From: Tetradesmus obliquus
Lineage: Eukaryota; Chlorophyta; Chlorophyceae; Sphaeropleales; Scenedesmaceae
Assembly: GCA_030272155.1 (NCBI GenBank)
Contig: CP126203.1
Span: 62,001-126,000 of the forward strand
DNA length: 64,000 nt
Direction of reading: 5' to 3'
The notes beneath the pieces were generated by a model. That model had not been told where the DNA came from, searched no databases, and was given only the letters and a program-made list of their open reading frames with translations. Below, piece by piece: positions 1 through 64,000 of this stretch (its first letter is position 1; each line of letters starts with the position of its first letter). Both the position numbers and the translations under genes were made by a program.

Positions 1-742
1 TATGAGGCAAGCAGGTGCAGTACTTTACAATATGTTTTAAGTCCTTACAACTCGTGCTTACAACTTGGCTTACAACATGTGGTTGTAAGCCGGTTGTAAG
101 CAAGTTGTAGGAATTCTGCCTTCCCACAGTGCAGGCTGGCCAACCTCAGGTCCCCTGCTGTCCTTCCGATTAACTCGCGCTTTACCCTTCACTGTGGAGT
201 GGACAACAATAGCACGACTGTTACGGGACGAGTGTTTTGTGTTCTGTCATTGCTGCTGTCGCAGACAACTTTGACGGAACCTTCCGAATTGCAAGGCAGC
301 GGCCTTTGTCAGGATCAAACAATGTCACAGCTGCGAGGTTGAACGTGTTCTATCGGTGCATCTCGGAGGCAAGACTTCCCTGACAAGACCCAGTGGTCAG
401 TTGGCACCTTGGAGCGAGCCTGCTCGCCACCTGGCAGGCGATTCGTAAGAGAAGCAGGTACACAAGTGCATGCTTTGCACATTATAGGGTTGTAAACAGT
501 TGATCGAGCTGCCGGTGCACTTGGTGCGCCGATCAAACAAATCATGCGCGACTGCAATGCATCGGCCACTACGTTATCTGCCCTGCTTGATTGCATTGAC
601 AAGCACAAAGAGCACCGTTTAGAACCCGGTAGTCACTACGACATGCCCGTCGTACAACACTTGCGTGCTGATATACTGCTGATGCAGGTGCATCCACTGC
701 CTTCCGTGCAGGCTCCCTTCACCAACCACAAAACTCCCGAAT
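1..742. other. 5' intergenic stretch with a small hairpin
   Basis: No gene is recognised. The first 110 bases hold alternating copies of a TTGTAAG-like word in both orientations. A perfect 9-bp inverted repeat lies at 68-76 and 82-90 with a 5-base loop. The stretch just before 743 is presumably the promoter and 5' leader of the downstream plus-strand gene, but no clear TATA box is seen. Confidence 0.4.
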
Positions 743-1215
743 ATGAAGCCAAGTAGCCTCTACACGGTACTGCTGTGCTTGTCAGCTGCGGCTGCAGCAA
801 CGGCAGCAGCACCCAGGCAGCTGGCGGCAGCGCAGCGGCCCCCAGTGGCTGCCACTGTGGTCATGTTTGGCTGGCCGGACTGGAAGCTCGACCCAGCCAG
901 CAACTCATCCAAGTGCATCGAGCAGGTGAAGCGTGTGGCCAGCAGGCTGGGCGCACCCAGCAGCAGGAGCAGGTGAGAGGCTGCGCCTCTAATCCACAAA
1001 ACGTAAGATCTGCATGCAGCGACCTCAGCTCCGCAGTGCTGTGGAAGAGGCTTGGCAGCACATGCTGCCGATTTGCTGCCAGCTGGAGGACGCCAGGCAG
1101 ATCTCACTGCTTAGAAAGTCTCAGCAGTCTATAATGTGTCGGTGCCCTGCTGCTCACCGACTGCATGCTGCACAGCCGTGCGCCATGTACGGCAGCAAAT
1201 GCCAGCAGTAGCAGC

Positions 1216-1247
<32 letters not shown>

Positions 1248-1629
1248 TATCTTCCCCATGCCTTGCCACTTGTGACCTGCTGACCGTCGCTCTGCCATTT
1301 TTCCCACCTGGCGCCCCTGCAACTCTGCCCCTGCCTGCCCTCGCACCCCCGCAGCATCAAGTTTGCGCCCTACTTCTTCTACACCTGGGCCATGCCGGCC
1401 AACGCGCAGACCAACGAGGACAAGCACTTCAGGCACAGCGTGGTGCAGTGGCTGGTGCGCGACGCCTCATATGCGCAGGTGGAGCCCACAGCCGCCCATG
1501 TGGCGTCCTTCACGGCCGACTTTGCGCAGTGCGTGGCGGCTGCGGTGTCGCTGGGCTTCGCCAACATCTACCTCAACCCCATGATTGATGCTGACTACAA
1601 GCAGCCCGACTGCTGCCCCTGGAGGTGAA

Positions 1630-1666
<37 letters not shown>

Positions 1667-3866
1667 CGGCACCACGGCCACACAGCAGCAGGCGGCCCTG
1701 CATAACAGCACAACAAGTCCAGCAGTCTGGCGATGCCTGCTGCCGCTGATGGCAGTCACGTAAGCTTGATTGCTGTGGATGGCTCGCCAGTAAAACGTCA
1801 CTCCCCTTGGTGATTAACAAAGAACAATCAATTGCCTGCTGCTTGCAGGAACGCCGCCGAGTTTGACCCCACAGTCAACCTGAACGGCAGCACCACCAAG
1901 CTGCCCTGGTCCTATGAGAGCCTGGTGCTGCGCCTTACACTGGCCGCAGCCAAGGCAGCAGTGGGCTTCAACCGCAACATCACCATCAGCTTTGGCCTGG
2001 GCGCTGAGCTGGGCCGCACCTTCACAGTGTTTGGGGCGCAGTGGGCGGGCGTCACGAAGCGAGTGCAGGCGGCGCTGGCAGCCATTGTGGACAGCTATGC
2101 AGTGGGCCCGCAGTTTGACCCCACCAAGCTCTGCGGGTGCGTGGGAGGGGGGGGGCTGCTGTTGTGCTGCAGCAGAGCAGCTTCAAGATTTAGACAGCAA
2201 ATGGTGATCAGACAGCTTGTAATGTACAACACAGCCGCATCTGCTGCAGTGCATCTTCACACGAGTGTGTATGTGTAGCGTGGTTCTGCAGTCAGCATCG
2301 TGCCATACATGCAGCAAGCGGTGCCAGGCTGCGGTTGCTTTGTTGAATGTTGCCGCATGGGCTTGCACTGCTGACTTTTCGGTGCTGACCCACTTTGGCG
2401 TCGACTGCATGCCTTTCTGGCTGTACTGCCGTGCTGTCTGTGTCGTGCCTGCAGCAACTACTGTGACGCCTACAGCCCTGCCACGCGCGTCACCACAGCG
2501 CAGTGGGCAGCCTTCCGCGCCTTCCTGCAAGTTGCGGACATGCTGGGCACCTCCAACTACCCCAACGGTGAGCACAGCACACAGCGCACAGCAGATGAGT
2601 GCATGCTACGCCTGCCACAGCTGCTGCTTAGGCCTCAGCACTGAGCAGCCCGCCAGCACCGGGCCACTGGGTGCAGCAGCATCAATATCTTGCCACACAG
2701 GATGCAAAGCATGCTGTGCATCTGCAAGAACCTACACTGCAGGACAAGGTTCTGGAACTATGCCTGCCCCTGTGCGCCGTGCCGCAGTGTGGGAGCGCTA
2801 CAACACCAGCACCAAGGCCCTGGACGCGCCGCAGTCGCTGCGCAAGTTTGCCAGCCAGCTGCAGCAGTTTGGCGGCGTGAGCCTGGCCAGCCTGCGCGCT
2901 GCGGGTAAGGGCTTCATCAGCAACGAGATCGGGCTGGGCGGCTGCCGCGACTTTGGCTGTGACGGCACCACCACGCCAGACATCATAGAGCTCAGCAAGA
3001 ACGCCTTCAACGGCCAGGTGGGGCCGTGCTGCTGAGTCGTGTTTCTAACACGCTGTGACTATCAGCCAGCATGCCACTGCTGCAATTCAGCAGCAGCAGC
3101 TGTTGTCAAACAGAAGTAGCAGAGGCGGCTATGATTTGTCAGCATGCATGCCGCATACTCTGCAGGCCGGTTGGACTCTGCTCGAGTCAGGTTTAACAAC
3201 ATTGGCTCAGCGCAGTTGCATTGAAGGCTGCTGCCGCCACTGCTGCTGCTGTCCTGCCCCGCAGGGCTCCTACGAGGACTACAGCAGTCCCCCCAAGCTG
3301 GTGGACCCGTTCCGCTACCTGTGGACCAAGGCCTTCCGCATGGAGTGGTGGCGCCAGCAGCTGGCCTTCATGAGGGACAGCAGCTGGCCTTCATGAGGGA
3401 CAGCAGCTGGCCTTCATGAGGGACAGCAGCTGGCCTTCATGAGGGACAGCAGCTGGCCTTCATGAGGGACAGCAGCTGGCCTTCATGAGGGACAGCAGCT
3501 GGCCTTCATGGGGGACAGCAGCCACGAGCTGGCTGTTGACGCGGTGTACCTGTGGCCTGTGGGCAGCTGGGACGTGGCAGCCATCTACCACCCCGACTCC
3601 AAAGGTGGGACCAGGCGCAATGTGTGCTTATACATTTGCAAATGTACAGCACCACGTGACAGTGATGCTGCGCAGCGCATCAGTGATTCAGTGGTGCAGC
3701 ATCCCCAGTGTAAATCGGCTCAATGACATGCAACAGCGGTCCTGTGAGAACAGCCGTACAGCAGTTGAGGTATGGTTAACCATAGAGGCAACGTTGCCGC
3801 ACCGCAGCACCATCTTCGCACGTAGCCGCTTACTGAGGAGAACATGATATGACAGGTCAAACTTAT

Positions 3867-3959
<93 letters not shown>

Positions 3960-4383
3960 GTTACCCATCAAGCCATAGCATCAACGCCATCAAAAGAGGA
4001 CAAACTTATAATGTAATGTAATGTTAACGGTTGATACATGCCAATGTATCTCAGATGTACTGAGTCAGTGCTGCTGCTGCCATCATGCCGGTGCCTCCCC
4101 CTCTCCCCCTGCAGGCCAGTCCCCCGACGCTGTGGGCTGCGACCCCAAGGCCAGCTTCTGCGACCCTGAGCTGCTGGCCATGATGCGCAACTTCAACAGG
4201 GCGGGGCTGGTGCCTGCGCGGCCCTTCTTCAACCTGCCGGGGCCAGCCTACTACACGCCGCCCAACTTCCGCAGGCGCAGGCAGGCCGGGCCGTGCCCGC
4301 CGGCGCAGCTGCCCGATAACGTGCCCGACTGGGCGCTGCCGCTGGTGCTTTCGCGGCCCCAGTGGGGCTGTGACGAGCTGTGA
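743..4383 (+). CDS. Secreted TIM-barrel glycosidase-like protein, interrupted by a minisatellite stop
   Basis: Seven exons join in phase: 743-972, 1355-1624, 1849-2136, 2455-2567, 2788-3017, 3265-3604, 4115-4383. The first ~22 residues form a signal peptide (MKPSSLYTVLLCLSAAAA), so the product is probably secreted. Fragments such as VVMFGWPDWKLD, NIYLNPMIDAD, ISFGLGAELGR and FISNEIGLGG (near residue 350) resemble strands of a (beta/alpha)8 glycosidase; the NE pair would fit an acid/base position. That assignment is inference and I cannot name a GH family. In exon 6 a 23-bp unit is repeated seven times. It shifts frame at each copy and puts TGA at 3394-3396. Six extra copies add 138 bases, so the original frame resumes afterwards. 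With one copy the protein would be 533 residues. It could be an inactivated allele or a polymorphic locus. Intron 6 contains a retroposon tail. A TGTAA poly(A)-type signal lies at 4673-4677. Confidence 0.72.
3357..3520 (+). repeat. 23-bp x7 coding minisatellite
   Basis: A 23-bp unit (core CTGGCCTTCATGAGGGACAG) occurs seven times head to tail; CCTTCATG recurs at 23-base intervals from 3365 to 3503. The last copy differs (ATGGGGG) and runs into the normal coding frame. Because 23 is not a multiple of three, successive copies are read in different frames and the second brings a TGA into frame. Confidence 0.95.
3858..4012 (-). mobile_element. 5'-truncated non-LTR retroposon remnant with (ATG)n tail
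   Basis: A perfect 12-bp direct repeat (CAAACTTATAAT) at 3858-3869 and 4001-4012 flanks an insert in intron 6. On the minus strand the insert reads a ~40-base body containing GCTATGGCTTGATGGGTAAC, followed by about 30 ATG triplets. The same body occurs at 36901-36939 with its own flanking duplication. A shared 3' end, different 5' ends, a simple tail and target-site duplications are the signature of LINE or SINE retroposition. Too little body remains to name a family. Confidence 0.7.
3870..3959 (+). repeat. (CAT)30 microsatellite
   Basis: An uninterrupted run of about 30 CAT triplets. Read on the other strand it is the expanded tail of the retroposon remnant. It creates a spurious poly-Met frame on the minus strand. 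Confidence 0.95.
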
Positions 4384-7227
4384 CACACATGCGAGCCAAA
4401 GCGTGGAAGTTTCACAACAGCCAAAGCGCCTGGTACTGTGGGATTGGCTCGAGACTTTTCCTGCTGATGCGTGTCTGTCTGCAAGCAAGCCGCTGGGCCA
4501 ACGCTGACCTGTGTTTGACTGCCAATCTTTTACTGCTGCCAGCGACAGCGCTAGCGATGGCTGATCGATCTGCAGGGCCATGGGCGGCCCTGCTTGCAAG
4601 ACCCGCCACAATGAGCAGTGGTTCTGGCATGCATGGCAAATTTGTATACAGTTGTACTACAAGTAGTTGCTTTGTAACACCTAGATGCCATATAATCAGT
4701 GATGATCTCGCCATCGCCAGTTACAAGCTACCGATACAATCACAAATAACTATGTTGACAACAGTTGAAAGCTACAGAAATTGGCGCAGAACATCGCAGC
4801 TGCAGCAGCTTCTGCTGCACCTGCAGCTGGTCTGAGGTCACCGTAAACAGCAGTACGACAGCGGCTGCCACGTATGCATGTGCGGTGCGGGAGCCTGATG
4901 CCCCTGCATACAGTTCATGTTGTCAATCAGCCATAGCAATGCCGCCCCTGCATTTGGGTTGATGGCGCTATACGCCCTACACTGTGAAGTACAGTGGCAA
5001 ACCAGTGCTGACTGCAAAGGATACGGCCGCATCCTCAAGCGCGTAGCTAAGCATGACAAGCAGCGAACCACACAAAACGCAGCATGGAGGATGACTGTGG
5101 CAATCAACCCTACACGTGCTGATCTACTGGCTGTGCTAACAAGGCGCCATGCACCACAGCCATGGATATTGTACACGCACACGGGTGGCACACGTGCTGG
5201 CCAACACCATGGTGCCACCTAATGAGGGCGAGTGCAACTATTAATTGCCACTAGGTTGGAAGTTGAAAGTCAACCGCCGTCCCGAGGACGTAGGCACGCG
5301 TCTGCCACCTGCAAAAGTAAACTCTATCGTTGAAACGCCTGCTGACGCACGCTGCTCTGCGCACCCAACATGCGGCACACTAGTGTACTGCAACTGCAGC
5401 AGACTTGAGGAGCCAGGCGACACGTGCTACGCACAGCCCGACTGCCCGCACACCATGTAAGACACACGAGCAGCCATGCAGGCCACAACATAGCCCATTG
5501 CCCTCAAAAACATGACAGCAGCAGCTGCGTACACACAAACTCTGGCACACCACGTGCAGCAGCGTGCAGTGCATGTGCACGTTGTCAGGAGGCGCAGCAG
5601 CACGTGATGCTGCAGCATCAGCAGCAACAAGCATTCAGTCCAACCACCTAGAAAGCAGCACAAGATCGATCAAAAAAGCTGTGTTGTGAGGACGTTTGAT
5701 GCAATTGCAGCCATGCACCACATGTGACCAGCATGGCAAAGTGCCACGCCACAGAGCACCAGCTGGTGGCAACCACGTGCGCAGCACCTAGTATACATAA
5801 GCAATGGCGTGGTGCTGGACACAGCCGCTACGCCACACACATCAACACACGACAGCCTGCGCGCCAGCTGCTGACATTGCGTAATCCACAGCTGCGGGCC
5901 ACGCACCTGCAGGACAAGCTCGGCACAGCCGCACAACTTTCGTGCATGAGTGGCGCAGTCGGCCCGCCGGTGTGCATGCAGCGCGCCCTGAATACCATGC
6001 ACGCAGTGGCCATGCACTGCTACTACTGCCCCTGCAGCACACGCAGTGCAGGCATACAGCTAGCAAAAGAGTTCAACCCGAGGCGCTGCTGCACGCAGCC
6101 ATGCCTCGCATCAAGCCAGAGTAACGCGTTCATGTGGACCATGGCGCCATGTTTAGGCCTTCCAGCCCTGCACAAGCCGGTCTCATCTTCTATGCTATGA
6201 CAAACTGCCAGCGGCCAAGACCACGGAGTCATTGGACCTGCGCTGGAGTGCAGCAAAGCCGTGGTGTGCAGGAGTACTCAACACACTCGTTGCGCGCAGT
6301 GGGGGACACACACGCCGCAAGCCAGCCGACGCAGCCACCAGTGTACAGCCAGCATGCACACACCAATGCGTGCCACAGGATGCCGGAACGCCCTCCGCCC
6401 CACCTGAACAGAAGCACACACAGAGGCAACGTGTAGACAGTGCAGCGCCGCAAGCAGCGGCGACTGCACCGCACACTTTACACGGACTAAGAGAACGTGC
6501 AGACACACATGCACACTGACAAGCAGCTACATAGTTCATGCTCACAAGCTCATGGCAGAGTGGCGATGCTGTATCAGCCACCCAGCAGCAACAACATGTG
6601 CCACACACCACCTCTCAACAGCCGCTTGCAATGCAGCAGCTGTGATTGATGCCCTCTAGCAGTGCAGCTCATCATGCAGCTGACAGTGCAGCTGACCAAG
6701 CAAGAGTGAACCCGGCTCCATGCACCCGGCCAGCATTGCAGCTGGCCCCACCGTGCCACCTCCCTCAAGAGCGTTTCCAAGCACCAGCAGCAAGGTTCAC
6801 GGCCAAAAACCCAAGACTAAAGAAAGGGCAGGGGCATGCCCACTGAAGAAAAACAAGCCAGGAAGGGTACGCACAGCTAGCGCCAGCAGCTGCTGCTGCA
6901 GCCTCACACAGCCGAACAGCCCCCTAGTGCTGCACACCCTGCACTAGGCTGCACTGGCTGCTGGCGCAAACTCACGTTGCCCATTGCCACCCCAATACAT
7001 ACAGCAAGCGGCAGTCCACAAGCCTTGAAACAAACAAGCCAGGCCACAGCTCCTGTACCTGCACAGGGCTCAGCCAACAACCTGCTGGGGCCACACAGCT
7101 CTACTCACCACCGCCAAAACCTAACAGCTGTGACAATACAGTACGGCCCATCACAGAAGCGTACCGACCTCCCACAAGCGGCGTGGCTAGTACGGATCAG
7201 GACTATCAGTTTCAGCAGTCGCTACCC
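4384..7227. other. 2.8-kb intergenic region, no gene recognised
   Basis: This lies between two convergent genes, so it holds the 3' ends of both. The plus-strand gene has a plausible TGTAA signal at 4673-4677. The rest is rich in GCA/CAC words with many short chance reading frames on both strands. None shows consistent codon use, splice-site logic or a recognisable motif. I see no RNA gene or transposon here. Confidence 0.5.
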
Positions 7228-10200
7228 CTAGCGCAGCCCGGCGCTCTCTGCGGCTTCACTGCAGGGCACGTCAGTCACAATCGTCCCCACCACCACATGC
7301 TTGCTGCCGTCCCCCAGGCTCTGCACGTAGCCCGCACCCATCCACTCGCTGAGTGCGGTGCGGTCGCCAAAGCCCACCCCGATGCGCGTGTCGGGCGGCA
7401 CCACGCAGTCCTTGAAGCCCACTCGCTTGTGCAGCTCGCGGCCCAGCACGAACAGCGTGTGGCCGGCCACGCGGCTGGCCAGGCTCACGTCGGGGGCAGG
7501 GCACAGGAACAGGCCCCAGTCTGCGCGGCAGGAGGAAAAGTTGCGCATACAGCAAGGGCAGCAAGAGCGACAGGGATCAGCTGGTGCTGTGGAGAGGCAT
7601 GAGCAGGGGGCAAGAGATGTGGCGAAAAGGGAACGTCAAGCAGCAGGTATAAGGCAGCTCATGCAGCAAGCGGGTGCAGGACACAACACCTGAGCCGTGC
7701 CCAGCCTGCAGGCGAGGCAGAGCCCAGCACAACAAAAACATACCTCATGTGCACAAGCCTGGCCGCCCGGCTGCCTCGCCCGCAGCTGCCCCTGGCAACA
7801 CAGCCACCCCCCACCTGCGTCGCCCATGTGCTCCGCCACCAGGTACAGCCTCCTGTGGCGCAGCCGCAGGCACTGGCTGCTGGCCACGCGCTGCCCGTTG
7901 CCCGGCAGCTGGCCCACCTCCAGCTTCCACACGATGTAGCGACGCTCGTGCCGGCCTGAGGGGGGGGGAAGCAGCAGAAGCAGCAGGAACGCCACGGAGT
8001 GCATGCTTGAGAACGCGTGTAGGCAAGAACACGTGAGGGCTGAAGGGAGAGGCAGTCTGCGCTAGCATGCAGCAGCCGTAAATAGTCAGCGCCGCCGAGC
8101 AAGCCCTGGAGGCCGAGCAGTGCTTAGGCTGCAGCTGCCGAGCTCAAGCGGTGCACACAGCCTGGATGCAACATGTGCTGCTGCTCATGCGCAGCCTACC
8201 AGCAGTAGCACACAACAGCCACGCAGGCTCCCCCCTCCATCTGCTGCAAAACTATTCCCAAAACCACTCAACCCCACCCCATGGCCTCACCGCTCAGCTG
8301 CTGCGCCACGCGCGCCAGCACGCGCGCCTGCAGCCCGTGCGTGAACGCGTGCTGCTGCGGCAGCTGCCCGCACCAGTGCGCCAGCATCAGCACCTCCTCC
8401 TGCTGCAGAACCTCCCAGCACAGCGCGTCCAGCACAGCGCCATAGTCCCTGGGGTTCAGCGCCTCATACACCTCCAGCAGCACATGCAGCAGCAGCACCT
8501 CAGGGCCCTGCCCGCCAGCCCACGCGGCTTCAAACCCCGCGCGCAGCACAGCCAGCTGGCTCAGCCCGCAGCCCGCAAAGCACGCGCTGCTCAGCATGTG
8601 GCGCAGCAACGGCCCGGCCGCGGCCGCGTCGCGCTGCGCTGCTGCCGCGTAGTGTGCTGCCAGCTTGTGCGCCAGGCTGCTGCGGTGCAGGTCCACGGCC
8701 AGGTCAAAGACTGCCAGCGTGGCTGCTGACTCAGCATCTGCGCCAGTGGCCAGGTCAAACAGGTAGGCCTCGCACGCGTCCACAATGGCGGGGATCTGCA
8801 GCAATACAGCACACAGCACACAGCAAGCAGCAGCGCATCATGCTGTCAAGCTTGAGCAACATGCAGCGGAATGCACAACAGGCTCTGCAGCTGCTTCACG
8901 CCAGCCTGAGGCGCCATGTCAGGCCGCTGCTGCCTGTGCCATGCAGCTGACACATGGCCATGCTCCAGGCACCTCTAGCCAGCCTGCTCTGCGCTGAACA
9001 CGCCAATTGCGGTGTTATGCCGCTCTTGCCCCAAGCCTGGCGTTGCTGCGCCCTCTTCCTCCAATCCCGCCAGCGAAGCCATCTCTCACTCCTTCCTGTC
9101 ACACAGTGCTGCACGTCCAGCTGCCGTAATGCTGGCTTTTTCCAAGTAACAGCAGCAACACAGGGCTGCTTGGTGACGCAGGCACTGTGCCAAACCATGC
9201 CCCCCCACCACCCTCCTCATCCGCCGCACCTGCATGGCGTCTGCCGCCCTGTAGGTGGCCTCCACAGTGCCGGGGTCCAGCGCCAGCCTGCTGCCATAAA
9301 TAGCACGCACAATCCCATGCTCCAGCACCTCCCGCGCAACAGCACATGGCACCGCCACTGCACCTAGGTCCGTGCCGCACAGCACGGGCAGGTGCGCAAC
9401 TAAGGCCCTGAACCACTCGCTGTTGGCCGCCAGGTCCAGCGCGTTAATCGGCACCGGCCGCTGCTGCTGTATGCCACCGTCGCTGCTGCCGTCGCTGCTG
9501 CTGCTGCTGACAAGCCCCACATTGAACAGCAGGCTATCCCCCTGGTGAGCCTCCCAGAAGTCCAGGCTGGCTGAGGTGGGTGTGGCCAGGGGCAGCAGCC
9601 GCGGCGCAGCAGCAGCCAGGCTGGGGCAGCAGGCCAGCACCCGCGCACTCCAGCAGGCCTCAAGCGCGGCGCAGCTGCTGCTAGGGGTGGGCTGCTGGGT
9701 GGGGTCGGCGGCTGGCGACATTGCAAGGGCTGCTACTGCGGCTGCTGCTGCCTCCACCTGCAGGGTGCAGGGGCAAGGCAGGGCAGGCAGGCCACAAGGG
9801 GAGGGTTTGCAGGAAGGACAGGAGGCACTGGTCCCGATGCATGCGAGCGTAAGTGCTCCCAGGGACTCAGATTGCTGCGCAGGCTTGCGCCAATATCTTT
9901 CTTTTTCATACCAGTCGAGGTGTGCCAGTTGACATGCACATCATGGAACACCTGTCTGTGTGCTTTGCTGCTACAGTGGACATGCTTGATGCTGCTGCTG
10001 CTGGCTGACAACCATACGGAAGACTGGCAGTGTGACGCATGATTCAAAAGAGTGGCCTAAATGCTGCTGTGACTGTCAACAACAGCTGCAGCAGTGCCAT
10101 GGGAGCATAGAGGCTGTGCCGGGCAGCCATCATGGGCCTGCTGCCCACTCCAGAACAGCATGCTGCGGCTACCAAACAGCAGCTTCTGTGCTGTCAAGAT

Positions 10201-10512
10201 CAAACAACATCTCTGGCTGCTGCTGGCGCTGTTCCTGCAAGCCCTTGGCAGCCTCACCTCATCTTCCCTGCCTGAGTCTGAGGAAGCCCCACTGCTGCTG
10301 CTGCCACTGCTGCTGTGCATGGAACGCCCATCGCCCGACAGCTCGCTGCAGCCTGCATAAGAGCTTGAGGCACCTGCTGCCGGGTCCAGGCCAGCGGGGA
10401 GCAGCGAGTCGTCGTCCTGGTCGCTCTGGCCCCCCAGGTCTTCCCGCTGCTGTTTGGCCTCACTGCCTGGGGCTGCCAAGAGCTTGCGTTGTATGAGCTT
10501 GCCGAAACCCAT
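7228..10512 (-). CDS. BTB/POZ domain protein with BACK-like helices and unique C-terminal domain
   Basis: Five exons join in phase to 573 residues: 10258-10512, 9230-9757, 8291-8795, 7815-7955, 7228-7520. Residues 1-85 are charged and Ser-rich (GGQSDQDDD, then a Ser cluster). Residues ~145-261 match a BTB/POZ fold (LLFNVGLV, NSEWFRALVAHL, VLEHGIVRAIYG, TYRAADAMQ). BTB domains mediate dimerisation and often recruit CUL3 ubiquitin ligases. Exon 3 encodes paired helices resembling a BACK region (IPAIVDACEAYLFDLA, LLLHVLLEVYEALNPRDYG). The last two exons give a beta-rich domain (ERRYIVWKLEVGQL, GFKDCVVPPDTRIGVGF) that could play the substrate-binding part in the way a MATH domain does; this is inference. 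The ATG at 10512 is chosen because the frame is open from there and phase 0 at the first donor. Confidence 0.78.
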
Positions 10513-11293
10513 GGTTCAAGCTTAAAATGATTCAACGCATCCTGCCAGAGTCTCCAGGAGAGACGGTGGCAGGTGTTGGCACCAGCTTTGGGCCAGCAAC
10601 ACACTGATGCTTGTCTGGGCGCAGATACAAAAGAAACTGGTTGAGGAAGAACAGGGGGTGCAGGGTGCGGATACTTCAGCCTGGAAGTGGCTTCGTAGAG
10701 ACCGGAGTGACCGACCCCGTAACACCTGCTTCTCTCTTACTATCTCGCCTCAGTACAACCCGGCCGTATTCTGTTATGACCTTTAAACTTTGAAGCCTAC
10801 CCTGGTACGCTGCATTTTGCTGAACAAATCGTGTCACCGATGCTGTGGCTGTGCCTGACACGAAAGCACCACCGTGAAATTTACTTGGGCAGTTGTTAAA
10901 TTTGACAAGAACTCGTCAGAAGCGGGATCCACCCGTCGACTGTGTCAGGTGCCTGAGTGAACTCCCCATCATGCTTGAGTCACCCCAGAAGCGTCACTGA
11001 ACACCGACATTACAGCCAGATATCGAAAGGGGAAATACAATTTGTAGTAGAGCTGCACGCGGTGCCGATCTGCTCCTAAACCACCATGCAGCTGGCATTG
11101 CAGGAGTGCAGCAGTAGCCAGTCATGAGCATCATCATCGGCAATTGCGCCACTCACGTTGAAATCATGAAGCATCATCAGGTTGCAGCCTTTTGGAGTGG
11201 CAGATGCACAAGCAGGAGGCACAAGCTCTGTTGGTCCCTCACCGCAGGTCCCTGCCTGCGCCTGCCTGCGACTGCGCCCCGCAGTGTCAAGTG
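10513..11293. promoter_or_regulatory. Shared divergent promoter region
   Basis: This 781-base gap separates the start of the minus-strand BTB gene from the plus-strand Cys-rich gene, so it should contain both promoters. No convincing TATA box is visible. The plus-strand frame is open upstream to an alternative ATG at 11204, but the ATG at 11294 is directly followed by a good signal peptide. Confidence 0.4.
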
Positions 11294-14005
11294 ATGAAGC
11301 GGCACTGGGCGCCGCTGGCACTGCTCATCCTCGCCGCGGCATGTCTGACCAGCAGCACAGCAGCCAAGCAGCAGAGCAGCACTGCGCTGCAGCAGGCCTG
11401 CGGAGGCCTGGGCCAGCTGTGCTGCGCGAGGTGCCCCCCAGGCACCCTAGCATCAGGTGAGGCACAGCCAGCTGGCAGCCCCTTCAACAGCCTGACTGCA
11501 GCAATTCTGGCAGGGTAACGTAGGACAGGGCTTGGAGGGCGCTGTGCGAGCAATGGCAGCAGGGAGGGACAACATCAGCGTGTGTCACTAGCTGGAGGAC
11601 TTCCCGGCTTTTGTTGCGTGTGTGTCACCAGCTGCCGGAGTTGCAGCAGATGCCGCTAGCAGTGGCTGCCTGGCCTCACGCACCTCCACGCTGCTGCTGC
11701 CGTGCAGAATGTGACGTCATGGAGTGCACGGGCGGCCGCGCCTGCTACATGTTTGCTAGCAAGGAGGCGGCCATCCCTGACGGCACGCGCCGCTTCCCAC
11801 AGGTCTGCCTGGACACGCCGCCGGTGAGTGGGCAGCAGTGACGCTGCTTGCACGGCGCAGCTGAGCCTGGCACGGCATCCCTGCAGCTTGACCTCCCATC
11901 AGCCTGCGAATGCTGTGTGGCGTGCGTGGCCGCATGCTGCAATGCAACCAGCAGCTGCAGCCACTGTGCTTGGACACGTCCGCTCAGTGACGCCCTGGGA
12001 CAGACCCAAGGGTGGCGCGTGCTGAGGCCGACTGCTTGCCACGGCCACTGCAGCAGCAGCTTTGCAGACCGCTGTGCTGGCTGCTGAGCCCAGTCCCCTC
12101 CTGCGTTGAACCTCTAGCAGCCTGTGCTTGCAGTGTGGCGTGCGGGACCACACCCAGTGGTGCAGCAATCAGCTTAAACTCGTCTCATCCTGTTGCAAGA
12201 CATATCCACAGCAGCCCTGAGCACGCACACAGCACCACAGCAGCACTGCTGCTGCCTGCTGACCCTCTGACACACACACCCGCCTGCTGCGCCGCCTGCC
12301 CCCCACCAGGCCTGCGGCCAGGCCGGTCAGCCGTGCTGCTTCAGCAGCGACCCCACGGCTGAGGCGGAGCGCTGCGGCCCGGGGCTGACGTGCATCGTGG
12401 AGGGCGTGGGCTACGGCGGCACCGCCATGTTCACGCGGCTGACGGCAAACCCGGGGCTGGTGCGCTCAGGCGCGGTCATGGGCACCTGCAGGTGCGGTGG
12501 GGAGGGGGGCAGAGGTATGCCAAGCGGCTGTGTTTGGGTGCGTTGAGGCGGCAGCTGCCCGTGCAGCGCAGCTACAAGAAGTACTTGCAGCAGGCAGCTG
12601 GGGGCAAGAGCAGCAGGGCCTGTGCTTTGGCAGCTGACACATTCCGGCAGTCACACGGGTACAAGGCGCGGGAGTGCGCAGTGCAGCCCTGATCAGCTGT
12701 CGCGCTGCTTCCTCTTTACCCCTGCCACTTTCAAACAGCATGCCTGCCGTGCTGCCCGGCTGCCTCATGGACAACATAATCGCAGGAAGCTGAGCACAGC
12801 CACATGCGGCAAGCGCTGGTACCCGTGTGGCGCAGCAGCGCGGCGCATCGGCTGCGCTGAGAAAGAGCTGCTGTGCGGGCCACAGGTGCGGCTGGGACAG
12901 ATACGGTCGGGTCATGTGGGCGGCAGACGGTCTCGGCTGCGAGCAATGCTGTTCCTGCAAGCAAGTGTGAGCTGCTATGCGGGCCGCAGGTGCGGCGTAG
13001 CTGGCCGCTGCTGCGCAAGGCAGGCAGCGGATCATCAACAGCAATACTCTTCCTGCAAGCAACAGCCTTATGCAGCCTTGAGCATGCTGCAGGACCCAAT
13101 CAGTACCCAGGGCTGCCCCTCTCAGCTCGCTCACTGCTCCGCCTCCACGTAGACCACCTGTGCTCTGTCATCACCACTTGTCATGCGCAGCATCTTGCTT
13201 TCCAAAGTAGAAAACAATCTCATCAACCCACACCTGGACCTACCTTCCCCGCCCTCTCCACCTCGCCCCCGCCCCGCTCCACCTCCCCACACACCCGCAG
13301 GACTACTGCGCCTCCCCTGCAGACACCATGCTGGGCGCCCCCCGCTGCCTGCCGCTCCCCCCGCGCTGCGGCTCCAAGAACAACGGCTGCTGCCCGCCCA
13401 ACAAGGACGGTGTAGTGCGGGAGCGCTGGCTGCTGGACCCCACCCAGCCTGTGCCCTACTGCACAGACGGTGCCAGCTTCTGCGTATGGAAGGTGGCGGA
13501 CTACAAGCAGCAAGGCCTAACACCACTCAACTCTGGCGGCGGCGCGCGCAGCCTCACTTGGGATGGGTATTTCCAGCGCGGCTATGGCACCAGCCGCTGC
13601 GCGCCGCTGCCGCCAGCGTGCGGCAACCCTGGCGAGCCATGCTGCCCCAGCATGATTGACCAGCGCATCTCCGGCATGGTGCACAACCGGCGCTTCAAGT
13701 ACCAGCCCTGCAATTATGCGGCGGCTGGGAAAGATGGCATCTACTGCCGCGGCAACTGGCAGGCGGCGCTGCTGTTTGCGGGCGGGCAGATCGGCACGTG
13801 CACCCTCAACACACCCGACTGCGGGACGCTCGGCAAGCAGTGCTGCAGGGAAGATGTGCCGGAGGTGGGGCCTGTCACGCGCTGCGAGGTGCGGCAGCCG
13901 GCCGGCACGCACTACTGCAATGCGGCCAATGTGTGCAGCAGGTGCCCCGCTGTGCCCACCACGCCGGAGCAGAAGGCTGACTGCAGGGCGCCCGCCAGGG
14001 GCTGA
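11294..14005 (+). CDS. Secreted cysteine-rich protein with repeated CG-x4-CC motifs
   Basis: Five exons join in phase to 421 residues: 11294-11456, 11708-11823, 12310-12491, 12786-12885, 13301-14005. MKRHWAPLALLILAAACL is a clear signal peptide. A recurring module begins CG..G..CC: CGGLGQLCC, CGQAGQPCC, CGNPGEPCC and CGTLGKQCC, plus a variant CGSKNNGCC. Each is followed by further Cys and a short loop (CGPGLTCIVEG is one example). This looks like a small disulfide-bonded domain repeated at least five times, as in cell-wall or extracellular matrix proteins. No enzymatic motif is visible and I do not recognise the family. The 3' edge of exon 4 (ELLCGPQ plus donor) is repeated inside the following intron at 12969-12999. 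Confidence 0.75.
12866..12999 (+). repeat. Donor-edge copy of Cys-rich gene exon 4
   Basis: The end of exon 4 and its donor (GAGCTGCTGTGCGGGCCACA then GGTGCGG, 12866-12892) recur at 12969-12995 with two base changes and an intact GGTGCGG donor. The neighbouring bases TTCCTGCAAGCAA also recur further on. The copy has no acceptor in phase and is taken as a pseudo-exon. Confidence 0.8.
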
Positions 14006-15423
14006 CGCGGCAGCCGGGCGGGGCTCTTCCTTTCACCGGACGGAACTTTCTCTTGCTAAATTCAAAGACAGACAGCGTGCCGAATGTGCATGGTGCAGGC
14101 ATCGAGACATGGCGCCTGTGCATGTGTGGGGGTGGGGGTAGCAGGGAACTGGGGTACTGTCAGGTGGGGGTGTTAGGTGGTAAGTGTGGGTTGTTTGCAG
14201 CTGGTCTGTGCAGCTGCAGCAGCTGCCTGTGCTGTGGCAATAGTAGGCTAGCCAGAGCGTGGGAGTGTTAGGCTGTGGGTGCTGCGGGGTTAAGTTATGG
14301 TGATAGTTTGCGGGGTGACTACCCCGCTAGTAGTACTAGCGGCAGGTAGCAGCAGCCCTCTTAGCTGTGAGTGCCAGCACCATAGTGGCAGGCCTGGCGC
14401 CTTGAAACAAGTGTGCCGTGCTGAAGTGTTGGTAGCGACCTGGGGTGCTGCGCTGACGCCACGCCAAGGCATCATGCGATTGCCTGCTTCCCTGTTACTT
14501 GATTTGACATGACAGTAACACCCTGGCGGGCTGACTGTGCCTGCTGATGTTGGCAGCGACGGTGTGGCAACGCAGCTCTGAGCGCACGGAAACCGCCACA
14601 CCATTTCAGGCATGTCTGTCAAACCGCCACACCATTTCAGGCATGTCTGTCAAACCGCCACACCATTTCAGGCATGTCTGTCAATAGACAGCTGCTACTA
14701 TGTCTAGTTGACCACGCAGGCATGATCATGTCTAGTAGACTGCCGACGGATCATTGATTATTGGCCGTCAGCCGCAAAAGCTGCATACTATTTCTGGTGG
14801 ATTGCGCAGGCGCTGTGGTGTGCAGCATGTGGTTTGGCTGAGCTGGGTTGCTGCAGGCACAGCTAGGTTCATGCAGTGTGGGTGCATGCATTCCTTGCAG
14901 CATCGGCAAGCGCTCAGGCTGCCGTAGCTGCCCCTGCCTGCCACTGGTGAGGCTGGCGCGCACTGGCAGCTGCCACGAGTTCTGATTGCGCAGCAGTGAT
15001 GAGGCTGGAATTGAGACAAATTCAATCGTGAAAGTGTGCTGCTGCTTCCTGATTGCATAACAAGCATGTGTTTTGCAAGCAGGTTTACACATAGTCGCGT
15101 CGGTGCCACTTGACATGGTGATAGCCGCTGCTGGCTCAGCGCGGTGGTGACGCCGCAGCCCTGATGCTGCCTCAGTGCTCATCAAGAGGTGGAGACTGGC
15201 CTTCCGCGCACTGGCAAGCATCATGCAGGGCTGGTCACTGCAACCCACGTAACAGCATGTTAGTAACCAGGTGACATGCTAGTACCCAGGCAGGGTTTCA
15301 TACCGCCACGTGACGACAACCCGCTTTCTCGTCAGCACAACTGCCTGCATCGTGTTCTTTATTTGGCATAATTGCCACATTAGCACTGACCGGGCCTGAT
15401 TGTGGCAACAAGTCGACAGCAGC
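14006..15423. other. 1.4-kb intergenic region
   Basis: No gene is seen. It contains the 3' flank of the Cys-rich gene, a 31-bp x3 tandem repeat and presumably the promoter of the decarboxylase gene. A T/G-rich stretch at 14100-14350 is unlike the CAG-rich surroundings. Confidence 0.45.
14590..14682 (+). repeat. 31-bp x3 tandem repeat
   Basis: Three identical copies of a 31-bp unit beginning AAACCGCCACACCATTTCAG occupy 14590-14620, 14621-14651 and 14652-14682. There is no coding potential across it. Confidence 0.97.
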
Positions 15424-15760
15424 ATGAACTGCAGTACGTGCTGGCACAGTCCGGGATGCGTGCCTGTCGCAAGCCGCAATTCGCTGTCACGTCACCAAAC
15501 ACACAAGTGTTATGCAAGTTTCAATCAAAAAGATGCGTGGCAGTCGGCCCCCCTGCTGGATGCCGTGCTTGAGCGCGGCAACAGGCTGCAGGACAAGCCC
15601 TTCCATGTGCCGGGCCACAAGGTGCGACACATGCAGCCGGAATGCCACTAAACGACGAATCTTACGATTTACTAGTGCGGGTGCATGGTTGAAGCTGGTA
15701 TTGTAGCCGTGGTGCTGCTGCTGGTGATGGGTGCTGCGGCCGCTGCTGCTGCAGCTGCAG

Positions 15761-15800
<40 letters not shown>

Positions 15801-16414
15801 TGCTTTTCATGCTCAGCCAGCGAACAAGTCTGGTCATAGTGCTTAACAATCAGGTCTGTTATGCTGCTTTGCTGCCTCTCCAGCGTGGCAGAGCGCTGGA
15901 CCCGGGCATGTGCCAGCTGCTGGGACTGCAGCCAGGCAGCGGCAGCAGCAGCAGCCAGCAGCAGCGCAACCCGCTGCAGTACGACCTGACTGAGCTGGCA
16001 GGTCGGAATCAGCAGGTTTTGGTTGTTGTTGGTCAACTGCTATGGGAGCAGCAGCAGCTTCATACAAGTGGCTCGGCTGCACTGCACACCACACACTATG
16101 ATCACAGCCCTAAGGCAAAGCTGCCACAGCAAGCTGCCAGGCGGCATGCTTCATCAGCTTTGCTGGCTGTGCGGCAGCCACCTGCTCCAGGGCATTGCAC
16201 TCACAGCAGAACTGCCATGCACCGCCGTCGCTGCAGCAGATGCACAAAATCACCTTTGTGATCACCGCCGTCGCTGCAGCAGATGCATAACTGTGCAGCA
16301 GATGCATAACTGTGCAGCGACCATGCGTCACCTAAGATTTGTGCGTCGTTCCGTATTGCACTCAACACGGAGTCACAGCAAGCATGCCAGCCTTGTCAAG
16401 CCAGCCAGTAAGAA

Positions 16415-16446
<32 letters not shown>

Positions 16447-19400
16447 AGGGCTTGACTACCTGTCCTCCCCCACCGGCGTCATCGCAGCAGCGCAGCAGGC
16501 GGGAGCAGCCACCTTTGGCGCGGACCACACCTGGCTGCTGGTCAACGGCTGCAGTGCAGGCATACACGCGGCAGTGATGGCCACTGTGAGGCCCGGCCAG
16601 GCCCTGCTGCTGGCACGCAACTGCCACCTGTCTGCATTTGCGGCCTGTGTGCTGGCTGGCTGCCGGCCTGTGTGGCTGCAGCCGGAGGAGGATGCGCTGC
16701 ATGGCGTGGCGCACTGCGTGACGCCGCAGCAGCTGGAGGCAGGGTTTAGGGATGCCCAGCAGCAGGGTTTAGAGGTGGCTGCAGTGCTGGTGGTGTCTCC
16801 CACCTACTACGGCGCCGTCGCACGTGTGCCAGGTACGTCTGCCCTTGTTTTATTGCCTGGTTGTAGCGGCTGGCCCAGCTCACCCCCAGATCCACTGCCA
16901 CAGCGCTTAGCTGTCAGCTGCGTGGCAGGCCCTCCTGCAGAACTCACATGCAGAACTCACATGCAGAACTCACATGCACATCACAGCAAAGATAAGCTGG
17001 CGCTTGCGAGCTGTCGGTGCCAGGCAGCTGTGTAAGGCCTCAACACTGGGTGCACTCGGGCACTGTGGCGCGCGTGGCGGGTGTTGGCTGTGGCAATGGA
17101 TGGGGTCTGGCACTAGCTGCTGGCCTCGCAGCGCAAGGCCTGCGCTGGCTGGGCGGTGTGTGCGCTAGGTGTGTGTGGTGTAAGGCGCAGCAGTCTAAGG
17201 CGTGTTGGTCGTGTGCCGCCCCGCCCCGGCCTTGCTTCATAGCAATGCCACTTTTTGAGTACCGAGAGTTCGTACACACCTGCACTAGTGTGGGGTGGTT
17301 GTGTATGTGCGTGTGGACTTAATGTCAGGTGCATCACTTCACTTATGTCACCTGGGTCTGCTGCTGCTGTATGTGGCTGCTGCAGAGCTGGCTGCGCTGT
17401 GTCATGCGCGGGGTGTGCCGCTGCTGGTGGATGAGGCGCATGGAGGCCACCTTGCTTTCCTGCAGCAGCATCGGGAGGAGTTACGGCAGCAGGAGGAGGA
17501 GTCACGGCGGCGGGAGGAGGAGTTGGAGCAGCAGTGGAAGGACCTAGAGCAGCACGGGGAGGAGTATGGGCAGCAGCATGAGAAGTTGGAGCAGCAGCAG
17601 GAGGAGATAAGGCAACAGGATGAGGAGCTGTGGCGGCAGCAAGTTGATTCACAGATGTATCAGGGGTCCCTACAGCAGCAGCACAAAGTCCTACAGCAGC
17701 AGCAGAAGGAGTTGACGCAGCAGCAGGAGCACTTGGCGCGGCAGCAGGAAGAGTTGCTGCAGCAGCAGGAGGAGGGATGGCAGCAGCAGCAGAAGGGCCT
17801 ACAGCAGCAGCAGAAGGGGCTGCAGCAGCAGCAGAAGGGTTTGCAGCAGCAGCTGGAGGGTCTGCAACAGCAGCAGGAGGGTCTACAGCAGCAGATAGAC
17901 GACCTGCGGGGGCAGGGGAATGGCGTAGAGCAGCAGCAGCAGGACCTACAGCAGGAGCAGGAGGACCTACAGCAGCAGCAGGATGGCGTAGCGAACCAGA
18001 CGGACTATCTGATACTGCAGCAGGAAACACTACAGGAGCAGCAGGCGGACCTACACTCGCGACAGCAGGTCGCAGCTGGCCAGCCAGCCGCAGGTGAGCA
18101 CAGGTTGTGGCTCCGCACGTCACCTGCAAGGTAGTACAGGACTTTCACTCCACCGCCTTTCTTCAGATGCAGGTTGCAGTCATCACAGCAGCATGCCCCG
18201 CTTGTTGTGCGGGGACTCGCCCGAGGTGTGCTTTTGTTTGGCTTGCCTGCATCGCAAATTTCCCCTAGCCATTCTTCCCAGGCCTGACGCCAGCCGCCGC
18301 AAACATCTTGACTCGCATGCACCGCAGGCCAGCCATCCAGCAGCAGCAGCAGTCTGTCTGCGCTGGCTGCTGGCGCCGACCTGGTGGCCCAGTCCAGCCA
18401 CAAGGTGCTGAGCGCGATGACGCAGGCGGCCATGCTGCACAGCCAGGGCAGCAGGGTGGACCCTGCCCGCGTCAGCAAGGCGCTGCAGGTGAGGCTGCTT
18501 ACTGCTCTGGTGTATGGGAGGGGGGGGGGGGGTGAGGGGAGGGGGCAGCCGCAGGGGCAGAGGCGTGTGGTTGGGCGGCACATGGAGAGGTTGATTCTGA
18601 GATGGCGTCAGCAAGGCGCTGCAGGTGTGTGGGCGGGGGCCTCCAGCTTGGAGGAGGGCCACGACGCGTCTACTGCAGTTTTGTCTGTCGGTGTAGCTCA
18701 GCCAGGTTGATTGTTGTGTAGCTACATATCAGCAGACGCCCGGCTTTTCTCTCAACTGCAATGCGGTTATGAAGGTGCTTTCCTACCCCTGCGTGGGTTT
18801 GTGCAGGTCACAGGGCTTTGGAAGGCAGGCCATGGTGAAGCAGGATGCACGACAGCACTGCAGTGCTGCTAGCAGGTGCCATAGTTTGAGTGCTGTACCA
18901 CCTCCCATTTGCGCTGTGTGCTGCCGCTGCTGCCGCTGCTGCTGCTGCTGCTGCTGCTGCTGCAGGTGCTGCAGACCTCCTCCCCAAGCTACCTGCTGCT
19001 GGCCTCCCTCGACGCAGCACGCCGCCACGCAGCCACACCAGGCACCTGGGACACCCCCCTGGCTGTAGCAGCAGCAGCACGGGCAGGCCTAGCAGCCATC
19101 CCAGGGCTGCTGCTGCTGCAGGGCGGCAGCTGCGGCAGTGAGGCCTCAGTGGGTGGCTGGGACCCTTTGAGGCTGGTGGTGAATGTGGCGGGGCTGGGGC
19201 TGAGCGGGTTTGATGCTGCGCAGTGGCTGGAGGAGCAGCACAGCATTGTACCCGAACTGGCCACAGCACAGGTGCGAGGCGTGTCAGCTGCTGCTGAGGC
19301 TGTGCATTCTGGCAGCACTTGAATTATTGGCATATGTTGCTGCTGAGCTGGCCACAGCACAGAGGTGCAACGAGGAGATGTGGGTACTGCAGGGTGTTGG

Positions 19401-19815
19401 CTGCTGCTGAGGCGTGTTGTTTGCCTGCGAACATGCGCTCATACACACGCAGGACTGCATGCTGATCAAAGCCATCCGCGTGCCTCCCCTGCTTCTGAGA
19501 AACGCTTCCGCCTGCCGCAACCTGCATTGCGCTGCTGCTGATGCCGCGCCTGACCTGCAGCTGGTGGTGCTGGTGGTGGGCCCAGGCAGCGTGATGGGCG
19601 ATGCAGAGGCGCTGCTGCACGGGTTTGACCAGCTCAGCAAGCTGCACCATGCACCACACAGTGCTGCTGCTGCCTCGGCCCAGCAGCCAGACGCAGGAGT
19701 AGCAGCAGGCAGCATACAGAACAGCACGGCTGCAATACACAGCAGCAGCAAGAGCAAGATCAACATATCACTACCTGTCAAACAGACAGCTGACGATGAG
19801 GACCAACCTATTAGC

Positions 19816-19875
<60 letters not shown>

Positions 19876-20178
19876 GATGCCCACCCTGGCCCCTCCCCCA
19901 TGTCGCCGCGTGACGCCTTCTTTGCCCCTACCCAGACTGTACCATTAGCTGCTGCTGCCGGCCGCATCAGCGCTGAGCTGCTGTGCCCCTACCCCCCAGG
20001 GGTGCCGCTGGTGTTCCCAGGGGAGCTGCTGACTCAGCGCGTGCTGGCACAGCTGACTGCCACACTGGCTGCTGGAGGGGTGGTGACAGGTGCTGCAGAT
20101 GCCACGCTGCAGACACTGCTGGTGATGGCGGAGCAGCAGCAGCAGCAGCAGCAGCCTGGTGGGCAGCAGCACAGCTAG
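15424..20178 (+). CDS. Orn/Lys/Arg decarboxylase-family PLP enzyme with coiled-coil insertion
   Basis: Seven exons join in phase to 830 residues: 15424-15621, 15884-16001, 16449-16832, 17386-18093, 18328-18488, 18966-19271, 19561-20178. The family removes CO2 from ornithine, lysine or arginine using pyridoxal phosphate, feeding polyamine synthesis. Visible landmarks are PFHVPGHK|RG across the first intron, YDLTELAGLDYLSSPTG, WLLVNGCSAGIHAAV, the cofactor Asp in LLVDEAHGGH (~249), the Schiff-base Lys in AQSSHKVLSAMTQAAMLH (~495), LQTSSPSYLLLASLD, and the C-terminal SAELLCPYPPGVPLVFPGE. Substrate cannot be decided. Between the Asp and the Lys, normally only about 30-40 residues apart, lies a ~210-residue Gln/Glu-rich heptad coiled coil encoded in one open exon. 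Exon 7 carries a 19-Gln run. The N-terminal ~45 residues could be an organelle-targeting extension. Confidence 0.9.
15758..15806 (+). repeat. (CTG)n microsatellite in decarboxylase intron 1
   Basis: About 16 near-perfect CTG triplets in sense orientation lie some 80 bases before the acceptor at 15883. Confidence 0.9.
16938..16976 (+). repeat. 13-bp x3 tandem repeat in intron 3
   Basis: The unit CAGAACTCACATG is repeated three times head to tail within decarboxylase intron 3. Confidence 0.93.
18470..18630 (+). repeat. Donor-edge copy of decarboxylase exon 5
   Basis: The last 20 bases of exon 5 (CGTCAGCAAGGCGCTGCAGG, ending at the donor after 18488) recur at 18606-18626, again followed by GTG. 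The copy lies in the following intron and has no upstream exon body. Confidence 0.85.
19251..19372 (+). repeat. Donor-edge copy of decarboxylase exon 6
   Basis: The exon 6 end GAACTGGCCACAGCACAG, followed by GGTGCGAGG, recurs at about 19350-19374 as GAGCTGGCCACAGCACAG then AGGTGCAACG. The two-base insertion displaces the donor, so the copy looks decayed. Confidence 0.75.
19820..19873 (+). repeat. Coding (CAG)n, poly-Gln tract
   Basis: A run of about 18-19 CAG codons in the last exon of the decarboxylase, between the small domain and the conserved C-terminal SPRDAFFAPTQ segment. The pure codon run suggests length polymorphism. Confidence 0.93.
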
Positions 20179-21790
20179 CAGTCTTTTCTGTTCATGTGGC
20201 GCTGTATGTGTGAGGGGCTATGCTTGGGTGCCACCAGTGGCAGCGTGGCGGGCGGCTGAGGTTGCAAGTGTGACTGCAACAGGATGGTGCCTAATGGATG
20301 CATGCAGTGTGCGCTGTGAGTCGTGGCCTCGCCTGCTGCTTGCAAGGCGCCACTGACGTGCCACGCCACACAGCATGGGTGTGATGGCGTCGGTCAGCTG
20401 CTGGCTTAGCATAACGTGTTCTTTGCATTGAGTTGCTGCAAGCATTGAGTAACATGTTCCGCAACAAGTAACGGTTGGCCGCAAACATGACTATCTACGT
20501 GCACGCCTTGCTGGTTGCATCACCACAGCCAGATGTGCAGGAGTGCATACTGCTACAAAAGCACCGCCACAGTGTCCTTTTGCTGGCATGGGGCTTGCTC
20601 CCATTTCATGTTCACCAGATGGATGTTACACCAGGAAAACAACAGGAACACAACCTTGCAACTGCTGGCGCACATAGCTGGCGGCCTGCCAACTTGGCAT
20701 GACGGTGAAGGCCCATAGGCCGCAATCTGCAACCTCTTACTGTTTTTCACGACAGCAGCCACCACCACTGGTGGCACTGTACAGCCAGCCAACGCTTAGA
20801 TGCCACGTGCATAAGGCTTGGCAGCAGCAGAAGAGGAACGCTGCCCGCCCGGCACGCGCCCCCAGGGGATGCAGATGTATGCATGCCTACAGTGCACAGC
20901 CTCAGGCTGGTCTATAATGTTCAAACGGTTCCTGCAGGCAGCTAGCTGCGCAGCGCTGCAGCGACTGATATCTGCAATCCAAATGCGGGACAAATCCAGA
21001 TGCACTAAGTTCATGCTCAAAGTGCAGCCACCAGACAGGTGCAAATACGATGACATGCGTGCAGTGCCCACACATTAGCGAACAGCGGCAAGTAGCATGC
21101 GTCAAGATCAATGCAATCAATAAGGCGCAGCAGCAGGGGACCCTTTCCCAGACGTGCTCAAGGAGCATGCATGTACATGTGCTGCAGCATTGCGGCAGGT
21201 GCATGCTGCTGCTGTGCCAGCCTGGCCTCAGCTGCATGCCCCGCGCAGCTGCAGCGTAGCAGCGCCTGGCACTACCGCTGCAGTGTGGTACAAATGTAGC
21301 TCAACCTGTTGTGGCTCATACAATCCAAGATGGTGCCAGGACCCACATGTAGCTATCCTCTCCCAAATGTAGCAGAGCATGCCTGGGCCAGATCAGCCAA
21401 GCACCCAGCCAATTTGGCGCGCGGTTTAGCCATGCCAAATGCCACAGAGAAAGCATGCACCTTCAACCCGTCTTCAGTAACACCATGCAGCACGGCAGCA
21501 ATCTGCTGATATGAACGCAGTGTATTCCTGTACTATCTAAGAAGGTGCTGCCGCTGCACTGGACAGTGTTGGACAGTGTTGTCAGTGGCCGCAGCCTATT
21601 GCAAACACATATCATGCTGATTATCAGAACAGGGATAGCCAGAGGGCCTTGACGTGCACCAGCCTACTAGCCTGCTTCTCAGCTTGGCTGCTCAAAAGGC
21701 CGTCCTGCCACCCTACAAGGCCAGCTTCTCTCCTGTGTAGCCCGTATTGCATGCTGCACCATCACCAATCACACCCTACAAAGCCAGCCC
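20179..21790. other. 1.6-kb convergent intergenic region
   Basis: The region lies between the 3' ends of the decarboxylase and the dehydrogenase. No gene, RNA or transposon is recognised. Short reading frames on both strands lack consistent codon use. Confidence 0.5.
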
Positions 21791-24975
<3,185 letters not shown>

Positions 24976-25304
24976 ATCTGCGGGGCTCGTACTGCAGCAA
25001 GCACTTCAGGCAACTGTTGCCGCTGCCCTGAAACTATTTTCATACCAGCGACAAGGGACACTAAACAGCTTCAATATATACCTGCTGCAGTTTTGAAACG
25101 TGTAATCGCTTTCTCACCGGGTTCTAAGCCTCAGTGGATGTTACATACGCCGTGAGGACGCAGGCGTTAGCCACACGTAGCGCCTCCTCCCATGACATTG
25201 CGGAGCAGCAACTCGTGCAATAAGATAACTTATATTGTATTGTCAACCCGGCAGGTTGATCAGTGCAGGGCAGGCATTTGGCAGCCGGTCCAGGGTTCAC
25301 CCTG
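24976..25304. promoter_or_regulatory. SDR promoter region and 3' flank of the next gene
   Basis: A 329-base gap upstream of the SDR start that also receives the 3' end of the minus-strand gene at 25305. No TATA box or other clear signal is seen. Confidence 0.35.
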
Positions 25305-25338
25305 TCACGGGCCTGCTCCGCTTCTGCTTCTGCTTCTA

Positions 25339-25390
<52 letters not shown>

Positions 25391-25652
25391 GGCCGGCTGC
25401 AGCTGCAGCTGTGCCTGTTGCCAGCAGCCTGCCATAGCCGTGCAGCTGCCGCAGCAGGGGCAGTGCTGCCTGCACCAGTGTTGGCAGCTGCGGCAGCACA
25501 TTAGGCATCACCTCAGACCACATGCACGCCAGCGTAAACATGAGCTGAAACGTGCCCAGCTGTGCGAGGCGGTCAACTGATGCATGCTGCAGCAGCTGCT
25601 CCAGGAGCCCTGCACAGCTGGCTAGCACATCTGCACATCAAGCAGCAGAAGT

Positions 25653-25685
<33 letters not shown>

Positions 25686-26474
25686 TGTACATTGCCTGCA
25701 ATGCGCCAAGTCAATCAACACTCATCACATCCAAATCATCTCTTTGTACACCATCCAAGTTTAGAGTACAGTGCTGCCAGTATAGTGTGCTTCTGTAATA
25801 GATTCTGCCAAGCTCTATGAAGCTGTGCATTGCCACTACAGCGCTTCTTCGGAACTACAAACTTTATCAGGAGTGCGCCACATATCACAATGCACAGGCC
25901 ACGCGCTACAGCGAGTGCTGTGCAACCCTCCCGCAGCAGCAAACACCACACCTGATTGCACCAGCTGCTCTGTCATGTCGGCTGTGAGATCAGCGACAGT
26001 GTGCCGTGTGCTCGCTCCTATGCAGTTCATCAGCAGCTCAGCGATGCCAGTCACCGCACGCATCCCGATGTACCAGACACTCTCAATGCTGCCAGGCTGC
26101 ATGTGGCCGCTGTCGAAGCTCTGCAGCGCTGCAGCGAGCTGCGGCGGCTGCTGCAGCCACACCAGCAGCAGCCCAGCACTGTGCACTGCCTGGGGACGCA
26201 GCACGCCTCTCACCAGCTGGAGTGCTGCTTCTTTGTCAGGTTCTGTGCTGGGCTCTTGAGGCAGAGCGTCAAACAGCTGCCGCAGGCTGCTGCTGCAGTT
26301 GAACAGCAGCGCCTGCTGTACTGCAGTTGGTGCAGCTGGCAGAGGTTGCTGCAGCAGCTGCGCTACCTCGGGGCTGCGCACCAGGCTGCTCAGCTCGCCA
26401 GCTGCATCCTCGGCTTGCTTTGCACGCTCAGCAGGTCTCACAGCAGCTGAGTCGTCGGGTGCTGTGCAAGGAGC
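25305..26474 (-). CDS. Helical protein of unknown function (5' end unresolved)
   Basis: Two exons are well supported: about 25952-26474 and 25305-25609. They join with a split Gly codon (QSG|LLEQLLQH). The sequence is almost wholly helical (LVRGVLRPQAVHSAGLLLVW, WYIGMRAVTGIAELLMNCIG, LGTFQLMFTLACMWSEVM), like alpha-solenoid (ARM or HEAT) proteins, but no family is recognised. It ends in a run of 15 Ser codons and an RSRSRSRSGAGP tail, a (CTG)n microsatellite read as Ser. The exon frame opens without an ATG, so at least one upstream exon is missing. A weak candidate is an ATG at 26694 (MLWFEATPYLGR) just downstream of a TATATAA on the minus strand, but the connecting splice acceptor would be poor. 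Confidence 0.5.
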
Positions 26475-26735
26475 CTGTAGACCTAGAGGCTGCTGCTGCT
26501 GCTATTGATTCGCTGCACTTGGAAGCCCATCCGATTAGCTGCAGTGCCAGGGGTACGTCAAAGGCTTGTGTTCAGCTTGTCTCAGACCTAAGATCAGATA
26601 GCTGTTGTGCCGCAGCGATGTAAGGGTGTAAGCATAAGAATGTGCGGGTTGTGCGTGTCCGTCCAAGGTATGGCGTTGCCTCGAACCAAAGCATGTGGCT
26701 GGACCTGTCGCTGAGCACCTGACGTATGATTCGAA

Positions 26736-26743
26736 TATTATAT
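26736..26743 (-). promoter_or_regulatory. Possible TATA box
   Basis: TATATAAT on the minus strand, 42-49 bases before a minus-strand ATG at 26694. It could be the promoter of the helical-protein gene, but the exon link is unproven. Confidence 0.25.
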
Positions 26744-27374
26744 AAGAGATTAGTGGTACGGTGTTGTAAACGGCTGTCGACATTCGTGGGATATGACTGC
26801 TGTGTACCCTGAAACCGGGCTGTCTTTGACCGTAACCAGCACTGCTTCCTGCATATGCATATGCATAGCATGCAGAATGCACATTCGTTGTGCTGAGGCG
26901 TCGCTGATTTCCAAATTCATTCCACTGTGATGAACAGGGCTTTGACGGTCGGTGTGTAGCGGTTAAGAAACTCTATACATGCACTGAAATGCCAGCAGCT
27001 GCTACTGCTTTATTTGCCACTCTAATGCCAATCCGGGGAATGACGAGGTGCCCTCAATCTAGTAGGTAACTGTGGAAAATGCATTCTCCCGTCGTCATAG
27101 GTTGTTCACATCCAGCAGCATAGCAACGCCATCACCATGCACTGACTCGGCTCACTTGACTGTGTCCCATGGTGCCACCAATCGACTTGGTGACCATACA
27201 ACGGCAACGCTGCGGATCAAGACCAAAAGCGCAAACCTTTTCATCTACCGCCTGCAGGCAGGAGAGCCATCATATTCCCACAGGGTACACTCATTACGCC
27301 GCATGATGTTTCGGGGCTGCATGGCACAGTGCAGCAACTGCATCAGTCACTCACTGGGCTGCACACTGTCTGAA
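26744..27374. other. Intergenic stretch between two minus-strand genes
   Basis: No gene is recognised. It should hold the 3' flank of the LPAA-repeat gene. Confidence 0.4.
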
Positions 27375-30184
27375 TCATGTCTCCCAGCTGCCTTCACAGA
27401 GCAGCACGGGCTGCTGCTTGCGCCCCGGGTGCACTGGGCCAAACACTGCAGCTGCCATGCATCCCAGCTGACGCATGCAGCTGCTCAACCTCCTCGCTGC
27501 CGAGCTCAAAAAAAATTGCTGCAGCTCACAGAAGCTGTTGCCGCCAAGCTGTGCGGCAGATGCAAGCAGCTGCGCATCATAGCATTCGTGCCTGCCACAG
27601 CAGCAGGCCGCGCCGCTGCCAGCACACCACAGCCCGCCAAGCTGTGCGGCAGACACAATCAGCTGCGCACCATAGTTGTCGCGCCTAGCAGCTGCGGCAT
27701 ACACCTGCGCTGCCTCTGCACTGCTGAGCTGGCGGGCTGCCGGCAGCTTGCACAGCAGCAGCAGGCAAGACCCAAGCCGGCTCCCCACAGGCACTACTGC
27801 CCCACTACTGATCTCCAGTGCTGCTGGCAGTGTGCGGAGCCGCATGATGCATTCAGTGCTGCCGCACTGCACGGCTGCTTGCAGCGCCGGCACTATCTCA
27901 TCGCTGTCTACATGGCTTGCGGCTGGCAGCGCCAGCAGCTGCTCCATGCACCTCCAGCCGCCCTGCTGTGCCGCTGCCAGCAGCAGCTGCGCTGCACCCA
28001 CCACCGCTGCTGCTGGCAGCTTGCACAGCTCCTCAATGCCCTCACTGCTGCCTCTGCTGACAGCTGCTGCCAATGCATGCACCAGCTGCTCAATGTTCAG
28101 CTGCCGTGCTGCTGGCAAGCTGCACAGCATCTGCAGGCACTGCAGGCATGATGCTGCTGACAGCAGCTGCGCCAAATCATCAGCCTCCACCGCGGCTGCA
28201 CCTGGCCTGAGCAAAGCCTTCAGGCACCCCGGGCTGCTGCACTGCACGGCAGAGTGCAGCAGCCCCGCTACAGCCACACCATTCACACGCTCTGCAACCA
28301 GCCATCTGCACAGTGTGCTGCTTCTGACTAATCTGCACAAAGCCTCGGTGCCTGGCGTGTTGCCACGCTGCACAGCCGACTGCAGCAACCTTGAAATAGT
28401 TGTGCTGCTCAGCTGCTGTGCAGCCGGCAGCCGGCTCAGCACAGCAGCCACCTCAAATGAGTCGCTGCCGCTGGACTCTGCTGCTGCCTGCAGCAGCGGC
28501 AGCACCTCCTCAATGCTGAGCTGCTGTGCTGCTGGCAAGCCGCACACAGCCTGAGCTGCTGCGCTGCACTGCCAATGTCAGCAGCTGCAGCAGGTCGCCG
28601 CTGCTGAGCTGCCCAGCTGCCTGCTTGCGGCACAAGCCGGCCACTGCGGCTGAAGCGCCTCGCTGCACAGCGTCACGCATCAGCTGTGCAAGCTCGCTGC
28701 TGCTGAGTTGCTCGGCGGCTGGGTGCCGCATCGCAAGCTTCAGCAATGGATGGTGAACAGGGGCGGTTGACGGCATGCTATGCAGCAGCAGCTGCATTAG
28801 TGCCAGGCTGCTGGTGCCGGCTGCTGCCAGCAGCGCGCACATGCTGTCGACGTAGCGTGCACTGCCCGTCTCAAGAGCTGCATGCAGCAGATGCGTCAAT
28901 GCGCTGCTGTCTAGACGGCTGGCGGCCGGCAGCTGTGTTATGTAGCCCCACATGAAGTGACGGATGCCGCTGCCCACCTCAGTTGCTCCTGCTTCCATAC
29001 ACGCTTACACGCATCACCCCAGCCAACTGCTCAGCACTGAGCTCTGCAGCAGCCTGCAAGCTGCATAGCTGGAACACTGCCTCTGCTGTGCCGCCTGGGG
29101 CAAGTATTGCTGCCTTCAACAGCCCTGCTACTGCAGTGCTGCTCAGCTGCGCTGCTGCTGGCAGCTTGCACAGCGCAACTACGCATTCGCCGTGTGACAG
29201 CAGGTGGAGAAGCATCGCTTCTGCCGCAGCTGTGTCGATGTGCTGCTGCAGCGACTGCAGCTGCAGCGCTTGCAATGCAACATCTGCATGCCGCCGCACT
29301 GCTGCAGTCAGCAGCAGCTTGCGCGCTGCCTCCGGCTCAAGCTGCTGTGGCAGGCAGCGCAGCACTGCAGCTGCTGTCTCAGGCTTCCTGCAATTCATGG
29401 CCAGCTGAAGTATGCCAGCCTCCTCATTTGGTGACAGCCCAGCCTCCAGCTTGTGTATCTGTGCACAAAAACATCAGCAGCAGTAGCAGCAGCAGCATTT
29501 GAAGGACCATGTACGATGCATTGCGTGCTGCCCATCTGTAGCTGCATTTGCAGATGCTGCTCTTGCACCCCTAGGCGCTGTGGTTGCCGAACATATGCAT
29601 GCATGCAGGGTGCTGCGTGAAATGAGGTGCAAGGCATGCCAGTGCACAGCACAACCAGGCAGCACAGCACTGGAGAGTGGCTGCTGCATCTCATGCTGCC
29701 GGCATGTGCTCACCTATGGTTTGCCACAGCAAATCGCTACTGCAATTGCTGGGTTGTCAATCGTGACGCGGCACTGCTGCTGCGCCAGCACCCACACCTC
29801 CACTCGCTCAACTATCCTGTCAGCTGCAGCCAGCAGCTGCACATAGCTGACACGCACGCCAGCGGACACAAAGTCCTTGGAAAGGGTTGCAGGAACCATC
29901 GGTATCTCGATAATCACGGCTGACAATGCTGGTGCTTGCATGGGCGCTTGCTGCAGCAACCACAACACTGCCTTCTTGTGCTGCTGCAGCGTGTCCCGGT
30001 CTGGAACTGGTCCGAGTGCTGTCGTCAACAGGCTGACTGCTTTGCTGTTTAGGTCATCACGAGACGCGGCTCTCAGGGTCCTGCTGCTCGCAGCGAGGCA
30101 GGCCATGTCCGTCAGGCCCAGCTCCGTGCACAGCTGCGGGCAGCCGTGCAAAGCGTGTGCTAAGTGTTGCTGCCGTTCAATCAT
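27375..30184 (-). pseudogene. LPAA helical-repeat protein gene, apparently broken
   Basis: Exon 1 (29714-30184) starts MIERQQHLAHALHG and carries an F-box-like stretch (LCTELGLTDMACLAASSRTL). A second exon from 29458 leads into many 34-40-residue repeats of the form LCxLPAAxQLSSxxVxxLLxAAVxxGS, running to 27375. They look like paired helices of a solenoid; the function is unknown. Three faults break the frame. TAG at 29714-29716 sits exactly where a phase-0 CAG codon would abut the donor GTGAGC, so a C-to-T change is likely. A one-base shift occurs near 28979-28998 (VMRVSV to MEAGATEVG). Another occurs near 28518-28547 (QRSSSG to VCGLPAAQQLS). Reading resumes immediately in the repeat pattern each time. 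Either this is a recent pseudogene or the assembly has indel errors; the nonsense change argues for the former. Confidence 0.62.
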
Positions 30185-30206
30185 TTCAAACTGTTTAACA
30201 CTGTGA

Positions 30207-30214
30207 TTTATATA
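30207..30214 (-). promoter_or_regulatory. TATA box of the LPAA-repeat gene
   Basis: TATATAAA on the minus strand lies 23-30 bases upstream of the ATG at 30184. The sequence is canonical, though the spacing leaves little room for a 5' leader. Confidence 0.45.
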
Positions 30215-32491
30215 GAGAAGTCGAAGCTGATGGCCCCCCGAGCTCCACTCCCGGCTTTATGAGCAGGCGCCAACTCGGCGCGCCCCATGGACATGACATT
30301 GCCACGTGGCAGGCGGGTTCATGGAACTTCTGGACGTCTGTGGACACATGGGCGAGTACCAGGTTCAGGTGTTATGCTTTTACAAGAATTATGGTGCACA
30401 CCAAAGGTGCGTAGCTGCACAATAAGTCTGCTAGACACCATACAAGCAACTGTGAGCCCGGCTTTCACCACAGCACACTGCACATGCTGCCGCAGCAAAT
30501 TGGCACTCTGAAATTATCGTGGCACATCTCTGGCTTAACCTGCGAATCACATCAGTCCTGCGGACGCTGCGATTGGCGGATGTGCGAGTGGCAGGTGTGC
30601 CCTGCTGGCAGCAGCACGATGCTGGCACCTGCACACTGCTGGCAGCAACAGCTGCCGATGCCATGGCCATGGTAGCTGCAGCCGTCGCTGGCAGAATGCA
30701 GTGATGACTACTGTGTGAATGATCCTTAGAAAACGTGCTGCAACCAAAGCCTGTGTGCTTGGCCACGCGAGATGGGCTTGCAAGCAATTCTGTGCTGCAC
30801 ATGTGTTTGCTGCAGAAGCCATGCGCATGCTGTTACGGCTGCATTGCACTGGCAGGGGAGCCCCAGCGGCATCGCTGCAGTACAGTGATGCACCATGCAG
30901 GACTGGAGCTGGTGGCAGGCTGTGCAAAGGTGCGATGGGAGGCCAGCCAGCTCAACTCCGGCGCTGGCAGGTGCCTGGCAAGGCCGTGCTGGCTGTGGCA
31001 GGCCTAACCAGGTTGCTGAAGATCACCAGGTTGCTAGATGGAAGTTCACTCACTGGCAGTGAGCATAGTTGTTTTTTGTTACCAAGGGGGACAAAATCCT
31101 ACTGGCTAGTTACGCGCAGCAGTCAGGCGAACCTGACTGCAGGGGACACAAAGGCAATACCTCCACCAGCAAGACACGTCTGACACCCCTATACAGGAGG
31201 TGCCCAGCGCCCGGACCAAAAACATAAGCAGAGGAGTTGAACCCCCACACCCCCTTGGTGTGCTACAGCTGAATTGCATGCTGCACACACCCGACCAACA
31301 CTCAGTGCCAGCCACCCCAATAAAGGAGTCTATAGTCAATGTACTGTCTTGGACAGGGAGAAGCCGTACCAACACCAAGAAAACCCCACTAGCTCAGACA
31401 ACGGCTCCAACATAATCATTTGAACATGGCAGCGTCGCGAGGGAGAAAAACCAGCCAACGCCAAAAACCCTCACTGGCTTGAACAGTACATGCATATAAC
31501 ATTATACAATGTGGCGAGTGTCAAAGCACAGCACCACCCGGAGCACCACAGTGAGCAGCGTTGAAGGCCCGTTGTCCCTCATTGATGCATTACTTCGATA
31601 TCCCACCCAGACATCTTTGCATCCGCAGCCGACAACCAGTGCGTACGAGTTGGACTTTCAAAACAAGTGGACTGGACCATGGGCAGCTGAGCCGCTGTGC
31701 CCGTGTGCCACAGCCAAGTTGGCGGCCAATTGGCCAATTGCCATGGCAGAGTTGATCAACAGTTCATGAACTTTGGACTAAGCTGTTGTCGGAGTACTCC
31801 CTACTAGTATCTTGCCTGCAGCTCTGCCTATCCTGGATTAACGAAAATCCAGTAACCCCCGGTTTGGCGCGAGTTGAGTGTGCATGTGTGACAGCGACAG
31901 AAAAGTGAAACATGCTGGCGAAACATGCCAGCGGCAGGCTGGCCGCCAGGCCGTCTGCCTGGATTTCAGGCGGCTCATCAACATTTGAAATGTTTGTGTC
32001 AACGCATTAGAGCCCTTGGAGCAGATCGAACATAACTTACTCATATTTTACAAGCCAAAGACATGGGGTTGATGAGATTGCTGTTTCACGCACCATACTG
32101 AAATGGCAGGCACCTCCAGTGCAGCAGGCAGAAGCGGCATGCAGAAACTGAGTTGCTGCACCCTTGGTCATAGCACCCCAGCCAGCCAGCCTGAGGCATC
32201 ATCACCTTGTACATTCAAGTTGGTTACCTAAGTTCCCTGAGGTAGTCATCTCGAACAGCAGTTGCACCTAGGGCTTGACCGGCACGTAACCATCCGTGTC
32301 AGCACTGGTGTGGCATAGAGAGAGCACCCGCAACTCACCACCAGCAAACTGCAAAAAATATATCGTCTTCAGTTGTCAACCAGTCAACCAAGCCACGCCT
32401 GATTGCGTACTGATTCGCTTTTTTCGTCTTGCGTTCCACCCTGGCATAGCTTGCACACTATCCTGCGTGCTTACAAACAGAGTTTTTGGTT
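30215..32491. other. 2.3-kb divergent intergenic region
   Basis: No gene is recognised. A 9-bp perfect hairpin (GCAGTCAGG, 4-base loop, CCTGACTGC) lies at 31119-31140. At 31236-31246 the minus strand reads GGTTCAACTCC, which fits a pol III B box, but no tRNA fold or correctly spaced A box surrounds it. An A/T-rich AAAAAATATAT at about 32350 lies ~135 bases before the EF-hand gene and may belong to its promoter. Confidence 0.4.
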
Positions 32492-34474
32492 ATGTCTCTG
32501 CTTCACAAACAGACGGTGCTGCTGATCACCGGCAGGAGAGCACAGACTATGATGCCTCCGCTGCGCGCCACAGCGACCCCCAACCCAGCCCTGGACATTT
32601 TGGTGAACAGTCAGAGGATGTCTCTTCTAGATCACGCTGACCAGGAGCTGGCAGGTACTGGTTGCCCAGGTGCAGCTTTCGTGGCTGTCTCTGGGACAGC
32701 AGGCTTACCTACCGCTCATCCACCCGTGCAGATTTGTGCTCAACCAAAGCCACTCCTGAGGAGCAAGCAAAGTGCTGGGAGGTGCGTTGCTCAGCCAGCA
32801 CAAGCCGATGGAAGCCAGCTTGCTGCCGTGTCTCGTCTGCCTTTCTCCGAGACCAAAGCTGTGTGTGCGACACCGCGATGTCGCTAGCAGCGCGTATGCA
32901 TATTAACAACTCTTATTCTGTCTTGATCATGTGGCTGTTGCATCGGCAAGGGCTCTGCGTCGTTGCTGTACCGACCTTCACCTACCAGTGCAGCACCTGC
33001 ACCCACGCAGTCAACCCTCACCGTTGCCCATGCCTCCTGCACTGTCACAGGTCTGGAAGTTCTACCATGACCGCCGCCAGCAGGCGCAGTCGGGCTGCAA
33101 GCTTGAGCTGGAGTCAGGCAGTGCTGCAGCTGCCTGCCAGAGCCTGGACAGCCTGGAGAAGCTTGTGTATGAAGTGGCCTTTACAGGAGATGCAGAGCAG
33201 CTCTACCACTCACTCAAGGTGAGATTGCTGGTTTGAGATAGGCTGGGTAGTAGCAGCAGCACGGTCAGCATCCCTGTGGCGCCAATGCGCATGCAGGTGG
33301 AACTATATGCAACTGGCTGTGGGCTGCGCTTCCACCAGCTGTTGCGCTGCTGTGCCAGCCTGACCGCCTGCAGCTAGCTGCAGCTGTCCCCCCATGGCCA
33401 TGCTCTGCATGTCTTTCTTTTTGCCCATAGTGCCCACTCTGTACATGCATGCGCGCCCCGCCCTCCCTGCCCCACCGTGGTACTGCCGCAGATCCAGAGC
33501 AACATGGAGAAGAAGCGCGTGTCTGCCAGCAGCAGCGAGGTGGCCGCCATCGCCGACAAGCAGGCCGTGCTGGATGCGCTGCACGCCAAGGCCATGACCA
33601 TGTTCGGGCAGCTGGACACCGACGGCAACGGCGTCATCGACAGGTGGGTGGCGCGGCCGGTGGGCCGGCAGCAGCACTTTGCAATGCAGCGCAGCAGCAC
33701 ATGCTGCTGCTGCTGCTGCGTGCTGCCTACTGGCATGTTTTCAGCTGTTATGGTTTACGAGGAGGTCGTCCTACTGCTGTTTTTGCTTGCCTTGGCCTCA
33801 CCTGGCCTGCTGCTGCTGGTGCAGGGAGAACTTCTTGTCGTGCCGTGACCCTTGTGCACCAACATTAGACAAGAGTCCTTGGCCAGCTGTTCAAGCACAA
33901 GTGCTTCTCACCGCTGTTTTGTGTGGCTGCTGCTGCTGCTGCTGCTGCCGCCGCGCTGCAGGGAGGAGTTTTTGAGCGGCATGAGCCTGCTGCACCACGC
34001 GCTGGGCGACCACGAGATGGAGCTGGCGCTGAGCTGCATGGACAGCCACGGCTACATCACGCCAGAGCAGGTGGGTGGGTCGACGGAGGGAGGGAGGGAG
34101 GACAGGCCAGGCGGGACGTGCTCCTGTTTAGGGGAAGCAGGGTGCACTGCGTTCGAGCTTGCGCCCACTGCTGTGCAGCATTGCCGCGCTTGCCCCGCCC
34201 ACTGCTGTGCAGCTTTGCCGCGCTTGCCCCGCCTCTGGTCAACAGCTTTTTGCTGTATGTTTGTGGCATGGCATGCTTTGCTCTGAATTATGTGTCCCAC
34301 ACCATGCACCCTCCGCTGCTGCTGCTGCTGCTGCTGCCACTGCAGTTTGTGGGCATTGTGCAGGCTGAGGAGCTGTGGGACGACAAGGACTGCGACTCCC
34401 ACATCCTGCGCCTCACCAAGCACGCACGCCCGGCCTGGTGGAGCGACGCGCCGCACAGCGTCATGGACGTGTGA
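32492..34474 (+). CDS. EF-hand calcium-binding protein
   Basis: Six exons join in phase to 256 residues: 32492-32654, 32732-32781, 33051-33218, 33492-33643, 33962-34070, 34346-34474. The small second exon was placed by phase: G|AT gives ELA-D-LCSTKATPEEQAKCWE, which runs into VWKFYHDRR. One canonical EF loop spans 169-180 (DTDGNGVIDREE, split by intron 4), with acidic residues at 1, 3, 9 and 12 and Asn at 5. A second site (CMDSHGYITPEQF) is degenerate and unlikely to bind calcium. The N-terminal half has a helical segment (LDSLEKLVYEVAFTGDAEQL). No signal peptide or membrane segment is seen, so it is probably a soluble Ca2+ sensor; partners are unknown. Introns 4 and 5 end in (CTG)n next to the acceptor. 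Confidence 0.8.
34155..34235 (+). repeat. Duplicated segment in EF-hand gene intron 5
   Basis: A ~38-base unit containing CCCACTGCTGTGCAGC followed by TTGCCGCGCTTGCCCC is present twice in tandem with small differences. Confidence 0.85.
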
Positions 34475-36668
34475 GGCTGCTGCTGAAAGGGCAGCACAGC
34501 ACATGGCCGCCCAAGAGATGCTGCGCTGCTGGAAGGCATGCGCGGCAAACACTTAGGGGAAGCACGGCGCTGGCCGCGGAGCATGTCGCTGGTCATGTGG
34601 TGTCTGATTGTGGCGTGCGCTTTATCTTCATTCACCCCGTGGGCCCTTTCCTGGGGTGGTTTGTCTTCAAGCGCCTCGTGGCAGAGACATGTCTTTCAAC
34701 TTATATTCATGTGCAGCGGCTTGCGTGACGATGTTTGTGCACTCTTCTTCTTCTTTCTACTGCTATTGTGATGACGGCAATGCAGCTTGTGACCAGCAGT
34801 GTGTGTAGCAGCTGCTGCTGTATGAGTCACTCATGTTTGCATTAGGGATCAGGGCGACAGCGTGTGGGCTTTTAAGGCGTAGCTAGTTTGATGGTTGTGG
34901 GGACGTGGCGCGCGTGCCAATTTTGACCAGAGAGGAAGTTTTGTGTGGGTGTCTCAAGAAGGCTGCTTCGAGTATGTCTGGGGGCACACAGTGTTGTCAG
35001 GTGCTACTGCATAGAGCATCAGCAGGCGGCCATTGAAACAGGCAGTGTCACTAGGGCTGCTTTGATGCGGCATCATACGTATAATTTGTTGAGCTGAGGA
35101 TGCTAGATTGCTCCACTGTACTGCTCTGCTGTGCTTTCCAGTCCTAGACAGGCATTGATTGCAAGAACCTGCGCCAGGAGCAGGCTTTGCCTGCTGCCGT
35201 GCTGCCCTCATGTTCTGACTGCCTCGCACCCCGTGCATCACCAAGTGTGTTGCTGGTCGCTGCACACGTCTGCACACATTGTGTTGCGCCAGCGCTCCTG
35301 CTTCTTCTTCTTCTTCTTTGTTTCCTGGCTCTCCTGGTGCACTGCATTGCAGCATGCGGGCAGCGTGCTGCGTATTGATTTGACGGTATCTGCAATGCTG
35401 CGAGGCGGTATCTGCAATGCTGCAAGGCATGTGCAGCCAGTACTGTGCTGGCAAGGCAGGCCTCGACTGCAGGCCACTGCACACACACCACGTGACGGCA
35501 TACCCATCCCGCTGCTGATTGGAGTGTTCACACATGCTTGCACACATCGCCAGTTGCTGCTGCACTCGCTGCGTGCATCAATCCATGCAGCGCGCCAGGC
35601 GCAGCTGCGATGTGCATTTGTATGTTGCTCTCGCAGCAGCAGCAGCGGGAGGACAGCGGCACTGTTGGCGTGCATGGCCATCAGGTTAGAGGCTTCCTCA
35701 CACCAGTATCTGCAGTCATGCAGAATGCAATGCATTTGTGTGCGTGTATCTTGTTCTTCTGGTGGCGCGGCTGTGGATGGCTGAAGCACAAGCAGTAATT
35801 GGGAGGAGCAGGCATGGCGCATCAATGGCTGCGAGGTGCCATTGGGAATTTGCAACAGGGCACAGTCACAGGGCAGTGTTGGCGGCAGCGTGTGATGTGT
35901 TGTGGGTTGCTGTGCAGCGGCTGCGCGAGGCAGCGATCCAGTAGCGCGTGGTTGAGCAGGCGTTGCTGTGGGGTTGTGAGCAGACAATGCAATGTGGGGC
36001 ACGTGATGGCAACCTGACAGCGGGCCTGGTGTCAATGCACTTTTTGGGGGGCTGATTTCGTAGGCAACAAGGTGGAATTGCAGCGTGTGTGCCATGTGTG
36101 AATGCTGCGCAGTGGCTGTATACAGTAGGGACTGATAGGGGGTGGGGGGCTTGTGGGCAGTACGACTTGGTTTTTTCCAGGCGCTTTTGTCGTGTCTTGG
36201 CCCTTGCTCTGCTGTCTATTGTATAGTTGGTTGTTGCAACCAGATGGCGGCCGCACCTCTGCCCTGGCAGTTTTGGCATTGGCATCGAAAGCATCATTAG
36301 CCGAGAGGTGGCTGCGCCGGTGTACCCTTGTACTATGATTACCATACAAACTTTTGTTTACTACCCTTGAACAGCAGCAGTTTCATGGCGGCGGGGCCTC
36401 CCATCGACTCATGCTGCTGGTGCTGATGTCTATGATGGCCCAGCACCGGGTGCTTAGACATCTTCACGGATACTATCATAGTAGGCGTGCGGATGGCGAC
36501 GTCTAGCACGTTGAACCTCTGTATACGTTTTGAGGTTGCAATCGCTGGTGCGGTGTTTTTCCTTCATGCTGTTGGTGTTGCGCCTCCGCAATCAAGCATG
36601 CAGACGTGTGTGCTGCACATGGCAGCGCTGCACACCTTGGACATGCCTGGCTGCAGGGCATCATGCCA

Positions 36669-36823
36669 GTATACATCCTCATCTCGTGTTCGCATGTTAC
36701 ACTGCGCAGACTTCATTCAAACAAACTGATATAAGGGTGCTGCGTGGCACGCAGCACCGTTATATTTTGTTGTCTGAATGCAGTGTGCACTGTAACATGC
36801 GAACACGAGATGAGGATGTATAC
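36669..36823. repeat. 155-bp foldback (MITE or hairpin RNA precursor)
   Basis: Two arms of about 77 bases, starting and ending GTATAC, are inverted copies of each other with only a one-base centre (around 36746). The outer ~30 bases (CATCCTCATCTCGTGTTCGC onward) and the innermost GGTGCTGCGTG/CACGCAGCACC pair perfectly; mismatches cluster in the middle. It could be a small foldback transposon or a long hairpin transcript of the kind that yields algal microRNAs. No flanking target duplication beyond TA is obvious. Confidence 0.85.
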
Positions 36824-36883
36824 TTCCTGAAACACAGGTGTAGCTGTCGTTACATCATTATTGTTCAATTGTCCCACCGGGTC

Positions 36884-36956
36884 AAGGACCGCTGACATGG
36901 CGTTGATGCTATGGCTTGATGGGTAACATGATGATGATGAAGGACCGCTGACATGG
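36884..36956 (+). mobile_element. Second 5'-truncated retroposon remnant
   Basis: A 17-bp perfect direct repeat (AAGGACCGCTGACATGG) at 36884-36900 and 36940-36956 brackets a 39-base insert containing GCTATGGCTTGATGGGTAAC and ending in ATGATGATGATG. The insert is the exact reverse complement of the body found at 3948-3990. It is a severely truncated retroposition event. Confidence 0.8.
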
Positions 36957-38085
36957 GGCGAGCTGGGATCACGGGTTTTGTCACAGGCGCGGCGCTGCAT
37001 GCTGTAGCCACACACAGCCGCTTGACGTGACACATAAGATCGGCGGCAGATCGCATCGCACAGTCTGGCTTTGAGCCAGCTGGCCACTGCTGTTGGCTTC
37101 ATCTTGCCAAACAGCATGCATGCTGCTACAACAAGTTTTGAAAAGGTTGCATAACATGATGTGCATGATGCACATTGAAGCACACTTTACGCTGGTACTG
37201 CCTGGCAGGCGTGCTCAAGCGCAAGGCAATGGCACGAGGTGGTGACACAGGCCTCTGTGCGGCCTAGCAGGCTGCAGCAACCTGCTTGACTTGGCAGGTC
37301 ACAGCACACTGTGTCGTGGCAGCACTGCACACCCACATCCAATCTCACTGCCAACGCACGAGGCACCGTACCGTGACGGTACATTGCTGGCTTGCCAGCC
37401 TTGCCGCCAGCAGCCTGTTGCAGCGTGCCGCAGCCGCATCACGCCAGCATGCCAACACGCCCAACAGCCGCCAGGATGGATCAAGAGCCCACAGTCATGC
37501 CGTCAGGTGTGTCACCTTTTCATGAGGCTCCCCTAAGTACAGATTAAATGCTGGCGTACTGCACAAAGGTAAGCAATGCCGAGTCGACTGCCTGCCAGAT
37601 CAAACAGATCAGCACACCTTTTTCCTGCGCGCGGCAGGTGCCCGCAGAGCCGACAGCGCTGCAGCAGCGCTGCTGGCGTAATGGAGTGCGCATGCCGGGC
37701 TATACACAAGCAGACAACCACTCAAACATGAGAGCTGGTGTTTGCTGAAGCCACAGCCCATCTGCAGCAGCACAGCCCTGATTTGCGGCGGCAGCGGGGC
37801 ACTGTCATTGCACAGCTGGCCAATGCACCTACACATCTCGCCTGAACAACTTGCATGCACCACATGCAGCCGCAACACAACACACCACACCACAACCCAG
37901 CCTGCTGAGCCAGCCAGCGCACTGCAGGCAGCGCTTCCTGCCAAGTGGCTGGTGGGCCATGTCACATACAGCAGGCACTGACTGCAGGCGCGGTGCAGCC
38001 ACCCGGCCCAGCCTACACCACCAACTGGAAGGCACTGCAGCAGCCGCTGGCCAGGCACTGCAGCAGCACACACACAACATGCACC

Positions 38086-38257
38086 ACATGCATCACATGC
38101 ACACACAATGTGTTGGTGCCAGTGCCCACATGCATCACATGCACACACAATGTGTTGGTGCCAGTGCCCACATGCATCACATGCACACACAATGTGTTGG
38201 TGCCAGTGCCCACATGCATCACATGCACACACAATGTGTTGGTGCCAGTGCCCACAT
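38086..38257 (+). repeat. 42-bp x4 tandem repeat
   Basis: Four near-identical 42-bp units containing ATGTGTTGGTGCCAGTGCCC, the last at 38212-38257. Because 42 is divisible by three, all frames remain open and give artificial repeating peptides. There are no spacers between units. Confidence 0.95.
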
Positions 38258-39589
38258 GTAACTAGCCTCTCTCAATGTGGCCCGCATTCAACTGAAGCAT
38301 CAAACCACACACCTCACACTATCAGAAAATGTCAGCAGGCGTGCGCTGACTGTCGGCCGAGACCGACTGACCAGTCACACCTCACACTTTCCCCCCAGGC
38401 TCAGAAATTCAGCACCTCAGCTGCGCATAACGGCAGCCACACACGCACACACCACAGATACCAGTCAACATGCGCTGGTGCACACAAGCAGCGGCGGCGT
38501 TGTCATGCTGTGTAGCTGCAGGCACACAACGAGCCAATCAACATGCGTCCACCTACATCGCAATGCCTGAACCCAACATGTGCCGCTTTCTAATTGGCAC
38601 ATGACACAGGCATGCTTCTGCAGCACGTGCTGCAGCACTGCCCTGGCGCAGCAACGCCGCAGCCAATGATTGTGCTGGTGCAGCTGCTACTGCTGGCGGA
38701 GCAGGCGCTCAATTGGCGCTAAAAAAACACAACCGCATGCGCATGCAGCTGCTGGCTCCTCAGCCGATGCCAGCAGCAGGAGCAGCGCTGCCATCAGCTA
38801 CTAACTAACTTCTCCGCCACATGCAGAGGGCCATAGCTAGCTGTGGCAGCAGCAGCAGCAGACGCCGCCGCGGCCCATGGCTGTGCAGCATGCTGCTGCC
38901 AACCTGGTGTGGTGCTTGTGAGCCCGCTGTGGCTGCATGCGTGGTGCATATGACCTGCATATGACCTGCCGCATGCCGGGGCCCGCTCCCACAGCGACAC
39001 ACCTCCAACCTGTGCACATTCTACTCACTGTCAAACACTACTAGATAGTAACTAAGGCATGCTTTGATGTGTTGAGTGACGGCCGCTAGTTCGTAGTGTG
39101 TCTTGACCCCTCGCACGCCGCCACCACAGCTGCGCTGCTGCTGCAGTTCATGGAGCAGCAGCAGCACCAGCAAGCAAGGCAGCGCTACATGCGTCCGCGC
39201 GAAGCACTGCTGGCGCAGCGCAGCCTGGCAGCTGTGCTGCTGCAGCAGCAGCAGCAGCGCTGCGGGCTGCTGCCTGGACATGCGCGCCAGGCAGATTTAA
39301 TCAGCTCACAGATGCCCACAACAACTCGTAAAAAACACCACCAACCAAGATCAAGTCACAAAACGCGTGCACATAATCTAGTCGGTCACCATTGAAGGCC
39401 ACATGCTGCCACATGCTGCGGCACCTCTACGTCGTGTCTAACAGTTGCTGTGGCTGTCAATGCATGCGCCTGCCGACACCCCGCACCGCCCAAACAACAC
39501 AGCGCCTCAGCAGAGCAGCCAGCTAGGCTGCACCTGCATCATGCATCGCGCGACATGCGCCAGCACCAACACATACACGGCAGCCGTGC

Positions 39590-39888
39590 TTACAAGCCAT
39601 ATCCGGCATACATCGTCATCCCAAGCCCCCCATTCTGCTGCTGCTGCTGCTGCTGCTGCACGTCTTCCATGCTGCTGCTGCCAGCCAGCAGCATCTGCTG
39701 CTGCTGCAGCATCTGCATGGCAGCGTGCTGCTGACTCAGCATGGTGGCTGTCTGCTGCTGCTGCGCCAGCAGCGCCGCTGCCTGCTGCTGCTGCGCCATC
39801 AGCTGGTCCTGCTGCTGCTGCAGCTGGCTGAGCTGCAGCTGCTGCACCGCCGTCAGCGTGGGCATCTCCTGCTCATTCATCAGCTCCT

Positions 39889-39941
<53 letters not shown>

Positions 39942-40469
39942 CGGCAGTGCAGCAGCAGACAGCTGTGAGCAGGGGCACAGACGGACCCCGCCCCCCTTTC
40001 TACCTCACCAGCAGCGTCATGTGGATGTCTGCGTTGTAGGGGCGGAAGTACACCACTGCTCCGATGCTCATCCAACTGCGCCACCTGCGCGTACACCGAA
40101 CGACAAACGGCCAAACTCGAAGCACACACAGAAGCCCACAAGCATGCACACCACAAACACACAGGCAGCGCTCACCAGCAGCGTCATGTGTATGTCTGCC
40201 TTGTAGGGATAGGAGTGCACACACAACATGCACACACTGTACACACATCACCCAGCCAGCACTTGAACTACAGCAGGGCTCACCAGCAGCGTCATGTGTA
40301 TGTCAGCCTTGTAGGGGTATGAGTGCACCACCAGCTCCGCCAGCACATGCATAGGAATAATAGCATGTGTCATCCACTGGTACACCCCCTCCAGGCTGTA
40401 CTCCTTGCGCAGGCTGCTGTCAATGGCGTCAAGCAGCTGCGCCCCCGCACAGTGAGGGCCTGGGGGAAA

Positions 40470-40544
<75 letters not shown>

Positions 40545-40663
40545 GCGTTTGATCAGCAGAAGGGAATTTAATTAGCAACAGGGCGGACGGATGCTCAGCA
40601 GGCTGCTGTCAATGGCGTCAAGCAGCTGGGCCCCCGCGCAGTGAGGGCCTGGGTTGAAGAATA

Positions 40664-40698
<35 letters not shown>

Positions 40699-42153
40699 TG
40701 GTGGGTGCCAGCAGCAACGTGTACTCCATGCCCAGGCTGCTGTCAATGGCATTAAGCAGCTGGGCCCCCGCGCAGTGAGGGCCTGGCGGCGGCTGCGGCA
40801 GCAGCAGCAGCAGGGTGTTTGTTCAGCAGCAAGGCGATCAAATGCTTAGCAGGCTGCTGTCGATGGCTGCCTGCGCAATGTGGGCTGCGAAGCGCACAAT
40901 ATGACGACAGCCGGGCACGATGGAACCATCCACTGCAGCACAGCTGCGGCCACTCAAACGCCATGCTGTTGATGGCGGCGTTCCTCGCATTCAGCCGCAA
41001 AACGGCCACGCCCTGACGAAGATCATACATCTGACACCTGCGCCCCCCCCCCACCCCGCACCTGCCACGCTGTCGATGACCGCGCCTGTCGCGTACTGGC
41101 CACGCCCGTGGTGCCGCCCAGCAGCATGCATTTCATTTGAAGTCTGCTGCAGTGCCCCACCTGCCACGCTGTTGACGGAGCAAGTCACGTACAGCTGCCA
41201 ACACTGCCCTCTTTTACAAATCAAGCAACTCTTTCCAAGTTGTCACAGCCCGCGCCGCCGCACCCGCCCCCACCTGCCACGCTGTTGATGACCGCGTCTG
41301 TCGCGTAGCCGGCCATCCCCGTGGTGCCGTCCAGCAGCGCCGCCAGCTGCAGCACCAGCAGCTGCCGCTGCTGCTTGATGCGCATGACCGTGCTGCTGTA
41401 CAGCTGCCGCGCCACGCACAGGTCGGCCAGCGCCTGAGGGGGCAGCCTGCGGCGCGGCACAGGTCACAAGTGATCACACATCACACAGCATGTCAGCAAG
41501 TGCCACGCACAGGTCGGCAAGGGTGCAGGGCAAGGGTGCAGCCTGCGGCATGACACAACACGATGCGGCGGCTGTGTACGAGATGCCGGCAAACAGCCAC
41601 GCACAGGTCGGCCAGCGCCTGGGGCGGCAGCCTGCGGCGCAAAATAACACGCAAAGGGTATATATGTGTGCGATGCAGCCAGTGCAGCAGCCGCAGGCAC
41701 CGTGAGCAGCGAGCAGCCATCCCGGAGCAGCAGGCGGCATCCAACCCCCCACACCACCTCCGTGCATGCCCACGAAACACGCTGTCAAACGCCTCTGCAG
41801 AACAAACACTTGAAGCCACACCATCCCTGCCCACCTGTCTTTCAGCATGGCCGCCACGCGCTTCCAGTGTCCGGGCGGCGGCGGCACCCCCAACGTCCCC
41901 GTCTCAATATTAAGCGTGTACAGCGCCTGCGTGGACAGCCGGTTCAGCACCGCAAAGCTGTGCAGCTGGCGGCTGTAGTCCAGCATCAGACTGTTCAAAG
42001 CAGCCATGGCAGGGCTGTGCTGCTGCTGCTGCTGCTGCTGCAGGCCAGCCGGCAGCTGCGGCAAATCCTGCTGCTGCTGCTCGAGGGTCAGGCCCGGCTC
42101 GATCTTGATCGTGGCAGGAGGCTGAGATAAACCCTCGCCGGCCTGGCCTAAAC

Positions 42154-42218
<65 letters not shown>

Positions 42219-43137
42219 AGCTGCTGCACCAGCTGCTCCTGCTGCACCTGCAGCAGCAGCGGCATCAGCAGCACCACCACGCGCTTGTGCAGGGCTTGAA
42301 TCTCAGGCAGCTTTTCCTGCAGCAGCGCATTGGGCCGCCCGGGGCTGTAGCGAGCACCCAGCGCATCCAGCTCCTCGGCAACACTCGCAGGGTTTAAGCA
42401 GCCGCCACCAGCAGGGTTTCGCCCACCACCACCAGCAGAATTAGGGTTTAGGCCAGGGTTTAGGCCGTTGCCAGGCACCAGCAGGCCAGCGCCCGGTGCG
42501 CCCGCCGCCGCCGCCTGCGCGGCCGCTAGTGCGGCAGCAGCAGTGCCGAAGAGTGCAGCACCTGCTGGGTCAATGCTGGGGCTGCTGGGGGCGCTGCTGC
42601 TGGCCTCACCCCTGCTGTTGCTGGCCTCAGTGGTGCTGACAAAGCTGCTGTTGGTGCGGCCTGGGGTAATGGCGGGCCAGCTGCCGCTGCTGCAGGCGCT
42701 GGGCTGCGTGAGGGACTTGCTGCCGCCGCCCACTTGCTGCTGCTGCTGCTGCTGCTGCTGCGGCATGTCGACGTCCTGCTGCTGCTGCTGCTCGTGTTGG
42801 AGTGCCGCAGCAGCCCACACGTCACAGTGGGCAGGCAGGGCAGCAGCAGCAGGCTGAGCTGCTGCTGCTGCTGGTGTGGGTGCTGCTGCTGCTGCTGGTG
42901 TGGCTCCCGGCACTCCCCCCAGGATGTCTTCCAGTGACTCCAGGTTGCTGCTCATCAGCGCGGCAAGGCCCTGCTGGTGCAGCGCCTGGTAGTGGTAGCG
43001 CCCCTGCTGCTGCTGCTGCTGCTGCTGCTGTGGCGGTGGAGGAGCAGGCGGCTGTTGCACTGGTGCGGACTGCTGCGGCTGCTGCTGCTGCTGTGGTTGG
43101 GGATCTTGATCCATCTGACTCAGCAGCTCCATCATTG

Positions 43138-43172
<35 letters not shown>

Positions 43173-44194
43173 AGAGGCGGCGCAGGGCTCTGTGCAGTAC
43201 TGGCCTGCGGCTGCGGCTGCTGCTGCCGCCGCCGCTGCTGCTGCTGCTGCATTGGCTGTGCACCCGCCCAGGGCCCCTCGCCCTGCAGTGCTGCCACTGC
43301 TGCTGCTGCTGCTGCCGCCGCCTCCTCGCTGGCCTCCCTGCTGTCAGCCTTGAGGTCCAGCTGCTGCAGCGCCTCCTCCATGAGGGACACGTCATCGCCT
43401 GCAGCGCGACAGCACAAGGCAAAACAGTCACAACAAGCAGACAAGACGACAGCAGGCAGTGGCAGGTCCAGCTGCTGCAGCGCCTCCTCCAAGAGGGACA
43501 CGTCATCGCCTGCAGCAAGAGCAAGAAAAGGAAGCATACACAAGAAAGGCAGCGGGGGCTTTAGGCTAATGAAGCATGCAGGGCTCCGCAGCATGCAACA
43601 GCTGCTGCGCCGCCTCGTCCGTCACGTTCGCGTCATCGCCTGCGGTGGGGCACAGCACGCAGAACAACAAACACAAACTCGCAACCCAAAACAATACGCA
43701 GGCAAGCATGCTCCATCAGCGGAACGTCATCGCCTGTGCGGTGGGACACAGGATGCAGAACAACAAACTCAAGACCCTAAACCCAAACACTCAGGCTCAC
43801 CTGCTGAGGCCAGCAGCTGGTCCAATGCCCTCGCTTTAGCAGCCAGCGCCATGTGCTCCAGCCAACACACAGCACACAAACGTACATAAGGACGGGCAGC
43901 AGCAGCATGTTTCAAAAACACTGAAGCCCACCTGCTGAGGCCAGCAGCTGGTCCAGCGCCCTCGCCTTGGCAGCCAGCGCCATGTGCTCCAGCCGCAACA
44001 TAGAGGAAGATAAACACGGGCAGCAGCAGCAGGTTTCAACGTCACTCATGGCTCACCTGCTGATGCCAGCAGCTGGTCCAGTGCCCGTGCCTTGGCAGCC
44101 AGCGCCATGTGCTCCAGCTTCAGCGCCTGCAGCTGAGCCTGCTTGGACGCCACCTCCGCCTGCAGCTGCGACACCTGCAAAAGGGACACAAGGT

Positions 44195-44253
<59 letters not shown>

Positions 44254-45004
44254 GCAGCAGCAGCAGCAGGCAGCAGCAGTAGTCAGCACATGCAGAGGGA
44301 CTGCTGGGCCGCCACCTCAGCCTGCAGCTGCGCCACCTGACCACAGCACACAGGACAAGCCCCAGACAGCACAGCAGCAGTCGGCACACATGGAGGCATC
44401 GTGTGACAACTGCCCTGCCCTGCATGCCGCTGCAGCAGTGCACGTGTGCAGCAAACTCAAGCACACACACAACCCTTTCCATACTACCCTTCAGGTGCGT
44501 CGTGTCGGGACTTCAGGCGCTTTGGCGATTCAACTTGCTGGGCATCCTCTTCTTCTGGTGGTGGCCTTGCATTGCACTTTGCAAATGTCTTTGCTTGACA
44601 CCTACTGTAACAAGCATTTTATGCTGAAACATGCATTCTACAGCTTACATCCTCAGCTTGCTACAGCACTGCAGCGCGTAGCTGCCAGGCCAGGCGCCCG
44701 CCCCCGTCCCCCCGCCCCCACTGCACGCTGCCCCTGCCCCACCTACCTTGTCCTTGCGCCGCTGCTTGTGCTTGCCGCCCACCAGCCCACCACCCGCCCC
44801 AGGCCCACCAGTAGAACCCAGGCAGCCCGCCACCCACCTTGTCTTTGCGCCGCTGCTTGTGCTTGCGCTCATGTGCCGCCTGCTTGCGCACCGCCACCTT
44901 CTGCAGCCCAGCCACCCACGCCAGCAGGCTGCCCTCATTCAATGCAACCCCGGTGCTGGCCCCTGCAGGGGTGAGCATCACACCACTAAACCCTGCAATG
45001 CTGC

Positions 45005-45038
<34 letters not shown>

Positions 45039-45145
45039 GGAGGTGGCTGTGGCTGCAGAAGGGAGCGCGAAGAGTGCTGCTGCTGAGGGAGAGGGAAGAG
45101 ATACTGACAGGCTGGCAGGGAAGGGCATAGAGGTGGGCTGGTACA

Positions 45146-45177
<32 letters not shown>

Positions 45178-45696
45178 GGTGTGGGGGGTACTGCAGCAGC
45201 AGGTGGAGGAGGTGCTGCTGCTGCTGCTGCGAGCTGCGCCTGCAGCGCCGCCTGCTGCTGCTGCTGCTGCTGCTGCTGTGCCTGCAGCGCTGCATGCTGC
45301 TGCTGCTGCTGCTGCTGCCCGCCAGCTGCCGCGAGCTGCGCATGCGCTGCATTTGCTGCAGCGACCAGCTGCGCGCTTGCTGCGTTGACCGCACTGGTCA
45401 AAGACACGCGGGCAGCCGCAGCGCTCTGCCCCGCTGCAGCGTTCATCTGCGCCTGCGCTGCTGCTGCCAGGGCACTGGCATGTGCATAGCTGCTGGGGTC
45501 CATAGGGCACATCTGCTGCTGCTGCTGCAGCTGCTGCAGCTGCTGTGCTGCAGCAGCTGTGCCGGTAAGGTGCGGCGATGCGCCGCTGCCGCTGCTGGTT
45601 TGCTGCTGCAGCGCGTGCTGCTGCTGCTGCTGCTGCTGCGGGGACCGCGCCAGGCTAGGCTGCTGCTGCTGCCAGCCCTGCAGATATTGCATGCCG

Positions 45697-45729
<33 letters not shown>

Positions 45730-46277
45730 GGGGATTGTGCCAGGCTGGGCTGCTGCTGCTGCCAGCCCTGCAGATACTGCATGCCGGGCTGCTGCTGCTG
45801 CGGGGATTGTGCCTCCTCTTTGAAGAACTGGTACCCATTGAAGGCAGAGCCTGATGCAGTCATGCCGGATTGCATGTCCGTTGGCAGCACTGCTGCTTCT
45901 GCAGCTTGTTGGTTTGCTTGCTGCATCAGCCCCTGAGCAGCAGCTAGTGCTGCTGCATCTGCAGTGCCCTGTTGCGTCTGGTGCGCACTGCTGTAGCCTT
46001 GGCCCTGCCCTGTTGATGCATGGCCATGCGCAGCTGGGGCCTGCTGCAGCTGAGCCAGCCCAGCCAGGGCCGCAGCTGAGCTGTTGAAGGCATGCAGCCC
46101 TGCACTGCCGAACAAAGGGTCTCCATCTTCAAGCAGCTCTAAAAGGTCGAAGTCCCCATTGTCATCAAGCATCGGAAGCTGGGCATGACCCTCCCCAGCA
46201 GCAGCAGGGCCCTTCAGCTGCGCATCTGCCAGCCAGGCATCCAGACCCTCCAAGTCTGCTGCTAAGTTACGAGACAT
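39590..46277 (-). CDS. bZIP-like transcriptional regulator, paralog A (Gln-rich)
   Basis: Six exons join in phase to 1255 residues: 44838-46277, 44057-44174, 41835-43398, 41274-41446, 40284-40459, 39590-39886. The N-terminal 460 residues are acidic at first (MLDDNGDFDLLELLEDGD), then Gln/Ala-rich, typical of activation regions. A basic stretch (HERKHKQRRKDK, ending at 480) leads directly into a zipper in exon 2 with Leu or hydrophobic residues every seven (LQAEVAS, KQAQLQA, LKLEHMA, LAAKARA, LDQLL). Downstream are long Gln tracts and a conserved C-terminal region shared with paralog B: HWKRVAAMLKDR, LPPQALADLCVARQLYS, RIKQQRQLL, LLDAIDSSLRKE, GVYQW, ELVVHSYPYKADIH. It should be a nuclear DNA-binding dimer; targets are unknown. 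At the usual bZIP Asn position there is Gln. Every internal exon has edge copies in adjoining introns. Confidence 0.8.
39995..40335 (-). repeat. Donor-edge array, paralog A exon 5
   Basis: The end of exon 5 (ADIHMTLL followed by GTGAG) at about 40284-40325 is copied at 40171-40225 and 40002-40060. Both copies retain GCTGCTGGTGAG. The third also preserves a decayed upstream stretch (QLDEHRSSGVVYF in frame). Confidence 0.9.
40415..40785 (-). repeat. Acceptor-edge array, paralog A exon 5
   Basis: The start of exon 5 (CAG, then GCCCTCACTG and the AQLLDAIDSSL codons) at 40415-40462 is copied at 40595-40652 and 40733-40783. A weaker trace lies at 40851-40890. CAG tracts separate the copies. Confidence 0.9.
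40469..40541 (+). repeat. (CAG)24 microsatellite
   Basis: Pure repeat in intron 4 of paralog A, ending eight bases before the acceptor. In sense orientation it is (CTG)n, so it occupies the pyrimidine-tract position. Confidence 0.95.
41040..41310 (-). repeat. Donor-edge array, paralog A exon 4
   Basis: The exon 4 end (ATDAVINSVAG plus GTGGGG) at 41274-41310 is copied at 41155-41190 and 41054-41100 with changes such as ATGAVIDSVAG and donors GTGGGGC or GTGCGGG. Confidence 0.88.
41400..41645 (-). repeat. Acceptor-edge array, paralog A exon 4
   Basis: The exon 4 start (GCAG then GCTGCCCCCTCAGGCGCTGG, coding LPPQALADLCVA) at 41405-41450 is copied at 41501-41559 and 41593-41640. Both copies keep CGCAG or GCAG acceptors. 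Confidence 0.9.
42155..42218 (-). repeat. Coding poly-Gln tract of paralog A
   Basis: About 21 consecutive CAG codons in exon 3, within a larger Gln-rich segment (QVQQEQLVQQL precedes it). Confidence 0.93.
43350..43740 (-). repeat. Acceptor-edge array, paralog A exon 3
   Basis: The exon 3 start (CAG then GCGATGACGTGTCCCTCATG, coding DDVSLMEEALQQLD) ending at 43398 is copied upstream at 43464-43516, 43599-43643 and 43706-43736. The nearest copy is almost identical (SLLEEALQQLDL); the furthest keeps only GCGATGACGT plus a few codons. Confidence 0.9.
43795..44120 (-). repeat. Donor-edge array, paralog A zipper exon
   Basis: The 3' part of the leucine-zipper exon (HMALAAKARALDQLLASAG plus GTG) at 44057-44120 is copied at 43929-43996 and 43797-43862. 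Copies retain the coding frame and donor but carry synonymous and nonsynonymous changes. Confidence 0.92.
44195..44250 (+). repeat. (CAG)n microsatellite before the zipper exon
   Basis: About 18 triplets, (CTG)n in sense orientation, about 20 bases before the acceptor of paralog A exon 2. Confidence 0.92.
44741..44870 (-). repeat. Donor-edge copy, paralog A exon 1
   Basis: The end of exon 1 (coding KHKQRRKDK, then GTGGGTGG) is repeated at 44741-44775 as the same peptide followed by GTAGGTGG. This duplicates the basic-region junction. Confidence 0.9.
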
Positions 46278-47371
46278 TTAGTTTGATTTGCCGCAAGACA
46301 GCTTAGGAGCTGCAACGGGGCCTGACGCACGAGTCCCGGTCTGGATCCTACGCCAGCTCTAGATACGTCCCCACTGCCGATAAAACAATACGTTTAAAGT
46401 TCCGCGTGCATGATTGAAGAGCCATCGAGCAGTCAGTTCTGCTGCAACAGTGCGGGAGGGACTGAGCTATCTTAGAGGAGCTGATGATGATGCAGCGCCA
46501 CTTCCACATCAACACACTGAGACGATTAACGAAAAAATGTTCAGGTAATCATACGGCGTCACAGAATGAGGCAAGCGGGTCGAGGTTACTGTTCACAGGT
46601 GTCATGACATGCTGACTCCATGATGGCCATGGATCGTCCCAGTGATGCTCCCACACGGCTCAAGCAGCATCAGCAGCCCTCTACCTCTGGCTTGCTGCAT
46701 CCCAATCCTTGCACCAACAGACAGTGTGCCGGCTTGTGCAGGCAGAGCTCGCCGCACTCGGCAGTTCATTGACTCCACAGCAACTTGCTGCTTGCTGCTT
46801 CAAGCACTCACGCTGGGGCGACCCTGCCCTACGTTGCCATGGCCTCTGGCTTGATGGGCCTGGCGGTCTCAGTGGCTAATTGCTGGAACAAATACAATAC
46901 ACGCCCTGCCCTACATCACCATAGCATGATGGCTGGCGGTCTCAGTGGCTGGCAGTCCCAGTGGGAAGAACACCAAGCAGGTGTGGATGCTGACACGTCT
47001 CAGCCTCTTCACAGCCGCTGCTCCACTGCCGCCCTGTCAGCCGCCGTCATCTGCGCAGCTGCGCACGCAGGCCGCAGCGCCTGGCAGCATCACTGCAGCA
47101 GGCGGCAAGGCGCCGCCCCAGTCAGGCCATACATGCCCCGCAACTGCCAGCCAGCCGGCTGTTAGCTGTGCTGCTGCTGCTGCTGCTGCTGCTGCAGTGC
47201 CGCTGCTGCTGGCTGATGGCCGCTGCCTCCCCTCGCAGCCAGCTGCTCCAGTATGGCGTGGCTGTCTGGCACCCCAAACCTCCAGCGTGCCTGGCAGCAG
47301 CCTTCCTGCAGGCGGCAGGGCGCCGCCCCAGTCAGGCCAGACATGCCCCGCAACTGCCAGCCAGCAGGCTG
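46278..47371. other. Spacer between the two bZIP-like paralogs
   Basis: The half near 46300-46600 is the likely promoter of paralog A; no TATA is evident. The half from about 47080 holds the 3' flank of paralog B with a duplicated terminal exon. No other gene is recognised. Confidence 0.45.
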
Positions 47372-47480
47372 TTAGCTGCGCTGCTGCAGTGCTGCTGCTG
47401 CTGGCTGGCTGTCGCCTCCCCCCGCAGCCAGCTGCTCCAGTATGGCGTGGCTGTCAGGCAGGAAGGGGTAGGAGTGCACC
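47108..47480 (-). repeat. Duplicated terminal exon of paralog B
   Basis: Two tandem units of about 200 bases each contain DSHAILEQLAA codons, a Gln/Ala tail and a TAA stop, and then the same 3' flank (GCAACTGCCAGCCAGC on the plus strand). The first unit (stop at 47372) follows a good acceptor in phase. The second (stop at 47162) has lost the VHSYPF start and the in-phase acceptor. Confidence 0.85.
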
Positions 47481-48586
47481 TGAGAGGGGGGGGGGAGCGG
47501 GGGGGCATGCAGGGGCATGCAGGGACAGGCAGGCAGGCGTCATGTGAGCAGCTGGGGGGAGTCACTGTCAGGTCAGGCAGCAGCAGCACAGCCAGCGGGC
47601 TCCAAGTCAGCAGCTTGCGGTGTATGCTTGAAGGTGCGCTCTTTGCATTTTTCATGCTACACTGTCCATCTTTATATAATGTCAACAGCACACAAAGACA
47701 AACAAACACACTGCATGAGGACGAGATCATCCAACTCGTTCACTCACCAGCATCTCCGCCGCAACCAGCGGGCTCATCAGCTATTGCTCATCACACATGC
47801 ACCAGCTGCACACAGCACACACACACACAGCACACACACAGAACACACCAACCCACCAGGATGTCCGCCGCCACCAGCGGGCTCATCAGCTTTGTGGAAG
47901 GTCCTCATCACACATGCACGCACAAGCTATGCAATCCCTACATGAACTATCCCAAACCATTGCAAACACTCACCAACCAGTACCTCCGCATCCACCAGCG
48001 GGCTCATCAGCTTGTGGAAGGTCCTAGCCACACGACACCCAGCACACGGCACACACAATACATCGTATGCACACAAAGTATCCTATCCCATCGCACCAGG
48101 ATCTCTGCTGCCACCAGCGGGCTCATCAGCTTGTGGAATGTCCACTGGTACACACCCTCCAGCACTGCCTCGCGACGCAGGCTGCTCTCAACAGCATCAA
48201 GCAGGCTGGCACCCGCGCCGTGGGGCCCTACAGCAGCAGCAGCAAGCAGCGGCAGCAGGCAGTGAGTCAGCATGTAGGCCTCCAGCACTGCCTCCCTACG
48301 CAGGCTGCTCTCAACAGCATCAAGCAGCGAGTGCCAGCACCATGCGGGCCTGAGGCAGCAGCAGCAGCAGCAGCAGCAGCAGCGGGTGGCAAGGTGAGGG
48401 CACAGGCAGGAGATGGCAGCAACATCAGCTGCGGTTCCAGCACCTAATTCTGTTGCCTGCTGCTGCTGCGTCTGGGCGCTACTGCATAACATAACACGCC
48501 TGCTGCATCACTCTCGCACTTGCTGTCTCCACGCCCGCTGCTGCTGCTGCTACTGCTGCAACCAAATCCTGCTGCTGCTGACCGCG

Positions 48587-48619
<33 letters not shown>

Positions 48620-51266
48620 CCCCCACCCCGCTCACCCAGTTCGTTGCTCAGTGCGTCGTCTGTCGCGTAGCCTCCCATGCTGCTGTAGCGCCCCAGCAGG
48701 CCCTGCAGCTGGCCCAGCAGCAGCTGCCGCTGCTGCTTGATGCGCGCGTGGCTAGCGCTGTACAGCTGACGCGCCACACACAGGTCGGCCAGCGCCTGGG
48801 GCGGCAGCCTGCGGCACAGAACATGCCACAACACAGCACACCTCATCAATAGCCGTGCACAGGTCGGCCATCGCCTGGGGGGGCACCCTGCGGCGGCAGA
48901 TGTAACACTATGTCGAGAACAAGGGAGGGCGATGTGAGATGCAGCCAGTGCAACAGTCGCGCACAGGTCGGCCAGAGCCTGCGGGGGAGCCTGCTGCAAG
49001 GCGCCTGGGCCAGCTGCACCACGTCCTCACATCATCAACAGCAGCAGCTGCTGGCTGAGTCGGCCCGCCTGCCTGCCACCCCTGGCCCACCACGCAGTTT
49101 TCACCCTGCTGCCTCCCTGCCTCGCACCTTCTACCCTCCCATCTCCCTTGCCCCGGTCCCACCGCACCTGGCCTGCAGCAGCGCTGTCAAAACAACACAA
49201 AGCGCTGCCCTGCCGCCACCTTCGCTCGCTCCTCCCACCCCCTGTCCCAGCCCCCTACCCCCCCCCCCACCCTCACACACCCACACACCCACCTGGCCTG
49301 CAGCAGGTCCGCCACCTGGCGCCAGTGCCCTGGGGGCGGCGGCTGGCCCATCAGCCCGCTCTCAATGTTGAGGCTGTGCATGTAGTAGGAGGTCATGTAG
49401 TTGGCCACGGCAAAGCGGCGGAACTCGCCACGCACCTGCAGCAGCAGCAGCAGCAGCAGGCGGTGGTGCGCGTGATTGTCCTGGAGGTGGTTCAGCAGGG
49501 TTGCTGCTGCTGGTGCTGGCGAGTTGGCTGCGTGTCTGGTCGAGGGTGAGCTCTGCTGCTGGGGCAGCTGCCTACGCACCAGCAGGCAGCAGCAGCAGCA
49601 GCAGCAGCAGCCTGCATGGACCAGCTGTCAACAGTGCGTGTCAGCTTGGGGCTGCTGCTAGTGTCTGCAGCCCTTCAAGCCTGACACAATAGGGCGAGAG
49701 GCCAACATCCACACGTGCTGCTGCGCACCTGCAGCAGCAGGAACTGCAGCCGAGTCGAGGCACTGGAGGGCGAGCAGGCGCTGAACGGCGACACAAACTG
49801 CTGCTGCTGCTGCTGCTGGGCCTGGTATGCCACATCAGCCCCACCCGCTGCTGCCGCTGCTGCTGCCGCACCCCCCGCATCGCCTGGCGACGCTGCTGCC
49901 AGCTGTGCCAGGTCCTGCCGCAGCTTCTGCTGCTGCTGCAGCGGCGATAGTGCCAGGCCCTGCTGCTGCAGATGTGCCAGTGCTGCTGCCTGTGCTGCTG
50001 CCTGGTCCCAGTAGGGCTGGGGTGGGCACCCAACGCCCAGGCTGCTGCCCTGCTGCTGCTGCTGCTGCTCCTGGCCCAGCTGCAGCAGCAGCGCCATCAC
50101 CTCCGCGATGAAGCTCTTCAGCAGCGCCTGCAGCGTGGGCAGGCCACCCTGGCGGCGGCAGCAGCAGCAGCAAAGGAAGGGTGGCGGGTGGTGGTACGCA
50201 GCCAAGGGGATGAATTCAGGATTTCAGCGCACAGACAGCGTATCGAGGACAGCAGGCAGCTGCTGCAGCTCAACTGCGTCATTCACAATGCCCACACCAC
50301 ATGTAATGTTGGCAAATGAACAGTGACCGAGTGGTGCTGCAATGCACCACCAAATTGAGCTGGCCCCCTCTAGACGTACTGCGTTTTGGTGGTGGTAAGT
50401 ATTCCAGGTGTGCAGAACAACACAAGCTGCCACGCCTAACCATACACCCGCCTGCCTGCTGCGCCGCACCGCACCTGCAGGCGCTGCATGTCGCCGGGCA
50501 CTTGGCCCTGCGGCTGCGACTGCACCCGCAGCAGACGCTGCACAGCACTCTGCAGCCGCTCCAGTGAGCCGTCAGCAGCAGCAGCAGCAGCACTGCGGCT
50601 GCGGCTGTTGCCGCCGCTGCTATTGCTGCTGTTCGTTGGGCTGTGGCGCGGCTGCTGCAGCTGCTGCTGCTGCCCTGCCGCCACGATCTGGCGCAGCTCA
50701 CTGTCGGCAGCAACGCCAGCCAGCAAGGACACATCACCATGCTGCTGCTGCTGCTGCTCATCAGTGCTGGTGCCTGCTGCATGAGTAGCAGCTGCTGGTG
50801 CTGCTGCAGGCACCGGCAGGCTCAGCAGGCCCTGGGGCTGGCCTGCAGTGCTGCTGCTGCTGCCATCCTCCTGCTTGATCCGCTGCTGCTGCTGCTGCTG
50901 CTGTGGCTGCTGCAGGCTGAGCTGCTCCAGCTGCTGCGCCAGTGCAGTCTGGTTGTCACCTGCAGCACCACAGGCAGCAGTGACACCGCCAGCAGGTGTG
51001 ACCAAGTCATACATACACTCATGCTTGGCCCTGAGCAAGCACGGATGCAGACACGCACCTCGCCATGGGGATGCAGTGTGCTGGTGCGGCTCCCACTGAC
51101 AATGGCAGTCGACCAGGACTCACACTAGCACAGCCAGTACAGCACCGGCAGCATGACTACGCCATGTGGCCCACCTGCTGATGCCAGCAGCTGGTCCAGT
51201 GCCCGTGCCTTGGCGTTGAGTGCAGCGTCCCCAGCCAACACACAGCACACAACACAATGTACATAC

Positions 51267-51298
<32 letters not shown>

Positions 51299-51396
51299 CC
51301 CACCTGCTGATGCCAGCAGCTGGTCCAGTGCCCGTGCCTTGGCGTTGAGTGCAGCGTTCTCCAGCCAACACACAGCACACAACACAATGAACATAC

Positions 51397-51438
<42 letters not shown>

Positions 51439-51966
51439 CCACCTGCTGATGCCAGCAGCTGGTCCAGTGCCCGTGCCTTGGCGTTGAGTGCGGCGTTCTC
51501 CTGGCTCAGCGCCGCCAGCTGCGCCTGCTTCGCCGCAACCTCAGCCTCCAGAGAGCCCATCTGCAGCAGCAGCAGCAGCAGCAGCAGTAGCAGCAGCAGC
51601 AGCAGACTATTTGCACAGTAGTTGTGCATGTCTGCATACAACATGCGCATTGATGGTCAGGCATATGAACTGTACTATATTGACGAAAGGCTGTTCAGCC
51701 TCAGCCATTGCTGGCATTGCTGGCAAGGACAAAAGGCACAGCTGCAATGACTTCAAAAGTGCCAGTTGGTCTGCAGCCCTGATCCAGGCCCATCGCCTGC
51801 GCCCACCGGCCCACCACCCCAACCTTAGGCAGCCCAACACCCACCATGTCCTTCCTGCGCTGCCTGAAGCGGCGGTGCGCCTCGCGCTGCGCATCACTCG
51901 GCTGCCGGCGGCGGCGCGGCTTGGCGGCACCCCCAGCAGCATTGTCACCGGGCGCTGCCCGTGCTG

Positions 51967-51997
<31 letters not shown>

Positions 51998-52147
51998 ACC
52001 ACCACTGCTGCCACTCTCCTGCACACCAGGTGAAGCACCCCCACTGCTGCGTGATAGCGGCGGCTGCTGCTGCTGCTGGTGAGGGCTGTTTGCATCACTG
52101 CCCAACACAGCAGCAGCATTTGGAAAGCCCAGTCCAGCGCCTGCTGG

Positions 52148-52192
<45 letters not shown>

Positions 52193-53412
52193 GGGTTGCC
52201 AGCCCAGGGGCATGCCTGCAAACGGAGGCAGCATACCTGCTGCTGCAGGCATGGCAGTAGTGACTGTTGCTGCATGCCTGCCCTGAGCCGTGTACTGCGC
52301 TGCACTGCCAGCTGTGTACTGCAGTGCAGTGTCAGCCGCGCTGACAGCACCACCTGGAGTGCTGGCATATGACAGTGGTATTGGACCCTGCTGCTGCTGC
52401 TGCTGCTGCTGCAGCTGTTGTCCAAATGCAAAGTCAATCGGCACAAACTGCTGAAACATCAACTGCTGAGGTGCCTCTTGCTGCAGCTGCTGCTGTTGCT
52501 GAAGCTGCACCTGCTGCTGAAGCTGCACCTGCTGCTGAAGCTGCACATGTTGCTGCACCTGCTGCTGTAGTTGCTGCCGCTGCAAATCTTGTAGCTGCAC
52601 CTGCTGCTGCTGCATGTCTTGTAGCTGCACCTGCTGCTGCTGCATGTCTTGTAGCTGCACCTGCTGCTGCTGCATGTCTTGCAGCTGCACCTGCTGCTGC
52701 TGACCGTCTAACAGTTGCACCTGTTGTACATGCTGCTGCTGCTGCTGCTGCGCATTTTGCAGCTGCACGTGCTGCTGCTGCTGCTGCTGCACGTCTGGCA
52801 CCTGCTGCTGCAGCATCCGAGCAAGCTCCAGCGAGGTACGTGTGTGCTGCTCGCAATCCTGTTGCTGCTGCTGCTGCCAGTCCTGCTCAGCTGCAGGCAA
52901 CAGCCCCGCCTCCAGCTCTTGCTGCTGCTGCTGCTGCTGCTGCTGTTCCATGTCCTGCAGCAGCTCCAGGGCATCACCCAGCTGCTCGTCAGGCACTGCG
53001 ATGCAGCTGGCCATCTCAGCAAGGTCGGTGTCATCCAGCCTGCAGCAGCAGCAGCAGCAGCAGCAGTAGCAGCGCAGGAGTTCAATGGTGTTGGCGGTAG
53101 CAGCAGCAGCAGTAGGTGGTGGTATGCTTGCTTGCTGCAGCTGCTGTACCTCTCCACTTGCCCAGACAATGCACTGCCGGTGCTGCTTCACAGTGCGCAG
53201 ATGGCAACGTCAGCTGTTCAGTATGTCAACGACGCAGGAGCTGTCCACAGCTGAGACAACCGGCCAGTGCGTGTGTTCGGTGCAGTGTCAGCTGCAGCGA
53301 GAACAACTGCTTACAGCTGCATGCAGCTTTGCAGGAGTTCAGCGCCTCACCTGAAATGGTCCCGTATCCATGCAAAGTAAGACTGCCCTTGACTGCCTGG
53401 GGGCTCCTCCAT
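47372..53412 (-). CDS. bZIP-like transcriptional regulator, paralog B (Gln-rich)
   Basis: Nine exons join in phase to 944 residues: 53351-53412, 51845-53039, 51443-51560, 50475-50959, 49729-50148, 49293-49435, 48636-48808, 48097-48227, 47372-47479. The N terminus MEEPPGSQGQSYFAWIRDHF is acidic/aromatic, followed by a very long Gln-rich region with VQLQDMQQQQ repeats. The basic region DAQREAHRRFRQRRKDM ends at 419. The zipper follows in the next exon (LEAEVAA, KQAQLAA, LSQENAA, LNAKARA, LDQLL). The C-terminal half shares HWRQVADLLQAR, LPPQALADLCVARQLYS, RIKQQRQLL, LLDAVESSLRRE, GVYQW and VHSYPFLPDSHAILEQLA with paralog A. The zipper exon (118 nt) and the LPPQ exon (173 nt) have exactly the same lengths in A, confirming homology. 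It should act as a nuclear DNA-binding dimer. The bZIP Asn is Gln. Confidence 0.8.
47733..48140 (-). repeat. Donor-edge array, paralog B exon 8
   Basis: The exon 8 end (TFHKLMSPLVAAEIL then GTG) at 48097-48140 is copied at 47975-48022, 47853-47905 and 47733-47783, giving four donors in a row. The peptide drifts (SPLVDAEVL, SPLVAADIL, SPLVAAEML). Confidence 0.92.
48160..48355 (-). repeat. Acceptor-edge copy, paralog B exon 8
   Basis: The exon 8 start (GGCCCCACGGCGCGGGTGCC, coding SLLDAVESSLRREAVLE) is copied upstream at 48278-48355 with a preceding (CTG)n and CAG. Confidence 0.9.
48768..48998 (-). repeat. Acceptor-edge array, paralog B exon 7
   Basis: The exon 7 start (CAG then GCTGCCGCCCCAGGCGCTGG) at 48768-48811 is copied at 48845-48895 and 48955-48998. 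The homologous exon of paralog A also has three copies. Confidence 0.9.
49163..49310 (-). repeat. Donor-edge copy, paralog B exon 6
   Basis: The exon 6 end (CTGCTGCAGGCCAG then GTGGG) recurs at 49163-49187 as CTGCTGCAGGCCAG followed by GTGCGG. Confidence 0.75.
51172..51510 (-). repeat. Donor-edge array, paralog B zipper exon
   Basis: The 3' half of the zipper exon (ENAALNAKARALDQLLASAG plus GTGGG) at 51443-51505 is copied at 51299-51365 and 51172-51235. The copies are nearly identical to one another and are separated by (CTG)n and a conserved TGTGTGCTGTGTGTTGGCTG. A copied exon body of 55 bases would shift frame if included. Confidence 0.93.
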
Positions 53413-54797
53413 GCTGCTGCCTGGCAACCAGTGCTGCTGTCTGCTGCTGCTGCAGCTGCCTCTACTGTAGACAGCTGTGCCCACCAGCAGCACTGCTCTG
53501 TCGCGCCTTCGTTCGTTGAAACCAACTATGGCGATCTGCTCATGCAGAGTGTATGCTCAAGCATCAGAGCAGACGCTGGTTGTGTTTTCAAGGGACTGTG
53601 AACAAGGGTCAGAAGCAATCGCATTGCGCAAGGCTTGTGCGGTGCAGCTAGTTGTGGCTTTTGCAATGTGGTTGGCGTACACGTAGTGTTGGGCATCAAT
53701 GAGTTGGACTAGCTCTGCTGATCGATCAGTTCGTGTCAGCGGATTTCGTAATCGTGTCACTTCTAGCACTTGAGTAAAAATTGGGGAGTCTCAACTCCGT
53801 ATCCCGGACGATTGTTTCCTTGCTTGTGTGCGAGGCACGCGTCATTCGCATGCACGCATGGGTGCAAGTGCTGAGCCACTGTCACAGTTGTTGCCTGGTA
53901 TGAAGCCTTCCGGCCACCCACCCACCCCTCCAGCCCCTACGAGGCACTTCATTACCTTATGTTACATTGGAAAGTATCTTTTCGTGACGTGCTATCGGGA
54001 AACACCTGCCTGTAAACTCTGGCAGAGTCAAAACCCACAGCCCAAAACGCCAGAAGCCTGTGAATTTGGCGAAGAGGCAGAACGGGACGTCGTAATTTGC
54101 AAACCTGCTGACATACATTGTTGAAAAGCTTACGAGGCAGCATATGTGGTCTGAGTCGACGTAATCAGAGACTGTCACTGCTCCACGACGCTCTGTAATT
54201 CCTGCGCCTCGCGCGCTCAGAGTTCAGCTCTAATACTGGACCAAGCTATGGATTGTATTACACATGTGGTCACCGTCGCAGTCTCATTGACTTAAGAGCA
54301 ATTCGAGTCGGAAGAGCCGGTGTAACACGAAAAATAACGCTGGTCGGAAGGCCACAGTCTCCGTCCTCATTCTCATTCGTCCGGGTACAGTTTTGTAAAT
54401 ACAAAACCCATAGGTTCCATTTGTGACACCAATGGGGCGGTATAGACCATATGCATCAAGCAGGCCACACTTCAGCATCAGCTGCTTGGCAGCTTTGCCC
54501 CTACCAGTGATTCAGCATCCGAGCCTGGCCACGCGCTGCTGCTGCTGCCGCCAACAGCAGGAGCTACAGCTGCTGCACCCGTTCAAAGGGCTCGACACGC
54601 TGCACTGCTTGCTCGTGTGCTGAACCACAGCCACCATGGTGGCCACGCATGAGCATCCCAAAGCTGCTGCGTGCTTCCCCAGCACATGTGTGACAACACG
54701 ACACTTCCCACAGGACCACCTGCAATGCAAGCCACACAATATGCCACACCATGCCGCACTGCTGCTGCTGCTGCTGCTGCTGCTTCTGCTACTGCTG
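53413..54797. other. 1.4-kb spacer between paralog B and the U2AF65-like gene
   Basis: It should contain the paralog B promoter and the 3' flank of the splicing-factor gene. TGTAA on the minus strand at 54258-54262 is a possible poly(A) signal. No gene is recognised. Confidence 0.45.
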
Positions 54798-55427
54798 CTA
54801 CTGCTGCTGCAGCTGCGCCTCCTGCTCCATCGCTGCCATGGCCACGCCGTATGCCTGCGCTGTCAGGTACACCGCGCTGACGGGGTTGCCCGCAAACATG
54901 CGCCCGTGGATGGCGTCGCGCGCCTTCTGCGCGCCAGCCGTGTCCACAAACTGCACGTAGGCCTGCAGGAACAACCACAACAGCAGCAGCAGCAGCAAAG
55001 TGGTGAGGTAGCTGCGGCTTTAAAAAAGGCACCAGTCATTGGCTGCAGCACAACATCGGAAGCGCCGCCATGTCCACAAACTGCACGTAAGCCTGCCATG
55101 CAGGAACTCAACCACAACAACAGCAGCAGCAGCAGAGTGTTGAGGCGAATGCGACTTGAGCTTCGCCTGCAGCACAACACCGCCCGGCAGCAGCGCACTA
55201 CCTGCTACTACCTTACACTACCCCCACCACACCCCGGCCAGCCAGCGAGCGCACCTTGCCGCAGTTGCCTGGTGCCGGACAGGTGGCACACGCAACAGCA
55301 GCTTGCACAGCACACACGCTCGCCAACCCCGCACCCCGCCACGCACCTTGCTGTAGTTGCCCGTGCCGAACAGGTGGCGTGCCGCCTGCGGGTTGGCGGG
55401 GCGAGGCACCTGCACCTCGTACACAGC

Positions 55428-55473
<46 letters not shown>

Positions 55474-58400
55474 CAGGCAACAGGGCTGCGTACGCTCGTC
55501 TCCACCCGCAACCCAAGAGACACACCCTGCCACTAGCCGGCAGCAGCGCCACCACTTCCATTTTCACCTTACCACAACTACAGAGCCCCACGCACCTTGC
55601 CGTAGTTGCCCGTGCCGAACAGGTGGCGTGCCGCTTGGGGGTTGGCGGGGCGCGGCACCTTCACCTCGTACACAGCGCCATGGCGGCCACACTCCTCCTT
55701 AAGGTCTAGCAGCACCTGAGGAACACCAGGAAAGCAAGAAAAAGGCAGCAGCAGGGGCAGGCCAGCCACAGGAAAGACCGCAGCAGGGGTGCCGCCCAGG
55801 AGACGCAGCAGCAGCAGGTGTCGTCAGTGTTGCGCCTGGGGTTCAGTCAGCTGGCGTGCGTGCTTGACGGGTGCTGTGGGTGCAAGCTGCGCACGCAGGC
55901 TGCGAACGCAAGCACTGCAGCAGTTGTTGCTGTGCAGCACTGTGCATCGCAACCGTTGCTGCTGTCTGCACATGTCACGATTGCACTAAGAGCACCACGT
56001 GCAGCATGTGGTACAACAACTGCAGGTACCGCTGGCGGTGCACAGGTCAACTGCTTCAAACAGCTGCGCATCTGCTGTTCAAACCCTCATGTTTGGTTGC
56101 AGCTGGGAGTAGGAGCGTGGCGGCCGCGCCGCAGCGTAGCACAGTGATGAGTCAGCACAGTCACACACGCTGCAACAGCATCAAGAAACAGCAGCAAACA
56201 GCAACAGAGCAGTAGAGCAATCCAGCTGCTGCTGCGCCAGCCATGGCGTCCGCGGTGGTCGGCAGTCGAGCTGGGGCGGGGTGGAAAGCTGCAGCAGCAC
56301 CAGAAGCAAGGCGCTCGTGGTTACACAGCCGCAGCAACACAGTCGCCTGAGGGAAGGGGGCAGCATTGCTACCAGCCAGACCCAGCCAGACCCAGCACAA
56401 GCAGGTGCAGCTGCTGCGTCGCAGTACTGCGTCCCTACCTCACGCCATACCACCTTGCTCCTCTGTGTAGCTTGTGCAGCACCCATACTTTACCCGCAAC
56501 ACACACTCATGCCAAGCAGCAAACCCCCACAAACTATTTGAAATCAGTGCCGCCGTTCACCAAAAAGGCACACCACAGCAGCCCCCGCACCTCCTCGTAC
56601 TCCTCTCCATCCTCCAGCACCTCGGGCGTGATCATGCCAGCCACCACCACGTAGGGCGTGGGAATCGAACTGGCGCCCGCCTCCGTCACCAGCGCAGCAC
56701 CCGCTGGCGCTGGCCCCACACCCGCACCAGCAGCAGCACCACCAGGCGGACCAGGAAAGGGCCCCGCAGCAGCAGCCAGTGCTTCAGCGGGCACTGTGCC
56801 TGCTGCCACTGCTGCCTCATTATGCCCCGCTGCTGCTGCGTTGCCGGCGGCTGCCATGTGTGCGCCCGCTGTGCCCGGCAGCAGCGCCTCTGCTGCTGCG
56901 ATTGAGGGCAGCGGGATGCCGGCGCCAGACTGGAAGGCTGCCAGGGCCGCTTCGGCCTGCGCGGCTGCCTGGTGCACCTGCGGCAGGGCAGCAAGCAATT
57001 AGGCAGCAGCAGCAACAGCAGCAGCAGGCACAGCGTCACATCGTAAGTGCAAGGACTGGAAGGCTGCGAGGGCTGCCTCGGCCTGCGCGGCTGCCTGGTG
57101 CACCTGCGGCAGCAGGTGGGGGTATAGCAGTAGCGTCACAAGTGAAGCGGCCCAGCAGCACATGCAGAAGTTGAAGATACGGCACGCAAGAGTTCGGCGC
57201 TATGCACATGCCGCAGCATGCGTCCCTGCATGTGCCTGCATGTGCGCAGCGGTCGCACTGCCTTGCAGCCGCGCTTGGGTCCACACAGCTGGCGAGCTTC
57301 ACATAAGAGGCATCACATTGAGACAGCAGGTAGTCGTTTGGCTGGCTACAGCTGCAATGCACTTGCCGCACCTTATTCGGGTCCACATAGCTGGCTAGCC
57401 GCCCAATGGACGCCCAATGGACAGCGCCTGGCCCATGAGGTTGATCTGGCCATGCCATGCCACACACACCACAGCATGAAGCATACAGCAGCCAGGCACC
57501 GTGCACACGCTGCAGCACGCGCCACCTTGTTGGGGTCCCAGCAGCTGGCAGCAGCCAGCGCCCAACTCAAAGCAGCAACACACCAAGCAACCAGCCTACC
57601 CACCTTGTTGGGGTCCACGTAGCTGGCTGGCCTGCCAATGGACAGCGCCTGGCCCATGAGGTTGATCTGGCCGTTGAGCTGCAGCGCGGCAGACGCGTAC
57701 TCGGGGCTGCGGAACTCCACAAAGCCGTAGCGGCCGTCGCTGTGGATGTTCACCTGCAGCAGCAGCAGCAGCAGCAGCGCAGTCAGCAGAGGTATTTGTA
57801 ATTTAAAGGCGGATGCGGAGCTCCGATACCTCACAAAGTAACAGCTACCGGCGCTGTGGAGTTCACTGTGTCCGGCCGCAGCAGCAGAGCGGGCGCGGCG
57901 CAGTGTCAGCCCGGCTGTGCCAGCTACTAGCTACTGGCAGCACTATCATGCTGCCAAGCAGTGCATCAACGACTGCACACGCAGCAGCACGCCCCTCCAG
58001 CCGCTGCCCCACTGCACCAATCAACACGCCATCACCCGCAGCAACCACTCAAGACCCCATCCAGGCTGCTGCTGCCGCTGCTGCTGCTGCCGGCCCGCTC
58101 CGCACCTTGCAGACCGGCTCTTGGCCCGGCGCTGCCGCCTGCGGGAATGCTGCGATGAGTGCGCTGTCAAATACCTGGCCCAGCATGGCCTCGGTGACCG
58201 CGCCCGCCGTGAGGTTGCCGATGTACAGCTGCAAACATAGGTAGAAACGCAGCGGCAGGGCAGGGCAGAGTGAGGTGAGGTGAGGTGAGACCTGGCCCAG
58301 CATGGCCTCAGTGACGGCACCCGAGGTGAGGTTGCCGATATGTACAGCTGCAGGCAGAGACAGGTGCGGGGTGAGGTGATGCGTGTGTGGCTCAACATGG

Positions 58401-58760
58401 CCTTGATGACTGTGCAAAGAACCTGCCAACAAGGCTGGCACCAGCGAATCATCAGACAGCCTGCTCAACTGCAGAAATCGTGTTCTGGCTGTCAATCTGC
58501 TGCTGCTGCTGCTGCCTGCCTGACTACATGCAGAGGTGCAACGGCATGCTGCTGCTGCCTGCTCCACCACGTACAGAGCTGCTGCTGTTGCTGATGTCTT
58601 GGCCAACAGAGGCATGCTCCTGCTGCCGCTGCTGCTGCTGCTGCTGCCGCCCCACCTCGCGCTGCGCCTTGTTGGCCTGCTGCACGGCGCTCTTGGCCTG
58701 CTGCGCCAGCACCAGCTGCCGCGACTTGAGCATCTGCTCCTGCCACAGCCGCATGGCTGA

Positions 58761-58791
<31 letters not shown>

Positions 58792-59368
58792 AAGGCACAG
58801 CAGGCACGCTGACAAGTCAGCAGGCAGCACGCCACACAGTGCCGCACGTCTGTGCAGCATGCACGCAACGCCAGCACCCCCGTGCATGCTCACACAATGC
58901 ACACACAGGTAAGGCTTGCATGGCAGCTGCGCGTGGTAAGGCTGGCATCAGCACACACACATCTGGCTGATCAGCACACCACTACACCTTCCCTGGGGCC
59001 GCTGGACACATCGGCGGCACAGACACAGCATCCCTAAACATAAAGCAAAACATGAAACCCAACGCACAGCCGACCGCACCTTCCGCGGGGTCGCTGGACA
59101 CCTTGGAGCGCAGGTGCGCATAGGGGTCGTTGGTGGCAAACATGGACGCTGCTGGGGCGGCGCGGCAGCGCGGGGCATCGGCAGGGCGCGGTGCAAGGCA
59201 GCGGGTGCAGGACAGCGCGGTGCAGGCACAGCAGGCACAGCGGCGCCAGTCAAACCAGGATGAGTCTGATACATGAGATTCACTTGCCTAGTAGGCCACA
59301 TTGCTAGCCTGCTCAAAGGCATCTGTTCGACAGCATCCAAGTGCAGCTACACTGTCGAAACTCCAACA

Positions 59369-59404
<36 letters not shown>

Positions 59405-60426
59405 CACATCCCTCGCCCAGGCCCCACCTGCCGGCCCGGCGGGTTCCTGACGATCGCAGCAACAGCAACATTACAAATCACCCACCCCACCCCACCACAA
59501 GCAGCAGCAGCAGCACACCATCAACCCAGCACCCCACCTGCGGGCTTGGCGGGCTCCTGGCGCTTGCGCGGCTTGTAGCCGCCCGCGCTGTCCCTGCTGC
59601 GGCTGCGGCTGCGGCCGCCCCTGCCCCTGCTGCGGCTGCGGCTGCGCTGCCTGCTGGCGCGGCGCTCGCGGCTGCGGCTGCGGCGGCGCCTGTGCCTGTC
59701 GCGGCTGCGCGACCTGCATATGCCAGCAGGAGGCCGGGCGGGCAGAAGGGACACGGAAGCAGTGATACGGTAGGCAAGGTCATGCAGATGCCAAGGGCTG
59801 CAGTTGTGTGCTGCTTCTGCAGACATGCCCCACCATACTAACATAACACCCACATGTTACACCCATATAAGGCAAACGTTCCAGTGATTGCAGCGCGTCG
59901 CGCAGCGTCATGGCCTGTGCACACGCTTCCTTGCAGGACGCCGCTGGTGTGCTGCTGCCATGCAGTGGCAACCCTGACGGCATACCCAATGACCAAATCT
60001 TTTGTGTCCTTCCAATCAACTCATTGGACCGTATCTTGCAGACAGGCTCGCATGTCATGCTCAGACACCTGTCCAGGTCTGCTGCTACTGCTGCTGCTGT
60101 TGCCCAGCTGCATAGATAGCCTGCAGCCCTCTGCTACGCCTGCGTTGAATCACATTCCTGCTATTGTTTGATTACCACCTGCTGGTTTTCGATCAAAGCC
60201 AGTCTTACCTGCGCTTCCTGTCTCTAGAGCGACTCCTGCTCCTGTCCCGCCTGCTCTTGCGCTCTCTGCTGCCGTCCCGGTCCCTGCGGCTGTGTTTTTC
60301 CTTCTTGCTCCGTTCACGACTCCTCTCCCTGCTGCGATCTCTGCTGACCGACCTCTCGCGCTCAACAGGTGCACCATTTGGCTCCTCCTCTCGCCCGCTC
60401 ATCGGGCTGCCACCGTTCTCTGACAT
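54798..60426 (-). CDS. U2AF65-like splicing factor (RS, one RRM, UHM)
   Basis: Nine exons join in phase to 503 residues: 60209-60426, 59538-59713, 59080-59151, 58656-58756, 58106-58228, 57604-57753, 56591-56977, 55596-55715, 54798-54962. Residues ~25-120 form an Arg/Ser domain. Residues ~190-280 are an RRM (LYIGNLTAGAVTEAML, GRYGFVEFRSPEYASAALQLNG). The C-terminal ~120 residues match the U2AF homology motif region (VVVAGMITPEVLEDGEEYEEV, LDLKEECGRHGAVYEVKVPR, AYVQFVDTAGAQKARDAIHG, RMFAGNPVSAVYL). U2AF65 binds the polypyrimidine tract in the nucleus and recruits U2 snRNP. Here a ~100-residue Ala/Gly/Pro-rich segment stands where the second RRM would be, so this may be a paralog with altered RNA binding. 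The exon 4 donor at 58655 was chosen because QRE|LYIGNL joins in phase; reading on gives only a CAG tract and a stop. Confidence 0.88.
54940..55095 (-). repeat. Acceptor-edge copy, U2AF65-like exon 9
   Basis: The exon 9 start (CAG then GCCTACGTGCAGTTTGTGGA) at 54965-54940 recurs at about 55095-55068 as GCTTACGTGCAGTTTGTGGA. Confidence 0.88.
55250..55660 (-). repeat. Donor-edge array, U2AF65-like exon 8
   Basis: The exon 8 end (HLFGTGNYGK plus GTGCG) at 55596-55660 is copied at 55345-55425 (HLFGTGNYSK) and 55252-55300 (a decayed version with GTGCG). The longer copy also preserves VYEVQVPRPANPQAA. Confidence 0.92.
55430..55472 (+). repeat. (CCAG)n tetranucleotide repeat
   Basis: About eleven CCAG units in intron 8 of the U2AF65-like gene, between edge copies of exon 8 and the functional exon. 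Confidence 0.93.
56930..57112 (-). repeat. Acceptor-edge copy, U2AF65-like exon 7
   Basis: The exon 7 start (GCCGCAG then GTGCACCAGGCAGCCGCGCA) at 56980-56935 recurs at about 57105-57055 almost unchanged (VHQAAAQAEAALAAFQS). Confidence 0.92.
57270..57690 (-). repeat. Donor-edge array, U2AF65-like exon 6
   Basis: The exon 6 end (INLMGQALSIGRPASYVDPNK plus GTGGG) at 57604-57680 is copied at 57368-57450. Short decayed copies of the last ~25 bases lie at 57524-57550 and 57271-57310. Confidence 0.9.
58205..58345 (-). repeat. Acceptor-edge copy, U2AF65-like exon 5
   Basis: The exon 5 start (CAG then CTGTACATCGGCAACCTCAC, coding LYIGNLTAGAVTEAMLGQ) at 58228-58175 is copied at 58345-58285 with a one-base insertion (GTACATATCGGC) and IGNLTSGAVTEAMLGQ. 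Confidence 0.9.
58980..59110 (-). repeat. Donor-edge copy, U2AF65-like exon 3
   Basis: The exon 3 end (GTGTCCAGCGACCCCGCGGA then AGGTGCGG) recurs at 58983-59015 as GTGTCCAGCGGCCCCAGGGA followed by AGGTGTAG. Confidence 0.85.
59425..59570 (-). repeat. Donor-edge copy, U2AF65-like exon 2
   Basis: The exon 2 end (CAGGAGCCCGCCAAGCCCGC then AGGTGGGG) recurs at 59427-59455 as CAGGAACCCGCCGGGCCGGC then AGGTGGGG. Confidence 0.85.
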
Positions 60427-60999
60427 GACGACGATATAATCTGATCACTGATGTAGCTTGCTATTTATCAAGACTTGCAAGCCAGCGCCTGAGAATGTAC
60501 GCACACGCAGTGCAGCGATGCAAGCTGATGCGTGTACCGCTGCTAAATCAAGTTCAATGAAAGAACAACCAGGCAACGCAAATCAGACCTGACTCGTCTG
60601 CTCTTCATTTGAAGCGCGGGCTGCAGCACAAAACACTGGCTTGACTCTGTGCTGCAGGTTCTGTGTTGCTGTGAAAGCTCAATAATCTTGAAAGGCGCTG
60701 CTTTGCACCACGACGTGTGTTTTGAGCAACTCCCGTACTTTGCGTCCAGGCTTTGCGTCCAGGGTCATCACGTGTTTTGTGCTGCGCTACTGCTGCTGCT
60801 GTTGCTGGACTGGCATAGCTTGATTACGCTGCTGCCGACAGCTGGAACATTGCAACATCCCTTCCTTAGAGCGTTGGAGGAGCTCCCTGCCCCCACATAC
60901 ACTTGGGCGGTCCAGCCTGACAGCATACGGTACTGGCAGCAGGAGCAGCACATACGTACAGCTGAAGCTCAGCCTACCAGCACTGGTCAAGCAGTCAGC
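60427..60999. promoter_or_regulatory. Divergent promoter between U2AF65-like and small membrane protein genes
   Basis: The two genes start away from each other. From 60613 the plus frame is open and continues into the small protein without an ATG, so part of this stretch may be an upstream coding exon (TLQHPFLRALEELPAPTYTW in frame). No TATA box is convincing. Confidence 0.4.
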
Positions 61000-61272
61000 A
61001 TGGTTAAGGTGGGCCAAAAGGCAGTGCAGCAAGCAGCAGCAGGCAGCACAGCCACTGGCGGCTCTGCAGCAGCAGCAGCAGCAGCAGCAGCAGGCCGGCA
61101 GCAGGCAGGTGGCGTTGACCCTGTGCGTGCCGCCAAGGTGAAGACGCTGCTGCTGCAGAGCACTGCCGTGGTGGTGGCTGCTGTGGGGCTGGCCTACTTT
61201 AAAGTAATTGATGACAAGCTGGCCATGGGCATCATTGTGCTGATGTACCTCACCGTGCGCTTCCTGTCGTGA
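61000..61272 (+). CDS. Small membrane protein, unknown family
   Basis: The only in-frame ATG (context GTCAGCATGG) gives 90 residues: a basic start (MVKVGQKAVQQ), an Ala run encoded by GCAGCA repeats, then two hydrophobic segments (TLLLQSTAVVVAAVGLAYF and LAMGIIVLMYLTV) and the end RFLS. Two membrane helices with a short loop (KVIDDK) are likely. The open frame extends upstream to 60613, so an upstream exon is possible and the true protein may be longer. I do not recognise the family. The codons from DDKLAMG to the stop are repeated about ten times immediately downstream. Confidence 0.5.
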   Translation: MVKVGQKAVQQAAAGSTATGGSAAAAAAAAAGRQQAGGVDPVRAAKVKTLLLQSTAVVVAAVGLAYFKVIDDKLAMGIIVLMYLTVRFLS

Positions 61273-62312
61273 GGCTGCAGGGGCGAGCATATGTGCGGTG
61301 TGAGGGTGAGCACGTGTGGCCAGCTCGCCATGGGCATCACTGTGCTGATGTGCCTCACTTGCTGTGCCTCACTGCGCTTATGAGGCACCAGGACTCGGTG
61401 GTGTTCTGTGTATATGCAGCATGTTGCGCCAAAGGATGAGTCAGGCCAGCTGGTATGGGCATCATTGTGCTGATGTACCTCACTGTGCGCTTCCTGTCAT
61501 GAGGCGGCAGGCCTAGGCCCTGGGGCCAGCCGTTGTTTTGTTTGCATGCAGCACGTTCTGCCTACGTATGTGCCAGGCCGGCTGGCCATGGATGTCATCG
61601 TGCTGATGCACCTCACGTGCGCTCCCTGTCGTGAGGTGGCTGGGCCGTCTTGAGCATCTTAACATGCAGGTGTTTAAGGACTGTTCTGACAAGCTGGCCA
61701 TGGGCATCATCGTGCTGATGTACCTCGCTGTGCGCTTCCTGTCGTGAGGCAGCTGGGGCGGGTTTTGTGCAGGGTGGTGTGCTGAAGCAGCTGAGCAGTG
61801 GTGATGAGCTCGCCATGAGCATCACTGTGCTGATGTGCCTCACTTACCACGCTCATGAGGCAGCAGGACTCGCTGGTGTTTCGTGTATATGCAGCATGTC
61901 ATGCCAAAGGATGTGTCAGGTAAGCTGGCCATAGGCATCATTGTGCTGATGTACCTCGCTGTGCGCTTCCTGTCATGAGGCTGCAGGGGCAGGTGCTGTG
62001 CAGGATGTTGTGCTGAAGCAGTTGAGCATGAGTTGCCAGGTCGCCATGGGCATCACTGTGCTGATGTGCGTCACTTAATGTGCCTTACCACGCTCATAAG
62101 GCATCAGGACTCGGTGGTGTTTTGTGTATATGCCGCATGTTGTGCTAGAGGATGAGTCAGGCCAGCTCGCCATGGGCATCACTGTGCTGATGTGCCTCAC
62201 CATGCGCTTCCTGTCATGAGGCGGCAGGGCTAGCTGATTTGATGTGGTGGTGTAGCATTGTTGGAGACCTTTAAGACAAGCTGGCCATGGGTGTCGTGCT
62301 GATGTACCTTAC
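61205..62312 (+). repeat. Tandem array of the last coding segment plus stop (about 10 copies)
   Basis: A ~65-base core (GCTGGCCATGGGCATCATTG, then GTGCTGATGTACCTCACC, CGCTTCCTGTC and a TGAGGC stop region) recurs about every 110-125 bases. Copies lie near 61210, 61320, 61450, 61580, 61690, 61805, 61925, 62040, 62165 and 62278. Two diverged subtypes (ATCATTGTG...CGCTTCCTGTCGTGAGG and ATCACTGTG...CACTTACC) partly alternate, suggesting a higher-order unit. Several copies keep DKLAMGIIVLMYL-VRFLS in frame with a stop. Confidence 0.93.
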
Positions 62313-64000
62313 TGTTTGTTGTTCGTTTGCGACGGCAGGGCCAGCTGAGCTGAAGGGTGTAGGCAGCAGGCGCACAGGGCGGATGGGAGCTGATGTTGCT
62401 GCATGACTGGGTTAAAATACCTTATCTAATCATGGCATACATGTCAAGCACATACTATGTGCTGTAGTACACACCCACACTTAACTCGAACACCATAGGA
62501 TGTGATTGGCAATGGTTGGCCGTTGCACTTATGTGATGTGATCTGGAAGCGCTATGTGTTGGGCATACATATATAGGCGTGCAGTGGCTGCTGCAGCAGC
62601 CTGCAGCAGACGCAGCACCCACGACACCTCAGTGACTGAAGCATCTGCTGCATTGTACAGCAATTGGGCGTGATGGCTGCATTGCCTTATGATTTGTGTG
62701 GTCACTTGGCAGGCCACCAGCAGTCAGCCGAGCAGCTGCTGAATCCTGGGCTCCCCGCGGCGCCTCGCGGGTGCCTCGCTTGTGGCTCCATGGAACAGGC
62801 GTTGGTGCTGCCAGCCAGTGGCTTGCGTTCCGGTAGCCCTTTGTCTCTCTGCTGGCCCAGTCAGGCCGCTGCCGGCGGCGGCCTCTGACAGGACCAGCTC
62901 GGCATGCACCGATCAACAGCCCAGGCTGACAGCTGGCGCAGCATGGCTTGCCAAGCAAGGGTTCCACCTACTTCGAAGCATTTGTTGAGCCAGGGCAGTG
63001 CACCTGAAACTTGTACCTTCGTGCTGTTTCAGCTCCTGCCATGGCAGCGCGTTTGTATGCTGGCAGGGCCGTGGTTTGAGGATCAAATGGTTACCCCATG
63101 AGCCTCTGATTGGCTCAAAAGCATTGGCCTGGTAACACAAGCAGCATTGACAATGCCACATCAATACCGCCAGATGGCCGTCGCCACCAACAGCCATGCC
63201 AGCCACCAGCCTGATGGCACACCGTGCTTCCAGCCAGCAAGCTGTAAAATGACAGTTTGGGCATGGTAAATGCTCAACCGCTCACCTGCAAGCAAGTTGC
63301 CAAGTGAAGATGTTTGACATGAAGTGCAACATGGCCAGACCTGGCGTGCGTTGCTTCTAAAGATAGCTGCTGGTTGGAGTTGGCAACTTCCACAAAGCGT
63401 GTGTCAACCCTGCTGGTGCGTGCACCTACTCAACACTGTTTTTGGCAAAAAATTATATGATACAGAGGTTGTGTCACAGAAACAGCCAGAAATCCAACAC
63501 CCCGGGCAGTGCTGTCAGCCACTACTCTTTCTGTGCAGCTGCTGCGCAGCGGTAGCACCAGCAGCAGCAGCAGCAGTACAGCAGAAGCAATGCATGGGAG
63601 CTGGAGTGTGAAGCGCTCTTTGGCAGCCACAAAACCACCGCACGTGCAACACCACGTGCCACGTCATGCGGTGCTGCCGAGCCCAAGAACCGCCTGCTAG
63701 ATTGAATACAACTCGCAGTGACCATGCCCTAGTAATAGGATAGTATCAATGCTGCTCAACTGCCGGGCAATGCCAGCGCAGCATGGCGCAGCGCACCTGC
63801 CCTTCCAGCCAGCCAGCCAGCCTGCTGACAGAACCAGCCACTGGCTGGGCCAGCCGGCGCCAGCAGCAGCAGGCCACCCCCAACGGACTAGTACACAGTG
63901 ACCATTGCACCAGCACACGATGGCCAGTACACAGTGACCAGTGCCAACAACTTTCTACAACCTCTACAGCAACAGCAAATGGGTGATGGGCGTGTGCAAG
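62313..64000. other. 3' end of the window, no gene recognised
   Basis: A TATATAGG at about 62569-62576 could be a TATA box, but no gene start follows. A short direct repeat (GTACACAGTGACCA) lies at about 63890-63940 and a CCAG-type run near 63810. The reading frames here lack exon-like composition or splice logic. A gene crossing the right edge cannot be excluded. Confidence 0.4.

Follow-up and report, generated by a model that had tools for sequence, protein, structure and literature searches.

The window analysed here, a 64-kb stretch of the Tetradesmus obliquus genome (assembly of 104.7 Mb in 17 contigs), has a GC content of 0.60 and carries genes for a Cys-rich protein, a decarboxylase, an SDR, two bZIP-like proteins (A and B), a U2AF65-like protein and a small membrane protein, as modelled with our own gene finder. 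For this species a GC content of 57 and a mean intron length of 462 nt, the longest among five tabulated genomes, have been reported (PMC5966456). According to a preliminary description of the window, ends of exons recur beside their own exons in at least these seven genes. Comparison of 61 predicted exons with noncoding DNA up to 2 kb away bears this out, and the same holds outside the window, in 57 loci fetched by protein family. Seven splice-donor and ten acceptor arrays could be given coordinates in the window; three further rows of donor type are ends of last exons. As the gene finder missed or misread the exons concerned, the donor arrays at 51.4, 55.6 and 12.8 kb were taken from the self-comparison or from reading by eye. 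The features are as follows (percentages are identities, offsets are in nt).

12786..13062, plus strand: Cys-rich gene, exon 12786-12885 and a weak donor-edge array (offset 104, 69%; self-comparison), the weakest member, involving only 21 nt of the exon
18328..18624, plus strand: decarboxylase gene (PF01276), donor edge of exon 18328-18488; the copy 18605-18624 keeps GT and is a weak member (20 nt, E 3e-4)
21713..22025, minus strand: SDR, last exon 21791-21936, with one copy of its acceptor edge upstream (22003-22025) and one of its stop edge downstream (about 21713-21741)
22353..22556, minus strand: SDR, exon 22468-22556; donor-edge copy 22353-22401 (73%, offset 115)
23607..24085, minus strand: SDR, exon 23607-23744 (VLINNAG); acceptor-edge copies upstream at 23835-23872, 23948-23985 and 24047-24085, all three keeping AG (offsets 100-128)
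40004..40782, minus strand: bZIP-like A, exon predicted at 40248-40459; its acceptor edge recurs at 40598-40648 and 40720-40782; the inner part of the exon is also copied downstream at 40165-40220 and 40004-40063
41062..41631, minus strand: bZIP-like A, exon 41274-41446, copied once at its donor edge (41062-41126) and once at its acceptor edge (41596-41631)
43264..43733, minus strand: bZIP-like A, exon 43264-43398; acceptor-edge copies 43464-43509 and 43599-43639, and a third from 43733 down (by eye)
43801..44336, minus strand: bZIP-like A, exon 44057-44174; two copies of the donor edge, 43932-43993 (offset 125) and 43801-43862 (offset 131), and one of the acceptor edge, 44283-44336
44747..44978, minus strand: bZIP-like A, exon 44838-44978; weak donor-edge copy 44747-44832 (69%)
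47079..47460, minus strand: end of bZIP-like B, final coding stretch including its stop TAA, duplicated (offsets 210 and 189; self-comparison and by eye)
47748..48349, minus strand: bZIP-like B, exon 48097-48227; on the donor side copies 47978-48046, 47857-47903 and 47748-47782 (offsets 119, 121 and 109), on the acceptor side an acceptor-edge copy 48280-48349
51175..51560, minus strand: bZIP-like B, exon with its end at 51443; two donor-edge copies, 51304-51362 (offset 139) and 51175-51228 (offset 129), retain GT (by eye)
54798..55092, minus strand: U2AF65-like, exon 54798-54962; acceptor-edge copy 55024-55092 (72%)
55339..55715, minus strand: U2AF65-like, exon 55596-55715; donor-edge copy at about 55339-55426 (94%, offset 249)
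57372..57753, minus strand: U2AF65-like, exon 57604-57753; donor-edge copy 57372-57440 (81%)
57,816-57,867: weak member (69%) with AC in place of AG
58106..58347, minus strand: U2AF65-like, exon 58106-58228; acceptor-edge copy 58293-58347 (88%)
61105..62315, plus strand: small membrane protein, stop-bearing last coding exon 61105-61272, the end of which recurs nine times downstream, five times up to the stop and four times in part

The self-comparison that had been proposed for the window, done on masked sequence, yielded 60 direct repeat pairs at most 4 kb apart and a single inverted one. The asserted polarity was found throughout, since all 13 acceptor-edge copies lie upstream and all eight donor-edge copies downstream of their exons. 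Copies of the stop-bearing side of last exons, 12 in number, are likewise all downstream: six in a minisatellite at 3.4 kb, which is an exact 23-nt repeat, five in the 61-kb array and one at the SDR stop. Eight matches, four of them inside the 61-kb array, fall in exon interiors. The list of seven array-bearing genes stands with one correction, as the array of the small membrane protein (61.2-62.3 kb) copies a coding end with its stop codon and no splice junction. The same is true of the arrays at 47.1 and 21.7 kb. The spacing of neighbouring splice-site copies, mostly 89-162 nt in the window, is absent from the preliminary description.

The 57 loci outside the window (247 exons) were picked for their families (kinesin, kinase, RRM) and not for repeats. 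Here, the anticipated excess of exon edges over exon interiors was pronounced: 36 of 41 matches lie within 12 nt of an exon end, with 11.2 expected (p 7.6e-16). Controls of the search of exons against noncoding DNA gave no match with reversed and none with swapped sequences (335 exons), and two with inverted ones. These noncoding-only swaps replace an earlier swap control, whose 56 matches probably reflect the likeness of kinase and kinesin exons to one another. Polarity was maintained over all samples, with donor-edge copies downstream in 34 of 36 and acceptor-edge copies upstream in 30 of 30 cases, and direct repeat pairs outnumbered inverted ones by 116 to 2 in 223 kb. Same orientation, adjacent copies and a polarity set by the type of edge are what a tandem duplication spanning an exon border leaves behind.

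Copies were present at 7 of 224 donor and 11 of 215 acceptor edges at an E value of 1e-4, and at 12 and 13, respectively, at 1e-3, the latter including a few doubtful ones without GT or AG; arrays are thus borne by approx. 4-6% of the 439 edges tested. They cluster by gene, as 30 arrays occupy 15 of 56 loci with up to five per locus (variance/mean 2.4). A very rough extrapolation, from 30 border arrays per 191 kb in family-chosen loci and four per 60 kb in other stretches, would put the number of such natural arrays of competing splice sites in the genome at 7,000-16,000. Assemblies often err by producing tandem repeats. Nevertheless, stutter of the assembly is a most improbable source of the arrays, because they occur in loci on at least ten contigs and look quite unlike the exact 23-nt repeat at 3.4 kb; that substituted copies are no such stutter had been pointed out before, and most copies indeed differ by 5-30%.

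Neighbouring sites are 89-168 nt apart in 51 of 69 cases, giving blocks of approx. 120 bases, of which the exon contributes a share of about 0.44 (middle half 0.37-0.53; 39 arrays). Self-BLAST had suggested a sharp lower limit near 90 nt. This limit was dropped after a simulation had revealed the blindness of the method to short units: two-copy units were recovered in 0 of 300 trials at 40 or 60 nt, 3 of 150 at 75 nt, 33 of 150 at 90 nt and 118 of 150 at 120 nt. An ungapped detector was therefore used instead. With it, 127 of 240 pair offsets, counted as pairs and not as independent arrays, fall in the range of 85-154 nt and 11 in that of 45-74 nt; the reversed control gave no pairs. The trough at 45-74 nt thus persists.

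The period of an array is related to its position. Among the arrays of the 57 loci, an exon edge is overlapped by 29 of the 33 whose period is 75-165 nt, but by none of the 11 whose period is below 75 nt (Fisher p 1.8e-7), an excess that depends on our gene finder and on these 33 arrays. Extending the count to all three samples, and thereby to poorer gene models, gives 47 of 59 and 2 of 20. Uniform random placement would leave 53% of the arrays purely intronic, and finding at most two such arrays among 31 (29 at an edge, two not) has a probability of 4.4e-8 at full detection power and of 0.008 at a power of 0.3, a power gauged indirectly from the 9 of 30 border arrays that are detectable from their intron part alone. 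Duplication into introns thus seems to occur mainly at the borders of coding sequence. These figures bear on an alternative, namely that ordinary small tandem duplications arise everywhere and that those at borders are merely tolerated and most easily recognised, one copy being a conserved exon. Such duplications by end joining are well documented, as far as the available part of PMC8355091 goes. They would call for no new process, would account for the polarity and for the missing copies of exon interiors, and would let pairs of intron parts diverge about twice as fast as pairs of exon and copy. Yet neutral placement predicts that about half of the arrays are intronic only, and one and the same detector returned opposite outcomes for short and long periods. 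We therefore regard this alternative as unlikely, though as one to be reckoned with. Borders formed by stop codons, for instance those of the small membrane protein and at 47.1 kb, carry such arrays as well, which a process based purely on splicing would leave unexplained. Two candidates for the border preference are the constrained exon acting as a master copy and a local source of breaks at the borders.

The duplicated unit had been described as an exon edge together with a piece of intron. Its tandem arrangement is confirmed, but the intron piece is plain in only 17 of 46 arrays when the flank of the outermost copy is compared with any member, and in 13 of 46 when it is compared with its neighbour; the rest stay below the 95% line defined by unrelated splice-site flanks. 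In 29 of 46 arrays the outermost flank thus lacks homology while the exon parts are approx. 88% alike. Between the members of the outermost donor pair, the 20 exon nt at the junction are 0.81-0.97 identical without gaps, as opposed to 0.31-0.32 at +20 to +45, where unrelated sites reach 0.26. When gaps are allowed, intron-side identity amounts to 0.716 (donors) and 0.772 (acceptors), compared with 0.710 and 0.736 in unrelated sites, whereas a common history would predict about 0.83 before indels. Nevertheless, pooled flanks score above unrelated ones (p 0.0025 for donors, 4.8e-6 for acceptors), and even flank-free arrays show, in the few bases adjoining the junction, a likeness exceeding that of unrelated sites (donors 0.72 versus 0.53, p 0.003; acceptors 0.59 versus 0.43, p 0.002). 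The flanks therefore look like old duplicates rather than random neighbours. Between copies, exon parts are 0.887 and intron parts 0.804 identical (nine arrays, p 0.008). Judged from the sequences, exon parts and intron flanks have different histories.

The drop of homology at the junction, the strong splice motifs of the copies and the 29 flank-free arrays would also be expected if the coding edge alone had been copied, by templated insertion of DNA or RNA beside another usable splice site, so that the flanks were never common. The shared flanks in 17 of 46 arrays, the residual homology over the whole set and beside the junctions of flank-free arrays, the similar behaviour of stop-codon borders and the common approx. 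85 nt past the stop at 47.1 kb, which belong to the duplicated block of bZIP-like B, make such an origin improbable. No source of the intron pieces was found elsewhere in their own locus in the clean cases (L064, L073, L022 at 2193); the same search in other loci gave weak or in-array matches. Nothing consistent in the way of microhomology was seen at the inner ends inspected. Intron pieces as a mobile or dispersed element found no support either: two were searched in their own genome and occurred only at their own locus, one matching itself only, the other itself and its neighbour in the same array.

Differences between exon and copy are distributed over the three codon positions as 139, 111 and 229 of approx. 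1,430 each. In our reading, the exon parts split recently, with about 8.7% change in the copies and 7% in third positions of the exons, which would make the copies neutral and the exon constrained. That decoys might be conserved RNA elements was considered but is not claimed, as the arrays were found via their exon parts and neutral copies agree with the counts by codon position. Among donor copies 39 of 49 (one a stop-edge copy) retain GT, and among acceptor copies 27 of 34 retain AG, roughly the proportion expected if copies of 87% identity drift neutrally. Of the 70 copies with an intact GT, GC or AG, 65 would cause a frameshift or an additional stop if used as decoys; lengths divisible by three, which occur in 19 of 70, are not preferred. 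In outermost flank-free copies with GT the donor motif has a strength of 3.0 (real sites 2.8, random -2.3; n=10), and in those with AG the acceptor motif reaches 4.8 (real 4.4, random -1.6; n=10). An independence of these motifs from the real site was considered and dropped, since the motif zone is more alike than in unrelated sites.

Selection may have kept the copies as decoy splice sites, e.g. for unproductive transcripts, and both the motif strength of flank-free copies and the unproductive outcome of nearly all decoys would suit such a role. The loss of GT or AG in 17 of 83 copies, however, matches the expectation for unselected sequence, the motif zone was in part inherited with the copy, multiples of three are not preferred, and the copies diverge about as much as third positions of exons, so that they are not evidently constrained. 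On balance, we consider selected decoys quite improbable.

Growth of introns is usually attributed to transposons and simple repeats. Here, arrays derived from exon edges of the same gene account for approx. 10% of the sampled intron sequence (7,184 of 72,589 nt). Of growth and gain of introns, both envisaged as roles of the duplications, the first is borne out: introns with arrays have a median length of 457.5 nt (n=28) compared to 259 nt (n=183) for the others (p 5.1e-7), and of 291.5 nt after subtraction of the extra units. The second is not, as in the family-chosen loci the exon end was repeated at the far end of its intron in 0 of 210 introns, and both tests of this signature (upstream exon end at the intron end, downstream exon start at the intron start) gave 0 of 210.

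We consider it about an even chance that the arrays arise by tandem duplication anchored at coding borders, followed by exchange among the exon-edge repeats and accompanied by intron growth. In the first step, a block of approx. 90-150 bp straddling the border between coding and noncoding sequence would undergo tandem duplication, for which end joining at a staggered break is the simplest route. Given the structure of the genes, the mRNA would remain unaltered as long as the exon-proximal splice site or the first stop codon stays in use; such a duplication would therefore survive, while most duplications inside exons would be removed. Subsequently, as the mismatch in history suggests, exon-edge blocks of approx. 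50 nt, which are direct repeats approx. 120 bp apart, would exchange sequence by slippage, unequal exchange or conversion. This would keep the blocks alike and alter their number (one to nine copies were seen), whereas the intron between and beyond them would drift freely. We infer this exchange step from a single assembly. The net result is lengthened introns carrying rows of rival splice sites. Two observations stand against the proposed course. Firstly, 20 of the 29 flank-free arrays keep GT or AG together with a motif as strong as that of a real site; this strength is partly inherited with the copy, yet old neutral decoys should have lost more of it. Secondly, no step predicts the clustering of arrays by gene. 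More tentatively, and with somewhat less confidence than an even chance, coding borders may be fixed master copies in continuing exchange with adjoining noncoding duplicates, a border-anchored concerted evolution that would lengthen introns and change which one among several real splice sites is used.

If the border preference holds genome-wide, either breaks favour coding borders or exons keep their own copies alive; to our knowledge, neither has been reported. The arrays also constitute a large natural set of splice-competition tests. Furthermore, gene finders will mistake copies for exons, as ours did with the donor-edge copy of the U2AF65-like gene at 55.3 kb. In the SDR gene, a single uninterrupted adh_short match (profile 1-188) results when the upstream exon is joined to the last copy of the array at 23607-24085. 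To judge from the coding frames, the splice site nearest the exon would prevail over rivals giving a shorter intron. Under the proximity rules in the accessible part of PMC9225289 this would point to exon definition at introns of approx. 260 nt, and the species would then obey the exon-centric rule given there. In the same source, Reed and Maniatis are described as having placed duplicated splice sites in competition. These tests share with the present arrays the rival copies of one kind of splice site per transcript; unlike those laboratory tests and human alternative sites, the cases here are many and made by the genome.

A comparison with known systems places the arrays beside several processes. 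No description of exon-edge arrays in introns was found in the accessible parts of the literature on intron gain and short direct repeats within a coverage that mostly excludes subscription journals. Introners are dispersed families that add intron sequence in bulk. The arrays also add bulk, but the two intron pieces queried occur only at their own locus. In the model of Rogers (1989), as presented in the available parts of PMC4974935 and, for Drosophila, PMC2891723, tandem duplication of an exon segment bearing AGGT creates an intron. Here, too, tandem duplication supplies second splice sites, but the duplication spans a border that is already there, nothing points to a new intron, and all 210 introns lack the signature. 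One such duplication, comprising the 3′ end of an intron and the 5′ start of an exon, is described for a potato RdRp gene and interpreted there as intron gain (PMC4974935, in the part available). Its block is of the same type as in one acceptor array here; in contrast to that single case, 4-6% of the tested edges are affected in T. obliquus, at donor, acceptor and stop borders alike, with one to nine copies and no gain seen. Short direct repeats of 4-30 bp shared by the 5′ and 3′ border regions of introns have been reported as a general feature and viewed as footprints of insertion (PMC11782384, as excerpted). They resemble the arrays in being direct and near exon-intron borders, whereas the arrays repeat 20-90 nt of one exon edge in tandem on its own side of the intron. 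Finally, breaks with overhangs give rise to small direct tandem duplications (PMC8355091), which are plausible as the birth step of the arrays. The mechanism, as far as set out in the accessible part of that report, does not predict the preference for coding borders, the trough at 45-75 nt or the later exchange proposed here.

Exon-edge arrays, meaning tandem copies of a coding-sequence end within the adjoining noncoding DNA, were sought in three samples of the 104.7-Mb genome (17 contigs): the window (G000:C13:62001-126000), six stretches of 10 kb each at round-number coordinates, and 57 loci of 3.2 kb without mutual overlap (191 kb in total; 68 before overlaps were removed) surrounding the best kinesin, protein kinase and RRM family matches. 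These loci were picked without regard to repeats, yet are made up of well-conserved genes. A small gene finder, trained on 55 stop-free family matches, yielded a gene model in 56 of them; for the 25 loci listed, its exons were consistent with the family matches. Its performance on the window and on the 10-kb stretches was poorer, and there it sometimes called a copy an exon. The SDR, decarboxylase and RRM genes were confirmed by family scans, while "bZIP-like" and "small membrane protein" remain names of the preliminary description because the Pfam scan gave no match.

Comparison of exon sequences with noncoding DNA up to 2 kb away revealed 41 matches for the 247 exons of the 57 loci (reversed and swapped controls, 0; inverted, 2). 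In 36 of the 41, an exon end lay within 12 nt, against an expectation of 11.2, which bears out, for these family-chosen loci, the claim that edges are copied in excess of interiors. All 16 acceptor-edge matches were upstream, as had been proposed, whereas the companion rule that donor-edge copies always lie downstream holds only mostly (16 downstream, 2 upstream); the remainder comprised five exon-interior matches and two whole exons. In the window, 13 matches were acceptor-edge copies upstream and 8 were donor-edge copies downstream, with a further 12 at last exons and 8 in exon interiors. The 10-kb stretches contributed 1 acceptor-edge copy upstream and 10 donor-edge copies downstream, together with 2 matches on the first-exon side and 9 in interiors, the majority of these nine within a single exon of one sampled stretch (L044). 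A first-pass search gave a similar picture: donor-edge, 30 downstream and 1 upstream, the latter a 67% exon-to-exon similarity; acceptor-edge, 19 upstream and 0 downstream; and 23 interior, many of them weak exon-to-exon similarities. Among 224 donor and 215 acceptor edges in the 57 loci, 18 had copies at E 1e-4 and 25 at E 1e-3 (tiny predicted exons counted as noncoding), i.e. 4-6% overall. Independently of gene models, profile stretch 260-289 matched four times in a kinesin gene, with three copies upstream of the exon bearing that stretch.

Arrays were unevenly distributed (30 in 15 of 56 loci, at most five per locus, variance 2.4 times the mean). They are concentrated in certain genes, e.g. 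at sampled loci L050, L022, L064 and L060, and 41 of the 56 loci have none. The bZIP-like paralogs at window 40-44 kb and 47-53 kb (minus strand) bear arrays at exon edges that correspond in part, seen as far repeat pairs; some arrays may therefore predate the paralog duplication, and paralog comparison could date them.

Of 69 spacings between neighbouring sites within arrays, 51 measured 89-168 nt; the others were six of 23 nt contributed by a minisatellite, a single one of 78 nt, and eleven of at least 181 nt. In the Tandem Repeats Finder output, numerous arrays fell below 50 nt and two between 50 and 87 nt, while 18 formed a second group between 88 and 146 nt. An ungapped detector reproduced this shape: 127 of its 240 offsets lay between 85 and 154 nt and 11 between 45 and 74 nt, with zero in the reversed control. 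The exon share of the repeat unit had a median of 0.44 (middle half 0.37-0.53; 39 arrays), and copies within one array frequently shared a common exon start position. Coding ends bearing the stop codon were repeated too (window 61 kb, window 47.1 kb and sampled stretch L041).

Other repeats in the window, about 8% of whose length was masked as low-complexity sequence:
3355-3522, plus strand: tandem repeat with an exact 23-bp unit, present in roughly seven copies at a predicted exon's end; very different from the diverged 120-nt arrays
15734-15800, 24645-24750, 42153-42230: examples of CAG/CTG tracts, dense across the window
17429-18094, plus strand: 21-nt units forming a glutamine-rich repeat within the decarboxylase gene model; the frame appears to stay open
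38083-38258: 42-nt unit, 4.2 copies, zero mismatches, outside predicted genes
45616-45801: two CTG-rich copies of 90 nt (a multiple of 3) with 94% identity, located over a long minus-strand open frame

Arrays with a period of 75-165 nt overlapped an exon edge in 29 of 33 cases in the 57 loci, compared with 0 of 11 for shorter periods (Fisher p 1.8e-7); pooling all three samples gave 47 of 59 versus 2 of 20. The four exceptions are as follows:
L032, 701-1577: array of a kinesin acceptor edge, with three or more copies next to the exon, which the gene finder fused into one long exon
L056: array touching an exon by 14 nt in a separate array listing
L070: coding repeat, in-frame-looking
L032: array lying outside the predicted gene
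Uniform placement of such blocks over the sampled genes would leave 53% purely intronic. The probability of at most 2 of 31 being so is 4.4e-8 at full power and 0.008 at a power of 0.3 (9 of 30 border arrays are detectable through their intron part alone). A preference for coding borders is likely, with some doubt remaining.

If [edge + intron piece] units were simply duplicated, as originally proposed, one would expect intron sequence past the outermost copy to resemble the other copies. This flank matched another member in 17 of 46 arrays, where such units are plain; in the other 29 its similarity stayed within the 95% line obtained from unrelated sites, so that the proposal is only partly supported. 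Against the neighbouring copy alone, 13 flanks matched and 33 did not. In outermost donor pairs, ungapped exon identity averaged 0.97 over the last three bases and 0.81 at -20 to -10, while intron identity at +20 to +45 was 0.31-0.32 (unrelated sites 0.26; inner pairs still 0.49-0.53). Gapped intron-side identity was 0.716 versus 0.710 for unrelated sites in outermost donor pairs and 0.772 versus 0.736 in acceptor pairs. Exon-part differences numbered 139, 111 and 229 by codon position, the pattern being the same whether arrays had flank homology (70/50/120) or lacked it (68/61/107), and therefore correspond to a copy-side change of about 8-9%. By this measure the exon parts split recently, and shared history would predict a flank identity of about 83%, indels aside. 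Flanks as a group exceeded unrelated ones (p 0.0025 for donors, 4.8e-6 for acceptors); those below the 95% line gave p 0.056 and 0.006, respectively. Bases adjacent to the junction were alike beyond chance, also in flank-free arrays, whose outermost intron no longer resembles other members. On the most economical reading, an old tandem duplication was followed by continued sequence exchange among its exon-edge repeats. Counting against such exchange, 20 of 29 flank-free copies retained GT or AG, with a motif strength equal to that of real sites, which inheritance with the copy explains only partly.

Introns with arrays had a median length of 457.5 nt (n=28) versus 259 nt for the others (n=183) in the 57 loci, and 291.5 nt minus the extra units, in agreement with the suggested intron growth; arrays made up 9.9% of the intron sequence sampled. 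In 65 of 70 cases, splicing at a copied site would cause a frameshift or introduce a stop. The coding frame, together with an unbroken family match across the junction in the SDR gene, points to use of the exon-proximal site. Under intron definition the site yielding the shorter intron is preferred, and under exon definition the one nearest the exon (PMC9225289). On these rules, the arrays would predict exon definition in this genome.

Intron gain by tandem duplication, the other process initially considered, found no backing, as its classic signature was present in 0 of 210 introns. Two intron pieces searched in their own genome were not dispersed. Introns gained through duplicated coding sequence in Drosophila (PMC2891723) and short direct repeats joining both intron ends (PMC11782384) differ in kind from the edge arrays. 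A literature search of limited coverage returned no report of widespread exon-edge arrays; their frequency, apparent confinement to coding borders, unit length and mismatch between exon and intron history are not described in the literature found, to the extent that its text was available. The type of event, a duplication across the intron-exon boundary, is already known. Single cases have been reported, and the potato case, which was read as intron gain (PMC4974935), is the nearest parallel found to the border-spanning duplications in T. obliquus.
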